A DNA stretch of 64,000 nt from Acidobacteriota bacterium (GTDB lineage: Bacteria; Acidobacteriota; Terriglobia; Acidiferrales; UBA7541). The number at the start of each line of letters is the position of its first letter. Within the stretch, counting starts at the first letter, position 1. The position numbers and the translations under genes are program-made. The stretch is from assembly GCA_003224085.1 (NCBI GenBank), contig QHYK01000053.1, forward strand, positions 1-64,000, in the 5' to 3' direction. Shown piece after piece: positions 1 through 64,000 of the stretch. The notes under the pieces were generated by a model that was given only the letters and a program-made list of their open reading frames with translations, searched no databases and was not told the DNA's origin.

Positions 1-1770
1 CCCCTTGTCGTCCTCATCAAAGGTGAGGATCAGCAAGCCGTCACCCCCCGGTTGAAAATAGCTGCTCGCCAGGAGTGGGCCGATTTCGGTCTTCAGCCAG
101 GTGTCGTACGTGCCGATCGAGCAGTCATGGGCGTCATCGCAGCCGTTCGGCGCCAGCCAGGAAAAATTGGGCAGCGTATGATTGGCCAGGTCGGTGGCGA
201 ATTGGCTGAAGCAAACAAAATTCGCCTTGTTAATGTTCGTAAAGTACTTGAGCGGATCGTGGCGGACGAAATAGGCGCCGCTCTTCAAGCCTCCACAGCC
301 GCTGATGTTCGGGTCGCTCTCGACGTAGTCTTTCCAGGTTTTGCCCGCCTGCTCCACCTCGTGGGCGATGTTGTCAATCGACAGCGGCAGACTGGAGGGG
401 GAAGCGCTATCGTTGTTAGTGGGGATCACGCCGCTGGCCAAGTTCAAGTCGTTGCCAATCGAAGGATGGGTATCGGCCCAATAATGCAGGGACACCCCGT
501 ACTGGTTGGCGAGGGAGGTCAGGTACGGCATGGTGCTGCTGCTATAGGTGCTGCTAAAGCTCGTGTTCTCTCCTTCGACAATAAAGACGTGCCCGAACTG
601 CGGCATCGTGCCCGCCGCGTTCACGGTGAGCGTGGCTGCATTGCTGGTCACGTTCCCCGCGACGTTGCTGACCACCACAACGAACTGCGCGCTATTGTCC
701 GCAGAGGTCGTTGCGGGCGTGGTGTAGGTCGCGGAAGTCGCTCCAGTGATGGCCGTGGCGTTCTTCTGCCACTTGTAACTGAGCGGCGCGGTGCCTGTGG
801 CCACCACGGTGAACGTGGCCGTCTGCCCCACCGTCACCGTTTGGTTGGCTGGCTGCGTGGTGATCGTGGGCGCCGTCGCACTGGAGTTCACCGTGAGCGT
901 GGCCGCATTGCTGGTCACGCTTCCTACCGAGTTGTTCACCATGACAACAAACTGCGCGCTATTGTCCGCAGAGGTCGTTGCGGGCGTGGTGTAGGTCGCG
1001 GAAGTCGCTCCAGTGATGGCCGTGCCATTCTTCTGCCACTGGTAACTGAGCGGCGCGGTGCCTGTGGCCACCACGGTGAACGCAGCCGTCTGCCCCACCG
1101 TCACCGTCTGGTTGGCCGGCTGCGTGGTGATCGTGGGCGCCGTCGCACTGGCGCTCACGGTGAGCGTGGCCGCATTGCTGGTCACGCTTCCTGCGGAGTT
1201 GCTGACCACCACAACGAACTGCGCGCCATTGTCCGCGGAGGTCGTCGCGGGCGTCATATAGCTGGCCGAGGTCGCTCCGCTGATGGCCGTGCCGTTCTTC
1301 TGCCACTGGTAACCGAGCGGCGCCGTCCCTGTGGCCACTACGGTGAACGTGGCCGTCTGTCCCACCGTCACCGTCTGGTTGGTCGGCTGCGTGGTCATCG
1401 TGGGCGCCGTCGCTGCCGCATTCACCGTAAGCGTGGCCGCACTGCTGGTCACGCTGCCCGCGGGGTCGCTCACCACGACGACGAACTGCGCGCCGTTGTC
1501 CGCGGAGGTCGTCGCGGGCGTGGTATAGACGGCCGCGGTCGCTCCGCTGATGGCCGTGGCGTTCTTCTGCCATTGATAACTCAATGGCGCGGCGCCCGTG
1601 GCCACCACGCTGAACGTGGCCGCCTGCCCTGGTGTCACCATCTGGTTGGTTGGCTGCGTGCTGATTGACGGCATCACTGCACTTGTGCTAGCAACAGTCC
1701 CGCTGCACCCGGCAGTCACAATCCCTATTGCGAGCAGCAAAAAGAGCAAGACTACTCCAAAACGATTCAT
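1..1770 (-). CDS. Partial Ig-repeat lipoprotein with C-terminal phosphoesterase domain
   Basis: The minus-strand frame is open from an ATG at 1770 (AAGAAGGA-type ribosome site just upstream) to the left edge, so 590 codons are visible and the 3' end is missing. The first 21 residues form a lipoprotein signal ending in TAGC. Residues about 36-385 are four near-identical Ig-like repeats of 89 residues, each with a YQWQKN or YKWQKN core. From residue about 390 the protein matches the PF04185 phosphoesterase family (acid phosphatase/phospholipase C-like): GHVFIVEGEN metal-site start, YWADTHPSIGN around the nucleophile region, and LLILTFDEDD at the edge. Likely a surface-anchored phosphomonoesterase or phospholipase; the substrate cannot be told. 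Longer plus-strand frames across this stretch are antisense shadows of the repeats. Confidence 0.85.
   Translation of the reverse strand, partial: MNRFGVVLLFLLLAIGIVTAGCSGTVASTSAVMPSISTQPTNQMVTPGQAATFSVVATGAAPLSYQWQKNATAISGATAAVYTTPATTSADNGAQFVVVVSDPAGSVTSSAATLTVNAAATAPTMTTQPTNQTVTVGQTATFTVVATGTAPLGYQWQKNGTAISGATSASYMTPATTSADNGAQFVVVVSNSAGSVTSNAATLTVSASATAPTITTQPANQTVTVGQTAAFTVVATGTAPLSYQWQKNGTAITGATSATYTTPATTSADNSAQFVVMVNNSVGSVTSNAATLTVNSSATAPTITTQPANQTVTVGQTATFTVVATGTAPLSYKWQKNATAITGATSATYTTPATTSADNSAQFVVVVSNVAGNVTSNAATLTVNAAGTMPQFGHVFIVEGENTSFSSTYSSSTMPYLTSLANQYGVSLHYWADTHPSIGNDLNLASGVIPTNNDSASPSSLPLSIDNIAHEVEQAGKTWKDYVESDPNISGCGGLKSGAYFVRHDPLKYFTNINKANFVCFSQFATDLANHTLPNFSWLAPNGCDDAHDCSIGTYDTWLKTEIGPLLASSYFQPGGDGLLILTFDEDDKG
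610..1677 (-). repeat. Four tandem 267-bp Ig-domain repeats
   Basis: Direct repeats with an exact period of 267 bp (89 codons). For example, a GTGGCCACC-type anchor recurs at about 798, 1065, 1332 and 1599. The copies differ by scattered substitutions but keep reading frame and length, as expected for tandem Ig-like domains expanded by unequal recombination. They encode the stalk of the phosphoesterase lipoprotein. Confidence 0.9.
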
Positions 1771-2192
1771 ACCCAAATCCTTCTTTCTTAATTTTGTATT
1801 CCCCGGCACGCGGCTGGCTTAGAAGGTGAGAGAAATCGACCAAAGTTGAGATTTTGGTTAGCCCGCCCGCCCTAGCTCATCCCTTGATTGGCTGGATTGC
1901 TGAGGTTAAATCCCGCTTCTCGAAGCGTCAACTGTTCAAAAGACCAAAAACAGGGTTTGGACTTGTTTGGCCTCTAGTACAGGGTAGCAACTCGTACCGG
2001 GCCCCGCTCGGGGCAGGCTTCAGCTGACGCACGCGTCCTGGAGTGTTAGTGAGCGCAGCGAAGAATCGTAAGGTTGTTGTGGTTCTTGCTCTTGGTCAGA
2101 GATAAGACTTCAGAGGAAGTAAATCTTCCAGCTCGTCAGGTTGGCTGCGAGGTTCTTCAGCAGTTGTTCCAAACGGATCGCCCCTTGCCGGG
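1771..2192. other. Gene-free stretch with a small GC hairpin
   Basis: No convincing gene lies between the lipoprotein start and the ABC transporter stop. A perfect hairpin (GCCCCG, CT loop, CGGGGC) sits at 2001-2014, downstream of the minus-strand ABC gene. It has no T-run on either side, so I do not call it a terminator. The region near 1771-1800 carries the lipoprotein's ribosome site. Confidence 0.5.
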
Positions 2193-4289
2193 TTAGTTTC
2201 CGGATTTATTGGCGTGAAGAACTGCCTGTTCGCGAGGAGAGATCTGGAGTCGATAAAGATGAGCGTACCGGCCGTTGCGGGCCAGGAGTTCTGCGTGCGT
2301 GCCTTCCTCGACAATGCGCGCACCGTCGAGCACGATTATGCGATCAGCCAGGCGCACGGTGCTGAGACGGTGGGCGATGATGAGGGTAGTGCGTCCAGCC
2401 GCGGCGCGCTCAAGCGCGTTCATGACGGCGCGCTCGGCAATGGCATCCAAACCACTCGTGGGCTCATCCAGAATCAAAATGGGCGCGTTGCGTAACACGG
2501 CGCGAGCGATAGCAATTCGCTGTTTCTGCCCGCCGGACAAAGTGGTTCCCCTCTCTCCCACGCGGGTGTCGTAGCCTCCCGGAAGCCGGCGAATGAACTC
2601 GTCCGCGTTTGCCGTGGCAGCAGCGGCGCAAATTTCTTCGTCGGTCGCCTCCGTCCGACCGAATGCGATGTTGTCCCGGATGGTACCACTCAAAAGCAGT
2701 GAATCCTGGAGGACCAAACTGATCTGTTCGCGGAGAGAGTGAAGGGAATAATTCCGAATGTCTTCTCCGTCGATCAAGACGGCGCCCTCGGTGGGGTCGT
2801 AAAAGCGAGGAACTAAGCTCACGAGCGTGCTCTTCCCGGCCCCGGTGGCCCCGACAATCGCCAGCTTCTGTCCCGGTGCGATGGAAAGGTTGATCTTAGA
2901 GAGAACTGCGACGCCTGCTTCGTACTCGAACGACACGTTGCGAAATTCGATGGCTCCCTTGAATTGTGGGGCCGGCCGCGCGCGTTTGCGGTCTCTGACC
3001 TCACTGCGATGCTGTAAAACCTCGACGATCCGTTCGGCGCCTACACTGGCCTTCGTGAAAGTATTCGCCGAGCGCGAAATAGCCTTCATAGGAGTGTAGA
3101 AGCTATTTACGTAGGCGAAGAAAATGATCACGTCGCCGGTCGTGAGCTGGCCGGTAAGGACGCACCTGGCCCCGTACCACATCACCATGGCCAGTCCTAT
3201 GGCCGATAAGAAATCCACCACCGGGGCGATGCGCGCCTGATAGCGCACGCTCTCCAGGAACGCCTGAAGGGTGTTTTCGCTTTGGGCCTGGAAGCGGTCG
3301 TCGATCTGATCCTCTTGCGCCAGCCCTTGTACGATGCGAATGGAAGCCAGTGTTTCCTGGGCGAGAGCGGCCAGCAGTCCCGTGCTGGCGCGAGCTTTGC
3401 GCGTTGCGCGCTTGATGAGGAGCTTGTGGCGATAAACGATCCAGAACATCAACGGGGAGACCGAGAGAGTAGCGAGAGCGAACCTCCAGTTGACCCAGAA
3501 CATCAGGATCGCCATTCCGGTCAGCAACAGTGTGTTAGTGCAGAAAACGACGACGCCGTTGGTGATGAAGTCTTGAATCGACTGAATGTCGGAAGTCAAC
3601 CGGGTAGTCAGGTCGCCCGTCCGCTGAGTATCGTGGAAACGCAGGGACAGACGTTGCATGTGTCCGAACAGTTCCCGGCGCAGGTCACAGACAAAGCGCT
3701 GACCAATGTTACCTATAATTCTTGTATACCAGTAAGCGGTCAGACCAGTGATGACTGCGATGAGGAGTACCGCTGCGCAACACCCATACACGATGTGCAT
3801 GTTCGTGAACCGCGCGGCGTCTAGCCACTGGTGGAACAGAGGCACGCGCGTTGGTTTATGGGAAAGTACGCGATCGACGACCACTTTGAGAGGCCAGGGA
3901 CGCATGACGCCGAGCACAGCCTCCAGCACTATCCCGAGGAAGGCGACCAAAATTTTTCCCCAGTAGGGACGAAAAAGATGCAGGAAGTAAGGAAGGCTTT
4001 TGTCGACACCCAAAAAATTGGTCTGACTCAGCATCTGCCAGGTTTTTGCTATTTTCGGAATCCGCGGTGCGAACCGGGCCGGCACCTCTTGCCGAGATTC
4101 GAGCCCTGCGCGCTCGGTTTCCGTCGACCGAGGAGGTTCACCTGGCATCAAGTCGACAGCCGAAGGCTTAGTCCCATTGTTCTCGCTCCTTTCAGACGCC
4201 GAGAACACTGTCGAAGGAGGCTCGCCAGACCAACCTGGGTAGGCCTTGTCTAAGGCTCTTAGGAAGGCCTCCTTATATGCTTGTCTCAT
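2193..4289 (-). CDS. ABC transporter, fused membrane and ATPase domains (MsbA-like exporter)
   Basis: A half-transporter of the lipid/polysaccharide exporter type. About 105 residues of unrelated N-terminal sequence precede a six-helix membrane domain (from about residue 105, YFLHLFRPYWGK), followed by the ATPase. Visible motifs are Walker A GATGAGKST (Lys about 486), signature LSGGQKQR and Walker B ILILDEPTSGLD with a downstream IAHRLST switch His. The protein would work as a homodimer in the inner membrane. The start is uncertain: a TTG lies two codons upstream, and internal starts near residue 85 would give the usual length of about 580-600. It is divergent from the glycosyltransferase genes, so export of a lipid-linked glycan or exopolysaccharide intermediate is plausible but not shown. 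Confidence 0.88.
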   Translation of the reverse strand: MRQAYKEAFLRALDKAYPGWSGEPPSTVFSASERSENNGTKPSAVDLMPGEPPRSTETERAGLESRQEVPARFAPRIPKIAKTWQMLSQTNFLGVDKSLPYFLHLFRPYWGKILVAFLGIVLEAVLGVMRPWPLKVVVDRVLSHKPTRVPLFHQWLDAARFTNMHIVYGCCAAVLLIAVITGLTAYWYTRIIGNIGQRFVCDLRRELFGHMQRLSLRFHDTQRTGDLTTRLTSDIQSIQDFITNGVVVFCTNTLLLTGMAILMFWVNWRFALATLSVSPLMFWIVYRHKLLIKRATRKARASTGLLAALAQETLASIRIVQGLAQEDQIDDRFQAQSENTLQAFLESVRYQARIAPVVDFLSAIGLAMVMWYGARCVLTGQLTTGDVIIFFAYVNSFYTPMKAISRSANTFTKASVGAERIVEVLQHRSEVRDRKRARPAPQFKGAIEFRNVSFEYEAGVAVLSKINLSIAPGQKLAIVGATGAGKSTLVSLVPRFYDPTEGAVLIDGEDIRNYSLHSLREQISLVLQDSLLLSGTIRDNIAFGRTEATDEEICAAAATANADEFIRRLPGGYDTRVGERGTTLSGGQKQRIAIARAVLRNAPILILDEPTSGLDAIAERAVMNALERAAAGRTTLIIAHRLSTVRLADRIIVLDGARIVEEGTHAELLARNGRYAHLYRLQISPREQAVLHANKSGN

Positions 4290-5337
4290 ATTCAAGTTTT
4301 CGACTCCGCGAAGCGCTCAGCTTCCTCCAAACAGCCTGTTCGTTCCTATCTTCCAGTGTTGTTCTGCCGCACCACTCGCTTCCAAATGTATCCTCCACGC
4401 AGTCGATTCGTGCGAAAGGCCCGGAAGTAACCGACCGCTCGCCGAGTGGATAAAATCTCGCTCGATGGCCACCGGGTTCGCCCCGTCACAAATGTTGCCT
4501 ATCGATCGTCGCCTGGCTGTTCGTTTGGCAAAACAATATCCATCCCAAGCTGCGGATTATGACACGGGATCAAAAGCTCTGGAGACAAGGAAATCCCATC
4601 TAGTGACCACGTTTCCGTTTTCCTTTTTGTTGTGGTCATTTAGATGCACCGTCCTCCCTGTCATTGCAAGTTCTTCCGTCGGGCATTCGTTGTTGTTGTC
4701 GGGGGGATTGTTTGCGAAGCCTGGAACAGGCACCTTCTGGCTTGGCTTTTTCGCCTGCACACCTGCAGGTGACGCGCCCCCCCCTCAAGGGCCACCCGAA
4801 ACTTGGGTAAGGCTAGTCGGCTAGGCCTTTTGCGATGTTCGCAAATCCTACGGTCATACATGAGTTTGCTAGATATACGGTAACAAGCAAGCGGGCTTTC
4901 CCCGGAGAATCCTTGCGGAGATGCATGCAAAGCAGCGTAAGTTTTTTTATTTAGTGCCACGAGTTGCCTCAACCAAGTGATCCGGGATGGACCTGCGAGA
5001 AACGACCTACCGATGAATCTACTCACCGCATTTGAAGTGTTTCCTCGATTGTCGACAGCTTTGGTTTTTGTACGATGAGCGAAGGGAGTTTGCGTATCCG
5101 GGACGCAGTATCAGCTCCTCGCCAAAATCACACGGCACGCCAGGCTATCGGGGAAAGTAAGTAAACGCGACGCTTCGTCGGGGGCAAAGACCGTTGGGTT
5201 ATACGCAAGCAAACCAGCACAGGCGGAGATCAGAAGGTGGGCTAACAGCTCACAACATGCAGGGACTCGTCGGGTCGTGGGGGGCCCCTAAGCGGGAACG
5301 ATCGGGTTGGACAAATCCCCACAGCCTTCGCGAGAAG
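4290..5337. other. About 1 kb with no convincing gene between divergent transporter and glycosyltransferase
   Basis: Short open frames on both strands here have no recognisable domains and protein-unlike composition. The stretch contains a perfect hairpin, TTTGCGA-TGT-TCGCAAA, at 4829-4845, and an AT-rich tract around 4938-4952. As the divergent intergenic region it probably holds promoters for both flanking genes and possibly a long leader for the exopolysaccharide operon, but I cannot place promoter boxes with confidence. Confidence 0.45.
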
Positions 5338-6588
5338 ATGCAATCAAACGGAAAACCTAACGTGGGGTATGTCGTAAGCGCGTGGCCGCGGCTCTCGGAG
5401 ACCTTCATCCTCAACGAAGTGATCAGCATAGAGCGACTAGGAGTTCGCTTGCGGATTTTTACCACGAAGGAGGCCGAGGGCAAGGTTGCCAACACCAAAG
5501 CGTCCGAGGTACATGCGCCGGTGACCTGTCTCTCGCTTAAGCACAACCCTCGGGCGATTGGGCAATCCTGTATCCGGTTGTTTTTGAGGCAGCCTGTCCG
5601 CTTCTGCCAAACCGTGCTCCGGGCGTTGCGATACCGGCGATGGGGCGTTCTTCGATGCTTCTTCCAGGCGACTTACTTGGCTGAAATACTCGTTCGGGAA
5701 TCATTGACTCATCTGCACGCGCACTTTGCGCATGATCCAACCCTCGTCACTATGTTTGCCCATTATCTGACGGGAATTCCCTACAGCTTTACGGCCCATG
5801 CCAAAGACATTTACGTGAAAACGTCACCCAAGCTTCTTCGGGCCGAGGCCGAAACCGCGCAAGCCGTGGTCACCTGCACGGAGTACAACCGACGGTATCT
5901 ATCAACTCAGATCGGTTCAGCGAACAACGGAAAACTCCATTGTATTTATCATGGACTTGATCTCTCCGAGTTTAAGTTCTGCTCTCCATGGACGGTTGAT
6001 GGAGAGCCACCCGTGATTCTGTCGGTCGCTAGGCTGGTCGAGAAGAAGGGGCTGAGCGACCTCATCTCAGCTGCTGACATTCTTCGGCAGCGCGGTCGTC
6101 GCTTCCACGTCGAGATTGTGGGGGACGGCCCTCTACGACAGAGACTGGAAGAGCAGGTGAGACGGCTGGGTCTGAACGACCACGTAAGATTCCTGGGTCC
6201 CCTGCCTCACGAGAGGCTCTGTCGTATTTACCAGAGCGTTTGCGTCTTTGCGCTCCCCTGTGTCGTTGCCCCCGACGGTGACCGCGACGGCATTCCTAAC
6301 GTGTTGTTGGAGGCTATGGCTAGTGGGGTACCTGTGGTATCCACGCCGGTTTCGGGCATTCCCGAGGTAATTCGCGCAGAAGTGGAAGGCCTGCTTGTTC
6401 CCCCCAACAGCCCTCAAACGCTTGCCGACGCGCTGGACAAACTTCTCAACTCGGCAGAGTTACGAGAACAGCTGGCCCTTGCTGCCAGAGCCAAGATTGA
6501 AACTTGCTTTTCCATCGAGAGGAACTCGGCACAATTACTGTCTCTATTCCAGTCGGTGAGGGCGGATGAGAATACTCTATCTGTGTAA
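5338..6588 (+). CDS. GT4 glycosyltransferase (WcaL/AmsK-like)
   Basis: A GT-B fold glycosyltransferase of about 416 residues. It begins with the typical VGYVVSAWPRLSETFILNEV (residues about 8-27) acceptor-side motif of colanic-acid/amylovoran-type enzymes. The donor-binding domain contains ILSVARLVEKKG and the EX7E-like segment NVLLEAMASGVPVVSTPVSG. The reading frame is open further upstream to 5194, but the family N-terminus argues for ATG 5338. The ribosome site is weak, and ATG 5257 is an alternative. It likely adds a hexose to a lipid-linked exopolysaccharide precursor on the cytoplasmic face of the inner membrane. Its 3' end overlaps the next glycosyltransferase by 23 bp, so the two are translated together. 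Confidence 0.88.
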   Translation: MQSNGKPNVGYVVSAWPRLSETFILNEVISIERLGVRLRIFTTKEAEGKVANTKASEVHAPVTCLSLKHNPRAIGQSCIRLFLRQPVRFCQTVLRALRYRRWGVLRCFFQATYLAEILVRESLTHLHAHFAHDPTLVTMFAHYLTGIPYSFTAHAKDIYVKTSPKLLRAEAETAQAVVTCTEYNRRYLSTQIGSANNGKLHCIYHGLDLSEFKFCSPWTVDGEPPVILSVARLVEKKGLSDLISAADILRQRGRRFHVEIVGDGPLRQRLEEQVRRLGLNDHVRFLGPLPHERLCRIYQSVCVFALPCVVAPDGDRDGIPNVLLEAMASGVPVVSTPVSGIPEVIRAEVEGLLVPPNSPQTLADALDKLLNSAELREQLALAARAKIETCFSIERNSAQLLSLFQSVRADENTLSV

Positions 6589-7855
6589 CGATCCCGGTAT
6601 CGACGTGGCTGGGAAAAGCGGTGCAGCCATTCATATCCGGTCTTTCGCATGCGCTCTCACCGAGCTCGGTCACGAGGTTGCCATCGTGGCTTGCAGTCTG
6701 TCGGATTGCAGGCAGACCCTTGAGGAGGGGCTCCACACCATAATTTGGAGAGCACCGCTTTCTGCGTGGAACCGCGCGCTAGCTCAGGTCCTTAGGGCCT
6801 CCAACCGGACGATCGGCCGAACGCCACGGCGCAACCCAGATGCCGTGCGTGTCCTGCATAATCTGACGTTCTTCAAGGCGGCAAGGTGCGCTGCGAGGCA
6901 GTGGAATCCGGATTTCATTTATGAACGCTACAGTCTCTGGGCGGCGGCGGGCCTCCGCTTGGCCAAGAAGTTCTCTATTCCGCTTGTCCTTGAGGTCAAC
7001 GCGCCCTTCGCCTACGAGCAGCAGCACTATCGGGCGGGGGTGACCTGCCCTCCGCTGGCGCGTTGGGTCGAACGGATGATCTGGAGAAAGGCCCACTTAG
7101 TGATTCCTGTTTCGGAGTCACTGCACAGCCAATTGCGAAGAGCAAGGGTGGAGCCGGAGCGTATTCACGTGCTGCCCAACGCCGTGGATACGCGCTTGTT
7201 CCATACCGGCTTGGACGGCTCACTGGTGCGGCAACGTCTTAACCTTGAGGGGCGCTTTGTCGTCGGCTTTGTCGGTACGTTCAAACGTTGGCATGGCGTG
7301 GATTTGCTTCTCTCCGCGTTTCGGGAGCTGCACCGGGCCGATCCTTCGATCCACCTGCTCCTTGTTGGAGAGGGGCCATTGCGGTTGGAATTAGAGAAGG
7401 AAGTCCAAGACGCGGGGCTAACCAAAGCTGTGACCTTTACCGGGGCACTCGCTCATGAAGATATACCCCAGTATCTGGCCGCCATGGATGCCGCTGTTGC
7501 ACCTTACCCTGCTCTGGACAATTTCTACTTCTCTCCGTTGAAGCTCTTCGAATACATGGCAGCGGGTCGGGCGGTGATTGCAAGTCGGGTAGGACAAGCA
7601 GCAGAGGTTGTCGTTGATGGAGTTACGGGTCTGCTATTTGAGCCGGGTGATCGTGCGGATTTGGTCCGCTCGATCGCGCGGCTCCGAGACAACGCCGCGC
7701 TGCGTAAAGAACTTGGCCAAAAGGCCAGTGCTGCCTGCTCGGAGCGCACGTGGACCCATAACGCGGCCGAGGTCGTCGATCGTGTGGAGCCACTGATCAA
7801 ACGAAATAGGTCCTGGCCACAGCGCGCACCAGGGTTCGGGCAGTTCGCGCGCTGA
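6566..7855 (+). CDS. GT4 glycosyltransferase
   Basis: A 429-residue GT-B glycosyltransferase. The N-terminal domain opens with MRILYLCNDPGI and a GKSGAAIHIR nucleotide/acceptor loop. The C-terminal domain carries VGFVGTFKRWHGVDLLL and the catalytic/donor region SPLKLFEYMAAGRAVIAS. The start ATG lies inside the previous gene, preceded by GGTGAGGG. Family GT4 enzymes retain stereochemistry and use nucleotide-sugar donors; donor and acceptor cannot be read from sequence. It belongs to the exopolysaccharide operon. Confidence 0.88.
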   Translation: MRILYLCNDPGIDVAGKSGAAIHIRSFACALTELGHEVAIVACSLSDCRQTLEEGLHTIIWRAPLSAWNRALAQVLRASNRTIGRTPRRNPDAVRVLHNLTFFKAARCAARQWNPDFIYERYSLWAAAGLRLAKKFSIPLVLEVNAPFAYEQQHYRAGVTCPPLARWVERMIWRKAHLVIPVSESLHSQLRRARVEPERIHVLPNAVDTRLFHTGLDGSLVRQRLNLEGRFVVGFVGTFKRWHGVDLLLSAFRELHRADPSIHLLLVGEGPLRLELEKEVQDAGLTKAVTFTGALAHEDIPQYLAAMDAAVAPYPALDNFYFSPLKLFEYMAAGRAVIASRVGQAAEVVVDGVTGLLFEPGDRADLVRSIARLRDNAALRKELGQKASAACSERTWTHNAAEVVDRVEPLIKRNRSWPQRAPGFGQFAR

Positions 7856-7903
7856 GAATTAGCTTTTCTTTGTGCTCAATCGCGGCAGGAAGGAAGCCGA
7901 GAA

Positions 7904-8542
7904 ATGAACATGGCTGATGTACTCCCGGCGCGCGCCATTTCGGAGTCGATCCGATGGCTGTTGCTCTCCGCGGCAGCCCAAGAAGTGTTGGCGGATCAGC
8001 TGAGAGCAATTCTTCCTTCCGGGGCTGCCTTGGGGCCGTTCCGTCCGACGGAAGTGTGTTGCAAGCCCGGCCGCAAGATCACTGCCTATTACGAGACCTT
8101 TGTTACCACCAAAAGCTCTAAAGGACACTACGTCCGCCCTATCGCTGTAACTTGGGGACCGAATGCACACGCAGATCGGCACGAAGAGACGACCGTTCTC
8201 GCCAAGATACAAGCCGATGTGGGTTGTTTCCTGGCCGATTGGCAGTTTTGGAATCGCGCTTCCCGCCAGGCGGAATTAGACGAGATGCGCGAGACCTTCC
8301 TCGCGGGCTACGCCCCCGGTGTGCCCAAAGAGCGGTTGGTGCGCGCTCGCCTATACGAAGCGCTAGGGTTGATCAAATGCGCAGTTCGTCGGGTTCAACT
8401 TTTCGAGCACGATTGGGCCTCCCGTACGGCCGGGCTGGTTGGACGCGCCCAGGCCGTGCTCGACCATCTTCAATTTACCTTCGGCATACCGCGCTACGGC
8501 TCTGCCGCGACCACCGGTGAAGAAAGGAGGGAACTACGATGA
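7904..8542 (+). CDS. Shortened phosphotransferase-like protein lacking the catalytic core
   Basis: 212 residues. The first half (to about residue 108) resembles the N-lobe of aminoglycoside-phosphotransferase-like proteins of exopolysaccharide clusters (FRPTEVCCKPGRKITAYYE). The second half resembles the C-terminal helices of the same family (DVGCFLADWQFW, FLAGYAPG, LYEALGLIKCAVRR). The middle that should hold the HGD catalytic loop and the IDFD/IDWD metal motif is absent: the text runs straight from the N-lobe into the segment that normally follows that Asp motif. I read this as an in-frame internal deletion of about 150-200 residues, so kinase activity is unlikely. The stop overlaps the next gene's ATG (ATGA), and a strong AAAGGAGGG site for that gene lies inside this one. 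Confidence 0.6.
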   Translation: MNMADVLPARAISESIRWLLLSAAAQEVLADQLRAILPSGAALGPFRPTEVCCKPGRKITAYYETFVTTKSSKGHYVRPIAVTWGPNAHADRHEETTVLAKIQADVGCFLADWQFWNRASRQAELDEMRETFLAGYAPGVPKERLVRARLYEALGLIKCAVRRVQLFEHDWASRTAGLVGRAQAVLDHLQFTFGIPRYGSAATTGEERRELR

Positions 8543-11500
8543 TCCCAAGATACCTTTGCCTGCCCGTCCTCCTCACGGCTGTATTTTGCATGGGCGAACC
8601 TGCCCGCGCACAGCAAGGCTCTCCACCGCAACACGCGCAAAACCAGCGCGCGCTGGGTACGCCGGACTCGGCTTCCCGCAGCGTCCAAGCGGGCGGAACG
8701 CCGTCGGTGCAAGAGGTGGAAGTGAGGCGCGTGCGCATCTCGAAGACGGACAGCTGCCAAGTGATCATGGATCTCGGAGGCCGGGTGCAATATCAGGCGG
8801 CCCGCCTCTCTGATCCGGATCGCATCTACTTCGACATCGAACACGCCCGATTGAGCAATGAACTCCTGCGCCAGCCGGTCGACGTTCCTTCCGGCCGTTG
8901 CCTGAAGGCCGTGCGCGTGGCACAAAAAAGCGCGGACGTGGTGCGCGTGGTGCTGGATGTGGCCCAAGTAAAAGATTACTCCGTCTCTGAACTCGCCGAT
9001 CCCGATCGGTTGGTGGTCGATCTATACGGGGCGGCCAATAGCCCGGGGGCGGCTGCAAATTCCGCGACCGAAACGAGTGCGAAGACCGTGGAAGTGAGTC
9101 GCTTGCGCGTCTCAAACGCGAACAACTGCGCCCAAGTGATCATGGATCTCGGAGGCCGGGTGCAATATCAGGCGGCCCGCCTCTCTGATCCGGATCGCAT
9201 CTACTTCGACATCGAACACGCCCGATTGAGCGATGAACTCCTGCGCCAGCCGGTCGACGTTCCTTCCGGCCGTTGCCTGAAGGCCGTGCGCGTGGCACAA
9301 AAAAGCGCGGACGTGGTGCGCGTGGTGCTGGATGTGGCCCAAGTAAAAGATTACTCCGTCTCTGAACTGGCCGTTCCCGATCGCCTGGTGGTCGACGTAC
9401 ACGCGTCAGCCGATAACACGGCCGCAAATGCCGCGCCGGAAACGAGCGCAAAGACCACCACCGCTTTGGCGCCGGGGAGCTCGGCACCTGAGGTTCGAGG
9501 GCAAGCCTCAGCACCAAGGGCAGCGCCACTGGAAACCGCCGCGCCGGGGCCCGCCACAGGGCAAGCCTCAGCACCAAGGACAGCACCACTGGAAACCGCG
9601 CCGGGTCCCGCCACAGGGCAAGCCTCAGCATCACCAAGGACAGCACCACTGGAAACCGCGCCGGGTCCCGCCACAGGGCAAGCCTCAGCATCACCAAGGA
9701 CAGCGCCACTGGAAACCGCGCCGGGTCCCGCCATAGCTCCGCCACCTCCTTCCGTGAAGGCCCCGCCTTCTCCATCGCCCATGCCCACTTCGTTGGGAGT
9801 CGCCACGGCAACCGCCGTTGGGCAATCGCCATCGCCAAAAACCACGGCCGATCGCCAAGGCCCCCCGCCCGCCTCAAAACTCACGGTAGCCAGCAGTCCT
9901 CAAGACACAGGGGTGGTGCGCGGAAACGTTCACGATCCCGACGGCACCGCCGTGCCGGATACCAATGTTGATCTGACCAACTCGAGCGGAGGGCAGCGCC
10001 TCAGCACGACAACCGACGAAGACGGCGTTTTTGAGTTTACGAAAGTCCCTCCGGGAAACTATGTTCTGCATGTGATCGTCCCCGGCTTCGACCCGGTCGA
10101 AAAACCGGTCGTTGTCGGTTCGGAACCGCTAGCCCGCCTTCGGGTAAAGCTCAAGATTGCGCAGGTTTCCGAGAAGGTGACGGTCAGTGGACAAGCGGTC
10201 GTCGTCGCGGAGGACAATCGCAGCCAGGCTCAATTCAGCGAGCATTTAGTTGAAAATTTGCCCGCACGTGATGCGGATCCCTTGGTAGTTCCTTCTTTGT
10301 TTGTCAACCCGGCGGTTGTCGGTGCCTCGGGACCGACTCTCATTGTGGACGGAGTCGAGACCAGTTCCCTCGATCTGCCTACCTCGAGCGTGAAAAGCGT
10401 TACCGTGGACCAGAATCCGTATTCACCAGAATTCGGGCGGCCTGGCAAGGGCCGGCTGGAAGTCACTACCCGAAAAGGCGTCCACCGCCGTTACCGGGGC
10501 AACCTGCTCGCTCTGTTCCGTAATTCCGCCCTGGATGCCCGTAATGCTATGGCGCTGGATCGGCCGCTGCAGCAACGCGAAATCGGCGAGGTGGAATTGG
10601 ATGGCCCATTGAATGGCGTATTTACCCATGCCGGTCAGACCACCTTCTTCCTCTCCGGACGCTACCATGTCTTTAACAACAGCGCGGTTGTTCACGCATT
10701 CACGCCACCGGGCCTGGTTGAAAACCATGTCATCACGCCCGCAGGAACGTTTATACAAAACGTCCGGGTTCCGGAGCGCAGGACCAACTTGTTCGGGCGA
10801 ATCGATAGCCATTTCAAACCCGCTCACGGACTATCCCTTCTCTACAAATTTAAGAACAACGGGCTGCAAGACCAAGACGTTGGGGGACTCGAGCTTCCCG
10901 ACCGCGCAACCAACGTTTTCGCCCACGAGAATGAGGTGAAGATCCTGGAAACGGCAACACCTTCCACCAGCTTTCAAAACCAGGTAAGGCTCAGCTACAG
11001 GAACGAGCGCCAGACCACGTCCGGCGCGTCGGCGGGCTATGCCGTGGACATCCTGGGCTCCGCAGATTTCGGCAGTGCCGCAACGAACCGCAACATAATT
11101 GAAACCCTGGGCGACATGCAGGACGTAGCTTCGCTTTTTTATGGCCGCCATAATTTACGATTCGGTACTGGGGTCAAAGTGCGGTACTTCTCTTCGGAAG
11201 ACCGCTCCAATTTTGGCGGTACCTTCATTTTTTCCTCCCTGGCAGATTTCGAGAGCACGCCTCCCCATCCGTCACAATTTAAAAGGAACGTCGGAAATCC
11301 CTCAGTCGACTTTCCGGACCACGAAGTTTTTTCCTTCCTCCAGGACGACATGCGTTTGCGCCCTGATTTGTCCCTCATGCTGGGCTTGCGTTACGAGTTC
11401 CAACCGAACGTTTCCCATTATCAGAATCTTGCTCCGCGTCTCGCCGTGGCCTATGCGCCCCGAGCTACGAACCCCGTGCTCGCCAACACCGTGTTCCGCG

Positions 11501-12480
11501 GAGGCTTTGGAATTTTCTACGACCGGCAGCCTTATCTTATGCAGCAGGACAGCCTTCTCTACGGCGGATCGGCCATCCAGCAGATCGTTCTCTCTTGCCC
11601 TTTGTCTTGCCCGTCCTATCCACAGCCGTTCCCGCCCGGCAGCCCGTCAACGAGCGTGTCTCTACCTAGCATCATGACCATTGATCCCAGCGTCCGCTTC
11701 CCGTATATCCTGCAAGGCAGCTTCGCGATGGAGCGCAAAGTGGGGCGCGGCCAGAATTATCTTACGCTGGAGTTCTCCACCATGCGCGGCGTAGACCTCT
11801 ATCGTTCGCGCAACCTCAATGCCCCCTTGCCCGGGACCACCACCCCTCCCAACCCCAATTTTGTCAGCATCGATCAGTTCGAGGCTTCCGGCTCCTCACA
11901 GAGCAACGGCCTAACGGTCACCTATAAAGGCACTGTGCATAAACTGAACGTCATGGCGCAATATGTGCTCTCACGCACCTTGGACGATGTCACCGATTCG
12001 CGGCCTGGAGTTAACGGGTTCCTTTATACGCCGGCCAATAATTACGACCCGCACGGCGACTGGGGCCGCTCGGACCTCGATCGCCGGCATCGATTTAATA
12101 TGGTTCTCGTCTACCCCTGGCGGTTCGGTTTTCAAGTTTCGGGAATCGTTAACGCTTGGTCGGGCCTTCCCTACAACATCACCACCGGAAACGATGACAA
12201 CCACGATACCGTTTTTAACGACCGTCCCCCTGGCGTTTGGCGCAATGCTGGACGCGCCGCAGGCTATATAGACTTTGATTTGCGCGTGGCGAAACGCTGG
12301 CGGGTTTTCCCTCAGAGGGAGCATACCCACTTCGTTGACCTTGCCTGGGACACTTTCAACATTCTCAACCACGCGAATTTTGAAAAGTACAACGGTGTAA
12401 TCACCTCGCCGACATTCGGCGAACCCTACACCGCTTTCGCGGCTCGCCAGCTCCAGCTTTCCGTGCGTTACCATTTCTGA
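8539..12480 (+). CDS. TonB-dependent receptor with two AMIN domains and a carboxypeptidase-regulatory-like domain
   Basis: 1313 residues. After a Sec signal (about 1-24) come two AMIN domains (about 60-165 and 185-295). These are the module found in PilQ and AmiC, where it binds peptidoglycan or localises proteins in the envelope. Next is a Pro/Ala-rich linker with four 19-20-residue repeats (about 320-400), then a CarboxypepD_reg-like beta-sandwich (about 458-550, GVVRGNVHDPDG), then a plug and 22-strand-type barrel ending in aromatic YHF, the usual outer-membrane C-terminal signature. Strong AAAGGAGGG ribosome site before ATG 8539. It sits between exopolysaccharide genes, so a role as an outer-membrane port for polymer or precursors is possible (inference). 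The AMIN fusion is not the common receptor architecture. Confidence 0.85.
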   Translation: MIPRYLCLPVLLTAVFCMGEPARAQQGSPPQHAQNQRALGTPDSASRSVQAGGTPSVQEVEVRRVRISKTDSCQVIMDLGGRVQYQAARLSDPDRIYFDIEHARLSNELLRQPVDVPSGRCLKAVRVAQKSADVVRVVLDVAQVKDYSVSELADPDRLVVDLYGAANSPGAAANSATETSAKTVEVSRLRVSNANNCAQVIMDLGGRVQYQAARLSDPDRIYFDIEHARLSDELLRQPVDVPSGRCLKAVRVAQKSADVVRVVLDVAQVKDYSVSELAVPDRLVVDVHASADNTAANAAPETSAKTTTALAPGSSAPEVRGQASAPRAAPLETAAPGPATGQASAPRTAPLETAPGPATGQASASPRTAPLETAPGPATGQASASPRTAPLETAPGPAIAPPPPSVKAPPSPSPMPTSLGVATATAVGQSPSPKTTADRQGPPPASKLTVASSPQDTGVVRGNVHDPDGTAVPDTNVDLTNSSGGQRLSTTTDEDGVFEFTKVPPGNYVLHVIVPGFDPVEKPVVVGSEPLARLRVKLKIAQVSEKVTVSGQAVVVAEDNRSQAQFSEHLVENLPARDADPLVVPSLFVNPAVVGASGPTLIVDGVETSSLDLPTSSVKSVTVDQNPYSPEFGRPGKGRLEVTTRKGVHRRYRGNLLALFRNSALDARNAMALDRPLQQREIGEVELDGPLNGVFTHAGQTTFFLSGRYHVFNNSAVVHAFTPPGLVENHVITPAGTFIQNVRVPERRTNLFGRIDSHFKPAHGLSLLYKFKNNGLQDQDVGGLELPDRATNVFAHENEVKILETATPSTSFQNQVRLSYRNERQTTSGASAGYAVDILGSADFGSAATNRNIIETLGDMQDVASLFYGRHNLRFGTGVKVRYFSSEDRSNFGGTFIFSSLADFESTPPHPSQFKRNVGNPSVDFPDHEVFSFLQDDMRLRPDLSLMLGLRYEFQPNVSHYQNLAPRLAVAYAPRATNPVLANTVFRGGFGIFYDRQPYLMQQDSLLYGGSAIQQIVLSCPLSCPSYPQPFPPGSPSTSVSLPSIMTIDPSVRFPYILQGSFAMERKVGRGQNYLTLEFSTMRGVDLYRSRNLNAPLPGTTTPPNPNFVSIDQFEASGSSQSNGLTVTYKGTVHKLNVMAQYVLSRTLDDVTDSRPGVNGFLYTPANNYDPHGDWGRSDLDRRHRFNMVLVYPWRFGFQVSGIVNAWSGLPYNITTGNDDNHDTVFNDRPPGVWRNAGRAAGYIDFDLRVAKRWRVFPQREHTHFVDLAWDTFNILNHANFEKYNGVITSPTFGEPYTAFAARQLQLSVRYHF
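8757..9018 (+). repeat. AMIN-domain direct repeat, copy 1
   Basis: This stretch recurs at 9132-9393, shifted by 375 bp (125 codons). It is nearly identical over about 235 bp, with one base change (AGCAATG versus AGCGATG), then diverges slightly. The near-identity at synonymous positions indicates a recent in-frame tandem duplication. Confidence 0.9.
9132..9393 (+). repeat. AMIN-domain direct repeat, copy 2
   Basis: Second copy of the unit at 8757-9018, offset by 375 bp, encoding the second AMIN domain of the TonB receptor fusion. Confidence 0.9.
9499..9735 (+). repeat. Four tandem 57-60-bp repeats encoding an Ala/Pro/Thr linker
   Basis: Units start at 9499 (60 bp), 9559 (57 bp), 9616 (60 bp) and 9676 (60 bp), each beginning GGGCAAGCCTCAGCA. 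Copies 2-4 differ by one inserted codon (TCA) and single bases. They encode GQASA(S)PRTAPLETAPGPAT-like units linking the AMIN domains to the receptor. Unit lengths are multiples of three, so copy-number change would only alter linker length. Confidence 0.9.
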
Positions 12481-12511
12481 GATTTTCAACGCAGGCCGAT
12501 GCGGAGTCGAG

Positions 12512-13558
12512 ATGAGTGACCAAAGACAAAGGGTGCTGCTAACCGGAGGAGCCGGATTCATCGGCTCGCATCTTGCCGAAGCCCTGCTTCGTCGGGGCGC
12601 CCGGCTAACCATCGTGGACAATCTCAGCTCTTTTTACGACTGCACTTTGAAGAAAGCCAATTTGGAAGCCATTGGCCGCGTCGGCAAATATGAGTTTCAT
12701 GCTCTCGATATCTGTGATATGGCGCAGCTATCTCAGGTCGTGGCATTCGATCGACCTGAGGTAGTCATTCATCTGGCCGCCTGCGCGGGTGTGCGTCCGT
12801 CCATCGGGCAGCCGAAATTGTATGAGCAAGTAAACGTAGCGGGCACTTTAAACCTGCTAGAACTCTGCCGCCAGTATCACGTCGACAGGTTCATCTTTGG
12901 TTCCTCCAGTTCGGTTTATGGTGCGACAAGCTGTGTGCCCTTTTCTGAAAACCACGTGGAGTTGCGGCCGCTCTCTCCCTATGCGGCGACCAAGCTGGCT
13001 GGCGAAATGTTGGCCTACACCTACGCCCATCTGTTCGGACTGCAAGTGATCTGTTTGCGCTTCTTCACTGTGTACGGCCCGCGGCAGCGGCCCGACCTCG
13101 CCATCCGCAAGTTCACAGAGTTGCTCGAGGCCGGTAAGCCCTTGCCCATTTTCGGAGACGGTTCGATGGCTCGTGACTATACGTATGTGGATGACATTGT
13201 GGCCGGAATATTGGCTAGTCTGGATCCCCAATTGCATTTCCCCTTGGGCGGCCCCGCTTTTGAGGTTTTCAACCTCGGTAATTCCCACCCCGTGAAACTC
13301 ACCGAACTCATAGAACTGCTTGAGAACGTGACGGGACGCAAGGCCACATGCGAATGGGGGCCCTCGCAGCCTGGAGATGTTCCCATGACGTGGGCCGATA
13401 CCTCCAAAGCTAGCCGCGTACTCGGGTATCGACCGGCGACCTCGCTCGAAGAAGGACTCACAAGTTTTGTGAGGTGGTATCGGGACGCAGCGCAACAATG
13501 TTCTGAGACTCCAGAATGCCTGAAGAGCCAAACTGTGGACTCGAGCTTTCACGCGTAA
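12512..13558 (+). CDS. NAD-dependent nucleotide-sugar epimerase/dehydratase
   Basis: 348 residues, a short-chain dehydrogenase of the extended type. The Rossmann motif TGGAGFIGSHL lies at about residues 10-20. The catalytic dyad is in YAATK (Tyr about 157, Lys about 161), preceded by the Ser-rich SSSSVYG strand. A RDYTYVDDIV segment contacts the nucleotide-sugar. The sequence fits UDP-glucuronate 4-epimerase or dTDP-glucose dehydratase-like enzymes; which sugar is changed cannot be settled. It probably supplies an activated sugar to the two glycosyltransferases. ATG 12512 follows GGAGTCGAG, 31 bp after the receptor stop, so co-transcription is likely. Confidence 0.85.
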   Translation: MSDQRQRVLLTGGAGFIGSHLAEALLRRGARLTIVDNLSSFYDCTLKKANLEAIGRVGKYEFHALDICDMAQLSQVVAFDRPEVVIHLAACAGVRPSIGQPKLYEQVNVAGTLNLLELCRQYHVDRFIFGSSSSVYGATSCVPFSENHVELRPLSPYAATKLAGEMLAYTYAHLFGLQVICLRFFTVYGPRQRPDLAIRKFTELLEAGKPLPIFGDGSMARDYTYVDDIVAGILASLDPQLHFPLGGPAFEVFNLGNSHPVKLTELIELLENVTGRKATCEWGPSQPGDVPMTWADTSKASRVLGYRPATSLEEGLTSFVRWYRDAAQQCSETPECLKSQTVDSSFHA

Positions 13559-13582
13559 CAGGAATCAACGAAGGGAGATGTC

Positions 13583-13883
13583 ATGCGAATCGCCTACTAC
13601 GTTCCGCGCGCAAGCTACTGGAAAGCTGCCCTGGCGGCGAAAAGCATACCTCAGGGAGTGGGATGTTCATCACCAACGTTCTAACGAGCCTCCGGGACCG
13701 CGGGCGCAGGCTGCCGGTCGCGCCATTCTCACCATGGATACCAATTTGGGCTATGTAACAATGGAAGCTGGCCGCACGGGTTTCCTGGCGAAGGACAGGA
13801 GTCTCTCGGACGAGATGGGTCGGGCAGCCCGCTGCGTTCGTTGCGCGGTCCTTCTCCATGGAGATCCGCGCAGCTCAGATTGA
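13583..13883 (+). pseudogene. Decayed glycosyltransferase remnant
   Basis: ATG 13583 after GAAGGGAG opens MRIAYYVPRASYWK, a typical GT4 N-terminus, but stops at 13684. The continuing similarity (MFITNVLTSLRDRG, from 13663) is in a different frame. A later piece (EAGRTGFLAKDRSLSDEM, from about 13764) resembles the late donor-domain loop of GT4 enzymes in the third frame. The spacing leaves no room for the roughly 300 residues normally between them. I read this as a frameshifted and internally deleted gene of the exopolysaccharide operon. Confidence 0.5.
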
Positions 13884-14046
13884 GAAATTACTCCTTGGCT
13901 CAGAGGAAGATTCAAACGTCCGGTATCGCATTCCCGATCCACAAACTGGCGTTTTGCCCGCCCGGGAGATGCTTACCAAGAACCTATCGTAGAGCAGGGT
14001 TAAACCGCGAAACAGGCCCGTCTTGGCCACGGGCGGGAAAAGAAAC

Positions 14047-14235
14047 ATGTCAGAACCGGTCCGGCATTCTGTTGGTTTCCTACATTCGGAACCCGCTGCG
14101 CGGGGCACACTTGATATTCCAGCTGTGGACGTCACCGCTCTTGATGAGGCTCAGTTGATCCATGAAATTGGTTTCCTCCCCGCCTCCCAATGGCCTTGGG
14201 GCGTCCCCCCAGAAAGCTCGAACACAAGTGCTGCG
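14047..14235 (+). pseudogene. Frame-shifted 5' end of the downstream phosphotransferase
   Basis: ATG 14047 opens a frame reading MSEPVRHSVGFL, then LIHEIGFLPASQWPWGVP up to about 14208. The downstream phosphotransferase continues in the +1 frame (QKARTQVLRF). The C-run at 14205-14210 has six C. With five, the two frames join as WPWGVPQKARTQVLRF and give one open frame of 348 residues from 14047 to 15094. Either a real recent frameshift, a slippage site or a sequencing error. Confidence 0.55.
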
Positions 14236-15094
14236 CTTCCATCCCGAGCCCCATTGCACTTTCGAAATTGATCTCTCGACTGAGGATGGTTGGCATCGCC
14301 TGATCGGCAAAGTCTATGCCACGGACCGTCAGGACGTGTACCAAGTGATGCAGGCGCTAAGGGTGGCAGGGTTTGGCCCGGAAGAGGAGTTTTCGATCCC
14401 CCGAGCGGTTGCTTATCTTCCATCGTTGCGTTTGCTTCTGCAGGAAAGGATCCATGGAACGTCGGCGAAAGACATTTTCAAATGCGGGGAGACGGGGCAG
14501 TGTGCCACGGCTGCGGATCGCTGTGGGCGATGGTTAGGGCGGTTCCAGACGCTCGCCCCGCGGTCAGGTGGAACTTCCGGGATCGAGAGGTTCCTCAACA
14601 GCGCTGAGCGCAAGTGCCGCCTTATCTCTGAGGCAGACCGTGTTTGGGTGGTCAAATCCGAGAACCTGCTCGAACGACTGAGGAATGGCGCACTATCCCT
14701 CGAAGCTAATCTCACCTGTGCGGGTCACGGCGACTATTGCGAACATCAGATTGTCCTCACTAGCCGAAAAACGGTGGTCCTGGATTGGGACCTTTACGAC
14801 ATCGCTCACCCTGCACGCGACGTCGCGAAATTTATTGTCAGCCTGGAGCGCCTGGCCATGCAGCACCATCGCTCCATCCGCGCCCTGGACAGCGCCACTG
14901 ACATATTTCTTAAGGCCTATCTGGACTCAGGCGGTCATCCTCGTGTTCCAGTTGCCCTGCCATTCTACAAGGCGGTGTTTTGGCTAAAGGGGCGGACCAA
15001 GGCAATCCAGACGAGGGCCCCAGGGTGGAGAGAACAGGCCGAGATCATGCTCGGGGAAAGCCTTAGAAACATCGCTAGAATAAACTGCCCTTAA
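14162..15094 (+). CDS. Aminoglycoside-phosphotransferase-like kinase, 5' end in another frame
   Basis: 310 residues from the first in-frame ATG. It has the protein-kinase-like fold of APH/choline kinase enzymes: N-lobe strand HCTFEIDL...LIGKVY with a probable ATP-contact Lys, catalytic loop CAGHGDYCEHQIVL (HGD motif; the usual Asn is replaced, with His-Gln nearby) and metal-binding VLDWDLYDIAHPARDVAKF. Related proteins are common in exopolysaccharide clusters; their substrate is unknown. The true start is probably 14047, reached through the C-run frameshift described separately. The protein as it stands lacks about 38 N-terminal residues. It ends the exopolysaccharide-type block and is convergent with the GH36-like gene. 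Confidence 0.75.
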   Translation: MKLVSSPPPNGLGASPQKARTQVLRFHPEPHCTFEIDLSTEDGWHRLIGKVYATDRQDVYQVMQALRVAGFGPEEEFSIPRAVAYLPSLRLLLQERIHGTSAKDIFKCGETGQCATAADRCGRWLGRFQTLAPRSGGTSGIERFLNSAERKCRLISEADRVWVVKSENLLERLRNGALSLEANLTCAGHGDYCEHQIVLTSRKTVVLDWDLYDIAHPARDVAKFIVSLERLAMQHHRSIRALDSATDIFLKAYLDSGGHPRVPVALPFYKAVFWLKGRTKAIQTRAPGWREQAEIMLGESLRNIARINCP

Positions 15095-15184
15095 AAAGGT
15101 CGGCATTCTTCATACCAGTCAAGATCAAGACCCCTCCGCCGGTGGAACGGGGAGCGCGTAGATACCAGGCCCTTGGAGGGAGGA

Positions 15185-17542
15185 TCAGGGGGCGCCTGGC
15201 GAAGGATTTGCGGATCCCGTAGTGGCTGATTCCGGGGTAGCTTGCAGCAACAAATTGTCCTGGAATTCGACGTGAAGGCGTGCAACCGGGCCGGAAACCC
15301 TTCCGTAATCTCTATTGTTGACGTAATCGAGAACGCCGTATTCCTTCGTCGAAAGGCCCCGGAGTTCTACCTCTCCCTTCCAGGTTGCTGAGACTGCTTG
15401 AGCTGCTCTTGATTTGGCGGCATTCTCGGGAGCGTAAAAAGCGTAGAACATGCTGCCATCCTTCTCGATGGCGTAGGCTTCTGGCGCATCGTAGCCGTAG
15501 ACGTAGAGATCCAGAAAATTTCCCTTGGAGAGCATTTTCTGGTTGTAGAGAGCAACCCACTTTTTCCAGTGGTCCTCTTTCTGATCGTTGAGGTAGACGG
15601 TTTTGAACCTGGGTCCGTAATCCGGCCAAGTGAATTTGGTGCCAAGGACTCCGCCGGCGCCCAAAGTTGAGGCGAAGTCGCTGCCAACGTCCAGCTCGTG
15701 GTCGGTGTTTGCGCCGATGAGGCGAGTCAATTCCACGTGATCGCCGTAAATCGCCGCCCGCGGGCCAAGGAGCGCTTTGTACATCTTAATTCGTCGGCGA
15801 ACCTGGATGGAGCCGACGGGGTCGGCGGTGACGCCTTGATCCATGTAGCGCAGCCACGCGAGGCTGGGTGGCGTGCCGCACGGGCAGCTCTGCGTTATGC
15901 TATTGGGCTTCAAGGCGCGAGTGGTCTCGAAAATCACTTTGTACACTTCCCCCATAGCGTAAACGGAGTCATTGGGCGACTTGTGATGGTGCTTGGGGTT
16001 GAAGCACGGCGGCACGGAGTAAATGTTGTCGAGCTTGTGGCCGTCGAAATCCCAGTCACGTATGAACCGCGCGGTCAGCTTTTTGTAGTACTCGCGCACT
16101 TCCCTGAGCGCGGGACAAAGGGTTGCCAAGTTGCGGGCCATGCGCGCAGGCTGCCCCTCTTTGTCGACAACGAGCCAGTCGGGATGCTCTTTCACCACAT
16201 CGGAAACAACATATTTGTGATCCTCGTACTTATATCTTCCATCCTCGACGGCCAGCGGAAGCCACCAAAGCTGGACCTTGATTCCCTGGTTGTGAAATTG
16301 TTTTACCATGTCGGTGATGGCTGTGCCGCCGAAAGTGTCCGTCCTCGGCTGCCAGTCGCCGTAGTTGTTGAACCAGCGGTCGTCGAGTGTCGCCCAATGA
16401 ATCCCCAACTCTTTCAATTTCGGAATCGTGTCGATCATCTGCCTGGGCGTCACATTCGATTCATAGCCCCAGCCGCACCAGCTCACGGCGTAATTTTCGT
16501 CGTTGTTCGCCGGTTTGGCCAGGCCTTCGCGTTCCACGGCGTTGGACCACAAGCGCAGCGGTTGATAGAAGTCCCCTGAGTAAACCGCAACAAAAGTGCG
16601 TGGCGTGGAAAAAACGCCGCCGGGATTCAGCGTGACGTTCGCGGGGATATGGACGGAAACACCGATGTAGCCGCCGGGTTCGGTCTCAACCGGAATGGAG
16701 AGCACCAGAGGAAGTGTTTCCAAGTGGCCGACGGCCTCACCGACGTGCTTCGTCCAAAAGGCGACGACGGGAATGCCGCCGCCAACTCGCCCCGAATCGT
16801 CCTTGGTCTCGACGGGAGCGCCGAAGGGATTCTCCTGGGAAAACTTCGCGGGCATGGGGAAGATTTCGTCTTTGCCCCATTTCAGGCTCGAACCCTGAAA
16901 CGTCCACATCTGATGAGGGGCTGCCGACGCGTCGGCGAGAGCAGCGTTGAAGCGGTGCTTTTGCAGGAGGACGGAATCAAGCCGCATGCCGGTCTGACCC
17001 GCATTGCGGAAAGAAGCGGACACGAGCGCGAGGCTGGGAAAGTCGTCGTAAAAATCGAGCGCAAGGGTCTCTTCCAGCCCACTGCCGGGACGGCTAGAGC
17101 GAACTTCAACGTGCTTCCCCGTTTTGCCCAGCTTTCCCTGCGCGTCACTCACCTGGGCATTGGCAGTATCAAAAGAAAAATCGCCCATGCGCTGGCCTGC
17201 AATGGTGATTACCTGCCCGGGCCCCGTGCCGGGATCATCCAGAGTGGAAACCGAATTCTGACCGGCAAGGCTGGCCTTCAAATAGCCATTGGGGAAAAGC
17301 AGGAACTCCGCTGCGGACGTTTGCACGCGCAGCCAGTCGGCAGCGGAGATCACGCGAATGGTGGAGGCCGGCGTTTGCGGAACTGGAGTTTGGCTTTTCC
17401 TGCATCCCGGGAGGACAACAAGCACGGCAATCCCGAGATAGCACTTGGCGGTCGGAAACCTCAGTCTGTGCGGCAGTGTGTGGCGCAGTGATAGCATGCC
17501 TAGGCGAAGCGCAAGCAAGTGCGAGACTCCTGGCTTCAACAT
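15185..17542 (-). CDS. GH36-like alpha-galactosidase lipoprotein
   Basis: 785 residues. A signal peptide ends in the lipobox VLPGC (Cys about 47), so the enzyme is probably anchored in the periplasm or outer membrane. A beta-sandwich (about 60-340) is followed by a TIM barrel: AVSWCGWGYES opens it, ATLDDRWF and WWLP follow, the candidate nucleophile lies in GHKLDN (Asp about 505), and the candidate acid/base is in TADPVGS (Asp about 574). This is the arrangement of clan GH-D (GH27/36). Likely releases alpha-linked galactose or galactosamine-type sugars; exact specificity is unknown. The start could be the internal ATG at 17497. It is divergent from the PQQ dehydrogenase, with a shared promoter region of about 100 bp. 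Confidence 0.8.
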   Translation of the reverse strand: MLKPGVSHLLALRLGMLSLRHTLPHRLRFPTAKCYLGIAVLVVLPGCRKSQTPVPQTPASTIRVISAADWLRVQTSAAEFLLFPNGYLKASLAGQNSVSTLDDPGTGPGQVITIAGQRMGDFSFDTANAQVSDAQGKLGKTGKHVEVRSSRPGSGLEETLALDFYDDFPSLALVSASFRNAGQTGMRLDSVLLQKHRFNAALADASAAPHQMWTFQGSSLKWGKDEIFPMPAKFSQENPFGAPVETKDDSGRVGGGIPVVAFWTKHVGEAVGHLETLPLVLSIPVETEPGGYIGVSVHIPANVTLNPGGVFSTPRTFVAVYSGDFYQPLRLWSNAVEREGLAKPANNDENYAVSWCGWGYESNVTPRQMIDTIPKLKELGIHWATLDDRWFNNYGDWQPRTDTFGGTAITDMVKQFHNQGIKVQLWWLPLAVEDGRYKYEDHKYVVSDVVKEHPDWLVVDKEGQPARMARNLATLCPALREVREYYKKLTARFIRDWDFDGHKLDNIYSVPPCFNPKHHHKSPNDSVYAMGEVYKVIFETTRALKPNSITQSCPCGTPPSLAWLRYMDQGVTADPVGSIQVRRRIKMYKALLGPRAAIYGDHVELTRLIGANTDHELDVGSDFASTLGAGGVLGTKFTWPDYGPRFKTVYLNDQKEDHWKKWVALYNQKMLSKGNFLDLYVYGYDAPEAYAIEKDGSMFYAFYAPENAAKSRAAQAVSATWKGEVELRGLSTKEYGVLDYVNNRDYGRVSGPVARLHVEFQDNLLLQATPESATTGSANPSPGAP

Positions 17543-17647
17543 TCCCGTCTGCTTGCCGGGTGATCAGCGGGAATTCCATCCAAAAGGGAGTCTACATTCG
17601 ATGGAAAGAAAAGAAAATAAGGAGCAGCAAATCGAAAGGTCTTGTCC

Positions 17648-19522
17648 ATGATCTCCAATATGTTGCGGTGTCTGGTTTGTCTGCTGTTGCTGTCGTCTGT
17701 GGTCTGCGCTCAGGAATGGCGATTTTATGGAGGCGACTCGGGCACACGCTTCTCTCCCCTAGAGCAAATCAACCGCAAGAACGTCGCAAAATTAAAGAGA
17801 GCATGGACTTATCACATGGGGGAAGCCAACCGCGGCGGCCACGAGACCGACCGGCATCCCGTTGCCCCATTCGAATCTACTCCTCTGATGGTTGACGACG
17901 TGCTGTACTTTTCTACTCCTTCCAATCGCGTAATCGCGCTCGAGGCGGAAAGCGGAGAGGAGCTTTGGGAGTTTGATCCGCAAGCCAGGCATGCCGGACA
18001 AAGGCAATTCTTCCAGCATCGCGGAGTTGCTTACTGGCAGAGCAAGAAGGGTGACGACCGGAGAATTGTGTTCGGCACATTGGACGGGCGCCTGATGGCT
18101 CTGGATGCGAGAACCGGAAAACCATGCGGCGAGTTTGGGAAAGACGGAACAATCAATCTGCGTGCCGGAGTTGCAGATGCTTTTCCTGACGCGGAGTATG
18201 CCGTAACTTCGCCTCCGGCCATTTATCGAGATTTGGTTATAACCGGAGCTGCGGTTCCCGAGTATCCCTCCAAGGGCCCCAGCGGGGTCGTGCGCGCCTT
18301 CGATGTCCGCTCCGGAAAGTTGGTTTGGACCTTTCACACCATTCCGCAACCGGGAGAAGCAGGGCATGAAACCTGGGAGGAGAACGCGTGGCAGGACCGC
18401 ACCGGAGCAAACGTGTGGTCCATCATGAGCGTAGACACGGAGCGCGGCCTGATTTTTCTGCCCGTGGGCTCCGCTTCTTACGATTTCTACGGTGCTGACC
18501 GCAAAGGCATGGACCTGTTCAGCAATTCGCTCGTCGCGCTAGATGCGGCCACGGGAAAGCTTCGCTGGTACTTTCAGATGGTGCATCACGATATTTGGGA
18601 TTACGACATTCCGGCGCAGCCTGTACTGATCACCGTGCGGAGGGAGGGCCTGGAGATTCCTGCGGTCGCGCAAGTGACGAAGATGGGTTTCGTATTCATT
18701 TTCGACCGCCTTACAGGGAAGCCACTGTTTTTCGTAGAAGAGCGCCGCGTTCCAGAAAGCGATGTGCCCGGCGAGGCGGCGTGGCCTACGCAGCCTTTTC
18801 CTCTCAAACCCCCGTCACTTGTGCGACAGACATTCAGCAAAGCCGACATCAGCGAAGTCACAAAAGAGTCGCACCAATATTGCGCAGAACTCTTTCATTC
18901 GCTGAAGACTCGCGGGATGTACACGCCTTACGGCGTCGAACCGACGCTGGTGATGCCTGGCACTCTGGGAGGAGGGAACTGGTCGGGGGCTTCTTTTGAT
19001 GAAGCTTCGGGCTATTTGTTCGTAAACGCGAACGAGCTCGGGGCGGTCGGCGCGATGTTGCCGCAAGCCGATGGCTCGCCGGAAAGATATCGCCGAGGTT
19101 CGAAAGATGGCGAATACGCGCGTTTCTGGGATGAAAACGAATGGCCGTGCCAGAGGCCGCCTTGGGGAACGCTGAATGCCGTGGACGTGAACAAGGGAGA
19201 AATCGCCTGGAAAGTGCCGCTTGGGAGCGTGGACGAATTGCAAACGAAAACCGGCACACCAAACCTCGGCGGCTCGATTGCGACCGCCGGCGGGTTGGTC
19301 TTTATCGGCGCGACGAGGGACAGCCGATTTCGTGCCTTCGATGCAAGAACCGGAGAGCAACTGTGGGCCACGGAGCTAGAAGCGAGCGCGCATGCTACGC
19401 CGGTCACCTACCTGGGCAAGAAGACTGGCAAGCAGTTTGTCGTGATCGCTGCCGGAGGCGGCGGGTATTTTAGGGGCAAGGTATCCGATACCCTGGCAGC
19501 CTTTGCCCTCCCGGATAAATAA
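17648..19522 (+). CDS. PQQ-dependent dehydrogenase, glucose-dehydrogenase-like
   Basis: About 624 residues: signal peptide (about 1-22) and an eight-blade quinoprotein propeller starting EWRFYGGDSGTRFSPL. The catalytic Asp region is HHDIWDYDIPAQPV (Asp about 318), typical of glucose/aldose-oxidising PQQ enzymes. No cytochrome c motif (CXXCH) is fused, so it needs a separate electron acceptor. It would oxidise an aldose to the lactone or acid in the periplasm. A TTG two codons upstream is in frame; I prefer ATG 17648 with AAAGG upstream. It heads a plus-strand run of sugar-degradation genes. Confidence 0.85.
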   Translation: MISNMLRCLVCLLLLSSVVCAQEWRFYGGDSGTRFSPLEQINRKNVAKLKRAWTYHMGEANRGGHETDRHPVAPFESTPLMVDDVLYFSTPSNRVIALEAESGEELWEFDPQARHAGQRQFFQHRGVAYWQSKKGDDRRIVFGTLDGRLMALDARTGKPCGEFGKDGTINLRAGVADAFPDAEYAVTSPPAIYRDLVITGAAVPEYPSKGPSGVVRAFDVRSGKLVWTFHTIPQPGEAGHETWEENAWQDRTGANVWSIMSVDTERGLIFLPVGSASYDFYGADRKGMDLFSNSLVALDAATGKLRWYFQMVHHDIWDYDIPAQPVLITVRREGLEIPAVAQVTKMGFVFIFDRLTGKPLFFVEERRVPESDVPGEAAWPTQPFPLKPPSLVRQTFSKADISEVTKESHQYCAELFHSLKTRGMYTPYGVEPTLVMPGTLGGGNWSGASFDEASGYLFVNANELGAVGAMLPQADGSPERYRRGSKDGEYARFWDENEWPCQRPPWGTLNAVDVNKGEIAWKVPLGSVDELQTKTGTPNLGGSIATAGGLVFIGATRDSRFRAFDARTGEQLWATELEASAHATPVTYLGKKTGKQFVVIAAGGGGYFRGKVSDTLAAFALPDK

Positions 19523-19580
19523 AGTAGCTTCACTTGTGAATTGAAGAGATGACCTCCGAGCGATAGAGTGTGCGTCCGAG

Positions 19581-21077
19581 ATGGTTCGGCGGAATGGAGA
19601 ACTCGGGATGCCCCGGTCAATGAAGGTGTTTGCGCTTTGCGTGGATGGGAATGGATGGTTGGTCAGAATTGCTAGCATTTTTTGTTTTTGGATTTTTGTT
19701 GCGCTGGCGATTCCGCATCCATCGGTAGCGCAAACGAATGTTGTCGTGGTCCGCCCCAAAGCGATTCATGACGTGCTCGTGAATCCCGGAATGGGCATCA
19801 CCACGTTTCAGCGGTTCAATGGACAGGAACCAAATCCGCCCTTGAAGTGGTCCGAAGCCGGGCCGGTGACGAAACTCCCGCGGGCAGCGACGAAGCCGGA
19901 TTTCCCCGACACATCCGTTTCCTATTGTCGCTGGTATTGGAATGTGCTCGAGCCGAAACCCGGAGAGTTCCAATGGGAGATTGTGGACCTGGCGCTGGAA
20001 CAGGCGCGGGCGCATGGACAAACGCTGGCGATTCGCCTGATGCCATACTCGGACAAGGATCCGCTACCGGAGTGGTATCGGAACTCCGGAGCGCGCCGCG
20101 CAAACAAACCCACGGACAAAGACGGTGCCATCTGGCAGCCGGATTTCAGCGACCCGTTGTACCTCAAGGATTGGGGCGAGCTGGTGGCCGAGGCAGGAAA
20201 GCGCTACGACGGGAACCCTTATCTCGAAAGCGTGGATATTTCTTCTGTCGGGTATTGGGGAGAAGGCTGGAGCCCCTACATGCCCCCTTTTCCATATCAA
20301 AGGCAGTTGATTGATATTTGGCTGGAAGCCTTTCCGAGAACCACACTGTTGATGAACTTTGACGAACAACAGGCGCTCACGTACGGAACAGAGCACGGAG
20401 CGGGATGGCGGCTGGATTGCTTCGGAGACATGCGAACGAGTTCCACCAATCCTTATTTCCCCGCGGAAATGCTGGAGATTTACCCGCAGCAGATTGTCCG
20501 CGCGGGAATTCAGGACGTTTGGCAGCGCAAACCCGTTTCGCTGGAAACTTGCTACACGGTAGCCGGCTGGAAGGAAAGAGGCTACGACCTGGACTACATC
20601 CTCGAGCAAGCGCTGCGCTGGCACGTGAGCGCCGTGAACATCAAGTCCGCGCCGATACCGAGCGAGTGGAAAACGCAATTCGATGCGTTTCAAAAAAAGA
20701 TTGGCTACCGATTCAATTTGCGACGACTGGAATACTCCAAATTGGTCGCGCCCGGAACCATGATGCCAGTTCACATGTGGTGGCTGAACGAGGGAGTCGC
20801 GCCGGTTTACAAGGAATTCACGCTGGCGGTGGAATTGCGGTCTCCGGGGATGGCAACGGCGATTCCAGTGCCGGTGGACATTCGCAAGTGGCTTCCGGGA
20901 GACGCCGTATACGACGGCACGCTGTATGTGCCAGAAACTCTGGCGGAAGGGAATTACGACGTTCGCATTGCCATGTTGGACCCCAGGACCGGCAAGCCCG
21001 CGATTCGCCTTGCCGTGGAAGGCCGCCAAGAAGACGGCTGGTATGCCATGGGCTCACTGACGGTGAAGATACCGTGA
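19581..21077 (+). CDS. Secreted DUF4832-type glycosidase-like protein
   Basis: Up to 498 residues: an N-terminal signal (hydrophobic core IASIFCFWIFVALA, cleavage near SVAQ), then a TIM-barrel-like region beginning VLVNPGMGITTFQRFNG with YCRWYWNVLEPKPGEFQW, the pattern seen in GH42/GH5-like and DUF4832 proteins. A C-terminal beta-domain (from about 385) follows. Candidate acidic catalytic residues lie in SVGYWGEGW and LMNFDEQ, but I cannot assign them firmly. Internal ATGs at 19608 and 19620 are possible starts. The stop overlaps the next gene's GTG by 4 bp, so the two are translationally coupled and probably act on the same substrate. Confidence 0.72.
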   Translation: MVRRNGELGMPRSMKVFALCVDGNGWLVRIASIFCFWIFVALAIPHPSVAQTNVVVVRPKAIHDVLVNPGMGITTFQRFNGQEPNPPLKWSEAGPVTKLPRAATKPDFPDTSVSYCRWYWNVLEPKPGEFQWEIVDLALEQARAHGQTLAIRLMPYSDKDPLPEWYRNSGARRANKPTDKDGAIWQPDFSDPLYLKDWGELVAEAGKRYDGNPYLESVDISSVGYWGEGWSPYMPPFPYQRQLIDIWLEAFPRTTLLMNFDEQQALTYGTEHGAGWRLDCFGDMRTSSTNPYFPAEMLEIYPQQIVRAGIQDVWQRKPVSLETCYTVAGWKERGYDLDYILEQALRWHVSAVNIKSAPIPSEWKTQFDAFQKKIGYRFNLRRLEYSKLVAPGTMMPVHMWWLNEGVAPVYKEFTLAVELRSPGMATAIPVPVDIRKWLPGDAVYDGTLYVPETLAEGNYDVRIAMLDPRTGKPAIRLAVEGRQEDGWYAMGSLTVKIP

Positions 21078-23107
21078 TCCGGGCCTGCATCGGGGTTTTG
21101 CTGGCGGGTGTGAGCGCGTTTTGTTCGCTGGCTGGAACCGACCCGCCTCCGCCTGAATTTTTCCAAGTGTTGAAGCAGCCTTTGTCATCAGGGCCGCGCA
21201 TCACCCCGTACTTACGCTATCAGACAGAACAAGCTTGGAAGGAAGACGAGGCTCGCCAAAAGGCTTGGGAAGCGATCCGCGACGAAGCGGGCTTGCACAA
21301 GGCCCAAGATGACTTGCGGCAAAAGCTTCTGCAAATGATTGGCGGGCTGCCCACCGTGAAATCGGACCTTCATGCTGAGATTACTGGCAAGATTCCGATG
21401 GACGGGTTCATCATCGAAAAACTGGTGTTCCAGAGTTTGCCAGGCATTTACGTCACCGCGCTGGTTTACGTCCCGAAGGACCACCAGAGCAAGCATCCGG
21501 CGGTTCTGGTGCCCGCCGGTCACGCGGCGGACGGAAAATTTCATTACCAGGCACTGAGCCAGAGACTCGCGGGGCGCGGCTACGTGGTGATTTCCTGGGA
21601 TCCCGTCGGGCAAGGCGAGCGCAGCCAGTTCTGGGATTCGAAAGCGCAAAAGAGCCGTTACAACTTGATTTGTGCGGAACACGCGGTGATGGGAAACCTC
21701 GCCTATTTGGCCGGAGCAAACCTCGCGCGATGGGAAGTCTGGGACGGCATTCGCGCCGTGGACTATCTTCTGACGCGTCCCGACGTTGATGGCGAGCGAA
21801 TCAGCATTACCGGAACAAGCGGCGGGGGAACGCAGACCGCACTCATTGCAGCGCTAGATCCGCGCATAAAAGTCGCCGTGCCGTCGTGCTTCATCACCGC
21901 TCTGCCGATGCGGATGGCCAATAGAATCTTTGTCGATCCTGACAGCGATCCCGAGCAGGATTTGTCCGGCATGATTTCGAATGGCGTGGACCATCCGGGA
22001 CTGTTGTTGCTGATCTATCCCCGCCCGGTGATGGTGGCGGCTGCGGTGCTGGATTTTTTCCCCATCGAAGGAACGCGCAAAACTTTTCGGGAGATACAAA
22101 AGCTGTACAAGCGCTTCGGCCACGGCAACCGCATCGCCATGGTGGAAGGTTATCACGGGCATGAGTATTCCACGGAGAACCAGCAAGCCGCGCTCAACTT
22201 TCTTGATCACTTCAATCAGATGTCGGTGGGCAGCGCCGTGCCTGTCGTCAAGGAATTGGACAGTGAAGCTTTGCGATGCACGCGAACCGGACAGGTGCTG
22301 CTTGATTATAACGATGCGCTGTCGCTGATGGACGTAATTCGCAAGTATTACGAGGAGCGCAAAAGCGGAAGCACGCGGACGCTCGCCGCGGAATATTACA
22401 CGAACAAATACCGCGGCGCGAAGAATTGGCGCGTGACCGAACACACCGGCGTTTTGCCGCAGGCAGACGAGATTACTTGGGAAGCCGCCGGCGGTTCGAA
22501 ACTGGAAGAAACGGCGATTGACCGCTATTTGCTGCGCCACAGCGGCCAGCTCGAAATGCCATTGCTGTACATTCACAAATCCGGCCCCGGTGAGCGAAAA
22601 ACAATGTTGTGGTTTCAGGAGAACGGCAAGGCAACCGCCCAGGACTGGCCGGAAATCGAGAAATATCTAAGCCAGGGCTACGACATAATCTCGTTTGATT
22701 TTCGCGGGCTCGGCGAGACGCGCATGCCTTACACCGCCGTTTCTCCGGACGATCCGCTATTGGGCAAGCTGGATTTTGATCATGCCTATGTCAATCCCAT
22801 CTCCGGGGTGCTCGCAAACTATGTCTACAACTCACTCTTGATCGGGAACCCGTATTTCCTGCAAATGATGGAGGACGCGGAAATCGCCACACGGTTTGCC
22901 GGTCAGAAGCTGCACGCGAACGTGGTCGCCCTCACCGCTGCCGGCGATGCCTACATGGTCGCAAGCGCCATCGCCGAAACCCTGCCCGGCATTGGCCTCT
23001 TGCCCAAGCCAAACGGGAAAATCTTGAAATGGTCGGAAATCGTGGAGCAAGAAAGAGAAGACTGGCCGATTCAGTATTTGCTGCCCGGAGGCGCTTACAT
23101 CCATTAA
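21074..23107 (+). CDS. Acetylxylan-esterase-like alpha/beta hydrolase, two-domain
   Basis: 677 residues from GTG 21074, which overlaps the previous TGA (GTGA). The frame stays open far upstream, but that part is antisense-like filler inside the DUF4832 gene. A short signal is followed by an alpha/beta-hydrolase with nucleophile elbow GTSGGG and a late His in GYHGHEYS, resembling AXE1/acetylxylan esterases. The second half (from about residue 450) looks like another hydrolase-type fold (YDIISFDFRGLGETR) but shows no G-X-S-X-G elbow, so it may be a degenerate domain. Likely removes acetyl or other ester groups from polysaccharide fragments in the periplasm. Confidence 0.8.
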   Translation: MIRACIGVLLAGVSAFCSLAGTDPPPPEFFQVLKQPLSSGPRITPYLRYQTEQAWKEDEARQKAWEAIRDEAGLHKAQDDLRQKLLQMIGGLPTVKSDLHAEITGKIPMDGFIIEKLVFQSLPGIYVTALVYVPKDHQSKHPAVLVPAGHAADGKFHYQALSQRLAGRGYVVISWDPVGQGERSQFWDSKAQKSRYNLICAEHAVMGNLAYLAGANLARWEVWDGIRAVDYLLTRPDVDGERISITGTSGGGTQTALIAALDPRIKVAVPSCFITALPMRMANRIFVDPDSDPEQDLSGMISNGVDHPGLLLLIYPRPVMVAAAVLDFFPIEGTRKTFREIQKLYKRFGHGNRIAMVEGYHGHEYSTENQQAALNFLDHFNQMSVGSAVPVVKELDSEALRCTRTGQVLLDYNDALSLMDVIRKYYEERKSGSTRTLAAEYYTNKYRGAKNWRVTEHTGVLPQADEITWEAAGGSKLEETAIDRYLLRHSGQLEMPLLYIHKSGPGERKTMLWFQENGKATAQDWPEIEKYLSQGYDIISFDFRGLGETRMPYTAVSPDDPLLGKLDFDHAYVNPISGVLANYVYNSLLIGNPYFLQMMEDAEIATRFAGQKLHANVVALTAAGDAYMVASAIAETLPGIGLLPKPNGKILKWSEIVEQEREDWPIQYLLPGGAYIH

Positions 23108-23122
23108 CAAGTCAGAGATTTG

Positions 23123-23917
23123 TCAGTTTAACGAGCCGTCCCTGGCGGCATCGATTTGGAAGTCCACAAGTTTTAAAACTCCAAACCTGGTTGGCACGTG
23201 AAATGTCTTCCCTTCGGGAATGATGCTCCAGGCCAGAAACTTGCGGTGCTCGTCTCTACCCTTTCCAGCGGCGCGAAAGAAGTTGGCGCGCCATGGCGAA
23301 CCGGGACGCGGATCTTTCGCGTTCACCGCCGGGAGCGGTATGCGCATTTCGGTGATCCAAACGTGATCCTCCGCGTCAACGCGAGTCGCATGCTCGAAAC
23401 CGGAATTCCACGAAGGATCGTTGAACGGCTCCTTGGTCTTATCAATCTCCAAGTCAATCCACTGGTTGTTCGGAGCCACTTCAAACTCAAAATAGTGATT
23501 CACACGCTCGGGCTGAGGATTCAGGAACACCTCGACAACATCGCGATCCCAAAGTTGCCATCGCTCCGGCTTGGGATCTTCTCCTTCATAGATGTTCAGC
23601 GAGTCATAGCGGCTCCAAAACGCAAAGTAGATATGCGTTTCCGTCCAAATCGATGCCACGCGGGTGGTCAGTTCGGGGTAATGGAATTTGCCCGACGCAT
23701 CGTTGTCAAATTCCACCCATTTCGCATGTTTCCAGGAGGGTTTGGCGAGATCGCCATCGGGCACGAAGTCCACCGAAGAATGCGTTGTTTCGGCTTCCAT
23801 GCTGCTCGAGTAGGCTTGCTCGGACTTGCTCGCGGCTTGGCGAGCGGATAAAGCAGCGAAACTCGCAAACACCACTGCCCCCACAAAGAGACATGAGCGA
23901 GTTAGGCAGGCAAACAT
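23123..23917 (-). CDS. Secreted CBM9-like carbohydrate-binding protein
   Basis: 264 residues: signal peptide, then a beta-sandwich of the family-9 carbohydrate-binding/DOMON-like type. Hallmarks are IWTETHIYFAFWSRYD, WDRDVVEVFLNP, YFEFEVAPNNQWIDLEID and WITEMRIPL. No catalytic domain is attached. Proteins of this kind often accompany polysaccharide or heme-redox systems in Acidobacteriota. It converges on the esterase gene, with only 15 bp between the stops. A paralogue lies at 51498-52310. Confidence 0.8.
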   Translation of the reverse strand: MFACLTRSCLFVGAVVFASFAALSARQAASKSEQAYSSSMEAETTHSSVDFVPDGDLAKPSWKHAKWVEFDNDASGKFHYPELTTRVASIWTETHIYFAFWSRYDSLNIYEGEDPKPERWQLWDRDVVEVFLNPQPERVNHYFEFEVAPNNQWIDLEIDKTKEPFNDPSWNSGFEHATRVDAEDHVWITEMRIPLPAVNAKDPRPGSPWRANFFRAAGKGRDEHRKFLAWSIIPEGKTFHVPTRFGVLKLVDFQIDAARDGSLN

Positions 23918-24028
23918 CAGTCGATCCCCACGGCTTTATCGCACTTTGACAACGGAAAGTAAACGATATAGAAGAACGAAGCCGACGAGCAAAAGAAAGA
24001 AGTAAGAAGAATTTGTGGAGGAGGGCTC

Positions 24029-25246
24029 ATGGCGGAAACCGGAAGGCGACGGTTTTTGGAAAACGCGGGAGTGCTTTTGGCGGCAGGCGGAATTCCCGCC
24101 GGTGGAGTCAGCGTCCCGGCAGGGGAAGCAGACCAAGCGGGAAAACCTCTACCTCTCCAGCTTAAGGACTTTGAGCCGCGCAGCATGCTGCACGTGCCTG
24201 AAACGAAAGTGCTGCGGTCGCGCTATCCCGTCATAGATGTACACACGCATCTTTCGTCAAAGGCCAAACACGCTGGGGGCGTTGGAGTCGGCGAGGAAAT
24301 GGAATACTTCGCACCCGTAGACGATTTGCTTCCGCTGATGGAGCGGAAAAACATTCGCATCATGGTGAATCTCACCGGCGGAGTTGGGAAAGGCCTGGAA
24401 GAGACCATTCGAAAGTATCAGACGCCTCACCCGGACCGCTTTCTTACGTTCGCGGAACCCTGGTGGGAACGCTCCAATCAGCCGGGATACAGCCAATTTC
24501 AGGCGGACGAAGTTGTCCGCGCGCACCAAGCAGGCGCACGCGGATTGAAAATTCTAAAGACGCTCGGATTGTATTTGCGCGAGAAAATTTCGACGGGGCC
24601 GCTCGTGAAAGTGGATGACCAGCGCTTCGATGCCATGTGGGAAGCGTGCGGTTCGCTGGGCATTCCTGTTGCGATCCATGTTTCCGATCCGGAAGCCTTC
24701 TTTCTGCCTATCGACCGCTTCAACGAGCGTTTCGAGGAGCTGAACAATCATCCAGATTGGTCGTTTTACGGGAATGATTTTCCAAGTAACGCGGAAATAT
24801 TGGAAGCGCGCAACCGCGTGATAGCGCGCCATCCCAGGACGCAGTTCATTGTGCTGCACGTCGGCAACAACGCGGAGAATCTCCCCTATGTGGGGGAGTG
24901 CATGGATCGTTTTCCCAACATGCATGTGGAGTTGGCCGCCCGAATTGGAGAGCTTGGCCGCCAGCCGCGGATGAGCGGGAAGTTCTTTGAGAAATATCAG
25001 GATCGCATCTTATTTGGAACCGACGCCGTCCCGCGCGGGATCGACACGCCGCAGCAAATCTTCAACGATCAGTTGTATGAGATCTATTACAGGTTTCTGG
25101 AAACCGAAGACGAGTACTTTGACTACGCGCCGGCGCGGGTACCGCCTCAGGGGCGCTGGCAGATTTATGGTCTGGGGTTGCCGGATGCAATTCTCAAGAA
25201 GGTGTACTACGAGAATGCCGCCCGGCTCTTGCAAATCCACACCTAG
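24029..25246 (+). CDS. Exported amidohydrolase-family metal-dependent hydrolase
   Basis: 405 residues. The N-terminus MAETGRRRFLENAG plus a hydrophobic stretch is a twin-arginine-type signal. The barrel begins with metal ligands DVHTHLS (about residues 70-76) and continues with IHVSD, LHVGN and the late Asp of LFGTDAV, the amidohydrolase_2 pattern. The reaction could be hydrolysis, lactone opening or decarboxylation; the substrate is unknown. GGAGGAGGG lies just upstream of ATG 24029. It is divergent from the CBM9 gene, and a second Tat amidohydrolase occurs at 39995. Confidence 0.83.
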   Translation: MAETGRRRFLENAGVLLAAGGIPAGGVSVPAGEADQAGKPLPLQLKDFEPRSMLHVPETKVLRSRYPVIDVHTHLSSKAKHAGGVGVGEEMEYFAPVDDLLPLMERKNIRIMVNLTGGVGKGLEETIRKYQTPHPDRFLTFAEPWWERSNQPGYSQFQADEVVRAHQAGARGLKILKTLGLYLREKISTGPLVKVDDQRFDAMWEACGSLGIPVAIHVSDPEAFFLPIDRFNERFEELNNHPDWSFYGNDFPSNAEILEARNRVIARHPRTQFIVLHVGNNAENLPYVGECMDRFPNMHVELAARIGELGRQPRMSGKFFEKYQDRILFGTDAVPRGIDTPQQIFNDQLYEIYYRFLETEDEYFDYAPARVPPQGRWQIYGLGLPDAILKKVYYENAARLLQIHT

Positions 25247-25285
25247 GGCCATTCTCGACAGGAGAAGAGAGGAAAAGGATTGACA

Positions 25286-27625
25286 ATGCAAGGGGATTCT
25301 GCCAAGAAAGAAAGCGAAAGAAATGGTAAGCAAAGGAAAGAAATGACGCTTTTCTTTCTCAACGTACTCTTGGGGTTCCTCCTGCTGGCCAATGGCCATG
25401 GCGACGCTCCTCGTCCGGGTCATTTCAGCGTTATCGGGCCGGGAGGTGGGGGGGCCATGTTCCACCCGACGGTTAGCCCCCATGATCTGAGTACGGTCCT
25501 AGTCAGTTGCGACATGACCGGAGCATATATCACCCATGACGGCGGCAAGTCCTGGCGGATGTTTAATTTACGTGGCGTCGTGGAATTCTTTGCTTTCGAT
25601 CCGCTGGACAAAAACGTGATCTACGCGCAATCGAGCGGCTTGTGGCGGAGTCAAGATCGGGGGGCCACCTGGGACTTGGTTTATCCAAAGCCCTCTACGA
25701 TTAAAGGCGTCAAAATGAGCTCCGACCATTCCGAGGAAGACATCATGGCCGAGCCAAATCCGCTGGGTCGAATCACGGCGATGGCGATCGATCCTGCCGA
25801 TTCCAAGGTTTTCTACGTGGCCGCCAGCGACAGAAAAAAAGGAACCTCGGCACTTTTTGTTACTCGAGATGCTGGCGAGAGCTGGACAAAGGAGGTGGAC
25901 TTGCCGGAGCCGGCCGGCAAACTGTGGGTGAATCCAAGCTCTCCGCAAGAAAGACGAACACTTCTTATTGCCGGCGCGCATTTCATCGGGGAGAAAACCT
26001 CGTCCGGGATAGAAAAGATTCCATCGCCGCGAGCAAAGAAGTTGGTTGATATCTCAGCCGGATTCGGCAAGAACGGAAAACCGATCATTTACGCGATTGG
26101 TGAGGAAATGGCATTTGTGTCCGACAACCAAGGCGCAACTTGGCGGACGGTAAGTTTGGGACCAGGGAAGGCCAAGCTGCGGGCCATCGCAACCAGTTTG
26201 CATCATCCCGATACGGCTTACGTCTCGTACAAAGACCTGGAAGAAGGCGGAATCAAATGGCTGGGAGTTGCTAAGACCACAGATGCTGGGCGAAGTTGGA
26301 GTTTGGTTTGGAAAGAAGACTGCAGTCCTGCCGCGAAATCCGGGGTGAACATTCACGACGCATGGATCACAGAACGCTTTGGGACGGATTGGGGAGAGAA
26401 TCCGCTGGCGCTTACCGTGGCCGACCAGGACGCCAACGTCAGTTACGCGACAGACTTGGGGAGGACGATGCGCACGACCGACGGCGGCGCAAATTGGGTT
26501 GCCGTGTATTCGCAGAAGTCAGGAGAAAATGCATGGGTGAGTACGGGGCTCGACGTTACCACCACCTACGGGTACCATTTCGATCCCTTTGATCACCACC
26601 GGCAGTTCATCTCTACAACGGATATAGGTCTTTTCCGCAGCGAGGACGGCGGAAAATCTTGGGTTAGCTCCACGCAAGGTGTGCCGAAGGAGTGGATGAA
26701 TACCACCTACTGGATTGTATTTGACCCGGTGGTGAAGGGCCGCGTGTGGAGCGTGAATAGCTGGACGCATGATTTGCCGCGGCCGAAGATGTGGAGAAGA
26801 AAGGCGATTCTGGATTATCGCGGCGGAGTCTGCCGCAGCGACGACGGAGGCAGGACTTGGGCGAAATCCAATAATGGTATAGAGCAAACCGCGGCTACAC
26901 ATATTCTGCTGGATCCGACCAGCTCTCCCGACGCGCGGGTTCTCTATGTTGCGGCGTTTGGGCGCGGCGTTTACAAAAGTACAGACGGCGGGAAGAGCTG
27001 GACGCTGAAAAATGCAGGCATGGCCCAGAAGGAACCCTTTGCCTGGAGAACCGTGAGGGACGTCAAGGGCACACTCTATGTTCTCATTGCGCGACGATCT
27101 GAAGACGGGAGCATCGGAAAGGATGGCGACGGAGCGATTTACCGTTCAACGGACGCCGCTGAGCATTGGACGCCCGTAGTTATGCCGCAAGGAAGCAATG
27201 GTCCAAATGGACTGGCCGTCGACCCCAGGTCCCCGGATCGACTCTATCTTGCGGCGTGGGCACGGGATAAAGGCGAACACGGCGATGGCGGGGGCATCTT
27301 CCTATCGGAGGATGCCGGCAAAACCTGGAGGCCGGTGCTTGAACACGACCGTCACGTTTACGACGTTACGATTGATCCTCGGGACGCAAACGTCCTGTAT
27401 GCTGCTGGATTTGAATCTTCCGCCTGGAGGTCCACGGACCGGGGCGAGCATTGGACGCGCATACCGGGCTTCAATTTCAAATGGGGACATCGCGTCATCC
27501 CGGACCCCGATAATCCAAAAATGGTTTACATCACAACTTTTGGCGGCGGCGTTTGGTATGGTTCTGTGGACGGTGAAGATCGCCCGCTCGATATTATGAC
27601 TCCGCCGCTGCAGCCGGGACATTAG
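25286..27625 (+). CDS. Secreted Asp-box (BNR) propeller protein
   Basis: About 779 residues with at least twelve Asp-box motifs (for example THDGGKSW, SQDRGATW, SDNQGATW, STDRGEHW) spaced through the chain, as in sialidase, sortilin and GH74 xyloglucanase propellers. Two seven-blade propellers as in GH74 would fit the length, but I cannot identify GH74 catalytic Asp residues with certainty. A better signal peptide starts at ATG 25343 (MTLFFLNVLLGF), which has a good AAAGGAAAG site; TTG 25280 and ATG 25286 lie upstream. Probably a periplasmic glycan-binding or glycan-cleaving protein. Confidence 0.75.
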   Translation: MQGDSAKKESERNGKQRKEMTLFFLNVLLGFLLLANGHGDAPRPGHFSVIGPGGGGAMFHPTVSPHDLSTVLVSCDMTGAYITHDGGKSWRMFNLRGVVEFFAFDPLDKNVIYAQSSGLWRSQDRGATWDLVYPKPSTIKGVKMSSDHSEEDIMAEPNPLGRITAMAIDPADSKVFYVAASDRKKGTSALFVTRDAGESWTKEVDLPEPAGKLWVNPSSPQERRTLLIAGAHFIGEKTSSGIEKIPSPRAKKLVDISAGFGKNGKPIIYAIGEEMAFVSDNQGATWRTVSLGPGKAKLRAIATSLHHPDTAYVSYKDLEEGGIKWLGVAKTTDAGRSWSLVWKEDCSPAAKSGVNIHDAWITERFGTDWGENPLALTVADQDANVSYATDLGRTMRTTDGGANWVAVYSQKSGENAWVSTGLDVTTTYGYHFDPFDHHRQFISTTDIGLFRSEDGGKSWVSSTQGVPKEWMNTTYWIVFDPVVKGRVWSVNSWTHDLPRPKMWRRKAILDYRGGVCRSDDGGRTWAKSNNGIEQTAATHILLDPTSSPDARVLYVAAFGRGVYKSTDGGKSWTLKNAGMAQKEPFAWRTVRDVKGTLYVLIARRSEDGSIGKDGDGAIYRSTDAAEHWTPVVMPQGSNGPNGLAVDPRSPDRLYLAAWARDKGEHGDGGGIFLSEDAGKTWRPVLEHDRHVYDVTIDPRDANVLYAAGFESSAWRSTDRGEHWTRIPGFNFKWGHRVIPDPDNPKMVYITTFGGGVWYGSVDGEDRPLDIMTPPLQPGH

Positions 27626-27663
27626 CACCAGGTTTTGGAGGCCAGAAGAAATCGCAGGATGGT

Positions 27664-28887
27664 ATGGACGGCGCGCACCTATTGACGCAGGACCAATGGC
27701 AACACGCCTTGGCAAAAAGCCAAACTAAAGCAGCGGAACTGTTTGGGCATTCCGAAGAAGAACAGCGCCGGCTCGGTTATTTCCATACGATTCGAGAAAT
27801 CTGCCAGCAACCGTGGACCTGGCTCGGAACCGGCGATCGAATGCTCGCTTCACGCGATGGTCTGAAGGAAGACCTGAAAGGAATTCACAGTCTGGCGCTC
27901 ACCGGCTCTGGCAGTTCGGAGTATGCCGGGGAGTGCGTGCGTTTCCCTTTGCAGAAGGCGTTAGGCATTCCCACGGAATCGGTCAGCGGCGGCGCCCTCT
28001 TGATGTATGGCGGGAAGGCTCTTCCTCCCGGCAGACCGGGAATCCTCGTTTCTGTGGCGAGGTCAGGCGACAGCCCGGAGAGTAGCGGGGTCGTGGAATT
28101 GTTGCTGAACTCTGAGCCGCAAATCCGACACGTTGTGGTGACCTGCAACGAGCAAGGAAGATTAGCCAGTTCCTGGCAGGAAACCAAGAATGTACGCGTG
28201 ATCACGCTTCCCAGCGAAACGCTTGATAAAAGCCTGGTAATGACCAGCAGCTTCACCAATCTGCTGCTGGCAGTACGTTTCCTGGGAATGCTCGGGAGAG
28301 CGAATGACTACCGGGCGCTGTGCGAGAGGCTGAGCCAAATTGCGAGTGAACTAATGCGGTTAAAATTCGATGCGCTGGCACGAATCGCGGCCGCGGACTT
28401 CCGGCGCGCCGTGTTTCTTGGCAGCGGGGCGCGCTTCGCGGCCTCGCGCGAGGCCGCGCTCAAAATGCTGGAGCTCACGGCTGGGCGCGTGACAACCGTT
28501 TGCGAAACGTATCTGGGCTTACGACACGGACCCATGAGTTATCTACACGATGACACGTTGGTCGTTTGTTCACTGTCGTCCGAACGCACGATCCGCGCCT
28601 ATGAATTGGATTTGTTGCGCGAGTTGGACCGAAAGAGGCTTGGGCTGCTCAAAGTCATTGTCGGTGAAAACATCCCGGATTCCGTGGTCAGAAATGGCGA
28701 TGAGGTTATCGAATGCCGCGGATTGAGTGAACTTGGCGAGGAGGACGACTTAGCGATACATGTCGTCGTAGCGCAGCTTTTGGCTTTTTTCCGTTGCCTG
28801 GAGGAAGGTCTTCTGCCCGACTCTCCCTCCGAAGAGGGAATTATCAATCGAGTGGTGGAGAAGTTCCCCTTGCACGCTCCTTCATAA
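27664..28887 (+). CDS. agaS: SIS-domain sugar-phosphate isomerase/deaminase, AgaS-like
   Basis: 407 residues with two SIS domains. The first contains ALTGSGSSEYAGE and SVARSGDSPESSG (phosphosugar loops); the second contains VFLGSGARFAASREAALKMLELTAG and ETYLGLRHGPMS. This is the AgaS/tagatose-6-phosphate ketose-aldose isomerase family, where the enzyme deaminates galactosamine-6-phosphate to tagatose-6-phosphate (established for AgaS; inferred here). No signal peptide, so cytoplasmic. The LacC- and LacD-like enzymes at 36999-39048 would take its product onward. Confidence 0.85.
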   Translation: MDGAHLLTQDQWQHALAKSQTKAAELFGHSEEEQRRLGYFHTIREICQQPWTWLGTGDRMLASRDGLKEDLKGIHSLALTGSGSSEYAGECVRFPLQKALGIPTESVSGGALLMYGGKALPPGRPGILVSVARSGDSPESSGVVELLLNSEPQIRHVVVTCNEQGRLASSWQETKNVRVITLPSETLDKSLVMTSSFTNLLLAVRFLGMLGRANDYRALCERLSQIASELMRLKFDALARIAAADFRRAVFLGSGARFAASREAALKMLELTAGRVTTVCETYLGLRHGPMSYLHDDTLVVCSLSSERTIRAYELDLLRELDRKRLGLLKVIVGENIPDSVVRNGDEVIECRGLSELGEEDDLAIHVVVAQLLAFFRCLEEGLLPDSPSEEGIINRVVEKFPLHAPS

Positions 28888-28958
28888 GGCAGCTCTCGAA
28901 AAACGACGGCAGCGCCCCACAAGAACAGGAAGACCGGCAAATAAATATTGAGGGATAG

Positions 28959-31900
28959 ATGATTTGGAAACCACGCCAGCGGAACTTTTTTTCCCGGGTG
29001 AAGGCGGCGCGCCGGGCCTTTGCTTTCGTCTTCTTGCCGGTTTTCGCAACCCCGATTTCCGGTCAAGTCCGCGTGTGGGAGGGCGTCCTGAAGCTCCTCA
29101 CCTATGAGGAAGGAGCGCCCGATCCTAATCCTCCATTTGATCAATTTTCGACCGGCCGCTTCAATTACCCCTATACGCTTCGAAACGAAATCACCGACAC
29201 GCGCGTGGAACACGAGTGGCGCGCCGTTTACCTCGAGAATGAGTACTTGAAATGTTCCGTGCTGTGTGACATCGGTGGTCATCTTTATACCTGCGTTGAC
29301 AAAATCAGCGGACAGCCCATGTTCTACGCGAATCCGTCGATCAAGAAAGCGCGAATCGGTTATCGGGGAGCCTGGGCGGCCTTTGGCGTCGAGTTTAACT
29401 TTCCCGTTTCCCACAATTGGGTCTCCATGTCGCCGGTGAACTACGCCTATGTGGAGCATTCCGATGGCAGCGCCTCGGTGACGGTGGGCAACATCGACAG
29501 AGCCTATGGGATGGAATGGATGGTGGAACTGACTCTGCGCCCGGGCTCCACAGTTTTGGAGCAGCGCGTCACGCTCAGCAACCGAAGCGACGTGCGCCAT
29601 CGCTTTTATTGGTGGAACAATGCGGGCGTGCAGGTTTGGGATGATTCCCGAATCCAATACCCTCAGCGATTTGCCGCTGCGCACGGATTTGCCGAAGTGC
29701 AGCGTTGGCCGGTGGACACCCAAGGCAAAGATTTGAGCGTCATTCGAAACCAGACCGATGGCCCCGTGTCCTTATTTGCCCATGGAAGCCGAGAAGACTT
29801 CATGGGCGTATGGAATCCTTACACCAACACCGGCACCGCGCATTTTGCCGAATATCTTCAAGTGCCCGCGAAGAAAATCTGGTCCTGGGGCGTGGACGCG
29901 GATGGCCTCGATTGGCGAAAAGCGCTCTCGGACAATGACAGCGCGTACGTCGAGCTGCAAGCAGGTCTGTTCCGGAACCAGGAGACTTACGCGTTCCTGG
30001 AGCCGCGGCAAGCGATCTCCTTCACGGAGTACTGGATGCCCGTCCGCGATACCGGTGGCATCTCGCGGGCCAATCTCGCTGGCATAGTTCACTGGGAGCG
30101 AAACAACGGGGTTTTGAACGTCGCGCTCAATGCCAACCGGAAAATACCCGCGGCAACCATCACGGTCCTAAGTGCGGGCAGGCTAAATGAGACGAGTCTA
30201 AATAAGACCAGTCCAAGTGAAACCACTTTCTTGCTGCGGGAAAAAGGGGACTTGGCACCCGAGCGCGTGTGGAAAAAAGAGATTCCCATTCCTAGCGGCG
30301 CCGGGAACCTCACATTCGAACTGCAGAGCAGCGACGGCACGGTGTTGTTAAAGCAGACCGAGGGCCAATACGACTGGGTTCCGGAATCCCAGATCAAGCT
30401 TGGCCCTCAGTTTTCCTACAAGATTCCCGAAGAGAGCCGGCGGAGTGCGGACGACTGGCTTCAACTAGCGAAAGACGAAGAGCTGAACGGCAACGTGCTG
30501 GCAGCCGTTCAAACTTATGATCAGGCTCTGCAGAAATTTCCAACTAGCTTTGAATTACTAAAAGCCTCGGGACGCCTGGACGCCAGCCTGAATCGCTTTG
30601 AGGAAGCGCTCCCGCGCCTTGTTGAGGTCCATGACCGGAACACCAGCGACACGGAAACCTCCTACTATCTGGGAATTGCTTATGAAGGGCTCGAACGAGA
30701 GGAAGAGGCGGGCGACGCTTACCGGCAGGCTCTGCTGCTGCCCGAGTATCGCGCTGCCGCTGCGATGCGTCTTGCGGAAGTGCAGGCGCGCGCTGGCAAA
30801 TTGCAAAAAGCCAAGGAATTGCTAACGCTGAGTCTTGAATCCGCTCCCGAAGATCTGCGCGCTGCGGAAGAGATGGTGGCCGTTCGAAAAGCACTTGGAG
30901 AAACCAAAGAAGCGGAAACACTCGGCAAAGAGCGACTCGCGCGCTTTCCCTTGAGCAATTTTCTCCGCGAAGAACTTGGAAATGTAGACGTTGCGCATTG
31001 GGCTGGCGACCCCTATCGCATCTTGAATATTGCTTACGAGTACGCAAGCCTGGGACTCTATCGACAAGCATTGGGAGTGCTCTCACGGGAGTATCCGCGC
31101 GTAAGGCCCGATCAGGCCGAGCCCGGCTCGGTCGTGCCCCAGAATCACCCGTTGGTTGCTTACTTTCAGGGGTATTGCCGCGAGAAACTTGGTGAGTCCC
31201 CTGCAAAGGACTACGAGCAGGCCTCGCGGCTTTCGACGCTGTACATTTTTCCGAGCCGCATCGAAGAGCAGCGGGCACTGCGCGCCGCTATTCGAAAGAA
31301 TGAAAAGGATGCCACCGCGCACTACCTTTTGGGAACGGGGTACTTTGCGCGTGGGCAGACCGACGCGGCTCTCTCTGAATGGAAACGCGCTCGCGAGCTC
31401 AATCCCAAGATCCCGGTCCTGCAAGCGAGCACCGGATTGGCATTGCTCAACATAAAGCACGAATTCGCCGCGGCCTTAAATGCTTTTGAAGAAGGAATCG
31501 CAAACGACTCTCGGAACACGGTGAATTATTCCGGCGCAGTGGTCGCCATGACGCTGCTTGGAAAATCCGCAGCCGAGCGAGTGAAAGTGCTGGAGCGATA
31601 CCCCGACTTAAGCCGCATGTCCACTTCTTTGGTGTACGAGTTGGCCTTGAATCGCGCGGAAGAAGGGAACTATCAAGCGGCGATGGACCTATTCAAGAAC
31701 CGATACTTTGGCCGGGAAGAAGGCGGCACGAACGTTCGTCAGGTGTGGGTCGAAGTCAACTTGCATCGGGCGTTGGCACTCGCCCAAACAAACCGGTGCG
31801 AAGACGCGATCGCCGTTGCGAAGTCCCTTGGTTCTCCCGTGAACGGGCTGGTGTTCACGCAAGACGGGCTCGCGCCGTTTGTGGATGCGGCGAGGAGTAA

Positions 31901-32279
31901 TTTTCTGCTCGGGGAAGTTTCGCTAGCGTGCGGCCAAAAAAAGGACGCGGAGGAATGGTACCGCCGCGCGACTCAAGCGAACCGACCCTCGGACATGGTT
32001 TGGGCGTGGGCCTCGGCTCGAAAGCTCGATGGCTATGATTCAGCACAGTGGCGTGAAAGGCTCAATGCCGCCTTGTCCCAGGCTGAATCCAATCTGGGGA
32101 CCGGCAGCTCACCGGGTTGGTGGCTTTATACCGCGGGAGTTTTGCAGGTGGCACTCGGGAACACAGAGAAGGGCAAGGTTTTGCTCCAACAAGCATTGCT
32201 TGCACCAGAGAGCCGGATGTCTTATCACCTCAGCCGCTTGGCTCTGACGGGAGCAACGCCCCAAGCTAAACCTCAATGA
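28959..32279 (+). CDS. Secreted DUF5107 protein with TPR repeats
   Basis: 1106 residues. After a signal (FAFVFLPVFATPISGQ), residues about 40-390 match the DUF5107 galactose-mutarotase-like beta-sandwich (HLYTCVDKISGQPMFYANPS, RFYWWNNAGVQVWDDS, WSWGVDADGLDW). A linker follows, then TPR helices (about 480-1060). DUF5107 proteins are associated with carbohydrate degradation, though their reaction is not defined. The TPRs may organise a complex. The 3' end overlaps the convergent DeoR gene by 14 bp. Confidence 0.8.
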   Translation: MIWKPRQRNFFSRVKAARRAFAFVFLPVFATPISGQVRVWEGVLKLLTYEEGAPDPNPPFDQFSTGRFNYPYTLRNEITDTRVEHEWRAVYLENEYLKCSVLCDIGGHLYTCVDKISGQPMFYANPSIKKARIGYRGAWAAFGVEFNFPVSHNWVSMSPVNYAYVEHSDGSASVTVGNIDRAYGMEWMVELTLRPGSTVLEQRVTLSNRSDVRHRFYWWNNAGVQVWDDSRIQYPQRFAAAHGFAEVQRWPVDTQGKDLSVIRNQTDGPVSLFAHGSREDFMGVWNPYTNTGTAHFAEYLQVPAKKIWSWGVDADGLDWRKALSDNDSAYVELQAGLFRNQETYAFLEPRQAISFTEYWMPVRDTGGISRANLAGIVHWERNNGVLNVALNANRKIPAATITVLSAGRLNETSLNKTSPSETTFLLREKGDLAPERVWKKEIPIPSGAGNLTFELQSSDGTVLLKQTEGQYDWVPESQIKLGPQFSYKIPEESRRSADDWLQLAKDEELNGNVLAAVQTYDQALQKFPTSFELLKASGRLDASLNRFEEALPRLVEVHDRNTSDTETSYYLGIAYEGLEREEEAGDAYRQALLLPEYRAAAAMRLAEVQARAGKLQKAKELLTLSLESAPEDLRAAEEMVAVRKALGETKEAETLGKERLARFPLSNFLREELGNVDVAHWAGDPYRILNIAYEYASLGLYRQALGVLSREYPRVRPDQAEPGSVVPQNHPLVAYFQGYCREKLGESPAKDYEQASRLSTLYIFPSRIEEQRALRAAIRKNEKDATAHYLLGTGYFARGQTDAALSEWKRARELNPKIPVLQASTGLALLNIKHEFAAALNAFEEGIANDSRNTVNYSGAVVAMTLLGKSAAERVKVLERYPDLSRMSTSLVYELALNRAEEGNYQAAMDLFKNRYFGREEGGTNVRQVWVEVNLHRALALAQTNRCEDAIAVAKSLGSPVNGLVFTQDGLAPFVDAARSNFLLGEVSLACGQKKDAEEWYRRATQANRPSDMVWAWASARKLDGYDSAQWRERLNAALSQAESNLGTGSSPGWWLYTAGVLQVALGNTEKGKVLLQQALLAPESRMSYHLSRLALTGATPQAKPQ

Positions 32280-33051
32280 CTTCAATGCCCCTATTGCGAA
32301 GCCCGTTCGTAAATTCCTGGGGGGCGCGGTTGTCGGTGATGAGACGCCGGATTCGATCAAAAGGACCAATCCTCGAAACGCTGCGGCGACCCAGTTTGCT
32401 GAAGTCCGTGACAACATTTACTTCCCTAGCCGAACGAATCATCACATTGTTGAGCTGAGCTTCGAGTACGTCCGGCGTGGAAGGGCCGTTCTCCAGATCG
32501 AAACCATCCACGGCCAGGAAAAGTCGGTCTGCATGAAACTCGCTCATCATCGCTTGTGCCTGCGGTCCTACGAAGGAATAGGAAACCGGGCGCAGCAATC
32601 CGCCGATCATAATCAAGGAGATGCCAGACGAATCAGCCAGCTCCATGGCGATGTTCAGCGCATTGGTAATGACGGTGAGAGGTTGCGTTTTCATCCTCTT
32701 CAAATGCCGCGCAACTTCCGCTGTGGTGGTTCCTGAATCGAGGATAATGGTCTCGCCGGGCTGTACCAATTCGGCGGCGGCTCCTCCAATTCTGACTTTT
32801 TCCTCCCGGTAGAGGGTTTCCTTGGCGCGAAGTGGGTAATCCTGAGTGGCCTCTAGTCGCCGAACGGCCCCGCCGTGCGATCGAACTACGGCCCCGAGCG
32901 AAGCGAGCGCATCCAAGTCGCTGCGAACGGTGACCGCCGAAATTGCAAAGCGCTTCACCATATCGGCCACGGTAACTTGGCCTTGTTGATCGACAAGATC
33001 CAGAAGGTTTCGGCGCCGCTGTTCGGTCAAAAGGCGGGCTTTAGGAGTCAT
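32266..33051 (-). CDS. DeoR/GlpR-family sugar-responsive repressor
   Basis: 261 residues. The N-terminal DeoR winged helix (RRRNLLDLVDQQGQVTVADM, then AVTVRSDLDALASLGAVVRSHGGAV) precedes a sugar-phosphate-sensing domain with IILDSGTTTAEVARHL and LTVITNALNIAMEL phosphate-binding loops and the conserved FLAVDGFDLENG. It likely derepresses when a sugar phosphate, possibly tagatose or galactosamine phosphate, accumulates (AgaR-like, inference). It is divergent from the TonB receptor at 33231 with a palindromic operator between, so autoregulation and control of the receptor, perhaps of further local operons, are likely. Confidence 0.88.
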   Translation of the reverse strand: MTPKARLLTEQRRRNLLDLVDQQGQVTVADMVKRFAISAVTVRSDLDALASLGAVVRSHGGAVRRLEATQDYPLRAKETLYREEKVRIGGAAAELVQPGETIILDSGTTTAEVARHLKRMKTQPLTVITNALNIAMELADSSGISLIMIGGLLRPVSYSFVGPQAQAMMSEFHADRLFLAVDGFDLENGPSTPDVLEAQLNNVMIRSAREVNVVTDFSKLGRRSVSRIGPFDRIRRLITDNRAPQEFTNGLRNRGIEVIEV

Positions 33052-33070
33052 GCACCTTTTCCATGTGGAG

Positions 33071-33138
33071 GCAAAGTATACGGCCTTCCTGCCGCCTAGT
33101 CAAAGCAAACGAAAGTATAAAGGATCCATATACTTTCG
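33071..33138. promoter_or_regulatory. Candidate DeoR-type operator
   Basis: A perfect inverted repeat CGAAAGTATA (33110-33119) / TATACTTTCG (33129-33138) with a 9-bp spacer lies between the divergent repressor and receptor genes. A third half-site GCAAAGTATA occurs at 33071-33080, 39 bp from the second in the same orientation. Position and symmetry fit a DeoR operator allowing dimer or tetramer looping. Binding itself is inferred. Confidence 0.7.
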
Positions 33139-33219
33139 TCTGTTTTCTTTATTCATTTTATTTTTTGTTTGTTGTTGTGTTTGCTTTCCTATTGTGCTAC
33201 ACCCTTGCGAAAAGTTTAT

Positions 33220-33227
33220 GGAGGTGA
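33220..33227 (+). promoter_or_regulatory. Strong ribosome binding site deciding a TTG start
   Basis: GGAGGTGA ends three bases before TTG 33231. No ATG or GTG in the frame has such a site, and the following residues form a proper signal peptide, so the receptor starts with TTG. Confidence 0.75.
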
Positions 33228-33230
33228 CCT

Positions 33231-36200
33231 TTGAAGCGCCGCACCGTTTTTGTTTGCGTCGCCCTCTTTGCAGTCCGCTTTCTCTCGACAGGCTACACCG
33301 TTCGTGGGCAAGGGAATCTTGGAGCTATCACCGGTAGCGTGCAGGATTCGAGCGGTGCCGTAGTTCCCGATCTCCCGCTTACCATTACCAACGTTGAGAC
33401 TGGGGTGAAATGGGCAGCCACAACCAGCAGTGCTGGATATTACAGGGTGGCGGTGCCTCCCGGAACATACCGCCTGGACGTGCAAAAGCAAGGCTTCAAG
33501 ACAGAAGGAGTTGACAAGATTCTTGTGCCGGTCGCACAGGTCGTTACGGTGGATGTCACGCTGCAGGTGGGCAACCAATCGGAAAAGGTGGAAGTTACCT
33601 CGCTTTCTCCGTTACTCACGCCGTCTACGGCCGAAGTGGGCTCTTCCGTGAGTCCCCAGGAATATGAGACGCTACCCGTTGAGCTTAGTGATGGAGGACG
33701 GGCACTTCAAACGTTCATTTTTACCAGCCTGCCCGGAACCGCCGGCGATACATTTTCGGGTTCGATTAACGGTGGCCAGCTTTTCAGTCATGAAATCCTC
33801 ATTGACGGGGTCACCATCGGCCGCTACGACCTCAGTGGGGGCAGCTTGGATGAATTCAGTCCAGGGACAGACTCGATCGCTGAATTCAAGGTGCAGATGT
33901 CCAATTATTCGGCAGAGTATGGCGAGACAGGCGGCGGGATCGCGAATTTCAGTTATAAATCAGGAACCAATGATTTTCATGGGACGCTTTTTGAATACAA
34001 CAAAAACCCAGTTTTTAACGCGGCCGGGGTGCTGGCAGACACGTTTGGCACTCCTAAGGATAATGAGAAAGAGAACAACTTCGGTGGCACTCTTGGTGGC
34101 CCGATCAAAAAGGATCACACCTTCTTCTTTTTCAACTTCGAGGGGGATCGTTTCCGAAGCTTTCAGTTCGCTGGGCCCATGACGTTGCCGACACCCGCCA
34201 TGAAGAACGGGAATTTCAGCTCCTGGTTGGGAGCCCAGATCGGTACAGACGCTCTTGGTCGACCCGTGTTTAAGAATGAGATCTACGATCCGACAAGCAC
34301 TCGCAATGTGACCGCCGGTACCGTTGACCCGGTCACCGGTCGAATGGCCACCGCCGACGCGGTCATCCGCGATCCCTTCTCTTCCGGCGGCAACTTGAAC
34401 GTCATTCCCGCGACTGAGTTCAGCAATGCGTCTTCGGTACTTCTGCCTCTAATCCCAGACCCCCTGTTCGCCAAAGATACAAACAACACGCTAAGGCTCA
34501 GCGGCTGCTGCCCGATTCTGTCACGCAACGCATACACCGCCAAAATCGATCACGTGCTTACCGGCAAGCAGAAGTTGTGGGGGTCCTTTACCTGGAATCA
34601 CAGAGACAGGTACAACAGGAACAGCAGCAGGACTTTCCTGCCCTTCCCCGGACAGCCAATTAACCCTGTCAAGCGGCAGATTGTGGGCGGACCCCAGGTG
34701 CGCATTGCCCACGCCTGGACGATCAGCAGCCGCAGCGTCAATGAATTCTCCGTGGGGTACAACCGTTTTCAAAACAAGAACAACATCACCGATAACGCCA
34801 AATTCACTCCGCAGTTGGGAATCCCTGGCGTTCCCAACGACTGTTTCCCGCCCATGCGCTTCAGCGGTCATAATCCTGTAACGCCACTCTTCGGCGTTGG
34901 GTGCAAGAACGTTGACCCTTCCGAGAGTTACGTTTACCAGGACACTTACAGTTATTTGCGCGGCAAACATAGCCTGAAGTTTGGCGGGGAATTCCGCCGC
35001 TATCGCTACAATACTTTTGAACCAGGCCCTCTGTCGGGCGATTTCTCGTTCACCGACCGCGAAACCTCACTTCCCGGATTTACCACGGCGACCGGCCATC
35101 CTTTTGCCAGCTTCATTCTCGGTGCGGTCGATCACGGCAACCGGTCCGTCTATACCACCGAACCCGGCTACCGTGCTGGCTTGTTTGCCTTCTTTGCCCA
35201 GGACGACTTTAAAGTATCTCCCAAGCTGACCCTCAATCTGGGGCTTCGCTGGGAAATTCCCCTACCCCAGCGGGAAGTGTTGAACCGCGAGTCGGGATTC
35301 GATCCCACCGTGCCGAATCCTGGCGCCGACAACATACTTGGGGCCTTGGTGTTCCTGGGCAGTTGCCAAACCTGCTTCCACCGCAATTCCTTCCAGGACT
35401 GGTATTTCAAAGAGTTCGGGCCACGCATAGGTCTCGCCTACCAGATCCAGAAGAATCTAGTGATTCGCGGAGGTTACGGAATTTCTTACGGTCCTCCGAT
35501 CGAGAACAACTTCGGCAGTCAGAACCTTTTTGGCTTCAACAGCGGAGTGCCGCTAAACAGGGGGACTTCTCCCACCGGCTTTCCCCAGGATCCAGTTACG
35601 TATTTGTCAACCCTAAAGTCTGCTCCCTTGCCGGCATTGGCCCAGGTCGGTGTCCCCGCATTTACGGGAACACTTCCCAACCGTGACCCGGCGTCTGCAA
35701 ATGGACAAACACTCGACTTCATGCCCAGAAATGCTGCGGCGCAGCCGTATGCCCAGAATTGGAGTACCGGATTACAGTACCTATTCCCGCACGACGTCAT
35801 GCTCCAGGCGGATTACGTCGGATCAAAGGGCACTCGCCTTCTCAACGGCTACTTTGGCTTCTGGTACAATCAAGCGCCCTCGAAGTACATGGCCTTGGGG
35901 GATATTCTCGCAGACGACTTGGCGACCGATTTGGCCGACCCGGTTAACGGTCCGATCTTGGCGAGTTTTGGAATCACCGGGCTACCCTATCCGGATTTTG
36001 AAATCAACAACTACAGCACGACGGTGGCGGCGGCGCTCCAGCCATTCCCGCAGTATTCGGGCTTAGTCAACAATTATCCGACGATAGGTAATTCCACGTA
36101 TCATTCTCTTCAGCTCATGGCCCGCAAGACTGCATCGCACGGCCTGAGCTTCATTGCCGCCTACACCTGGTCCAAGACTCTCACCGACACCGATAGCGCT

Positions 36201-36875
36201 CTCTATGCCTCCGGAAGTCAGATCGTCCAAGATTTTTATAACCGCAAGGCGGAGAAAGCCATCGCCAGCTTCGATTTCCCGCAGTTCCTCAAATTCACCT
36301 GGATTTATGAGTTGCCGTTCGGGCATGGAAAGAAATGGCTAAATACCGGCGGGGCGTTCGACCGCTTGGTTTCCGGGTGGCAGGCTACGGCAATTCAGAA
36401 CTACTTCTCTGGCGACCCGCTGGTCATCTTTGATGACTCGGTGAGCCCCGGCATTCAAATGAACGGCGTGCGGGCAGATATCGTTCCCGGCGTTCCTCAG
36501 ACTATTACCTCGCGCGGTTTGGACGTGACCAACGGGACTCCTTATTTGAACCCACTGGCGTTCACGGACCCGCCTCTGTCACCGATTAACTCCTTTACAT
36601 TGCGCCCTGGAAACTCTCCCGGTTTCCTGCCTCACACCCGCGGTCCAGGTCACAGTAGAGAGGATTTTGGAATTGTGAAGGATACGCGTCTCACCGAGCG
36701 CGTCGGACTTCAGTTCCGCGCGGACATGTTCAATGTCTTCAATCGCACCGGACGCGGCGATCCCGACACGGACCTTGCCGATGGACTCCCGTCTCAGGGC
36801 GGCACATTCGGCTTGATTCTCGATCCAAGCCATGATCCGCGCGTCATTCTATTCGCCTTGCGGCTGAAATTCTGA
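33231..36875 (+). CDS. TonB-dependent receptor, Oar-like
   Basis: 1214 residues from a TTG start. Signal peptide (about 1-27), CarboxypepD_reg-like domain (about 29-115, GAITGSVQDSSGAVVPD, then AGYYRVAVPPGTY), plug (about 130-260) with LIDGVTIGRYDLSGGS, and an outer-membrane barrel with repeated aromatic strands ([16 protein letters not shown]) ending in FALRLKF. It probably takes up an oligosaccharide into the periplasm using TonB energy. The DeoR-type palindrome upstream suggests induction by a sugar phosphate. A strong terminator follows at 36943. Confidence 0.88.
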   Translation: MKRRTVFVCVALFAVRFLSTGYTVRGQGNLGAITGSVQDSSGAVVPDLPLTITNVETGVKWAATTSSAGYYRVAVPPGTYRLDVQKQGFKTEGVDKILVPVAQVVTVDVTLQVGNQSEKVEVTSLSPLLTPSTAEVGSSVSPQEYETLPVELSDGGRALQTFIFTSLPGTAGDTFSGSINGGQLFSHEILIDGVTIGRYDLSGGSLDEFSPGTDSIAEFKVQMSNYSAEYGETGGGIANFSYKSGTNDFHGTLFEYNKNPVFNAAGVLADTFGTPKDNEKENNFGGTLGGPIKKDHTFFFFNFEGDRFRSFQFAGPMTLPTPAMKNGNFSSWLGAQIGTDALGRPVFKNEIYDPTSTRNVTAGTVDPVTGRMATADAVIRDPFSSGGNLNVIPATEFSNASSVLLPLIPDPLFAKDTNNTLRLSGCCPILSRNAYTAKIDHVLTGKQKLWGSFTWNHRDRYNRNSSRTFLPFPGQPINPVKRQIVGGPQVRIAHAWTISSRSVNEFSVGYNRFQNKNNITDNAKFTPQLGIPGVPNDCFPPMRFSGHNPVTPLFGVGCKNVDPSESYVYQDTYSYLRGKHSLKFGGEFRRYRYNTFEPGPLSGDFSFTDRETSLPGFTTATGHPFASFILGAVDHGNRSVYTTEPGYRAGLFAFFAQDDFKVSPKLTLNLGLRWEIPLPQREVLNRESGFDPTVPNPGADNILGALVFLGSCQTCFHRNSFQDWYFKEFGPRIGLAYQIQKNLVIRGGYGISYGPPIENNFGSQNLFGFNSGVPLNRGTSPTGFPQDPVTYLSTLKSAPLPALAQVGVPAFTGTLPNRDPASANGQTLDFMPRNAAAQPYAQNWSTGLQYLFPHDVMLQADYVGSKGTRLLNGYFGFWYNQAPSKYMALGDILADDLATDLADPVNGPILASFGITGLPYPDFEINNYSTTVAAALQPFPQYSGLVNNYPTIGNSTYHSLQLMARKTASHGLSFIAAYTWSKTLTDTDSALYASGSQIVQDFYNRKAEKAIASFDFPQFLKFTWIYELPFGHGKKWLNTGGAFDRLVSGWQATAIQNYFSGDPLVIFDDSVSPGIQMNGVRADIVPGVPQTITSRGLDVTNGTPYLNPLAFTDPPLSPINSFTLRPGNSPGFLPHTRGPGHSREDFGIVKDTRLTERVGLQFRADMFNVFNRTGRGDPDTDLADGLPSQGGTFGLILDPSHDPRVILFALRLKF

Positions 36876-36942
36876 CCCACCGTGCGCCTGCGGCTGAGGA
36901 TTACGTTCTAGTCCGCGCAAGCGCAAACAATTAGAATTGCCA

Positions 36943-36975
36943 AGAGGGGGCGGGCCGTGCGGTTCGCCCCTTTTT
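36943..36975 (+). terminator. Rho-independent terminator after the TonB receptor
   Basis: AGGGGGCG and CGCCCC arms enclose an inner CCG/CGG pair and are followed by TTTTT. The hairpin lies about 70 bp after the receptor stop and just before the aldolase start, so it separates the receptor transcript from the kinase/aldolase operon, or attenuates into it. Confidence 0.75.
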
Positions 36976-36998
36976 GCTAGGAAGAACGACCGAGGGCG

Positions 36999-38054
36999 GT
37001 GGTCGCCCAATCGACCGTGCAACTCGAACCTACCTTCGGACAGAGGATCGAAGTGAAGCTGTCCCCGGGCAAGCGGAAGAGGCTCGAATCCGTCTCGGAT
37101 TCCCGCGGGGTTATTGGTGCGCTTGCCATCGACCAGCGCGACGCGCTGCGAAAACTCTTCTCCGCCGAGCTGAAAATCGAGAAACACGCGGTCAAGCGTG
37201 AACAGCTTGAAGAATTCAAGTCCGTCGTCGTGCGCGCACTCTCTCCGCATGCCAGCGCTGTTCTTCTCGAACCGCAGTACGGTTTGCGTGCGGCTGCCCA
37301 GCGCTCCTCGTCCTGCGGCCTGCTGATGGCCTATGAGGTCAGCGGCTACGATCCCATCATTCCCGGTCGCATCCCGCGGTTGCTGGAAGGCTGGTCGGTA
37401 GGCCGATTGGTGGACGCGGGCGCACACGGCATCAAGGTCTTGCTGTACTATGCCCTGTCGGATGCGCCGGAAATCACGGATCGCAAACGAGCCTGGGTTG
37501 AACGCGTTGGCTGGGAATGCGCTGGTCGAGACGTACCATTTTTTCTCGAAATTGTTCCTTATCAGGCCGGCATGGACGAGCAAAGCCCTGAATTTGCGCG
37601 CTGCAAACCGGATATCCTGACGAGCGCCATGAAGGAATTCTCGCAGTCGCGCTATTGCGTGGATGTTTTGAAAGTGGGAGTTCCTGTAACCATGGCCTAC
37701 GTTCAGGGCTCCGCGGCCTCTGACGGAACGTTTGTACACGACCGCAAGGACGCTCTCGATCTCTTTCGCCGCGCCGCGGAAGCGACCTCGAAACCCTTTC
37801 TGTTTCTTTCCGCGGGCGTCAGCCATCGCGTGTTCAACGAAGCTCTCGAGCTCGCCGGCGAAGCTGGCGTGCATTTTTGCGGCGTTCTTTGCGGACGTGC
37901 CACCTGGAAGGACGGCGTCGGGGTTTTTGTCCGAGGCGGGGCGCAGGCGCTTCAAAAATGGCTGGAAACTGACGGCGTTCAGAATATCCGCGCCGTCAAC
38001 ACAAGCCTGCGACATGCCACGCCCTGGTCGGAAAAGTATCCCGCCAATGAATAA
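36999..38054 (+). CDS. lacD: Tagatose-1,6-bisphosphate aldolase, LacD-like class I
   Basis: 351 residues from GTG 36999 (GAGGG upstream). LacD hallmarks: ALAIDQRDALRK near the N-terminus, ASAVLLEPQYG, then AHGIKVLLYY, and the Schiff-base Lys in DVLKVGVPV (Lys about 225). LacD normally reads LKVEVP there; the Glu is Gly here. The enzyme splits tagatose-1,6-bisphosphate into dihydroxyacetone phosphate and glyceraldehyde-3-phosphate in the cytoplasm; class I enzymes can also act on related ketose bisphosphates. First gene of a four-gene overlapping operon. A long open frame on the opposite strand is an antisense shadow. Confidence 0.83.
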   Translation: MVAQSTVQLEPTFGQRIEVKLSPGKRKRLESVSDSRGVIGALAIDQRDALRKLFSAELKIEKHAVKREQLEEFKSVVVRALSPHASAVLLEPQYGLRAAAQRSSSCGLLMAYEVSGYDPIIPGRIPRLLEGWSVGRLVDAGAHGIKVLLYYALSDAPEITDRKRAWVERVGWECAGRDVPFFLEIVPYQAGMDEQSPEFARCKPDILTSAMKEFSQSRYCVDVLKVGVPVTMAYVQGSAASDGTFVHDRKDALDLFRRAAEATSKPFLFLSAGVSHRVFNEALELAGEAGVHFCGVLCGRATWKDGVGVFVRGGAQALQKWLETDGVQNIRAVNTSLRHATPWSEKYPANE

Positions 38055-39048
38055 GCCAGACGCAGATCCGCGCGGCCACCGCGCCGCTTTCTTCTGTGTG
38101 AGTTTGAATCCTGCCATTGACACACGGCTGGTGTTGGACGAATTCCAAATCGGGCGCGTCCATCGCGCAACGCAAGTCCATCGCACGCCGGGAGGCAAGG
38201 CCGCGCACGTGGCCATGGCCCTCCGAGGCTTAGGCGCCCATCCAACGTGGATCGGCTTTTCCGGCGGCGCGACGGGAAACGAATTAATGGGAGGGCTTCG
38301 CCGCTTGAAAATCGAAGCCGTCTCCGTGCTCGCGGTCCACGAAACGCGCGTCAACCTCGAAATCGTGGACACCGGTGGCGCGGTCGCCGAAATCCTCGAG
38401 CCCGGCGGAACCATTGCGCCATCCGAGTGGTGCGAATTTCAGAAAATTTGCGCCTATGAGTTTCAGCGCGTGGCGAGCAAGAGATTTGTGTTAATCTCCG
38501 GGAGCCAGCCTCCGGGTGTTCCCGCGGAAGCTTCTGCCGTGCTGCTGAAATTGGCGCAATCCTCCGGTTGCCTCGCATTCCTCGACACCAGCGGCTCAGC
38601 CTTGGCCGAAGCGCTGGCTGCCGCACCGCACTTCGTGAAAATCAATCGCGAAGAAGCGCAGACGGTCACCGGGATGGTTGTAAACGATCCTGTCTCTGCG
38701 GGCCAGGCAGTCCGCAAACTGCTGGAGCGCGGCGCGAAATCCGCAGCCATCAGTTTGGGCGACCGCGGGATCGTCGGAATGCAGCAGCGCGACGAACCTG
38801 TGATGCATGCCTGGACGGCTCCGTTGCGCGCCAAATCCACCGTTGGCTGCGGCGACTCGGCTTTCGCGGGTTTAGCGCTCGGCACGGCATCGGGCCTTTC
38901 CTTCGAACGCAGTTTGGCGCTTGCGGTCGCTTGCGGCGCAGCCAATTGCCTCGCACCACTTCCTGCCCGCATTAAACAAGAGGATGTTTCGCGCTTCGAG
39001 CAAAGCGTTCGCGTCGACCGCGTGGCAAGAAAGGAGACAGCGCGGTGA
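38047..39048 (+). CDS. Hexose-phosphate kinase, LacC/1-phosphofructokinase-like (PfkB family)
   Basis: 333 residues from ATG 38047, overlapping the aldolase stop by 8 bp. It starts with VSLNPAIDTRLVLDEF and has a GGKAAHVAMAL sugar-binding loop, FVLISGSQPPGV, and the anion hole/catalytic Asp in TVGCGDSAFAG (Asp about 270). This is the LacC/FruK branch, which phosphorylates tagatose-6-phosphate or fructose-1-phosphate at the free primary hydroxyl. Next to LacD, tagatose-6-phosphate kinase is the best guess. Confidence 0.83.
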   Translation: MNKPDADPRGHRAAFFCVSLNPAIDTRLVLDEFQIGRVHRATQVHRTPGGKAAHVAMALRGLGAHPTWIGFSGGATGNELMGGLRRLKIEAVSVLAVHETRVNLEIVDTGGAVAEILEPGGTIAPSEWCEFQKICAYEFQRVASKRFVLISGSQPPGVPAEASAVLLKLAQSSGCLAFLDTSGSALAEALAAAPHFVKINREEAQTVTGMVVNDPVSAGQAVRKLLERGAKSAAISLGDRGIVGMQQRDEPVMHAWTAPLRAKSTVGCGDSAFAGLALGTASGLSFERSLALAVACGAANCLAPLPARIKQEDVSRFEQSVRVDRVARKETAR

Positions 39049-39998
39049 AGCGCTTTGACATCAGCGTTGTTGGAGAACTGAATGCCGACTTGATTCTGTA
39101 CGGTCTGCCCGCAACGCTCGAACCTGAACGCGAACACCTGGCCGAAGACTTGGCGATAACTCTCGGCAGTTCCTCGGCCATCTTCGCTCACAATATTTCG
39201 CTCCTGGGCAGCCGTGTTGGTTTCACTTCCTGCATCGGCGGCGATCCTCTCGGCAAATTCTGTGTGGACCGTCTGCAAGAAAGCGGCGTGGATGTTTCTG
39301 GTGTAAAGGTTCTTGCAGCGAAAACCACCGGCCTCACCGTGATTCTTCCTCTCGCGGCGCAGCGCAAGATTCTCACTTATTTGGGAACCACATTAGACTT
39401 GCAATTTGCCCACCTGGACCTGAACTATCTCGGCAGCGCCTCTCATTTTCATCTTTCTTCCTTTTTTCTTCTGCGCGGACTCCGCCCGAGAATCCCCGAG
39501 CTGTTTTCAAAGATGAAACAGTCGGGCCTCACAACATCACTCGACACGAACGATGACCCGGAAGACCTTTGGGTCGAGGATGTCAAGTCCGTGCTGAAAA
39601 GTGTGGACATCTTCCTCCCCAACGAGCGAGAGGCGTGCAAGCTGGCTGGCGCAAGCGATGTCCAGAACGCGCTTGACTCGCTCTCGCGGCTCGTTCCCAT
39701 TGTTGTCATCAAGTGCGGACCCAAAGGCGTCCTTGCAAAACGCGGCAAGAATCAATTCCATGCGCCTTCCGTGTCGGTTCAGCCGGTGGATACGGTTGGC
39801 GCCGGCGACAGCTTCAACGCTGGCTTCCTCCATAAATTCATTCTCCGTTGCAACCTGGAGGAGTGTCTGGAATACGGCAATGCCGTCGCCGCGCTCTCCA
39901 CGACCCGCGCCGGTGGCACGGAGGCCCTCCGCGAGCGAAACCACCGCGAGTCTTTCTTACAAACTTCCGTCAGCCCCAGGAAGGGAGGAATCTCATGA
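39045..39998 (+). CDS. PfkB-family carbohydrate kinase
   Basis: 317 residues from GTG 39045, overlapping the previous stop as GTGA. Ribokinase fold: DISVVGELNADLILYG, then RVGFTSCIGGDPLGKF, SLDTNDDPEDLW, and VDTVGAGDSFNAGFL (catalytic Asp about 255). It is clearly different from the LacC-like neighbour and closer to ribokinase/2-keto-3-deoxygluconate-kinase-type enzymes. It may make the first phosphorylation (sugar to 6-phosphate) or phosphorylate a deoxy-keto-acid; sequence alone cannot decide. Confidence 0.82.
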   Translation: MKRFDISVVGELNADLILYGLPATLEPEREHLAEDLAITLGSSSAIFAHNISLLGSRVGFTSCIGGDPLGKFCVDRLQESGVDVSGVKVLAAKTTGLTVILPLAAQRKILTYLGTTLDLQFAHLDLNYLGSASHFHLSSFFLLRGLRPRIPELFSKMKQSGLTTSLDTNDDPEDLWVEDVKSVLKSVDIFLPNEREACKLAGASDVQNALDSLSRLVPIVVIKCGPKGVLAKRGKNQFHAPSVSVQPVDTVGAGDSFNAGFLHKFILRCNLEECLEYGNAVAALSTTRAGGTEALRERNHRESFLQTSVSPRKGGIS

Positions 39999-40966
39999 GC
40001 AACCCTGTGTCGCGTAGAAAATTCCTAGGCCACGCAGGCGCCGCTGCCACGCTCCCAAGCTGGTCCACCCTGTTTCGCGGCAACCTGCAAAACTTCGATC
40101 CATCAAGTACCCGGCCGTCTGAGTCTCCGGGAACGCCGGATCGCATCGTGGACATGCACGTGCATTTCGATGAGAAAAATCCGAATTTCATCAGCGACCT
40201 CCTGAGACTCTCGGACCGCCTGAATCTCACGGCGTGTGTTCTCACGCCTTTTGCGAACAGAAAAACGGTCCTCGATGCCGCGAAACAGCATCCCGCCCAA
40301 ATCATTCCGTTTGGCTTTGTTGATTTGGACGCTCCAGACGTAGTCAAGCAAGTCGAGGAACTCCACGCGATGGGATACCGCGGGTTGGGCGAGATGGAGT
40401 TTGTGAAGAAGCCGTACAACGATCCATCCTATTTTCCTGTGTACGAGCTGGCGAACCGGTACGGCTGGATCGTTCTTTTCCACACCGGCATTGTGCTGCG
40501 CAGAAAATTCGACGAGCCGGAAGACGTGGCTTCCGGCCGCATGCGGCCGATTTACCTCGAGGAAATTGCCCGGCGTTTCCCCAAAATCACTGTGCTGGGC
40601 GCGCATTGCGGCAATCCTGAATACGAATGGGCTGCGGAAATTGCGCGATGGAATCCCAACGTGTTTTTCGACCTGAGTGGTTCCACGCTCACGAAAATGC
40701 AGGCGCGCCTGGCGGATTTCCAGAAAATTTTCTGGTGGTCGAACACGGAATGGCAGAGCCCGGAGTGGAAAGTAAAGACTCCGGATGGCGACACGAGCGC
40801 GTTCATAAAAATCGTCTTCGGGTCGGACAACGGTCTGGACGGGATCGCGCCGGTTATAAAGCAATACCACGCCCTGTTTGATGCCTGCGGAGTTCCAGAA
40901 CACGCGCGCAAGATGATTATGGGCGGAACCTTGTCGAGGATGTTGGGGCTCTCCGATGGTCGTTAA
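39995..40966 (+). CDS. Tat-exported amidohydrolase
   Basis: 323 residues from ATG 39995, overlapping the kinase stop (ATGA) and preceded by AAGGGAGGAA. SRRKFLGHAGAAATLPS is a twin-arginine signal. The barrel carries DMHVHFD (metal ligands), LFHTGI, GAHCGNP and IVFGSDNG, the amidohydrolase_2 pattern. It is odd that an exported enzyme is translationally coupled to cytoplasmic kinases; it may generate the substrate later imported and phosphorylated. The reaction is unknown (lactonase or amidase type). Confidence 0.82.
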   Translation: MSNPVSRRKFLGHAGAAATLPSWSTLFRGNLQNFDPSSTRPSESPGTPDRIVDMHVHFDEKNPNFISDLLRLSDRLNLTACVLTPFANRKTVLDAAKQHPAQIIPFGFVDLDAPDVVKQVEELHAMGYRGLGEMEFVKKPYNDPSYFPVYELANRYGWIVLFHTGIVLRRKFDEPEDVASGRMRPIYLEEIARRFPKITVLGAHCGNPEYEWAAEIARWNPNVFFDLSGSTLTKMQARLADFQKIFWWSNTEWQSPEWKVKTPDGDTSAFIKIVFGSDNGLDGIAPVIKQYHALFDACGVPEHARKMIMGGTLSRMLGLSDGR

Positions 40967-41292
40967 GATTTACGATTCCGGCGATTCAGAAAAGTGATAG
41001 ACTCTCCGCCGGCAAATGGAATCCTGGCAGAGTGCCAGCCCCAAGCTCCGCGAGCTCGCACACGTCTGAAGGTTTCCCGAGGGGTGCAAAGTTGGCCACC
41101 GAAATCCAGGAGACTCAAGACGATGCCGGGAACGGTGAGACGCAGACCGTCCGAAAGCAGGACGGAAGCGTAACAACTCGCGCGACCCTTACCGCGCCTC
41201 CTCAAACTGCTTCTCGCCTCAACCAAGATTGCTTTCTTCCTGGGCCATCGCAAGTCAATGTTTAACTTTTCGGTCAGCCCGGAAGGTGAGTT
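40967..41292. other. Intergenic region before the second Oar-like receptor
   Basis: 326 bp without a credible gene. It must hold the promoter of the receptor at 41293. I see no copy of the AAAGTATA operator found at 33071-33138 and no terminator hairpin with a T-run. GGAAGGTGAG at 41281-41290 is the receptor's ribosome site. Confidence 0.5.
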
Positions 41293-44200
41293 ATGCATAA
41301 GGACAGGAAAGTCTTCGGCAACGGGGCCCTTCCCGGCGGGCTGGTCTGGCTTGCGCTGTTCGTTCTGACCGGGACCAGCAGTTTTGCACAGATCGGCACA
41401 GGCAGCATCACCGGCATTGTTCTGGATGCCTCGGGGGCGGTGGTCCCCGGCGCGGAAGTCACGGTAACCAACGTTGAGCGGAACACGCATTACGTGACGC
41501 GCACGAACGCTTCCGGCGATTACACCGTGCCTGCGCTGGAACCGGGGCACTATTCGGTGACGGTAAAACACGCCAACTTCCGGACATCTACGGTTGCCGC
41601 GTTTGAACTCCAGGTGGACCAGAAAGCACGCGTGGACGTGACCCTGGTAGTGGGACAAATGACTGAAACGGTTATAACCACGGCGGAGGCCCCATTGCTC
41701 TCAACCGAATCGAGCACCGTGGGCCAGGTGATAGACAACAGGCGGGTGGTAGACCTCCCGCTAAACGGGCGCAACTTCCTGGATCTGGCTACCCTCGCAC
41801 CCGGCGTCACTTTCACCAAAGATTCGAACACGTCGTTCCAAGAAGTTCGCGACGTCGGGCGGCGCGTCACCGACCAGTACTCCCTGGGCGGGGCGCGGGC
41901 TCAAGATACCAATTTCCTCCTTGACGGCGCTACGGACACTTCCCCGGACTTCAACACCGTGGCTGCCATTCCTGCAATCGACGAAATCCAGGAGTTCAAA
42001 GTGCAGACGAACTCTTACACCGCGGAATATGGCCGCGGCGCCGCTCAGATCAACGCCGTAACCAAAGGTGGCACAAATCAATTCCACGGGACCGCCTATG
42101 ATTTTCTGCGAAATGACTTCTTTGATGCCAAGGACTTTTTCAACGATATCAACGCCGGAGGGCCAGCACCCAAACCTCCTTTCAAGCGCAATCAATTCGG
42201 CGGAACGAGTGGCGGTCCGGTTCTCAAGGATAAGCTGTTTTTCTTTGCTGCCTATGAAGGACTGCGTGACCACACAAACTCGAATGATCGGGTCACCGTG
42301 CCAATGCCCAATGTGAAAAACGGCGACTTTTCCGATTATGGTATCCCGATCTACATGCCGCACACGACGGATGCCGGCGGCAATTCGACGTTTTGGGCCA
42401 ATAATGCTCTGCCGGCTGGTTGCTTCAATGCGAATCCCGGCACCGATGTGCCTTGGGCCGGAATGAAGATTCCACAACAGTGTTGGAACGGTGCGGCCCA
42501 GGCATTTTTGGCCTCCTCCTACGTGCCCGCGCCCAACCTTCCCGGCTTGACCAATAACTACACGGCCGTGGTCAGTCATCCTACCGATTACGACCAGGGA
42601 GCTGGTCGCCTCGACTATAACCTCAAGACCAACATGAGCCTGTGGATGCGATTCTCCTCCGGGCGCGAGGACGCGATCAACAACAACGCATTGCCGGTCA
42701 AGGACTTGACCGAGTCTGTGAAAACGATGACCGGGATGGTGCATTACTCATGGACCGTAAGCCCTGCCATGGTCAACGAAGCCAAGGTGAATTACATACG
42801 TGCGAACGGCAGCCGTATCGGACCGCTAGCCGGGACCACAAACGTTGTCCAAAAACTGGGCATACCTGGCGCATCGAGCGACCCAGTCGATTTTGGAACA
42901 CCGAGCTTCTTCGGAGCTGGCGATAATTTTGAAAGCTTGGGCGAGGACGCTTTCGGACATCCGCTGCGAAAGATCCAGAACACATATGAATATGGGGATG
43001 ATTGGTCACTGAGCAAGGGTCGCAACGTCATCAAGGCAGGAGGGAATTTCCGCCACGAGAATCTTAATCTGCTCTCCCACAATCTCGCGCGGGCGTCATT
43101 CCAGAATCCAGTTTCGGCGACCCAGGCAATCACCTTGGCATCATGCCCGGACCCCAACTTCCCCCCGCCGTGCGATGGGCTTTCGTTGGCCAGCATGCTG
43201 CTGGGGATTAGCAACGATTCCGAAGTAGCTACGGGTGACTCCCATGTGCATCTCTTTCGCTGGACGCAGGCCTACTACGCCCAAGATGATTTCAAGTTCC
43301 GGCGAAACTTGACTCTGAATCTTGGTTTGCGTTATGAGGCTGCTCCTTACTGGCACGATTTGAAAGACTCGATGGTCAACGTGGACCTGAGCGCATCCTG
43401 CCCCGTGGCTCTCCCCGGGCGAACCGTGTGTCCTGTGGTCGTACGACCGGGCAGCGGCGATCCCTATCAAGACTTCCCGCAGGTAACGTTCGACACGGAC
43501 CCCCATTCGCCGACCTATCTTCCCTTTGTGCGCAATAACCGTCTCGGTCCCAACCTAGTGTTTACGGACAAGACGAACTGGTCGCCGCGTTTTGGTTTTG
43601 CGTGGACCCCGGAGTTCGGGCACAACAAGATGGTAATCCGAGGCGGAGCGGGAATCTTTTACTCGCCGATGAATGCCGATCCCTGGTTCGACTTCGCGCG
43701 CAACGCCCCGCGCTCGGCGAAGTTTATCCGCAAAGGGTTCTTTTCCGTCGTAGACCAAATCTTCTCGAACACCTCGCAACAAATTATTCAACCCTCCATG
43801 TTTGTCGTGGAGCCCCATCTGAAGACGCCGCGCATCCAGCAGTGGAGTTTGGGCATCCAGCAGGAAGTGGCCCCAAACTTCATCGTGGAACTTGCCTATG
43901 TAGGTTCGGCATCCACGCACCTGCCCCATTTGACCGATCAAAACCAGACCTTTCCAGTGATGAATGGCGATCAAGTCGTGCAGCCGGTAACCTACTTGCC
44001 GCAAAAAATCGAGGCCTTAGGGTCCTACTTCAATCTGTTTGAAAGCGCCACATCTGCCAATTACAATTCGCTGCAGGCCAAGTTGGAAAAACGCCTCTCC
44101 CAAGGTCTCTCGTTTCTGAGCTCCTTTACTTGGTCCAAGACGCTGGACACCGCATCCTCTACGCGTGACGGCGGCAATGGACAAGCAACGCCGCACATTT

Positions 44201-44805
44201 ATGACCTGCGACGGGACTATGGGCCGTCGGTTTTCGACGCCAAGATCAACTGGGTGAACAGCGCCTTGTACGAACTGCCCTTTGGCAGAGGTAAGCGCTG
44301 GGGTTCCGATTGGTCCGTTCCCACGGACAAATTGTTCGGCGGCTGGCAAATCGGGGGTATTAACGTAGTGAGAACCGGCTTCCCGGCTTCCTGCCTAACG
44401 ACTAGCGACGCCGCGGTTAATAACGTGAATTTCGAGCAAGACAACTGTGATGTCTCTGGAGGAAATCCCAACGACGGTCCCAAGCAGCTTCTAAACTGGT
44501 GGAATCTGTCCGCTCTTTCGCAACCAACGGGCACGGAGGTCTTTGGAAATGCCGGTCGAAGCATTCTTCGTGGTCCAAAGTACGTGAGTTTCGACTTCAG
44601 CTCGACCAAGACCACCAGCATCACGGAGCGGCTGAAACTCCAGTTCCGGTTTGAGGCTTTCAATTTCTTCAATCACCCGATTTTCTCCATGCCTAACCCC
44701 TTTGTGGACGCGACGCCCGCCGAGCAGTTCGGCAACTTCAACACCATCAACAGCACCGCCGCCAGCAACCGTGAGCTGCAGTTTGCGTTAAAGTTGATCT
44801 GGTAA
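41293..44805 (+). CDS. TonB-dependent receptor, Oar-like
   Basis: 1170 residues. Signal peptide ends near SSFAQ; CarboxypepD_reg-like domain about 37-125 ([21 protein letters not shown]). The plug has the family's [21 protein letters not shown] and a [14 protein letters not shown] segment. The barrel ends [11 protein letters not shown]. The LPLNGR motif groups it with the receptor at 54093 rather than with the 33231 receptor, so the ligands probably differ. Likely transcribed with the Gfo/Idh/MocA gene 69 bp downstream. Confidence 0.88.
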
Positions 44806-44874
44806 CGCAAGGACGCTTCGGCCAAACAGTAGGCCCGGGTCCTGCCAGGGGCTTATAATTCAACGCCGGGAGAG

Positions 44875-46263
44875 ATGGCTATGGACACTTCAGACGGTAA
44901 ACTTAACCGGAGAGAATTTCTGCAGCAAGGCGCGGCCATGGCGGCGGGAGGCGCAGCCATAGCGGCGGGAAGGCCGGCCATGACCGGTTCGGCGCTGTCT
45001 TATTCACGCATCGTCGGGGCCAACGACCGGATTTCGCTCGGGCATATCGGTGTCGGCAATCGCGGTACGGAACTCGATGGGATTGTCGCGGTTCTCAAGG
45101 GCAAGAAGAATGTGGAGGTCTCCGCTGTCTGCGATTTGTGGACGCACAACCTCGAGCGCGCCGTGACCGCCAATGAAAAATATTTCGGCAAAGCGCCGCG
45201 CGCCCTTAAGCATCCGCAAGAGTTGCTGGCGCTCCAAGACATTGACGGGGTCATGATTTCCACGCCCGAGCATTCGCATTCACCGCTTTTGAAATTGACA
45301 GCGGAAGCGGGCAAAGACGCTTATTGCGAAAAGCCCATGGGCAATGTCCTCGAAGAGGTCACGGCGGCGCGCGATGCCGTTCTTGCACGAAATCTCATCA
45401 CTCAGATTGGCACGCAACATCGCAGCGAGCCGTATCAAATTGCGGCGCGCGACTTGATCCGCACCGGCGCTCTAGGGGAAGTCAGCAAGTATGAGATGGA
45501 GTGGAACTATCATGGGCCTCGCTGGCGCGGACGCCCCGAAGTGAAAATGATCCGGGAACAGGACGCGGACTGGCGCGCCTGGCTGATGACCAAGCCTCTC
45601 TGTCCATTCGATCCGCAGCTCTATTTCGAATTTCGCCTGTACAAAGAATTCTCGAGCGGCATTGCCGACCAGTGGATGAGCCACGGCATCGACCTTTGCC
45701 ACTACTTCATGGACGTGGACTATCCGCAATCCGCCGTGGCCAACGGCGGCATTTTTGCCTGGCACGATGGGCGGGAGAATCCTGATACTTTCCAAGCGCT
45801 GTTCACCTACGCAAAGGGTTTCCTGGTCAGCTACTCGACAAGCTTTGGCAACGACGCGCCCAGTTTTACGCGGATCATGGGGAAAAAGGCCACTATGATC
45901 AACACCGGGGGAGAGGGCAGCCCGCGCTGGCAGCTTGTGGAAGAGAAGGGCAATCATGAGGACGACCTGACGGTGGACTCGAAGCGAGCCGTTAGAGACC
46001 TCTTGTTGCCCGGAGACACGAGTCTTCCGCCCACGGGAATGGGCGATGAAGAACCCTCGCACATGACGAATTGGTTGGATTGTTTGCGCAGCCGGAAACA
46101 ACCGAACGCGACCGTACATCACGGATTTGCGCACTCCGTTGCCTGCATGATGGCCACGCGTGCTTATTGGACCGGGAAAAGAATCTACTGGGACCCCAAG
46201 GCCGAAGCGATCGTCGACGAGCCCCCCAACACACCGCAATGGCGGGAGATACAATTGTTCTAG
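44875..46263 (+). CDS. Tat-exported Gfo/Idh/MocA-family oxidoreductase
   Basis: 462 residues. NRREFLQQGAAMAAGGAA is a twin-arginine signal. The Rossmann domain has LGHIGVGNRGTEL (dinucleotide loop, about residues 58-70) and the family's CEKPMGN motif carrying the catalytic Lys. The C-terminal domain has QWMSHGIDLCHYF. Exported members of this family probably carry tightly bound NAD(P), since folded holo-protein passes through Tat; they redox-isomerise sugars or cleave glycosidic bonds (GH109-type). Activity here is unknown. The stop overlaps the convergent racemase-family gene by 4 bp. Confidence 0.85.
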   Translation: MAMDTSDGKLNRREFLQQGAAMAAGGAAIAAGRPAMTGSALSYSRIVGANDRISLGHIGVGNRGTELDGIVAVLKGKKNVEVSAVCDLWTHNLERAVTANEKYFGKAPRALKHPQELLALQDIDGVMISTPEHSHSPLLKLTAEAGKDAYCEKPMGNVLEEVTAARDAVLARNLITQIGTQHRSEPYQIAARDLIRTGALGEVSKYEMEWNYHGPRWRGRPEVKMIREQDADWRAWLMTKPLCPFDPQLYFEFRLYKEFSSGIADQWMSHGIDLCHYFMDVDYPQSAVANGGIFAWHDGRENPDTFQALFTYAKGFLVSYSTSFGNDAPSFTRIMGKKATMINTGGEGSPRWQLVEEKGNHEDDLTVDSKRAVRDLLLPGDTSLPPTGMGDEEPSHMTNWLDCLRSRKQPNATVHHGFAHSVACMMATRAYWTGKRIYWDPKAEAIVDEPPNTPQWREIQLF

Positions 46264-47621
46264 CTCCAGAGGCGGTCCCAGGACCGCTCGTTGTCCCATT
46301 GCGGTGTAGGCTCGAAGTAGCCCGTGCCCGGAGCCAAGTGTTTTCGTATTACCTCTTCGTTGAGAGTCACCCCAAGACCAGGACGATCGGGGACGTCAAT
46401 CCAGCCGCGCTTCACAATCGGATTGTCGAGCCCTTCCTGCACTAGCGATGACCACCAAGACACGTCGAGGGAGTGATTCTCCAGTGCCAGAAAATTCTGA
46501 GTGGCGGCGGCGCAGTGCACGTTCGCCATGCAGCAGACCGGCGTTCCCGCAAAGTGCATGGCCATGGGCACGCCGTATTCCTCGGCCATGTCTCCGATCT
46601 TGTGTGTTTCCAGAATGCCGCCTGAGGTCGCCAGATCAGGGTGAATCTTGCTGACAGCGTGCTTTTCGCAGAGGATCTGGAACGGTTCCTTCAGGTAAAT
46701 GTCTTCGCCGGTGAGGATGGGTGTGGGGCTTTCCTCCGAAATCTGCTTGAGCATGTCGGTATAGGTCCATGGAATCACATCCTCCATCCAGGACAAGTTA
46801 TATTTTTCATAAGCTTTGCCGAGGCGAATGATAGACTTCACGCCGAGATGTCCGAGGTGGTCCATGGAAAGGGGAATTTCCACGCCCACAGCATCGCGCA
46901 CAGCGGCAACGTATTGCTCGAGCATGGCAATGCCTTTGTTGGTGACTTCCATTGCCAGGAAAGGGTGAGGAAGCTGGTTCATTTGCCATTGGTTCAAGTC
47001 CGAGGGATTGGTGACCGTGCCGGGTGTGTCGGCCACCATCTCGACCCCCAGGTCCATCTTCAACCAGGTTAGCCCCATACCTTCTTTGCGCTCCTTCATT
47101 CGCTGGGCGTAAATCCTGGGATCTTTGGATTCCTCCGTATCCGCATAGATGCGAATCTTGTCGCGGAATTTTCCGCCTAGCATGGCGTAGACCGGGGCGT
47201 TGTAAACTTTGCCGGCGATGTCCCACAACGCCATTTCGATAGCACATACTCCGCCGCCCTGCCGCGCGTGCCCGCCGAACTGCTTGATCTTGCGGAAGAT
47301 TTTGTCGATTTGTAACGGATTCTCGCCGAGGATGCGGCTTTTCAAGAAAAGAGCGTAAGTCGGGCTGGCGCCGTCGCGCACCTCGCCGAGTCCGCTGACG
47401 CCCTGGTTGGTATCGATTCGAATCAGGGTACAAGGACTAGGCCCCGGCTTCACGATGGTAGCCACACGAAGGTCGGTAATCTTCAGATCCGAAGGCCGTG
47501 AGCTCGTATGGACGCCTTGGGGATAGGCATCGGCGTCCGCCATGAGCAGGGAACTGCCCAGAGCCGCGGCGGAGGATTTCAAAACTTCACGGCGATCCAG
47601 CTGGCGATGGTCATTGCGCAT
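46260..47621 (-). CDS. Tat-exported mandelate-racemase/muconate-lactonising family dehydratase
   Basis: 453 residues with twin-arginine signal DRREVLKSSAAALGSS. Enolase superfamily: metal ligands Asp about 254 (SMDHLG), Glu about 280 (WMEDVIPW) and Glu about 306 (TGEDIY), spaced 26 residues apart. A Lys in TWLKMDLG and a late His in MHFAGTPV are candidate bases. Closest in style to galactonate/sugar-acid dehydratases, which turn an aldonate into a 2-keto-3-deoxy acid. Export to the periplasm is unusual for this family. GAGGG lies before ATG 47621. Confidence 0.83.
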   Translation of the reverse strand: MRNDHRQLDRREVLKSSAAALGSSLLMADADAYPQGVHTSSRPSDLKITDLRVATIVKPGPSPCTLIRIDTNQGVSGLGEVRDGASPTYALFLKSRILGENPLQIDKIFRKIKQFGGHARQGGGVCAIEMALWDIAGKVYNAPVYAMLGGKFRDKIRIYADTEESKDPRIYAQRMKERKEGMGLTWLKMDLGVEMVADTPGTVTNPSDLNQWQMNQLPHPFLAMEVTNKGIAMLEQYVAAVRDAVGVEIPLSMDHLGHLGVKSIIRLGKAYEKYNLSWMEDVIPWTYTDMLKQISEESPTPILTGEDIYLKEPFQILCEKHAVSKIHPDLATSGGILETHKIGDMAEEYGVPMAMHFAGTPVCCMANVHCAAATQNFLALENHSLDVSWWSSLVQEGLDNPIVKRGWIDVPDRPGLGVTLNEEVIRKHLAPGTGYFEPTPQWDNERSWDRLWS

Positions 47622-47697
47622 GGTCTTCCCTCACTTCGGAAGCAGTTTTGCCTACTTCCTGAAACCAAATCGATCCTCTTGCATCTCGCAGTAGTTG

Positions 47698-47859
47698 TCA
47701 GAGCCGCCCGAATTTCTTCACGGCATCCTCAAGAGATTTGAGTTTTTCGATGTAGGCATACATCGAACACTCGCTGAAGTCCATCCCGAGAGCGACGGCA
47801 AGACGATACAGAGATTGCCGCCCCGAGACAAGTTTCGCGTTTGACAAATCATTGGTCAT
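47698..47859 (-). pseudogene. C-terminal remnant of an RraA-like gene
   Basis: A 53-codon frame ends in MYAYIEKLKSLEDAVKKFGRL, which closely matches the last residues of the exported RraA protein at 62927-63703 (MYAYIEKLKSIEEAVAKFGRL). The other roughly 200 residues are missing, so this is the tail of a lost RraA gene upstream of the racemase-family gene. The rest of 47622-47960 shows nothing else except the start region of the plus-strand RraA gene. Confidence 0.7.
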
Positions 47860-47960
47860 TTGAGAGTTTTCGGGCGCGACAGGAATGATCGGGCTTAGGG
47901 CGCGTTCGCGTCGCTCCAGTCGTTAGCTGCAATCAAAATATTCACCAAGTTGGAGGTCCT

Positions 47961-48902
47961 ATGAAAAGCATTGCCATCCACCTTCTCGGCAGCCTGAGCG
48001 CCAAGGCGGCTCTTTGCATAAGTGTCATCACCTTAGTTTCACCTGGGCCGACACCGGCGCAACTATTAAACTTCTCCAAACAGGATTTGGTGGATTACAC
48101 GGCGCAAGAGCCATTTGACCGCCTTCCTGACGGCAGACCCAAAGTGCCGAACGATTTCTTGGAACGGGCGCGGGAACTTTCTTCGGAGGAAATTTGGGCT
48201 GTTCTTGAGCAGCGGGGCTTCCACAATCAGTACGCCGACGGATTCCAGATTCTGCATCCCGGCAAGCCCATGGTGGGGCGAGCTTTTACCGTGCAATTCA
48301 TGCCGCTGCGCCCGGACATTGATGAAATTGCCAGAAACAAAGCCAAGGAGCATGGCGTCCCGCGGCTTACGAATCAGACAGCGATAGACATGCTGCAACC
48401 CGGCGATGTGTTAGTGGTCGATATTTTTGGCAAGAAGGTGAACGGAACCGTCGTCGGCGACAACCTTTTTTACTACGTGATGAAAGCGACCAACAGCGGC
48501 GGGTTGGTTGTCGACGGAAGTATTCGGGACCTCAACGGTATTTCGGAGATCGACATGCCCGCCTACTTCCGGGCCGTCGATCCGACTCCCATTGGGAATG
48601 TCATGCTGACGGGCATCAATATTCCGGTGCGCATCGGTGGCGTAACCGTGATGCCGGGCGACCTTGTTGTTGGCGACCGCGAAGGCGTGTATTTCATACC
48701 GCCGCAACTGGTGAAAGAGGTCCTCGACCGCGCCGATGAGATTCATATCCATGATGAATGGACAAAAAAGAAGTTTGACGAGGGGAAGTACAAGTCGAGC
48801 GAGATTTACTCCACGCCGAGCGATCCAAAATTGCTGCAAGAATATCAAGAGTATTTGAAAAGACGTTTGGAAGAGATTCGAAAGCAACGAAGCCCAAAAT
48901 AG
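47961..48902 (+). CDS. Exported RraA-family protein (aldolase-like)
   Basis: 313 residues with a Sec signal (about 1-34, ending TPAQ). The RraA core is about residues 75-250: VGRAFTVQFMP, then GDVLVVDIFGKKVNGTVVGDN, GGLVVDGSIRDLNGI (Arg/Asp of the active site) and GDLVVGDREGVYFIPPQL. RraA relatives include 4-hydroxy-4-methyl-2-oxoglutarate/oxaloacetate aldolases, which cleave keto acids with a divalent metal. A charged helical C-terminus is added (TKKKFDEGKYKSSEIY). Export suggests keto-acid cleavage outside the cytoplasm, or a non-catalytic role. Confidence 0.8.
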   Translation: MKSIAIHLLGSLSAKAALCISVITLVSPGPTPAQLLNFSKQDLVDYTAQEPFDRLPDGRPKVPNDFLERARELSSEEIWAVLEQRGFHNQYADGFQILHPGKPMVGRAFTVQFMPLRPDIDEIARNKAKEHGVPRLTNQTAIDMLQPGDVLVVDIFGKKVNGTVVGDNLFYYVMKATNSGGLVVDGSIRDLNGISEIDMPAYFRAVDPTPIGNVMLTGINIPVRIGGVTVMPGDLVVGDREGVYFIPPQLVKEVLDRADEIHIHDEWTKKKFDEGKYKSSEIYSTPSDPKLLQEYQEYLKRRLEEIRKQRSPK

Positions 48903-48924
48903 CGAAGCGAAGACCTGTAACCTA

Positions 48925-50184
48925 TTAAGGCACAGGATGTGGGTTCAGACGGCCACGTGCACCCACAGCGATCAGAGACATCTGTTCCAAGTCGGGATAA
49001 TGCCCTTCTGCGTCTGGCTTTCGTTCAACGGAGGGAATCTGCTGAAGCGTCGTCTGCGCCGGCAAGATTCCGGTGAAATATTTTCTGTAGACCTTTGCAA
49101 AAAGCGGGCTGTCCGATAAGTCGTCCAGGTAAATGGTCGCCGAGACGACCTGATCGAAACTCAGATCCGCCTCTTCCAAGTTGTCGAGCAGGTTGCGCAT
49201 CGTCTGACGGGTCTGGTCGGTCGTCGTGGCCGCATAAACGCCGCCATTAGGCCCCGGAAGGAATCCGCTCTTGGCTGAACAATACAGCGTGTCGCCAGCA
49301 AAAACACAGGGGCTGGCAGTAGGGCTCGGCGGCATATTCTTCGGCCGGATAGCGTGTCGCCGGGTTAGATCGCGCACCGCCACGCCGGTATAAGCGATGT
49401 GCCCGCCTTGCGGCAAACTGGAAACTTCCATCGTAGCCCGTGCGGGAGTATTCCCAAATTCAAAGCGCCGAGCATAGTGCTGATTCATGATGCGCAGGGG
49501 GACTTCGGAAGTCAGGTAAGGATTCACAAAAACCATGTGGCCCATAGTGAGACCGGCAGCCTGAAGCACAGAATTCATGCGGTCGAGCGCCAGATTCACC
49601 TGAGCGGCAGGGTCTTCCGGAACAGCCCCCGTAGAAGGATCGCTGCCCGGCATGGTGGAAACAAACAAACGATCGTAGGTCAGCATTCCCGAACAGTAGC
49701 CCTTGGTCGAAGGGGTATTCGGCTCGGACACTGGCTGCTTTCCCTGAAGATCCCGAACCGCGACAGCATTGATTTGTACTTCTTCCTCTTGAGGCAGCCG
49801 GGCAACGCCAAGCACTGCACGTGCAGGAGGGCCCTCAGGAAAATAGTCGGCGAAGACATGGTTCAACTCGAGGTACTGATTCATGTTTCGAAGGTAGACC
49901 TGAACGTAAACAACATGAGCCATGGTGAGGTCTGCTGCCCGGACCACGCTGTTTACGTTATCGAGAGCCTGTCGGACTTGGTCCGCGAAAGTTGTGGGAG
50001 TGCTGCCGTCCAGACGGAAAGGTCCCTGGCCGGAAACATATACGTAATCTCCCGCGTCGATTCCCGGCGGTCCTAGCGCAACGTTCGCAGCGGGTGTGTG
50101 CGGGGGAATGACCGCTCGAATCTGACCTTGTGCGCCGGACGGAAAGGAAAGCACCGAGGCGGCCAGGAGAAACAGGAATCTCAC
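48925..50184 (-). CDS. Secreted protein with three tandem RidA domains
   Basis: 419 residues: signal peptide (ends near GAQGQ), then three YjgF/YER057c/UK114 domains at about 24-150, 160-280 and 288-412. Domain 1 has VYVSGQGP and PARAVLGVARLP (Arg about 122); domain 2 has LFVSTMPG and PARATMEVSSLP (Arg about 249); domain 3 has LYCSAKSG but PAQTTLQQIPS, with Gln about 377 in place of the substrate-carboxylate Arg. Canonical RidA proteins are homotrimers that hydrolyse reactive enamines/imines at subunit interfaces; one chain here could form a whole trimer. Its start overlaps the SelA-like gene stop by 4 bp, so the two are coupled. Confidence 0.85.
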   Translation of the reverse strand: MRFLFLLAASVLSFPSGAQGQIRAVIPPHTPAANVALGPPGIDAGDYVYVSGQGPFRLDGSTPTTFADQVRQALDNVNSVVRAADLTMAHVVYVQVYLRNMNQYLELNHVFADYFPEGPPARAVLGVARLPQEEEVQINAVAVRDLQGKQPVSEPNTPSTKGYCSGMLTYDRLFVSTMPGSDPSTGAVPEDPAAQVNLALDRMNSVLQAAGLTMGHMVFVNPYLTSEVPLRIMNQHYARRFEFGNTPARATMEVSSLPQGGHIAYTGVAVRDLTRRHAIRPKNMPPSPTASPCVFAGDTLYCSAKSGFLPGPNGGVYAATTTDQTRQTMRNLLDNLEEADLSFDQVVSATIYLDDLSDSPLFAKVYRKYFTGILPAQTTLQQIPSVERKPDAEGHYPDLEQMSLIAVGARGRLNPHPVP

Positions 50185-51473
50185 GCGGGCCTTCCTTTAC
50201 GTGCTGAGCTTAGGATTGTTCGCAGCCGCTGCCCCACGATCATTTCTTCCCCCGGCTGAATGGTCATCGAAACCAGCTCGATGTGATTTTGTTCCTTGAG
50301 CTCCTTTGGGTTTGGCTTTTCCACGCCCTCGCGCACGGCAGTTACCATGCTCGGATTGTCTACCCCAAGCACTTCGATGACGGGATCGGCCTCGCGGAGC
50401 TTTTCTACGCAGTCCGTGATAGGAAAACCCCAGGCTTTTTGGTCCCAAGACACCCGCAAAGTGGGATAGCGATTCCCATCGTCGGGAATGTAGATTTCCG
50501 TGCTCACGCCCGGAACGGTCTCGACCAGTTTTGCGATCCGATCCACGCGCGCGTGCCACTCCTCGTAAAGTTTCTTGGGGTCCGTTTTCAGCCAGGTTTC
50601 AATGGCCGTAAGGCAACCAATGACCTCTTCTTTCCCCACTTTCATGGGTCGGCAAACGGCGCCCTCGAAGGGGCAGGAATTACGCAGGGCCGCTTCAATC
50701 AAATCCCCGCGGCCAAGCAGCACGCCGCTACACTGGGGGCCGCGCAGGCCCTTGCCGCCGGAAAAAGTGTACAAGTCGAGCTTCATCTTGGCGTATAGCT
50801 TGATATTTTCGATGGGCGGAATTCCGGCGGCATCGTCCAGCAAGAGAGGGACATTATGCTCTTTGGCGATGGACGCTTCCCGTTCGAGTTCATCGCCGAG
50901 ATCGGTGGTGTAAATCATTGCGGTGTCGGCATGGATGGCGTTGGCAATCTCATCTGGCTTTTCGACAAGGATAAGTTTTGCGCCGGCGAGCCGGATGGCG
51001 CTGTCAAACGCGCTTCGTCCGCCAACCATAATCACTTCATGCTTCAACCCTGTGGTGTCCGGAAGCTGCCAGATTTTTTGGGGATCGTTGCCAGCCATAC
51101 AAGCCGCCGTGGCTGCCGCCATTGCGCCGGCTGCTCCCGAAGTGATAATGCCTGACTCTGCGCCGGTCAACTGTGCAAGCCTTCGTCCCGCTGCGCGTTG
51201 CAAGTCCACCAGGTTCACAAAATACCGGCCGGCTTCGGCTTCCGCGTCGAGCACTTCCGGAAACTGCAGCGAGCCGCTCAAATAGGTCCATGTTCCACGG
51301 CAATTGATCACCGTCTTGACACCCAGGCGGCGGTATACATTTCCGCGCGGGTCAAGCCCCATGGCAGCAGCGGACTTCTCATAGAGCTGTTGAGCGGCAA
51401 TCTGCGCCAGCAGCGGCGAGGCCGCCAGCACTTTCATGAATCCGCGGCGGTTGGATTGGTGTGAAAAAGGCAT
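50181..51473 (-). CDS. Tat-exported SelA-like PLP-dependent enzyme
   Basis: 430 residues. NRRGFMKVLAASPLLAQIAAQ is a twin-arginine-type signal. The fold-type I PLP core resembles SelA/DgaE (D-glucosaminate-6-phosphate ammonia-lyase) proteins: TVINCRGTWTYLSGS, SGAAGAMAAATAACMAGND, LLLDDAAGIPP and the Schiff-base Lys about 241 in TFSGGKGLRGPQCSG. It is very unlikely to be selenocysteine synthase, because it is exported and paired with RidA. Alpha,beta-elimination or deamination of an amino-sugar acid would give the enamine/imine that RidA hydrolyses (inference). A paralogue is at 59348. Confidence 0.82.
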   Translation of the reverse strand: MPFSHQSNRRGFMKVLAASPLLAQIAAQQLYEKSAAAMGLDPRGNVYRRLGVKTVINCRGTWTYLSGSLQFPEVLDAEAEAGRYFVNLVDLQRAAGRRLAQLTGAESGIITSGAAGAMAAATAACMAGNDPQKIWQLPDTTGLKHEVIMVGGRSAFDSAIRLAGAKLILVEKPDEIANAIHADTAMIYTTDLGDELEREASIAKEHNVPLLLDDAAGIPPIENIKLYAKMKLDLYTFSGGKGLRGPQCSGVLLGRGDLIEAALRNSCPFEGAVCRPMKVGKEEVIGCLTAIETWLKTDPKKLYEEWHARVDRIAKLVETVPGVSTEIYIPDDGNRYPTLRVSWDQKAWGFPITDCVEKLREADPVIEVLGVDNPSMVTAVREGVEKPNPKELKEQNHIELVSMTIQPGEEMIVGQRLRTILSSARKGRPA

Positions 51474-51497
51474 GTGCTTTCTCCTGCAAGATTCCTG

Positions 51498-52310
51498 TCA
51501 TCGTGTAAAAACCAAAGTGCCAAAGTGCTCGGGAACGTGGTTGGGGTCGCGGTTGACGACACACGTGGGCTGCCAGCACAGGAAGCGGCGCTGGGGATCC
51601 GCCCCTAGCCCATCGATGCGATAGAGGTTGACGCGCCACTGCATGCCCGCGGCCACCTTTTTCTCGCTCACGGAATGCAAGGGCACACGAGCCGCAGCAT
51701 ACCAGGTGTGGTTCTTTTCGTCGATTCGGCCTTGCCGCTCCCAGCCGGAATCCCAGTTGGCGTCATAACTGTCGCGGTTCCGGTCGATCGCCAGATCGAC
51801 CCAGTCTCCGGTTGGCGCGATCTCGAACTCGCGATAAACATTGATGTTTGTCCAATCGTCGCCCAAAAAAAACTCAACCACGTCGCGGTCCCAAAGCTTA
51901 AGGCGGTCCTTGCTGCTATCCGGCGGCAGCCAAAGATTCAGTTCGTAATAAGGTGAAATAAACAGCAGATACAGGTCGGTGTCGGTCCAAAATGCGCGCA
52001 CCTCGGTTCTGAGTTTGGGATAATCGATCTGATGGGTGCAGTCTTTTTCCATCCAGGTGGACGATGCGTGCGACCAGGCCGGAGAATGAGGATCCGTGTT
52101 CAGCACTGGAGATTGCCGGACGTATGGAATGGAAAAAGAAGCTCCCGGCGGCGAAAATTCGCAAACCTTGGGGGCCGTAGCTGCCGGTGCCGACGGCGCG
52201 TCCTGCCCAAAGAAGCTTCCAGGTGCGGAAAATCCTAATCCGCATGCGCTCCCAAGAAGGGCAGCTCCCAACGCCACGATCAGAAAAATCAAAACTCTCA
52301 GGGAATACAC
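51498..52310 (-). CDS. Secreted CBM9-like carbohydrate-binding protein
   Basis: 270 residues from GTG 52310, two bases after the TPR gene's stop; the frame is open further upstream only inside that gene. A hydrophobic signal ends at LLGSACG, a possible weak lipobox. The CBM9/DOMON-like sandwich has FWTDTDLYLLFISPYYE, LWDRDVVEFFLGD, EFEIAPTGDWVDLAID and WYAAARVPL. Related to the protein at 23123 in motif order but divergent. It lies in a minus-strand operon between a TPR protein and the SelA-like enzyme. Confidence 0.8.
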   Translation of the reverse strand: MYSLRVLIFLIVALGAALLGSACGLGFSAPGSFFGQDAPSAPAATAPKVCEFSPPGASFSIPYVRQSPVLNTDPHSPAWSHASSTWMEKDCTHQIDYPKLRTEVRAFWTDTDLYLLFISPYYELNLWLPPDSSKDRLKLWDRDVVEFFLGDDWTNINVYREFEIAPTGDWVDLAIDRNRDSYDANWDSGWERQGRIDEKNHTWYAAARVPLHSVSEKKVAAGMQWRVNLYRIDGLGADPQRRFLCWQPTCVVNRDPNHVPEHFGTLVFTR

Positions 52311-52312
52311 GG

Positions 52313-53938
52313 CTACGGGCGAGACGCGTTTCTTAGTTCCGGCGAAATCTCGAAAGCTCGCTCGAATTCGGCGCGCGACTCTGCCTCCTTTCCTTGCCCA
52401 TGAAGGGCCAGGGCGAGATTGTAGTGCGCTTCCGCATAGAGCGGCTTCAAGCGCACGGCCTCGGCAAATTCCAACTGCGCAGTGCTGAAATCGCCCGCTT
52501 GGAGACGCACCCACCCAAGATTGTTATGAGCCTCCGCAAAATTCGGATCGCGGCGCACAAGCTCGCGGAAGACGTTTGTGGCGCCGGCCGCATCGTTGTT
52601 CTGGCTGAGTACCAAGCCCAATTGGATGCGTGCATCAGTGTAGTTGGGATCGAGACTGATCGCTTCCTTCAGCTCTCGAATGGCTTCGTCCCGTCGCGCT
52701 GATTGTGCCAGCGCAAGGCCGAAGTTGTAATGCGCCTCCGCCAAGTCCGGGTCGGACATGACCGCCTGGTGGAACTCCTCGAGCCCACGAGCGTGATCAC
52801 CCTGCCGCCAGCACAGCAACCCCAGGCTCGAGTGGACTTGCGCATAATCGGGCTTGAGCTCAAGCGCCTTCTGGTAGTTCGCCATAGCTTGTGAAAGTTC
52901 CCCTTTACGCTCCCAGGTGACGCCCAGGTAGTAATAGCCAGTTGGCAAGTCAGGGCTTTGCTCGATGGACTTTTGAAAAAGTGCCTGCGCGGCATCGAGC
53001 TCCTGCTTTTTGAGCGCTTCCACGCCCTGGAGGATGAGAAGCTTGGCCTGCGCCAAGCGCGCGCGAAACTCGTGCAACGCATTCAACTCATCCAGTTCCT
53101 TATGAGCGCCAGCAACGTCTCCTTGCTTGCTCAGGGCCATACCCAGGTTGTAGTGTGCTGCCTCGAAATCGGGTTTCCGTTCTATCGCCCGGCGAAAAGC
53201 AGCGATTGCGCCGGAGGTGTCTCCGCCGGCCTTTAACTCTTTTCCGAGATTCCATTGCGCCTCGGGATCCCCAGGATCGATTTCGACGGATTTGCGAAAG
53301 TGCAAGAGTGCGCCTTCATGATGGCCCTGGCGGCGCAAGGTCACCCCCAACAACATGTGGGCCCGCGCGAGCCGTGGATTGAGGCGCAGAGCGTCGCGGA
53401 ATTGAACCGCAGCGGCGTCCAGCTTGCCGAGCTGTTCTTCCACGGTTCCCAGCTCGAAGTGCGCGTCTGCCGCCGCTTTTAACGCCACGGCATGCTTTAA
53501 TTCACTTTCTGCCGCAGAAAGGTCGCTTTGCTCGGCGTAAACGCGCGCGAGAAGGCGGTGCGCTGCCGCATTCTTTGGATCCAGCTCAACGGCGGTGCGG
53601 AGCTCTTTCTGGGCAGTCGCCAAATCGTGGAGGTCGTACCAAGTCGCGCCCAGCCCGTAGTGCGCATCGGCCCATTTCGGTTTGAGGCGCAGCACGGCCT
53701 CGAACTCTTCGACCGCCTGTCTTGCCTCACCCTTGTATTTTAGCGCCAGCGCCAGATTGTAGTGAGTGAGTGCGTCGTTAGGTTCGAGGTCCAGAGCTTT
53801 ATGGTAAGTTGCAATGGCCTCATCCCACGACTTTGCACGAGAGAACGCAACCGCCTGTTTGCGGTAACTCTCGGCATTCTGCCCTAAAAGAGGAGATGCC
53901 AACAAGAGTCCGAGAACGAATCGAAGCACCATCCCCAA
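52313..53938 (-). CDS. Secreted TPR-repeat protein
   Basis: 541 residues: signal peptide (MGMVLRFVLGLLLASPLLGQ) and then about fourteen tetratricopeptide repeats with the usual A-x-Y-N-L-G-A and P-x-A spacing (THYNLALALKYKG, DAHYGLGATWYDL, EAHYNLALALHGQ). No catalytic domain. It is first in the probable operon TPR - CBM9 - SelA-like - triple RidA (gaps 2 bp, 24 bp, then a 4-bp overlap) and may scaffold the exported enzymes. TPR proteins are also common general Acidobacteriota surface proteins. Confidence 0.83.
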   Translation of the reverse strand: MGMVLRFVLGLLLASPLLGQNAESYRKQAVAFSRAKSWDEAIATYHKALDLEPNDALTHYNLALALKYKGEARQAVEEFEAVLRLKPKWADAHYGLGATWYDLHDLATAQKELRTAVELDPKNAAAHRLLARVYAEQSDLSAAESELKHAVALKAAADAHFELGTVEEQLGKLDAAAVQFRDALRLNPRLARAHMLLGVTLRRQGHHEGALLHFRKSVEIDPGDPEAQWNLGKELKAGGDTSGAIAAFRRAIERKPDFEAAHYNLGMALSKQGDVAGAHKELDELNALHEFRARLAQAKLLILQGVEALKKQELDAAQALFQKSIEQSPDLPTGYYYLGVTWERKGELSQAMANYQKALELKPDYAQVHSSLGLLCWRQGDHARGLEEFHQAVMSDPDLAEAHYNFGLALAQSARRDEAIRELKEAISLDPNYTDARIQLGLVLSQNNDAAGATNVFRELVRRDPNFAEAHNNLGWVRLQAGDFSTAQLEFAEAVRLKPLYAEAHYNLALALHGQGKEAESRAEFERAFEISPELRNASRP

Positions 53939-54092
53939 AGCCTACCAGAGCGAACTGTGCCGTTCCAAAGAAATGAACCTAATTATAAGAAGGCGGCTCA
54001 CACCAGCAAGGTATTCTTTGAATGTACGATCCAAGATCTAATGCGTTGGAAGGGGGGCGAAACCCTCCGAGTCTCGCACCCCCATTCTCGGA

Positions 54093-57000
54093 TTACCAAT
54101 AGAACTTCGCACTGAGCTGGCCGATGCGCGGAGGCTGCGCATTCGTTACAATTCCGAAGGTCCCGGTGTCGTTGATATTGCCTCCAGGATTCATGAATTG
54201 CGCATGGTTGAAGATGTTGAAAAATTCGATGCGCAAATCAACCGCCATTTGCTCTCGAATGACAGTTCGCTTCAGTATGCCGAAGTCTGTGTTGTTGAAT
54301 CCAGGGCCGTGGAAGAAGCGCCGGTTGGCAGTGCCAAAGGTTCCTGGAGTGGTGTTGGAAGCAAATGCGCTCGGCAGGAAGTAGCACCCCGTCCCGTCGC
54401 TGGTAGGACAGTTCGGATTCGATTTGCGTGGATTCACAATCACCACCGGACCAACGCGATCGGGCATATCTGTGGGTGGGCTGCCAACCAGCGACACATC
54501 ATCGTCGGGTTCGTTCATCAGGATCGGAAAACCAGTTGAGAAGCGCGTGATCCCCTGCACCTGCCAGCCTTGGGTCAAGCGTTTCGGCGCACCTTTGAAA
54601 GCTCGGTCGAACGGCATGGACCAAACATAACTGGCCACGAAATTGTGAGTTACGTCGGTCGACGACAGCCCCCGGCTCAACTTGGGATTCGCGAAGTTCA
54701 CCAGATCGCCGAAAGCCGAAGAATCGTCCAAGGCTTTCGAGAAGGTGTAGGCCGCCAGGAATGTTATGTCGTTGGCTTTGCGCTCCACGGTGATTTCCCC
54801 GGCGTGAAAGATCGAATTGGCGGTGGTCAGCGTATTGGTATTCCCGGAACCATAGCAAACCTGTGCCCCGCCGGGGCAGAAATTGGGATTTAAAATCTGG
54901 TGCCTGGTGCTGTAAACGCACCCTGGGAGAGGTGTTGGACTGGGCGTGTCACAGGGGACGGTAGCTGTTGGCAGCTGGAAGACGTCGTTCTCATTCCCGG
55001 GTCCGCAGCCGGGAACTCCTCCTGCGGTCACATCGATCGCCCCTTGCGCGGTCAGTTGCTGGCACAGAGCCGGGTCGCCGGGGTTGACTTCGTTCTGAGT
55101 GATCAGGTGATGGCCGCCAGTCCCGACGTAAGCCAGCGTCAACACTGTGGATTTGTCCAACTGCCGCTGGATCGAGAGATTGAAGTGCTCGCCGTACGGC
55201 AGCCTGTTGCGAGTGTTGTAGCCCGGGAAAAAGTTGAACGGCTCGTAAATCGAAAAATCCAGTGTCTTGTTCGAAGGGGAGCCAGGGATTGGCGCAGTGA
55301 ACGGAAAACGTTGTCCCAGCGACTGCCCACTCGCTCGAATCCGAAACGGTTCTTCAAACAGGACCGATACGGGGGACGTCCAATACAAGCCAAACGGGGC
55401 GTCGGCCACTTCGTAAAACAGGTCCAGGTCTTCGACCGAAGTGTAGTAGAGGCCGAAAGCCGCCCGGATACTGGTTTTGCCCGGACCGCCAAAGATCTTG
55501 CCCAATGCTCCGTCGCTAAATCCGGGTGAATAGGCAAGCCCCAGGCGCGGAGCGAAATTGTTGTATCTCGTTGGAGACAGCGTCTTCGGGATGCCCGGGT
55601 CGCCCGGAAATACCAAACCTTGGGGAGAAAGTGGAAACACGACAGACTGCTCTCCGGACACAAAGGTCTGAATCTTTCCCTGCGTGTCATACCACGGCAT
55701 GCTGACTTCCCAGCGCAAGCCGAGGTTCAGCGTAAAATTGGGTTTTACCTTCCAAGCATCCTGCACGAAGGCACCGCCGTAGCGCGAGCGCGAATCAAGA
55801 AGCTGCAAAGCAGCCTGGGTGTAAGGGCCATTGGAACCGATGGTGGAGGTCGCGCCCAGGAGGAAGTCCGCCACATCGCTTCCCGTCACCGTGCCATCAA
55901 AAACGAATTGCCCGTTTGGGCTGGCATAGTTGCGTTCGTTCACTTGCAGGTAGCGAAATTCCCCTCCAAACTTCCATGTATGTCTTCCCTTGGTTTTCGA
56001 AAACACGTCGGTAGCCATATAGGTGGTGTTGGGTTGGAACGTATTGAGCGTGGGCACTCCAATGTTCAACCCAATGCTTTTAAGGGTGATTTGAGGCACA
56101 TACTGTTTATATCCAGGGAGCGGGACAATGCCTAGGGTGCCGGCGCCCGTTATGAATCCGAGCGACGAAAGGCTCGCAAAACTCCCGGCTGGGTTGTCCT
56201 TGTGCAGCGCAGTCCGGAAAAAGCTTATCCGGGCTTCGTTCACTGCCGTTCCTCCCAGAGTCTTGGCGTTGCTCATCACGAACTGTTGCGCTCGCGAAGG
56301 CGTTGCCGCGGGAAAGCCTGGCACACTGGCGAAGCCAGCCAACGCGTTCTGAACGTTGGTATTATCCAAATGGTAATACCATGACCAGTTTCCCGTTTTT
56401 TGATTGTTGAAATCTATCCGTTCGCCGTATTTATCGTCGTTGACAACGTTTCTCCCGCTGTTATTCGAATAGTTGTTCGAATTTCCTGAAACCGTCGGGG
56501 CCGGAATATAGGAAAGGATGGCCGTAGCTGGTGCCGCCCAAGCTGACTGCGGGAGCGCGCCGTTAGGAAACACGCATTGCGCATTGTTGGTACAGAAGGC
56601 TAGATGGTATCCGAGTGGGCTGCTGTCCGGCACCTGAACTTCGGCATAGGACTCTCCCTGTGTGACGGCGTAACCTAGACGCGTCGACAAAACTTGCGCC
56701 CAGTACGCACCGTCGACAGTCGTTGGCACCGGATTTCCACTGGAATCGGTCGTTTCGAATGACCCCAGATCAAAATTGCCTTGCCGTTCGTCGGCCGTCG
56801 GTACCGTAACGGAGCCGGTTTCCGCCCCCTGCACCTGTCGCGTCCCTTGATAGTCCGAGAAAAAGAACAGATGGTCTTTCCATACCGGCCCGCCTGCCGT
56901 GTAACCGAACTGATTGCGCCGCAACTCGGTCTTTCCAAGTCCAAGTTTATTCGCGAAGTAATTGTTGGCATCCAGCTTTTCGTTGCGCAGAAACTCGAAG

Positions 57001-57788
57001 ACGTCGCCGTGAAAGCCGTTGGTGCCGGATTTCGTGATGGCGTTCATCACCGCGCCGCTGAATTTCCCGTACTCGGCATCGAAACTATTGGTGATGAGGC
57101 GAAATTCCTCCACCGAGTCCAGATTCGGTACCAAACCCGCGCCGAGGTTTCGCCCCTCACTGACATCGCCACCGTTCACCAAGAAGGCGTTGGCCGTTTC
57201 GCGCTGGCCATTGACGGAGATGTTGCCTGCATTCAAGATGCCCGAAACCGGACGGTCCTGCTGGATCGCTTGGTTGGAGTTGCTAGGGGCAACGCCCGCC
57301 TGTAGACCCAGAAGGTCAAGGTAGCTGCGCCCATTCAAGGGCAGCGCCAGCATCTTCTTGGAATCGATGACGTCGCCCAGCTGTGTGTTGTCCGTTTGCA
57401 CTTGGACGGCATTTGCCGTGATTTCCACCGTTTCCGTTACCGTGCCGAGACCAAGAGTGACATCGAAGTGCAGCTGGTCGTTCACTTTCACTTCGATATT
57501 CGTTTCGGTGAAGGTTCGGAATCCAGGGGCAGTGACGGTGAGCTTGTACTTCCCGGCCGGCAGAGCCAGGATGTGGTAGGAACCCTCTGCGCTCGAAGTG
57601 GTTTCCTGGCTCAAGTTGGTTTCCACATTTGTGGCAACAACTTTCGCCCCTGCAACCACCGCCTGCGAGCGGTCATGCACCACGCCAAGAATCGATCCCG
57701 TCACGTCTGCCCGCAACACGGCAGCACTGGCTAGTGCTATTGAAACGATTGAAATCAGGAAGAAAAGACGAAAACAGCCCTTGCTCAT
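54093..57788 (-). CDS. TonB-dependent receptor, Oar-like
   Basis: About 1231 residues from ATG 57788 (GGGGGTG upstream). The frame is open to 57959, but the signal peptide SKGCFRLFFLISIVSIALASA argues for this start. CarboxypepD_reg-like domain about 30-115 (GSILGVVHDRSQAVVAGAKVV), plug with MLALPLNGRSYLDLLGLQAGV and FLVNGGDVSEGRNLGAG, barrel ending in IGQLSAKFYW. Likely outer-membrane importer for the substrate of the downstream minus-strand genes or the adjacent MFS/SelA/RidA set. The 153-bp gap to the TPR gene shows no clear terminator. Confidence 0.87.
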   Translation of the reverse strand: MSKGCFRLFFLISIVSIALASAAVLRADVTGSILGVVHDRSQAVVAGAKVVATNVETNLSQETTSSAEGSYHILALPAGKYKLTVTAPGFRTFTETNIEVKVNDQLHFDVTLGLGTVTETVEITANAVQVQTDNTQLGDVIDSKKMLALPLNGRSYLDLLGLQAGVAPSNSNQAIQQDRPVSGILNAGNISVNGQRETANAFLVNGGDVSEGRNLGAGLVPNLDSVEEFRLITNSFDAEYGKFSGAVMNAITKSGTNGFHGDVFEFLRNEKLDANNYFANKLGLGKTELRRNQFGYTAGGPVWKDHLFFFSDYQGTRQVQGAETGSVTVPTADERQGNFDLGSFETTDSSGNPVPTTVDGAYWAQVLSTRLGYAVTQGESYAEVQVPDSSPLGYHLAFCTNNAQCVFPNGALPQSAWAAPATAILSYIPAPTVSGNSNNYSNNSGRNVVNDDKYGERIDFNNQKTGNWSWYYHLDNTNVQNALAGFASVPGFPAATPSRAQQFVMSNAKTLGGTAVNEARISFFRTALHKDNPAGSFASLSSLGFITGAGTLGIVPLPGYKQYVPQITLKSIGLNIGVPTLNTFQPNTTYMATDVFSKTKGRHTWKFGGEFRYLQVNERNYASPNGQFVFDGTVTGSDVADFLLGATSTIGSNGPYTQAALQLLDSRSRYGGAFVQDAWKVKPNFTLNLGLRWEVSMPWYDTQGKIQTFVSGEQSVVFPLSPQGLVFPGDPGIPKTLSPTRYNNFAPRLGLAYSPGFSDGALGKIFGGPGKTSIRAAFGLYYTSVEDLDLFYEVADAPFGLYWTSPVSVLFEEPFRIRASGQSLGQRFPFTAPIPGSPSNKTLDFSIYEPFNFFPGYNTRNRLPYGEHFNLSIQRQLDKSTVLTLAYVGTGGHHLITQNEVNPGDPALCQQLTAQGAIDVTAGGVPGCGPGNENDVFQLPTATVPCDTPSPTPLPGCVYSTRHQILNPNFCPGGAQVCYGSGNTNTLTTANSIFHAGEITVERKANDITFLAAYTFSKALDDSSAFGDLVNFANPKLSRGLSSTDVTHNFVASYVWSMPFDRAFKGAPKRLTQGWQVQGITRFSTGFPILMNEPDDDVSLVGSPPTDMPDRVGPVVIVNPRKSNPNCPTSDGTGCYFLPSAFASNTTPGTFGTANRRFFHGPGFNNTDFGILKRTVIREQMAVDLRIEFFNIFNHAQFMNPGGNINDTGTFGIVTNAQPPRIGQLSAKFYW

Positions 57789-57988
57789 CCGGCACCCCCA
57801 TTTGGCCCGGAGCTTATTTCGAAGTGCAGTGGAAGTCAAGAGGGCTAAACTTAACTTTACTTTCTTCGAGTGTGGACAACTCCGGCCGGGCGACATCGGC
57901 GCCGCTTCGCCCGAGCTGAAAAGCAGCCAACCGCCGCCCTTCATCGGACGGAAGCTCAAGAATGCTTGGTTCAGATCAACGGGTTAGG

Positions 57989-59281
57989 TCAACGAATTTC
58001 CCGACCAAGAGGCAGGGTAAGTCCTGGGTCGACCAAAAGCCAGGCGACCGCGCCGAGCCCGGCGATGGCCGCCGCGACGTAAAATCCCGTGTTCCACCCG
58101 AATCGGTCGGCCAGGAAAGGAGTCAAGGACACCGTAATCATTCCCCCGATTTGGTTTGCCATATTCATGAAGCCGGAGAGCGAGCCGGAGGATTTTCCGC
58201 CGAGATCCGCGGAAACCGCCCAGAACGAGCTTTGCGAAAGATAGAGAGAGCCTGCGCCACCGGCCAGAACAAAGCTCGCGACTCGTGCATCGTGGACCGC
58301 GGATCCAAAAACAAGGAAAGTCGCGGTAAGGATGAAGCCGAGGACAGCGATGCTGCAGCGGCCGAGCCGTGAGCCCAGATGTTTGGTCACGGTGTCGCTG
58401 ATGGCTCCGCCAAATGGGCTGCAGACCGCCATCGCTAGAAAAGGCAGCGTTGCGTAGAGAGCGCTGGTCTTCAGGTCCAGGCCGCGCACTCTGGCGAGAT
58501 AGAGATAGAACCAGCTAAAGAAAACCCAGGCCACGTAGCCGAAGCAAAAATACCCGAGCGACAGAATCCAGACATTGCGGCTCGACAGGATGCTGGACCA
58601 TGTGAGCAGGTTTCCTTCGTTTGAAGCTGCCGATTTCGGAATCCCCTGCTGAATGAGTGTGAGCTCGTTTGACGACAAAGAAGGATGCTCATCAGGCGTA
58701 TCGCGTGCGGCCAGAAACCATACGGCACCGACGGCAAGCCCGATTAACGCGCTCATCCAGAAGGACGAGCGCCACCCGTAGCGCAGCATAACGAAGGAGA
58801 TGAGCGGAGGAGTGATCCCCGCGCCGATGCCGACACCGGCGAAAATGATCCCGTTAGCCACGCCGCGTTCCTGACTAGGAATCCAACGGGCGACAAACTG
58901 GTTGGAAGCGGGATATACGATGGCCTCGCCGGCACCGAGGAGAAAGCGAATCACCACGAGCACCAACACGGTGTTGCCCAGGCTGTGAGAGATGGCTGCT
59001 GTCAAGGCGGTGAAGACGCCCCACCACAGGACTCCAAGAGCGAGCATACGCCTTGGACCAAAGCGATCGGCCAGCCATCCTGCGGGAGTTTGGAAGAGCG
59101 CATACCCGAAGAGAAATGCGCTGAATACAAAGCCGAGGCGGACGTTGCTGATCGCGAACTCCTCGGAGATCTTGGCGCCCGCGATGGAAAGATTCACTCT
59201 GTCGAGAAACGCGACGGCACTCAGGACAAAAAGCAAGAAGACGAGAAACCAGCGTACGTGGCTTGTCGGCGGTGAAGTCAT
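57989..59281 (-). CDS. MFS transporter, anion:cation symporter (ACS) type
   Basis: 430 residues with twelve predicted membrane helices. ACS hallmarks: AVAFLDRVNLSIAG in helix 1, GWLADRFGPRRML in the 2-3 loop, and FLLGAGEAIVYPASNQFVARWIP in helix 4-5, as in hexuronate, galactonate and glucarate transporters (ExuT/DgoT/GudP type). It probably brings a sugar acid or keto acid into the cytoplasm by proton symport. It follows the SelA-like gene at 59348 by 66 bp on the same strand, linking transport to that enzyme's product. Confidence 0.86.
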   Translation of the reverse strand: MTSPPTSHVRWFLVFLLFVLSAVAFLDRVNLSIAGAKISEEFAISNVRLGFVFSAFLFGYALFQTPAGWLADRFGPRRMLALGVLWWGVFTALTAAISHSLGNTVLVLVVIRFLLGAGEAIVYPASNQFVARWIPSQERGVANGIIFAGVGIGAGITPPLISFVMLRYGWRSSFWMSALIGLAVGAVWFLAARDTPDEHPSLSSNELTLIQQGIPKSAASNEGNLLTWSSILSSRNVWILSLGYFCFGYVAWVFFSWFYLYLARVRGLDLKTSALYATLPFLAMAVCSPFGGAISDTVTKHLGSRLGRCSIAVLGFILTATFLVFGSAVHDARVASFVLAGGAGSLYLSQSSFWAVSADLGGKSSGSLSGFMNMANQIGGMITVSLTPFLADRFGWNTGFYVAAAIAGLGAVAWLLVDPGLTLPLGREIR

Positions 59282-59347
59282 TTACAGATGCTCGAGTCAC
59301 TTTCCAGCATGCCGAACTCGCCGGCCCTCAAATGGCGCGTCTCGCCT

Positions 59348-60607
59348 TCACGCGGTATGGGACTTAAAAAGCTGGACAAGTTGCGCGGCGATGATTTTTT
59401 CTTCGCCGGGTTTCAGCATGAACGAGTTCATGCCCAGGCCGCCTTCCGACGAACCAAGCGCGATGGAGGGCCGGCCGTTTCGCAGCGCGCTGGCGGCGTC
59501 GCGGGGCGATAGAGAAATCTTCCGAGGATCCCAGAAAATGCGCAGGTGCGGGACGTGATTGGCCACGTCGGGAACATTGAAGGAGGTTGCCACTCCAGGA
59601 ACTCGAGTAATTTCCGCGGAAACGGCATCCAAGCGGCGCCACCATTCTTTTTCCTGCGCCGCGTGATCTTCGTTCAAGTAGCACTCCAGGGCTTTAACCA
59701 TGCCCACGATTTCCTCCTTGCCAACTTTCATGCCGCGGCCAAGCGTATCTTCATGAGGGCTGTTGTTGAGCAGCGCGTTGGCAATAAATTCCTTTTTTCC
59801 AATGAGCAGCCCAGCGCATTGCGGTCCGCGGATAGCTTTGCCGCCGCTGAAAGCGATCAAGTCGTAGCCCATGTTGGCGTAGTCCCACAGATGGGAGACT
59901 GGCGGCGTGTCCGCGGCGGCGTCGTTGAAGGCGGGAATCTGGTTTTCATGCGCGAGCTTCACCCACTCGTCGACTTTGATCTGGCCGGCGGCGTTGGCAA
60001 AATTCGAAAAATGCATCATGGCCGTTTTGGAATTGATGGCCCGCTTCACGTCTTCGCGCGATTCCACTTCGATCAGTTTGACGCCCGTAGCACGGAGTTG
60101 ATGATCAAAACCGTTTCGATGCGATTTCTGAATAATGACCTCGGATTTCATGCCCGTGAGGTCCGGGAGTTGTTCGATGAACTTGGGATTATTGCCGGTG
60201 AGGATTCCTGCGAGGCCCGACTGCATGCCAGCGGCTGCGCCACATGTGACGACCGCATCGTAGTCGGGCGGAAGCTTCAGGAGATCCGCAATGCGCCCTC
60301 CGGCAGCCTGTTCCAATTCCACGATGGAAACAAAATGTTGCGCCGCAAGAGCCATAACGGTTTCCACTTCCGGACGGGGGAGTGAGCCGCCCAAATAAGT
60401 CATGGTCCCTTGCCCGTTGATCACGGTGGTGACTCCCAGCTCTTCGTAAACGTTTCCCGTGGCGCCAAAGCCAGTGAGTCTTTCCTGCGCGGGTGCCGGA
60501 ATGACCGCTGGCAAGCCGAATACTCTGCGCGCGTTGAGCATCATGCCGGCAAGCACGCCGGCGCTTCCGAGGAAGTGTCGCCGGTTCCGGAAATTCTTGA
60601 TGGTCAT
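59348..60607 (-). CDS. Tat-exported SelA-like PLP-dependent enzyme (second copy)
   Basis: About 419 residues from ATG 60607 (GAGAGG upstream); 60649 is a possible longer start. NRRHFLGSAGVLAGMML is a twin-arginine signal. SelA/DgaE-like core: TVINGQGTMTYLGGSLPRPE, VTCGAAAGMQSGLAG, FNDAAADTPP, and Schiff-base Lys about 257 in AFSGGKAIRGPQCAG, followed by GRGMKVGKEEIVGM. Same motif order as the enzyme at 50181 but clearly diverged, so an old paralogue. RidA lies 11 bp upstream and the ACS transporter downstream. Confidence 0.82.
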   Translation of the reverse strand: MTIKNFRNRRHFLGSAGVLAGMMLNARRVFGLPAVIPAPAQERLTGFGATGNVYEELGVTTVINGQGTMTYLGGSLPRPEVETVMALAAQHFVSIVELEQAAGGRIADLLKLPPDYDAVVTCGAAAGMQSGLAGILTGNNPKFIEQLPDLTGMKSEVIIQKSHRNGFDHQLRATGVKLIEVESREDVKRAINSKTAMMHFSNFANAAGQIKVDEWVKLAHENQIPAFNDAAADTPPVSHLWDYANMGYDLIAFSGGKAIRGPQCAGLLIGKKEFIANALLNNSPHEDTLGRGMKVGKEEIVGMVKALECYLNEDHAAQEKEWWRRLDAVSAEITRVPGVATSFNVPDVANHVPHLRIFWDPRKISLSPRDAASALRNGRPSIALGSSEGGLGMNSFMLKPGEEKIIAAQLVQLFKSHTA

Positions 60608-60618
60608 GGTGACGCCTC

Positions 60619-61125
60619 TCATCCCTTCCGCGTTACCACGGCAATGCAATTGATTTCCACCAGCGAATTCCCGGGAAGTGCGGCAACGGCTACCGTGGTT
60701 CGCGCGGGACCGCCATTGGGGAAATAAGTTTTGAAGACTTTATTCATGCCCTCGTAGTCGTCGATCTTGGTCAGATAAACGGTGAGCTGAAGAATGCTGT
60801 CCAGGGTGCCGCCGCCGGTCTCGACCAGAGTCTTGACGTTGTCCATCACCTTTTTGGTGTGGGTCTCGATGTCCATGGCGAACTGCCCTTCGGGATCATG
60901 CGAATGGGCCCCTTGGCCGGCGATGTACATGGTGTCGTTGTGTATGACCAGTGGGGTGATGAACCCGGTTCCGGCAGGCTTGCCTTCGTAATTGAGTTTC
61001 TTCACGCCGGTTGCAGCTTGCGGAGAGGCCGCCGCGCTGACCCCAGTTCCAGAAACGGCAAGCCCCGGAATGAGGGCGGCAAGCCTGGTTGCGAAACCAC
61101 GCCGCGAAGTCAGAAATGAAAGCAT
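60619..61125 (-). CDS. Tat-exported RidA-family protein
   Basis: 168 residues from ATG 61125 with a strong AGGAGGAAC site. SRRGFATRLAALIPGLAVSG is a twin-arginine-type signal. The single RidA domain has MYIAGQGAHS, LTVYLTKIDDYEGMN, PARTTVAVAALP (substrate-binding Arg) and VEINCIAVV (conserved Glu), so the canonical imine-deaminase residues are present. It would form a homotrimer and hydrolyse enamines/imines made by the SelA-like enzyme encoded 11 bp downstream. Exported RidA proteins are uncommon. Confidence 0.85.
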   Translation of the reverse strand: MLSFLTSRRGFATRLAALIPGLAVSGTGVSAAASPQAATGVKKLNYEGKPAGTGFITPLVIHNDTMYIAGQGAHSHDPEGQFAMDIETHTKKVMDNVKTLVETGGGTLDSILQLTVYLTKIDDYEGMNKVFKTYFPNGGPARTTVAVAALPGNSLVEINCIAVVTRKG

Positions 61126-61180
61126 TGTTCCTCCTTTTTGATTGGTCCTCCAGGGTGGTGCAAAGCCATGCCTGCGTTCG

Positions 61181-62860
61181 TTACGGCAAGGCAAAACTGA
61201 AAATGTCGCTCCCCGCCGCTATCGCCACATATTGTTTCGAGTGGATAGCGTAGCTCATTGGGGATGCGGCGATGTTCTGGCCGGTAGGGAAGTGCCAAAG
61301 CGGTTTGCCCGTCTGGGCGTCGACGGCTTCGAAGGATTCCGCGTCGTCACCGAAAAAGACAAGTCCGCCGGCAGTGGTCATCGTTCCGCCTGCGGAATGG
61401 CCCCTGCCTGCTTGAACATAACGCCATGCGGGCTTGTCGGCGTCGAGAGAATAGGCCAATAAGATTTTCTGGTTGTGGTCGCCTTCGCTGTGACGGGCCC
61501 CCGTGGAATAGTACGTTTGGCCGGGCTTGAATGTTTGGGGTTTCAAAACCAAAACGCTGCAAGACTCAAGGGCCATGAAATAAAACAGGGAAGTATGGGG
61601 ATTGTAAGAAGGCGCGTGCCAATTTGTGGCCCCGACCATGCCGGGGCAAACGCGTGTGCCTTCCGCGCTAGGCTTGATTGCAGTCCGGATAGGGCGACCT
61701 TTGTAGTCAATTCCGGAAGCCCAATTCAGTTTCTCGGCGAAGCGCGCGGCGGAAAGAAATTGGCCGTTGGTGCGATCAAGCACGTAGAGAAAGCCGTTCC
61801 GGTTTGCTTCGACGATGAGTTTCCGTGGCTGTCCCCGGAACGTTGCGTCGACAAGGACCGGGGTCTCGGTTGCGTCATAATCAAAAAGGTCGTGCGGCGT
61901 GAACTGGAAGTACCATTTCAGTTTGCCGGTGTCGGGATCCAGTGCCAGCAGGCAATCCGTGTAAAGATCATCGCCAGGGCGAGGTGCACCGTCAAAATCG
62001 GGCGCGGGATTGCTCGTGCCCCAGAAGATGGTGTTGAGTTCGGGATCAAAAGTGCCAGGCATCCAAGTCGTGCCGCCGCCTAGTTTGTAGCTCTCGCCTG
62101 GCCAGCTGGAGGCACCGAATTCACCAGGAGCGGGAATGGTCCAAAAACGCCACGCCTGCTTGCCGGTCTCGGCGTCATAAGCAGCGACAAAGCCGCGCAC
62201 GCCGTCGTCACCTCCGGAAGTTCCTACGATGACTTTGTTTTGAACTACAAGAGGAGCGCTGGTTGCGCCGTAATTGGGGTTGCCGTCGGTGTAGGCGACA
62301 TCCCAGAGAAGATGTCCAGAGCGGGCGTCGAGACAAACCAGATGCGCGTTGTCCGTTTCCATGTAGATGCGTGAGCGCCAGATGCCGACGCCGCGATTGT
62401 GGTGTTGCGAGGCGTCGTCGATGAGTCCTTCGGTGATGGGACGCGAGTAACGCCAGAGCGCTCGTCCCGTTTGGGCGTCGAGGGCGAATGCGTCGTTGGC
62501 TGCGGTAACGAACATGATTCCGTCCACGACAACCGGAGTAACTTCGAGGTTGCTTGAGTTCGATGCGTGAAAGACCCACTGGGCGCGAAGCTGCGCCACA
62601 TTACCACCATGGATTTCGGGAAGAGCACTGTAGCGGCGGCCCGTGTAGTCTCCGTTGTAAGACAGCCAGTTTGCGCTGCTGGGCCTTGAAAGTAATTGGG
62701 CTGGGTGCACATCAATGGTCGTGGCCAGGGAAGTCATCGGGCCGTCCTGGGACGGCCAAGGCACCGGCTTCAGAACCAGCAGCGCGAGTACGAGGAGAAT
62801 GGTTGCCATCGAGGCATCGCTTGAGTTTTGTTGGCTCAGGGACAATCGGAATTTCGTCAC
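61181..62860 (-). CDS. PQQ-dependent alcohol-dehydrogenase-like quinoprotein
   Basis: 559 residues from GTG 62860; ATG 62809 directly before the hydrophobic signal (ATILLVLALLVLKP) is an alternative. Quinoprotein propeller: NWLSYNGDYTGRRYSAL start, TIPAPGEFGASSWPG and GATNWHAPSYNP typical of the methanol/ethanol family, and catalytic Asp about 327 in HDLFDYD. The second Asp two residues later is the position used by lanthanide-dependent XoxF/PedH enzymes. No vicinal Cys pair and no fused cytochrome. It would oxidise an alcohol or sugar in the periplasm. Lies 55 bp upstream of the RidA gene in the same direction. Confidence 0.82.
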   Translation of the reverse strand: MTKFRLSLSQQNSSDASMATILLVLALLVLKPVPWPSQDGPMTSLATTIDVHPAQLLSRPSSANWLSYNGDYTGRRYSALPEIHGGNVAQLRAQWVFHASNSSNLEVTPVVVDGIMFVTAANDAFALDAQTGRALWRYSRPITEGLIDDASQHHNRGVGIWRSRIYMETDNAHLVCLDARSGHLLWDVAYTDGNPNYGATSAPLVVQNKVIVGTSGGDDGVRGFVAAYDAETGKQAWRFWTIPAPGEFGASSWPGESYKLGGGTTWMPGTFDPELNTIFWGTSNPAPDFDGAPRPGDDLYTDCLLALDPDTGKLKWYFQFTPHDLFDYDATETPVLVDATFRGQPRKLIVEANRNGFLYVLDRTNGQFLSAARFAEKLNWASGIDYKGRPIRTAIKPSAEGTRVCPGMVGATNWHAPSYNPHTSLFYFMALESCSVLVLKPQTFKPGQTYYSTGARHSEGDHNQKILLAYSLDADKPAWRYVQAGRGHSAGGTMTTAGGLVFFGDDAESFEAVDAQTGKPLWHFPTGQNIAASPMSYAIHSKQYVAIAAGSDIFSFALP

Positions 62861-62926
62861 AATGAATGCGACTCCAGGGAATGAAACCTCATATACTACA
62901 ACTCGGCGGCGGGAGGCCAGAATTTT

Positions 62927-63703
62927 TCACAGCCGCCCAAACTTGGCCACCGCTTCTTCAATCGATTTAAGCTTCTCGATGTAGGCGTACATCGAGTGCT
63001 CCTTGAAGTCCATTTCCTGCGCCAGCTTCAGAATCTGTGGGGCCATGCCCTTGGGCACAACCACCACGCCATCGGAATCTGCGGTGATGATATCTCCTGG
63101 GTTTACGGGCACGCCGTCGCAAGTCACGGGGATATTCGATCCGGCAAACCGATAGTGGCTGACGGAGGTGGAAGGAACGACACCAAGCGCGTAAACTGGG
63201 AAGCCAATCTTTTGTAGATAGGCAGTGTCTCTCACTCCGCCGTCTATGACTGCGCCGGAGAAATTCCTAGCGGCCATGGCCGTGCCCATCAATCCACCGA
63301 TGCCTGCGATGTCCTTCCCGTCTTCGACGACCATGACGTAGACGGAATTGGGACCGCCGGTGTCAATAGCGTGCAGCATTCCCTTAAGGGCGTCCGGATC
63401 ATGATTCGCCTCTTTTTTCAACGAAACTGTGAGCGCATAGCCGGCGAAACGCGTCGTGAATAGCGGCCGCATGCGATGCGTCATGTACATCTTCTTGTCG
63501 GCAATCTGTTCTAGAGCGTCAGACACCGAGGCAACTTCCACGTGTCGAAAACCATCGAGGAGAGAAGCCTCGTCTTTTGGTTCCGCGGACTGGTTTTGTT
63601 TTGCCGAAATCTTCGAAGCCTGTGCCAGAACCAACAGGCCTGGAACGACAGCCAGACCGAGGAACAAAGCGAGGTGACGCCGAGAAAGCAGAAGACTCCG
63701 CAT
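62927..63703 (-). CDS. Exported RraA-family protein
   Basis: 258 residues. The N-terminus SRRHLALFLGLAVVPGLLVLAQA can act as a Tat or Sec signal. RraA core: ASVSDALEQI, GIGGLMGTAMAARNFSGAVIDGGVRD (active-site loop with Arg-Asp), then VNPGDIITADSDGVVVVPKGM. It ends MYAYIEKLKSIEEAVAKFGRL, the same tail left as a remnant at 47698. Likely a keto-acid aldolase or decarboxylase of the HMG-aldolase type. First gene of the minus-strand series RraA - PQQ dehydrogenase - RidA - SelA-like - MFS. Confidence 0.83.
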   Translation of the reverse strand: MRSLLLSRRHLALFLGLAVVPGLLVLAQASKISAKQNQSAEPKDEASLLDGFRHVEVASVSDALEQIADKKMYMTHRMRPLFTTRFAGYALTVSLKKEANHDPDALKGMLHAIDTGGPNSVYVMVVEDGKDIAGIGGLMGTAMAARNFSGAVIDGGVRDTAYLQKIGFPVYALGVVPSTSVSHYRFAGSNIPVTCDGVPVNPGDIITADSDGVVVVPKGMAPQILKLAQEMDFKEHSMYAYIEKLKSIEEAVAKFGRL

Positions 63704-63824
63704 AGACCCTCCTTGCAGTTAAGACGCGCGCACTTTAGCATCTTTGGACGCGCGGGGTGAAGTCTTTTGCTGGCTTTACGCGTGTGAGAATCGTTCTAGC
63801 AAATTGAATCGATTGAGACCGGCC

Positions 63825-64000
63825 ATGCCTAAGCAACGACGGAAGCGGTCTGTCTCAGCGGAGGCCTGGATTCCGCCGTTGACGGCAGTATTTTGCCTTC
63901 TGGCGATCGCTGCCATCGCGGTTAGCGGGCAGAAGCGGCCAGGTGCGACCGCGTCCAAAACGAGCGCCGCCGGTCTCCTCGAAGCCAAGAGGACTTTTGA
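63825..64000 (+). CDS. Partial gene, N-terminus of a secreted or membrane-anchored protein
   Basis: ATG 63825 opens a frame that stays open to the right edge (58 codons). It encodes a basic N-terminus (PKQRRKRS), a hydrophobic stretch (LTAVFCLLAIAAIAVSG) and a polar continuation, as in a signal anchor or signal peptide. No domain is visible, and the ribosome site is weak (TTGAGACC). It is divergent from the RraA gene. Could be the start of another secreted enzyme. Confidence 0.5.
   Translation, partial: MPKQRRKRSVSAEAWIPPLTAVFCLLAIAAIAVSGQKRPGATASKTSAAGLLEAKRTF

Follow-up and report, generated by a model that had tools for sequence, protein, structure and literature searches.

PLP catalysis, like enamine chemistry, is generally regarded as a matter of the cytoplasm, and free enamines are the kind of substrate on which RidA proteins act. 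PvdN of Pseudomonas is a PLP enzyme exported by Tat, and we know of no RidA connected with PvdN and no RidA partner of the PLP enzyme Cap15. PvdN is described as working in the periplasm, and it differs in family and in role (pyoverdine) from the proteins considered here (PMC7497351). D-glucosaminate-6-phosphate ammonia-lyase (DGL, EC 4.3.1.29) is a fold-type I SelA-like PLP enzyme with phosphate arginines 301, 332 and 346 and the proton donor His163; when the latter is mutated (H163A), free enamine escapes into solution (PMC9529869). Cap15 (PDB 8T7J), a PLP monooxygenase-decarboxylase, is a biosynthetic oxygenase whose activity depends on phosphate. In the Ong pathway of Pseudoalteromonas, a deacetylase (OngB), a PLP-dependent GlcN1A deaminase (OngC) and a RidA (OngD) are described in a cluster with GH20 and deacetylase genes, the RidA gene being reported as required for growth on GlcNAc1A; OngC is given as fold type III, with OngB and OngC predicted to be cytoplasmic (PMC9537276). 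A predicted haloarchaeal GlcNAc pathway is described as comprising a CE14 deacetylase, a glucose dehydrogenase, a DGL homologue and a 'RutC', with a postulated kinase step and RutC called a repressor (PMC12343721). Proteins with three tandem RidA domains, presumed to form a covalent trimer, are known as 3x-RidA (Niehaus et al. 2015, PMC4433059); in the main text of that paper on 3x-RidA, the terms 'signal peptide' and 'periplasm' had no match.

The two SelA-like proteins described here, SelA1 and SelA2, share the PLP lysine with DGL and differ from it in having no phosphate arginines, no His162-His163 pair, a Tat-type extension and a RidA partner. In the Ong pathway, too, a RidA gene accompanies a PLP deaminase that acts on an unphosphorylated amino-sugar acid; unlike OngC, SelA1 and SelA2 match fold-type I enzymes in their predicted structures and have an export-type N-terminus. 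The haloarchaeal pathway includes a related SelA-like protein and a Rid-family gene, without an export signal and with glucose 1-dehydrogenase in place of a quinoprotein. The 3x-RidA found here has both an export-type N-terminus and an adjacent exported-type PLP protein. From sequence and predicted structure, we propose with a probability of roughly 55% that SelA1 and SelA2 are extracytoplasmic ammonia-lyases whose substrates are unphosphorylated amino-sugar acids and whose enamine product is hydrolysed by RidA. We found neither an activity assay nor a localisation for any of the related proteins.

Two SelA–RidA modules in one gene run

The window, the whole 64,000-nucleotide stretch analysed, comes from a soil bacterium of the Acidobacteriota and carries the PLP protein and RidA pair twice (Table 1). 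This arrangement, reported by the initial annotation, was borne out: the open reading frames are uninterrupted on the minus strand, and all four proteins have export-type N-termini. SelA1 (430 aa) and the 3x-RidA gene overlap by 4 bp, and RidA1 and SelA2 are separated by an 11 bp gap. The same annotation spoke of two independent loci, of which the two gene sets stand and the independence does not, as both modules lie 8 kb apart in a single collinear ten-gene run on one strand. A recent duplication can be rejected as their origin because SelA1 and SelA2 are only 38-39% identical and their subfamilies form separate clades in a tree whose sampled rows do not include the SelA1 of the window itself. 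Four relatives (L009, L010, L011, L025) also have both modules side by side, but with their order exchanged.

Table 1. Coordinates of the SelA–RidA modules and surrounding features in the window
Feature	Position	Strand	Basis or remarks
Tat-type enolase-superfamily protein, nearest sugar-acid dehydratases	46260..47621	-	profile matches; periphery
RraA1, RraA-like, signal-like N-terminus	47961..48902	+	PF03737; convergent
3x-RidA	48925..50184	-	Sec-type N-terminus; tandem RidA domains 26-152, 153-279, 280-418
SelA1, fold-type I PLP protein, SelA/DGL/Cap15 superfamily	50181..51473	-	Tat-type N-terminus N-R-R-G-F-M-K
CBM9-like protein, signal-like N-terminus	51498..52310	-	CBM9_2 21.6 bits, below cut-off 25; directly precedes SelA1
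TPR-type protein	52313..53938	-	by reading; kept in SelA1 module of gp2-type relatives
Oar/TonB-dependent-like outer-membrane protein	54093..57788	-	family by reading; head of SelA1 module; start presumed at the M-S-K-G-C Met
MFS transporter, ACS/galactonate type nearest	57989..59281	-	profile matches
SelA2, SelA/DGL/Cap15 superfamily	59348..60607	-	Tat-type N-terminus N-R-R-H-F-L
RidA1	60619..61125	-	Tat-type N-terminus S-R-R-G-F; one RidA domain with the Arg
PQQ-type alcohol dehydrogenase-like beta-propeller, probably exported	61181..62860	-	profile matches
RraA2, RraA/aldolase family, hydrophobic N-terminus	62927..63703	-	PF03737; R-D motif common with 3noj
Probable exported di-haem c-type cytochrome, gene start	63744..64000	+	two CxxCH motifs; divergent; continues to contig 64703

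The PQQ-type protein exceeds the cut-off of TIGR03075 (489.6 vs 480.05 bits) and scores more bits for 'acido-empty-quinoprotein' (536.6), yet stays below the cut-off of 650 there. Compared with 1kv9, it lacks the vicinal Cys pair, has Asp for Glu at what is presumably a metal-ligand position and keeps what we take to be the catalytic Asp; PqqE is found over its cut-off in the same genome, and the divergent di-haem cytochrome is a possible electron acceptor. The claim of an exported RraA near each locus holds as to family, both proteins exceeding the PF03737 cut-off (124.6 and 99.1 vs 24.5 bits); RraA1 is convergent, however, and was seen in only two relatives (L007, L008). The R-D motif of RraA2 aligns with 3noj, and its role is assumed here. 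No enrichment near SelA in relatives was seen for the exported enolase and Gfo/Idh genes beside RraA1. The best NCBIfam match of the MFS protein is a D-galactonate transporter subfamily, below cut-off.

A predicted DGL-like fold with an altered active site

Matches of SelA1 and SelA2 to the DgaE model TIGR01437 (154 and 186 vs 385.3 bits) and to the NCBIfam equivalog NF047797 for DgaE/DGL (138 and 148 bits, cut-off 600) fall far under the cut-offs. For selenocysteine synthase SelA (TIGR00474), SelA2 scores 50.7 bits, below 267.9, and SelA1 is unlisted; SelA2 does pass the broader PF03841 (46.8 vs 22.8 bits). Elsewhere the genome encodes another protein that matches PF03841 over its full length (462 bits).

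The predicted folds match Cap15 (8t7j) best, with Z 38.0, rmsd 2.1 and 345 aligned residues for SelA1 and Z 38.6, rmsd 1.9 and 348 for SelA2; DGL comes just behind (Z 37.0 and 37.3; 350 and 353 residues aligned at 28% identity), followed by threonine aldolases and SelA at Z of about 24 to 25. A Schiff-base-type lysine (Lys241 in SelA1, Lys257 in SelA2) is conserved in 149/149 aligned relatives, within a predicted fold like that of these two enzymes; absence of such a lysine was to count against the initial annotation. On the carboxylate side, DGL Arg226 corresponds to Arg255 in SelA1 and to Lys in SelA2; among the relatives grouped with the SelA1 type (S1) and the SelA2 type (S2), Arg is found in 94/94 S1 proteins and R or K in 52/55 S2 proteins.

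The phosphate side differs from both described enzymes: Arg301/332/346 of DGL align with T/L/M in SelA1 and H/G/F in SelA2. As these arginines are gone in SelA1 and SelA2 while all three are retained in the phosphate-dependent Cap15, an unphosphorylated substrate is proposed. This loss is incomplete in some relatives, because two proteins from outside the class (L214, L215) keep Arg at the 332 position. The His162-His163 pair is replaced by G-D in SelA1 and A-N in SelA2, in a loop whose alignment is uncertain and where the Cap15 residues shift between two alignments; in SelA2, the strand before this loop carries a His close by. The position of His163 holds Asp or Glu in 84/94 S1 proteins, which might serve as an alternative proton donor. 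Enamine release is proposed on the grounds that His163 is replaced in both proteins and that its mutation frees the enamine from DGL.

Both RidA proteins exceed the PF01042 cut-off (3x-RidA 180.4 and RidA1 84.3 vs 27.3 bits), and 3x-RidA also exceeds that of TIGR00004 (188.2 bits, cut-off 106.25), with RidA1 below it at 86.6. At the position that we take to be that of the catalytic Arg, RidA1 and domains 1 and 2 of 3x-RidA have Arg and domain 3 has Gln; this Arg is described as essential for imine hydrolysis by RidA (PMC4433059).

Export-type N-termini and gene linkage in relatives

The extracytoplasmic location put forward by the initial annotation gains from comparison: the twin arginines of SelA1 and SelA2, which stand ahead of a hydrophobic stretch, align in 144/144 relatives with a complete N-terminus (S1 79/79 and S2 10/10 in the named collection, 12/12 and 43/43 in the class sample), they are absent from five extension-less relatives (DGL and Cap15, compared as aligned stretches, two haloarchaeal proteins and one from Sinorhizobium), and TatC is over cut-off in the genome, suggesting that SelA1 and SelA2 are exported by Tat. 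A hydrophobic signal-like start is present in 55/55 SelA-adjacent 3x-RidAs, and an RR/RK motif in 15/19 SelA-adjacent single-domain RidA frames.

RidA matches, 66 in all, occurred at 50 of 79 SelA loci (1.20 Mb), and the 40 control stretches (0.80 Mb) gave none, an excess over chance, the case and control genomes not being clade-matched. On the same comparison, matches were counted for PQQ (40 vs 2), MFS (19 vs 0), lactonase (17 vs 0), RraA (13 vs 1) and NagB-like proteins (6 vs 0), and CBM9-like proteins occurred at 13/79 loci vs 0/40 controls; the enrichment of GH20 or deacetylase alone was not significant (p=0.13 each). The anticipated pairing is indeed conserved, with a same-strand RidA within 300 bp for 44/75 judgeable S1 and 9/10 S2 genes of the named collection, and it extends beyond the class to two further genomes of the phylum. 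It is nevertheless clade-specific (5/12 S1 and 5/40 S2 in the class sample), recurring with at least 13 changes on the tree. Many Tat-SelA genes have no RidA neighbour; therefore, the linkage is not obligatory, and many genomes either do without RidA or encode it at another site. In a third paralogue of the same genome (C51), a deacetylase and not a RidA lies beside the SelA-like gene.

Around the SelA genes of relatives lie genes for PQQ or BBE oxidases, lactonases, deacetylases, NagB-like proteins and GH20. An operon of Granulicella tundricola has the order RraA, SelA, RidA, a second SelA-like gene, deacetylase, lactonase and BBE oxidase. Cytosolic haloarchaeal relatives adjoin PIG-L deacetylase, glucose dehydrogenase, heparinase, PL8 or GH20 genes. 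These contexts favour the amino-sugar-acid substrate suggested initially, an interpretation that they support in part.

Candidate reaction and competing readings

In the proposed ammonia-lyase route, SelA1 and SelA2 would fold and be loaded with PLP in the cytoplasm before Tat export, and in the periplasm would act on free beta-hydroxy-alpha-amino acids by eliminating first water, then ammonia. The likeliest substrates are 2-amino-2-deoxy-aldonic acids (glucosaminate or galactosaminate, for example), a non-sugar acid being also conceivable. Without the proton-donor histidine of DGL, they would let the enamine go, and a co-exported RidA (pseudo-trimeric 3x-RidA or Tat-exported single RidA) would hydrolyse it, giving the 2-keto-3-deoxy acid. 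Where the gene set is fuller, the amino-sugar acid would come from a PQQ-type (or BBE/FAD) oxidase together with a lactonase, and its free amino group from a deacetylase; an RraA-type aldolase may then cleave the keto acid, and product uptake may fall to the MFS protein. More tentatively, Acidobacteriota may take amino sugars through a whole oxidative route without bringing them into the cytoplasm, from C1 oxidation through lactone hydrolysis and deacetylation to PLP deamination with RidA and retro-aldol cleavage by RraA, yielding periplasmic ammonia and small keto acids before uptake and phosphorylation.

The deacetylases also fit a different, rather unlikely use, that of N-acyl-D-amino acids: once an exported deacetylase has released the D-amino acids (D-serine, D-threonine, beta-hydroxy-D-aspartate or some from the cell wall), the exported SelA-like enzyme would take off water and ammonia, and RidA would clear aminoacrylate. 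An EF_0837-type deacetylase adjoins the third paralogue, the cluster of this type is present in 10/41 stretches (sometimes non-adjacent) and apparently with L214 (family read from the N-terminus), and in Granulicella a deacetylase of this type lies two genes past RidA; the Ong deaminase is reported to accept D-serine and D-threonine (PMC9537276), and 2-aminoacrylate is described as the classical RidA substrate (PMC4433059). The lactonase, oxidase, CBM9-like and NagB-like neighbours and the haloarchaeal heparinase, PL8 and GH20 contexts are left unexplained by such a use, however, and the ten-gene run of the window contains no deacetylase. Cap15 as the top fold match, slightly above DGL, raises an oxygenase reaction, with O2 and PLP turning a beta-hydroxy-alpha-amino acid into a carboxamide or other oxidised product and RidA clearing imine by-products, perhaps to modify a secreted molecule in the manner of PvdN; the Cap15 substrate is described as a sugar-derived acid of this kind (PMC6384614, PMC7497351), and oxygenase chemistry has been proposed for periplasmic PvdN (PMC7497351). 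With the arginines common to Cap15 and DGL missing, and neighbours (lactonase, aldolase, transporter, deacetylase) that look catabolic rather than biosynthetic, we consider this reaction improbable.

Threonine aldolases and SelA being next in the fold ranking, and RidA being missing beside many Tat-SelA genes, would suit some other PLP chemistry found in this superfamily, be it aldol cleavage, racemisation or beta-replacement, with an exported molecule as substrate and RidA as general protection of exported PLP enzymes; the drop from Z 37-39 to about 24-25 and the retention of the PLP lysine and, mostly, the carboxylate Arg make the chance of this small. That the proteins stay inside, or are inactive membrane-anchored remnants with non-functional twin arginines, is very improbable: export signals were judged by reading, no clear signal-peptidase site could be read in SelA1 and hydrophobicity is low in some relatives, but the twin arginines are invariant on an extension missing from DGL and the haloarchaeal relatives, the PLP lysine is invariant and the partner genes have export-type N-termini too.

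Amino sugars of fungal and bacterial walls are a large pool of soil nitrogen, and Acidobacteriota are abundant in soil. If true, a periplasmic deamination route would bear on soil nitrogen release, and a RidA working outside the cytoplasm would extend reactive-enamine control to the periplasm. A rule is also suggested, in which loss of the His163 proton donor goes with a RidA partner, turning a remark of the DGL paper into a testable prediction. In the haloarchaeal plasmid relatives (L251, L252), too, neither the phosphate arginines nor the His pair are present, and an alternative reading is offered for the 'RutC' of haloarchaeal chitin clusters and for the kinase step postulated there.

Organization of the SelA and RidA genes

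The SelA/DgaE-like PLP proteins SelA1 and SelA2 are encoded in one collinear run of ten genes made of two modules (see the table), which rules out the two independent loci described in the initial annotation; its underlying observation, that predicted exported SelA-like proteins are paired with predicted exported RidA proteins, is real. Most genes of a module follow one another closely: 11 bp separate RidA1 from SelA2, and the SelA1 and 3x-RidA genes share 4 bp. About 200 bp lie between the MFS stop and the inferred TonB start, suggesting that the modules are likely two transcription units. Among related stretches, module order is the same as in the window in L007 and L008, while the SelA1 module comes first in L009, L010, L011 and L025; the modules therefore travel together but can swap. 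The L010 contig is labelled Betaproteobacteria, has the same locus layout as the acidobacterial L011 and is probably mis-binned. The probable di-haem cytochrome c beyond RraA2 could plausibly accept electrons from the quinoprotein.

Features of the gene run, its surroundings and stretches compared with it
Feature	Position	Strand	Arrangement
Ten-gene run	63703 to 48925	-	RraA2, PQQ-type dehydrogenase, RidA1, SelA2, MFS; then TonB/Oar-like, TPR-type, CBM9-like, SelA1, 3x-RidA
RraA2	62927-63703	-	
Quinoprotein	61181-62860	-	
RidA1	60619-61125	-	
SelA2	59348-60607	-	
SelA1	50181-51473	-	
3x-RidA	48925-50184	-	
Probable exported di-haem cytochrome c	window 63744 to contig 64703 (L004:1745-2704)		divergent from RraA2
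Tat-type Gfo/Idh oxidoreductase and Tat-type enolase-superfamily sugar-acid dehydratase-like protein	44875-47621		convergent, 4 bp overlap
Further PQQ-type protein	17642-19522		elsewhere in window
Second CBM9-like paralogue	23123-23917		elsewhere in window
Granulicella tundricola plasmid gene run	L249, NC_015065.1 25988-41229		
Third Tat-type SelA-like paralogue	L005:1367-4079 (own contig C51)		directly downstream of EF_0837-type deacetylase
3x-RidA outside a SelA setting	L217:5561-8532		beside 572-aa Tat-type protein

The most economical reading is that the SelA proteins would be Tat-exported, phosphate-independent cousins of D-glucosaminate-6-P ammonia-lyase (DGL) whose substrates would be free amino-sugar acids and whose enamine product RidA would hydrolyse, the set forming part of an oxidative sugar-acid module that is exported as well; we infer the substrate, activity and pathway order.

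Fold, active site and export signals

AlphaFold models of SelA1 and SelA2 (pLDDT 89.6 and 82.9) had their closest fold matches in the PLP oxygenase Cap15 (8t7j; Z 38.0 and 38.6) and in DGL (7lc0; Z 37.0 and 37.3), with SelA and threonine aldolases far lower (Z about 24 to 25); a true selenocysteine synthase was ruled out as the identity of either protein. All 149 aligned proteins keep the PLP lysine. The carboxylate arginine is found in 94/94 members of the SelA1 subfamily (S1) and, as R or K, in 52/55 of the SelA2 subfamily (S2), the subfamilies being assigned by script from residues of one loop. The twin-arginine and RidA-pairing counts given below exclude L001, L002, L003, L096, ORFs below 300 aa and sequences with identical last 250 residues.

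The docking model of DGL places three arginines close to the 6-phosphate. Neither window protein has any of them, a loss that fits a periplasmic substrate, which would be unphosphorylated. Cap15, an enzyme with phosphate-dependent activity and with phosphate in its solved structure, keeps all three in the alignment, and two relatives from outside the class (L214, L215) keep one. In the DGL study, the enamine is protonated by His163, without which kcat is similar but the enamine spills, and its authors themselves name RidA in connection with the spilled enamine (PMC9529869). The His163 equivalent is absent from SelA1 and SelA2, which could release enamine for RidA; this argument is suggestive and not proof, because S1 proteins usually have Asp or Glu at the position and the loop alignment is uncertain.

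The first core Tyr is preceded by 46 residues in SelA1 and 53 in SelA2, compared with 4 in the DGL stretch and 6 in two haloarchaeal relatives. Twin arginines align in every complete N-terminus, both in the named collection (79/79 S1, 10/10 S2), which was capped at the best 80 of 500 confirmed relatives (79 distinct loci) and therefore leans to close ones, and in the class sample (12/12 S1, 43/43 S2), which is not random because 40 hand-picked regions were added to up to 30 best-match loci (short flanks) from the same list. A first-pass regex had found the motif in 72/77 full-length SelA1 ORFs of the named collection, later 79/79 by alignment. Neither these nor the RidA-pairing figures count the window and L005 rows. 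TatC is encoded in the window's own genome (GCA_003224085.1), and both the predicted Tat-type N-terminus and the PLP-binding lysine expected by the initial annotation are thus borne out; the export signals and PLP site of the SelA proteins are well supported by sequence.

A hydrophobic, Sec-like start was found in 55/55 SelA-adjacent 3x-RidA ORFs, and an RR or RK motif in 15/19 SelA-adjacent single-domain RidA ORFs, a set that includes fragments of broken-up 3x-RidA ORFs. Elsewhere than on the window contig, the own genome has five further RidA-family matches, of which the best lies in an open frame of 127 residues; a cytosolic RidA is therefore probably encoded separately.

Recurrence of the RidA linkage and of other neighbours

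A same-strand RidA gene within 300 bp was found for 44/75 judgeable S1 and 9/10 S2 genes of the named collection (best 80 of 500 relatives), and for 5/12 S1 and 5/40 S2 genes of the class sample. The pairing noted initially thus recurs among relatives, and universal pairing is ruled out by these counts. An earlier phmmer count for the same best 80 of 500 gave 39/70; the later figure comes from an HMM search with a less strict length rule. RidA-free loci among these relatives include many from Bryobacterales and some from Acidobacteriaceae, and some RidA-free S2 relatives have other neighbours, such as an EF_0837-type deacetylase.

A 90-row tree included 26 S1 rows drawn at random (window SelA1 not among them), all S2 rows and six extra rows hand-labelled RidA-linked, of which two, haloarchaeal, have RidA two genes away. 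On this tree the RidA label changes 15 times, and well-supported branches alone demand at least 13 of these changes; shuffling the labels gives 28.4 on average. Arrangements also vary, with 3x-RidA downstream or upstream of SelA and Tat-RidA upstream as a single or double gene, and the linkage looks like repeated coupling and uncoupling. The 85 Tat-group rows fall on one side of a branch from the DGL, Cap15, haloarchaeal and Sinorhizobium proteins, at a support of 96/77 that is not starred and involves long branches (Sinorhizobium, Cap15, DGL).

Across 297 genomes of the phylum, SelA alignment matches at E<=1e-60 occurred in 32, and 3x-RidA gave seven matches at E<=1e-30, the own genome among them. 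Of seven 3x-RidA loci fetched, three adjoin a Tat-type SelA gene (two in genome G406, one in G353), and no adjacent Tat-type SelA gene was seen at the remaining four. L214 additionally carries a deacetylase (by reading) and a Tat-type RidA. The 3x-RidA architecture itself is not new, having been described in 2015 (PMC4433059). The L217 stretch appears to be another exported-type RidA context, with a respiratory-looking gene run and no SelA in the stretch.

Neighbours were compared between the 79 SelA loci (1.20 Mb; best 80 of 500 relatives) and 40 control stretches (0.80 Mb in all, at positions fixed beforehand in 21 genomes of the class, not clade-matched), with binomial p-values by length that ignore kinship and are optimistic because related sequences are not independent. 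RidA gave 66 hits in 50/79 loci versus 0 in the controls, followed by PQQ proteins (40 vs 2), DUF4380/mutarotase-like proteins (32 vs 0), double cupins (30 vs 0), ACS-type MFS (19 vs 0), SMP-30/lactonases (17 vs 0), RraA (13 vs 1) and CBM9-like proteins (13 vs 0). NagB-like proteins were weakly enriched (6 vs 0, p=0.046); GH20 and deacetylase (each 4 vs 0) were not significant alone, nor was TonB/Oar linkage (38 vs 17, p=0.1). The enolase (46260; 5 vs 1, p=0.23) and Gfo/Idh (44875; 1 vs 2, p=0.94) genes showed no enrichment and are not supported as conserved pathway members.

Comparison systems and the own-genome complement

Plasmid pACIX902 of Granulicella tundricola MP5ACTX9 encodes, in order, RraA, SelA, RidA, a second SelA-like protein, a deacetylase, a lactonase and a BBE oxidase; by sequence reading, export-type N-termini occur on all of these but the last, none being seen on the BBE protein, and the run is a possible test system. 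Of eight haloarchaeal regions chosen by hand from record lists of 34 and 28, in six the surroundings of the SelA-like gene include a PIG-L deacetylase, glucose 1-dehydrogenase, heparinase, PL8 lyase, or GH20 together with sulfatase and D-aminoacylase, and four of the eight have an annotated Rid gene; neither the phosphate arginines nor the His pair occur in the two SelA-like proteins checked. The SelA-like genes of L262-L267 are haloarchaeal and plasmid-borne, and some adjoin heparinase, PL8, GH20, PIG-L or D-aminoacylase genes, neighbours hinting at amino-sugar polysaccharide use. A haloarchaeal pathway of similar kind was predicted in a paper of 2025, which postulates a kinase without naming its gene and interprets the Rid protein as a repressor (PMC12343721). 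The Sinorhizobium relative (L250) differs in setting, adjoining phosphonate/CDP-alcohol genes.

For marine Pseudoalteromonas, it is reported that growth on GlcNAc1A needs both a fold-type III glucosaminate deaminase, predicted to be cytoplasmic, and a RidA gene (PMC9537276). In the open-licence literature no paper was found that joins RidA with SelA-like proteins, that combines all chitin-oxidation or all PvdN/Tat topics sought, or that treats glucosaminate together with any two of the topics Acidobacteria, Tat signals and periplasm; none of this implies absence from all print.

The quinoprotein scores below cut-off for 'acido-empty-quinoprotein' and passes the methanol/ethanol-type model. An 'empty quinoprotein' in an organism without PQQ is not supported, and the 'empty' label may not apply, because the own genome encodes PqqE over cut-off. 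Two GH20 and two KDPG-type aldolase matches in that genome permit, but do not show, an amino-sugar-acid route. The SelA-like paralogue on C51 has no RidA beside it; it follows an Oar-like protein and the deacetylase, whose N-terminus is signal-like.
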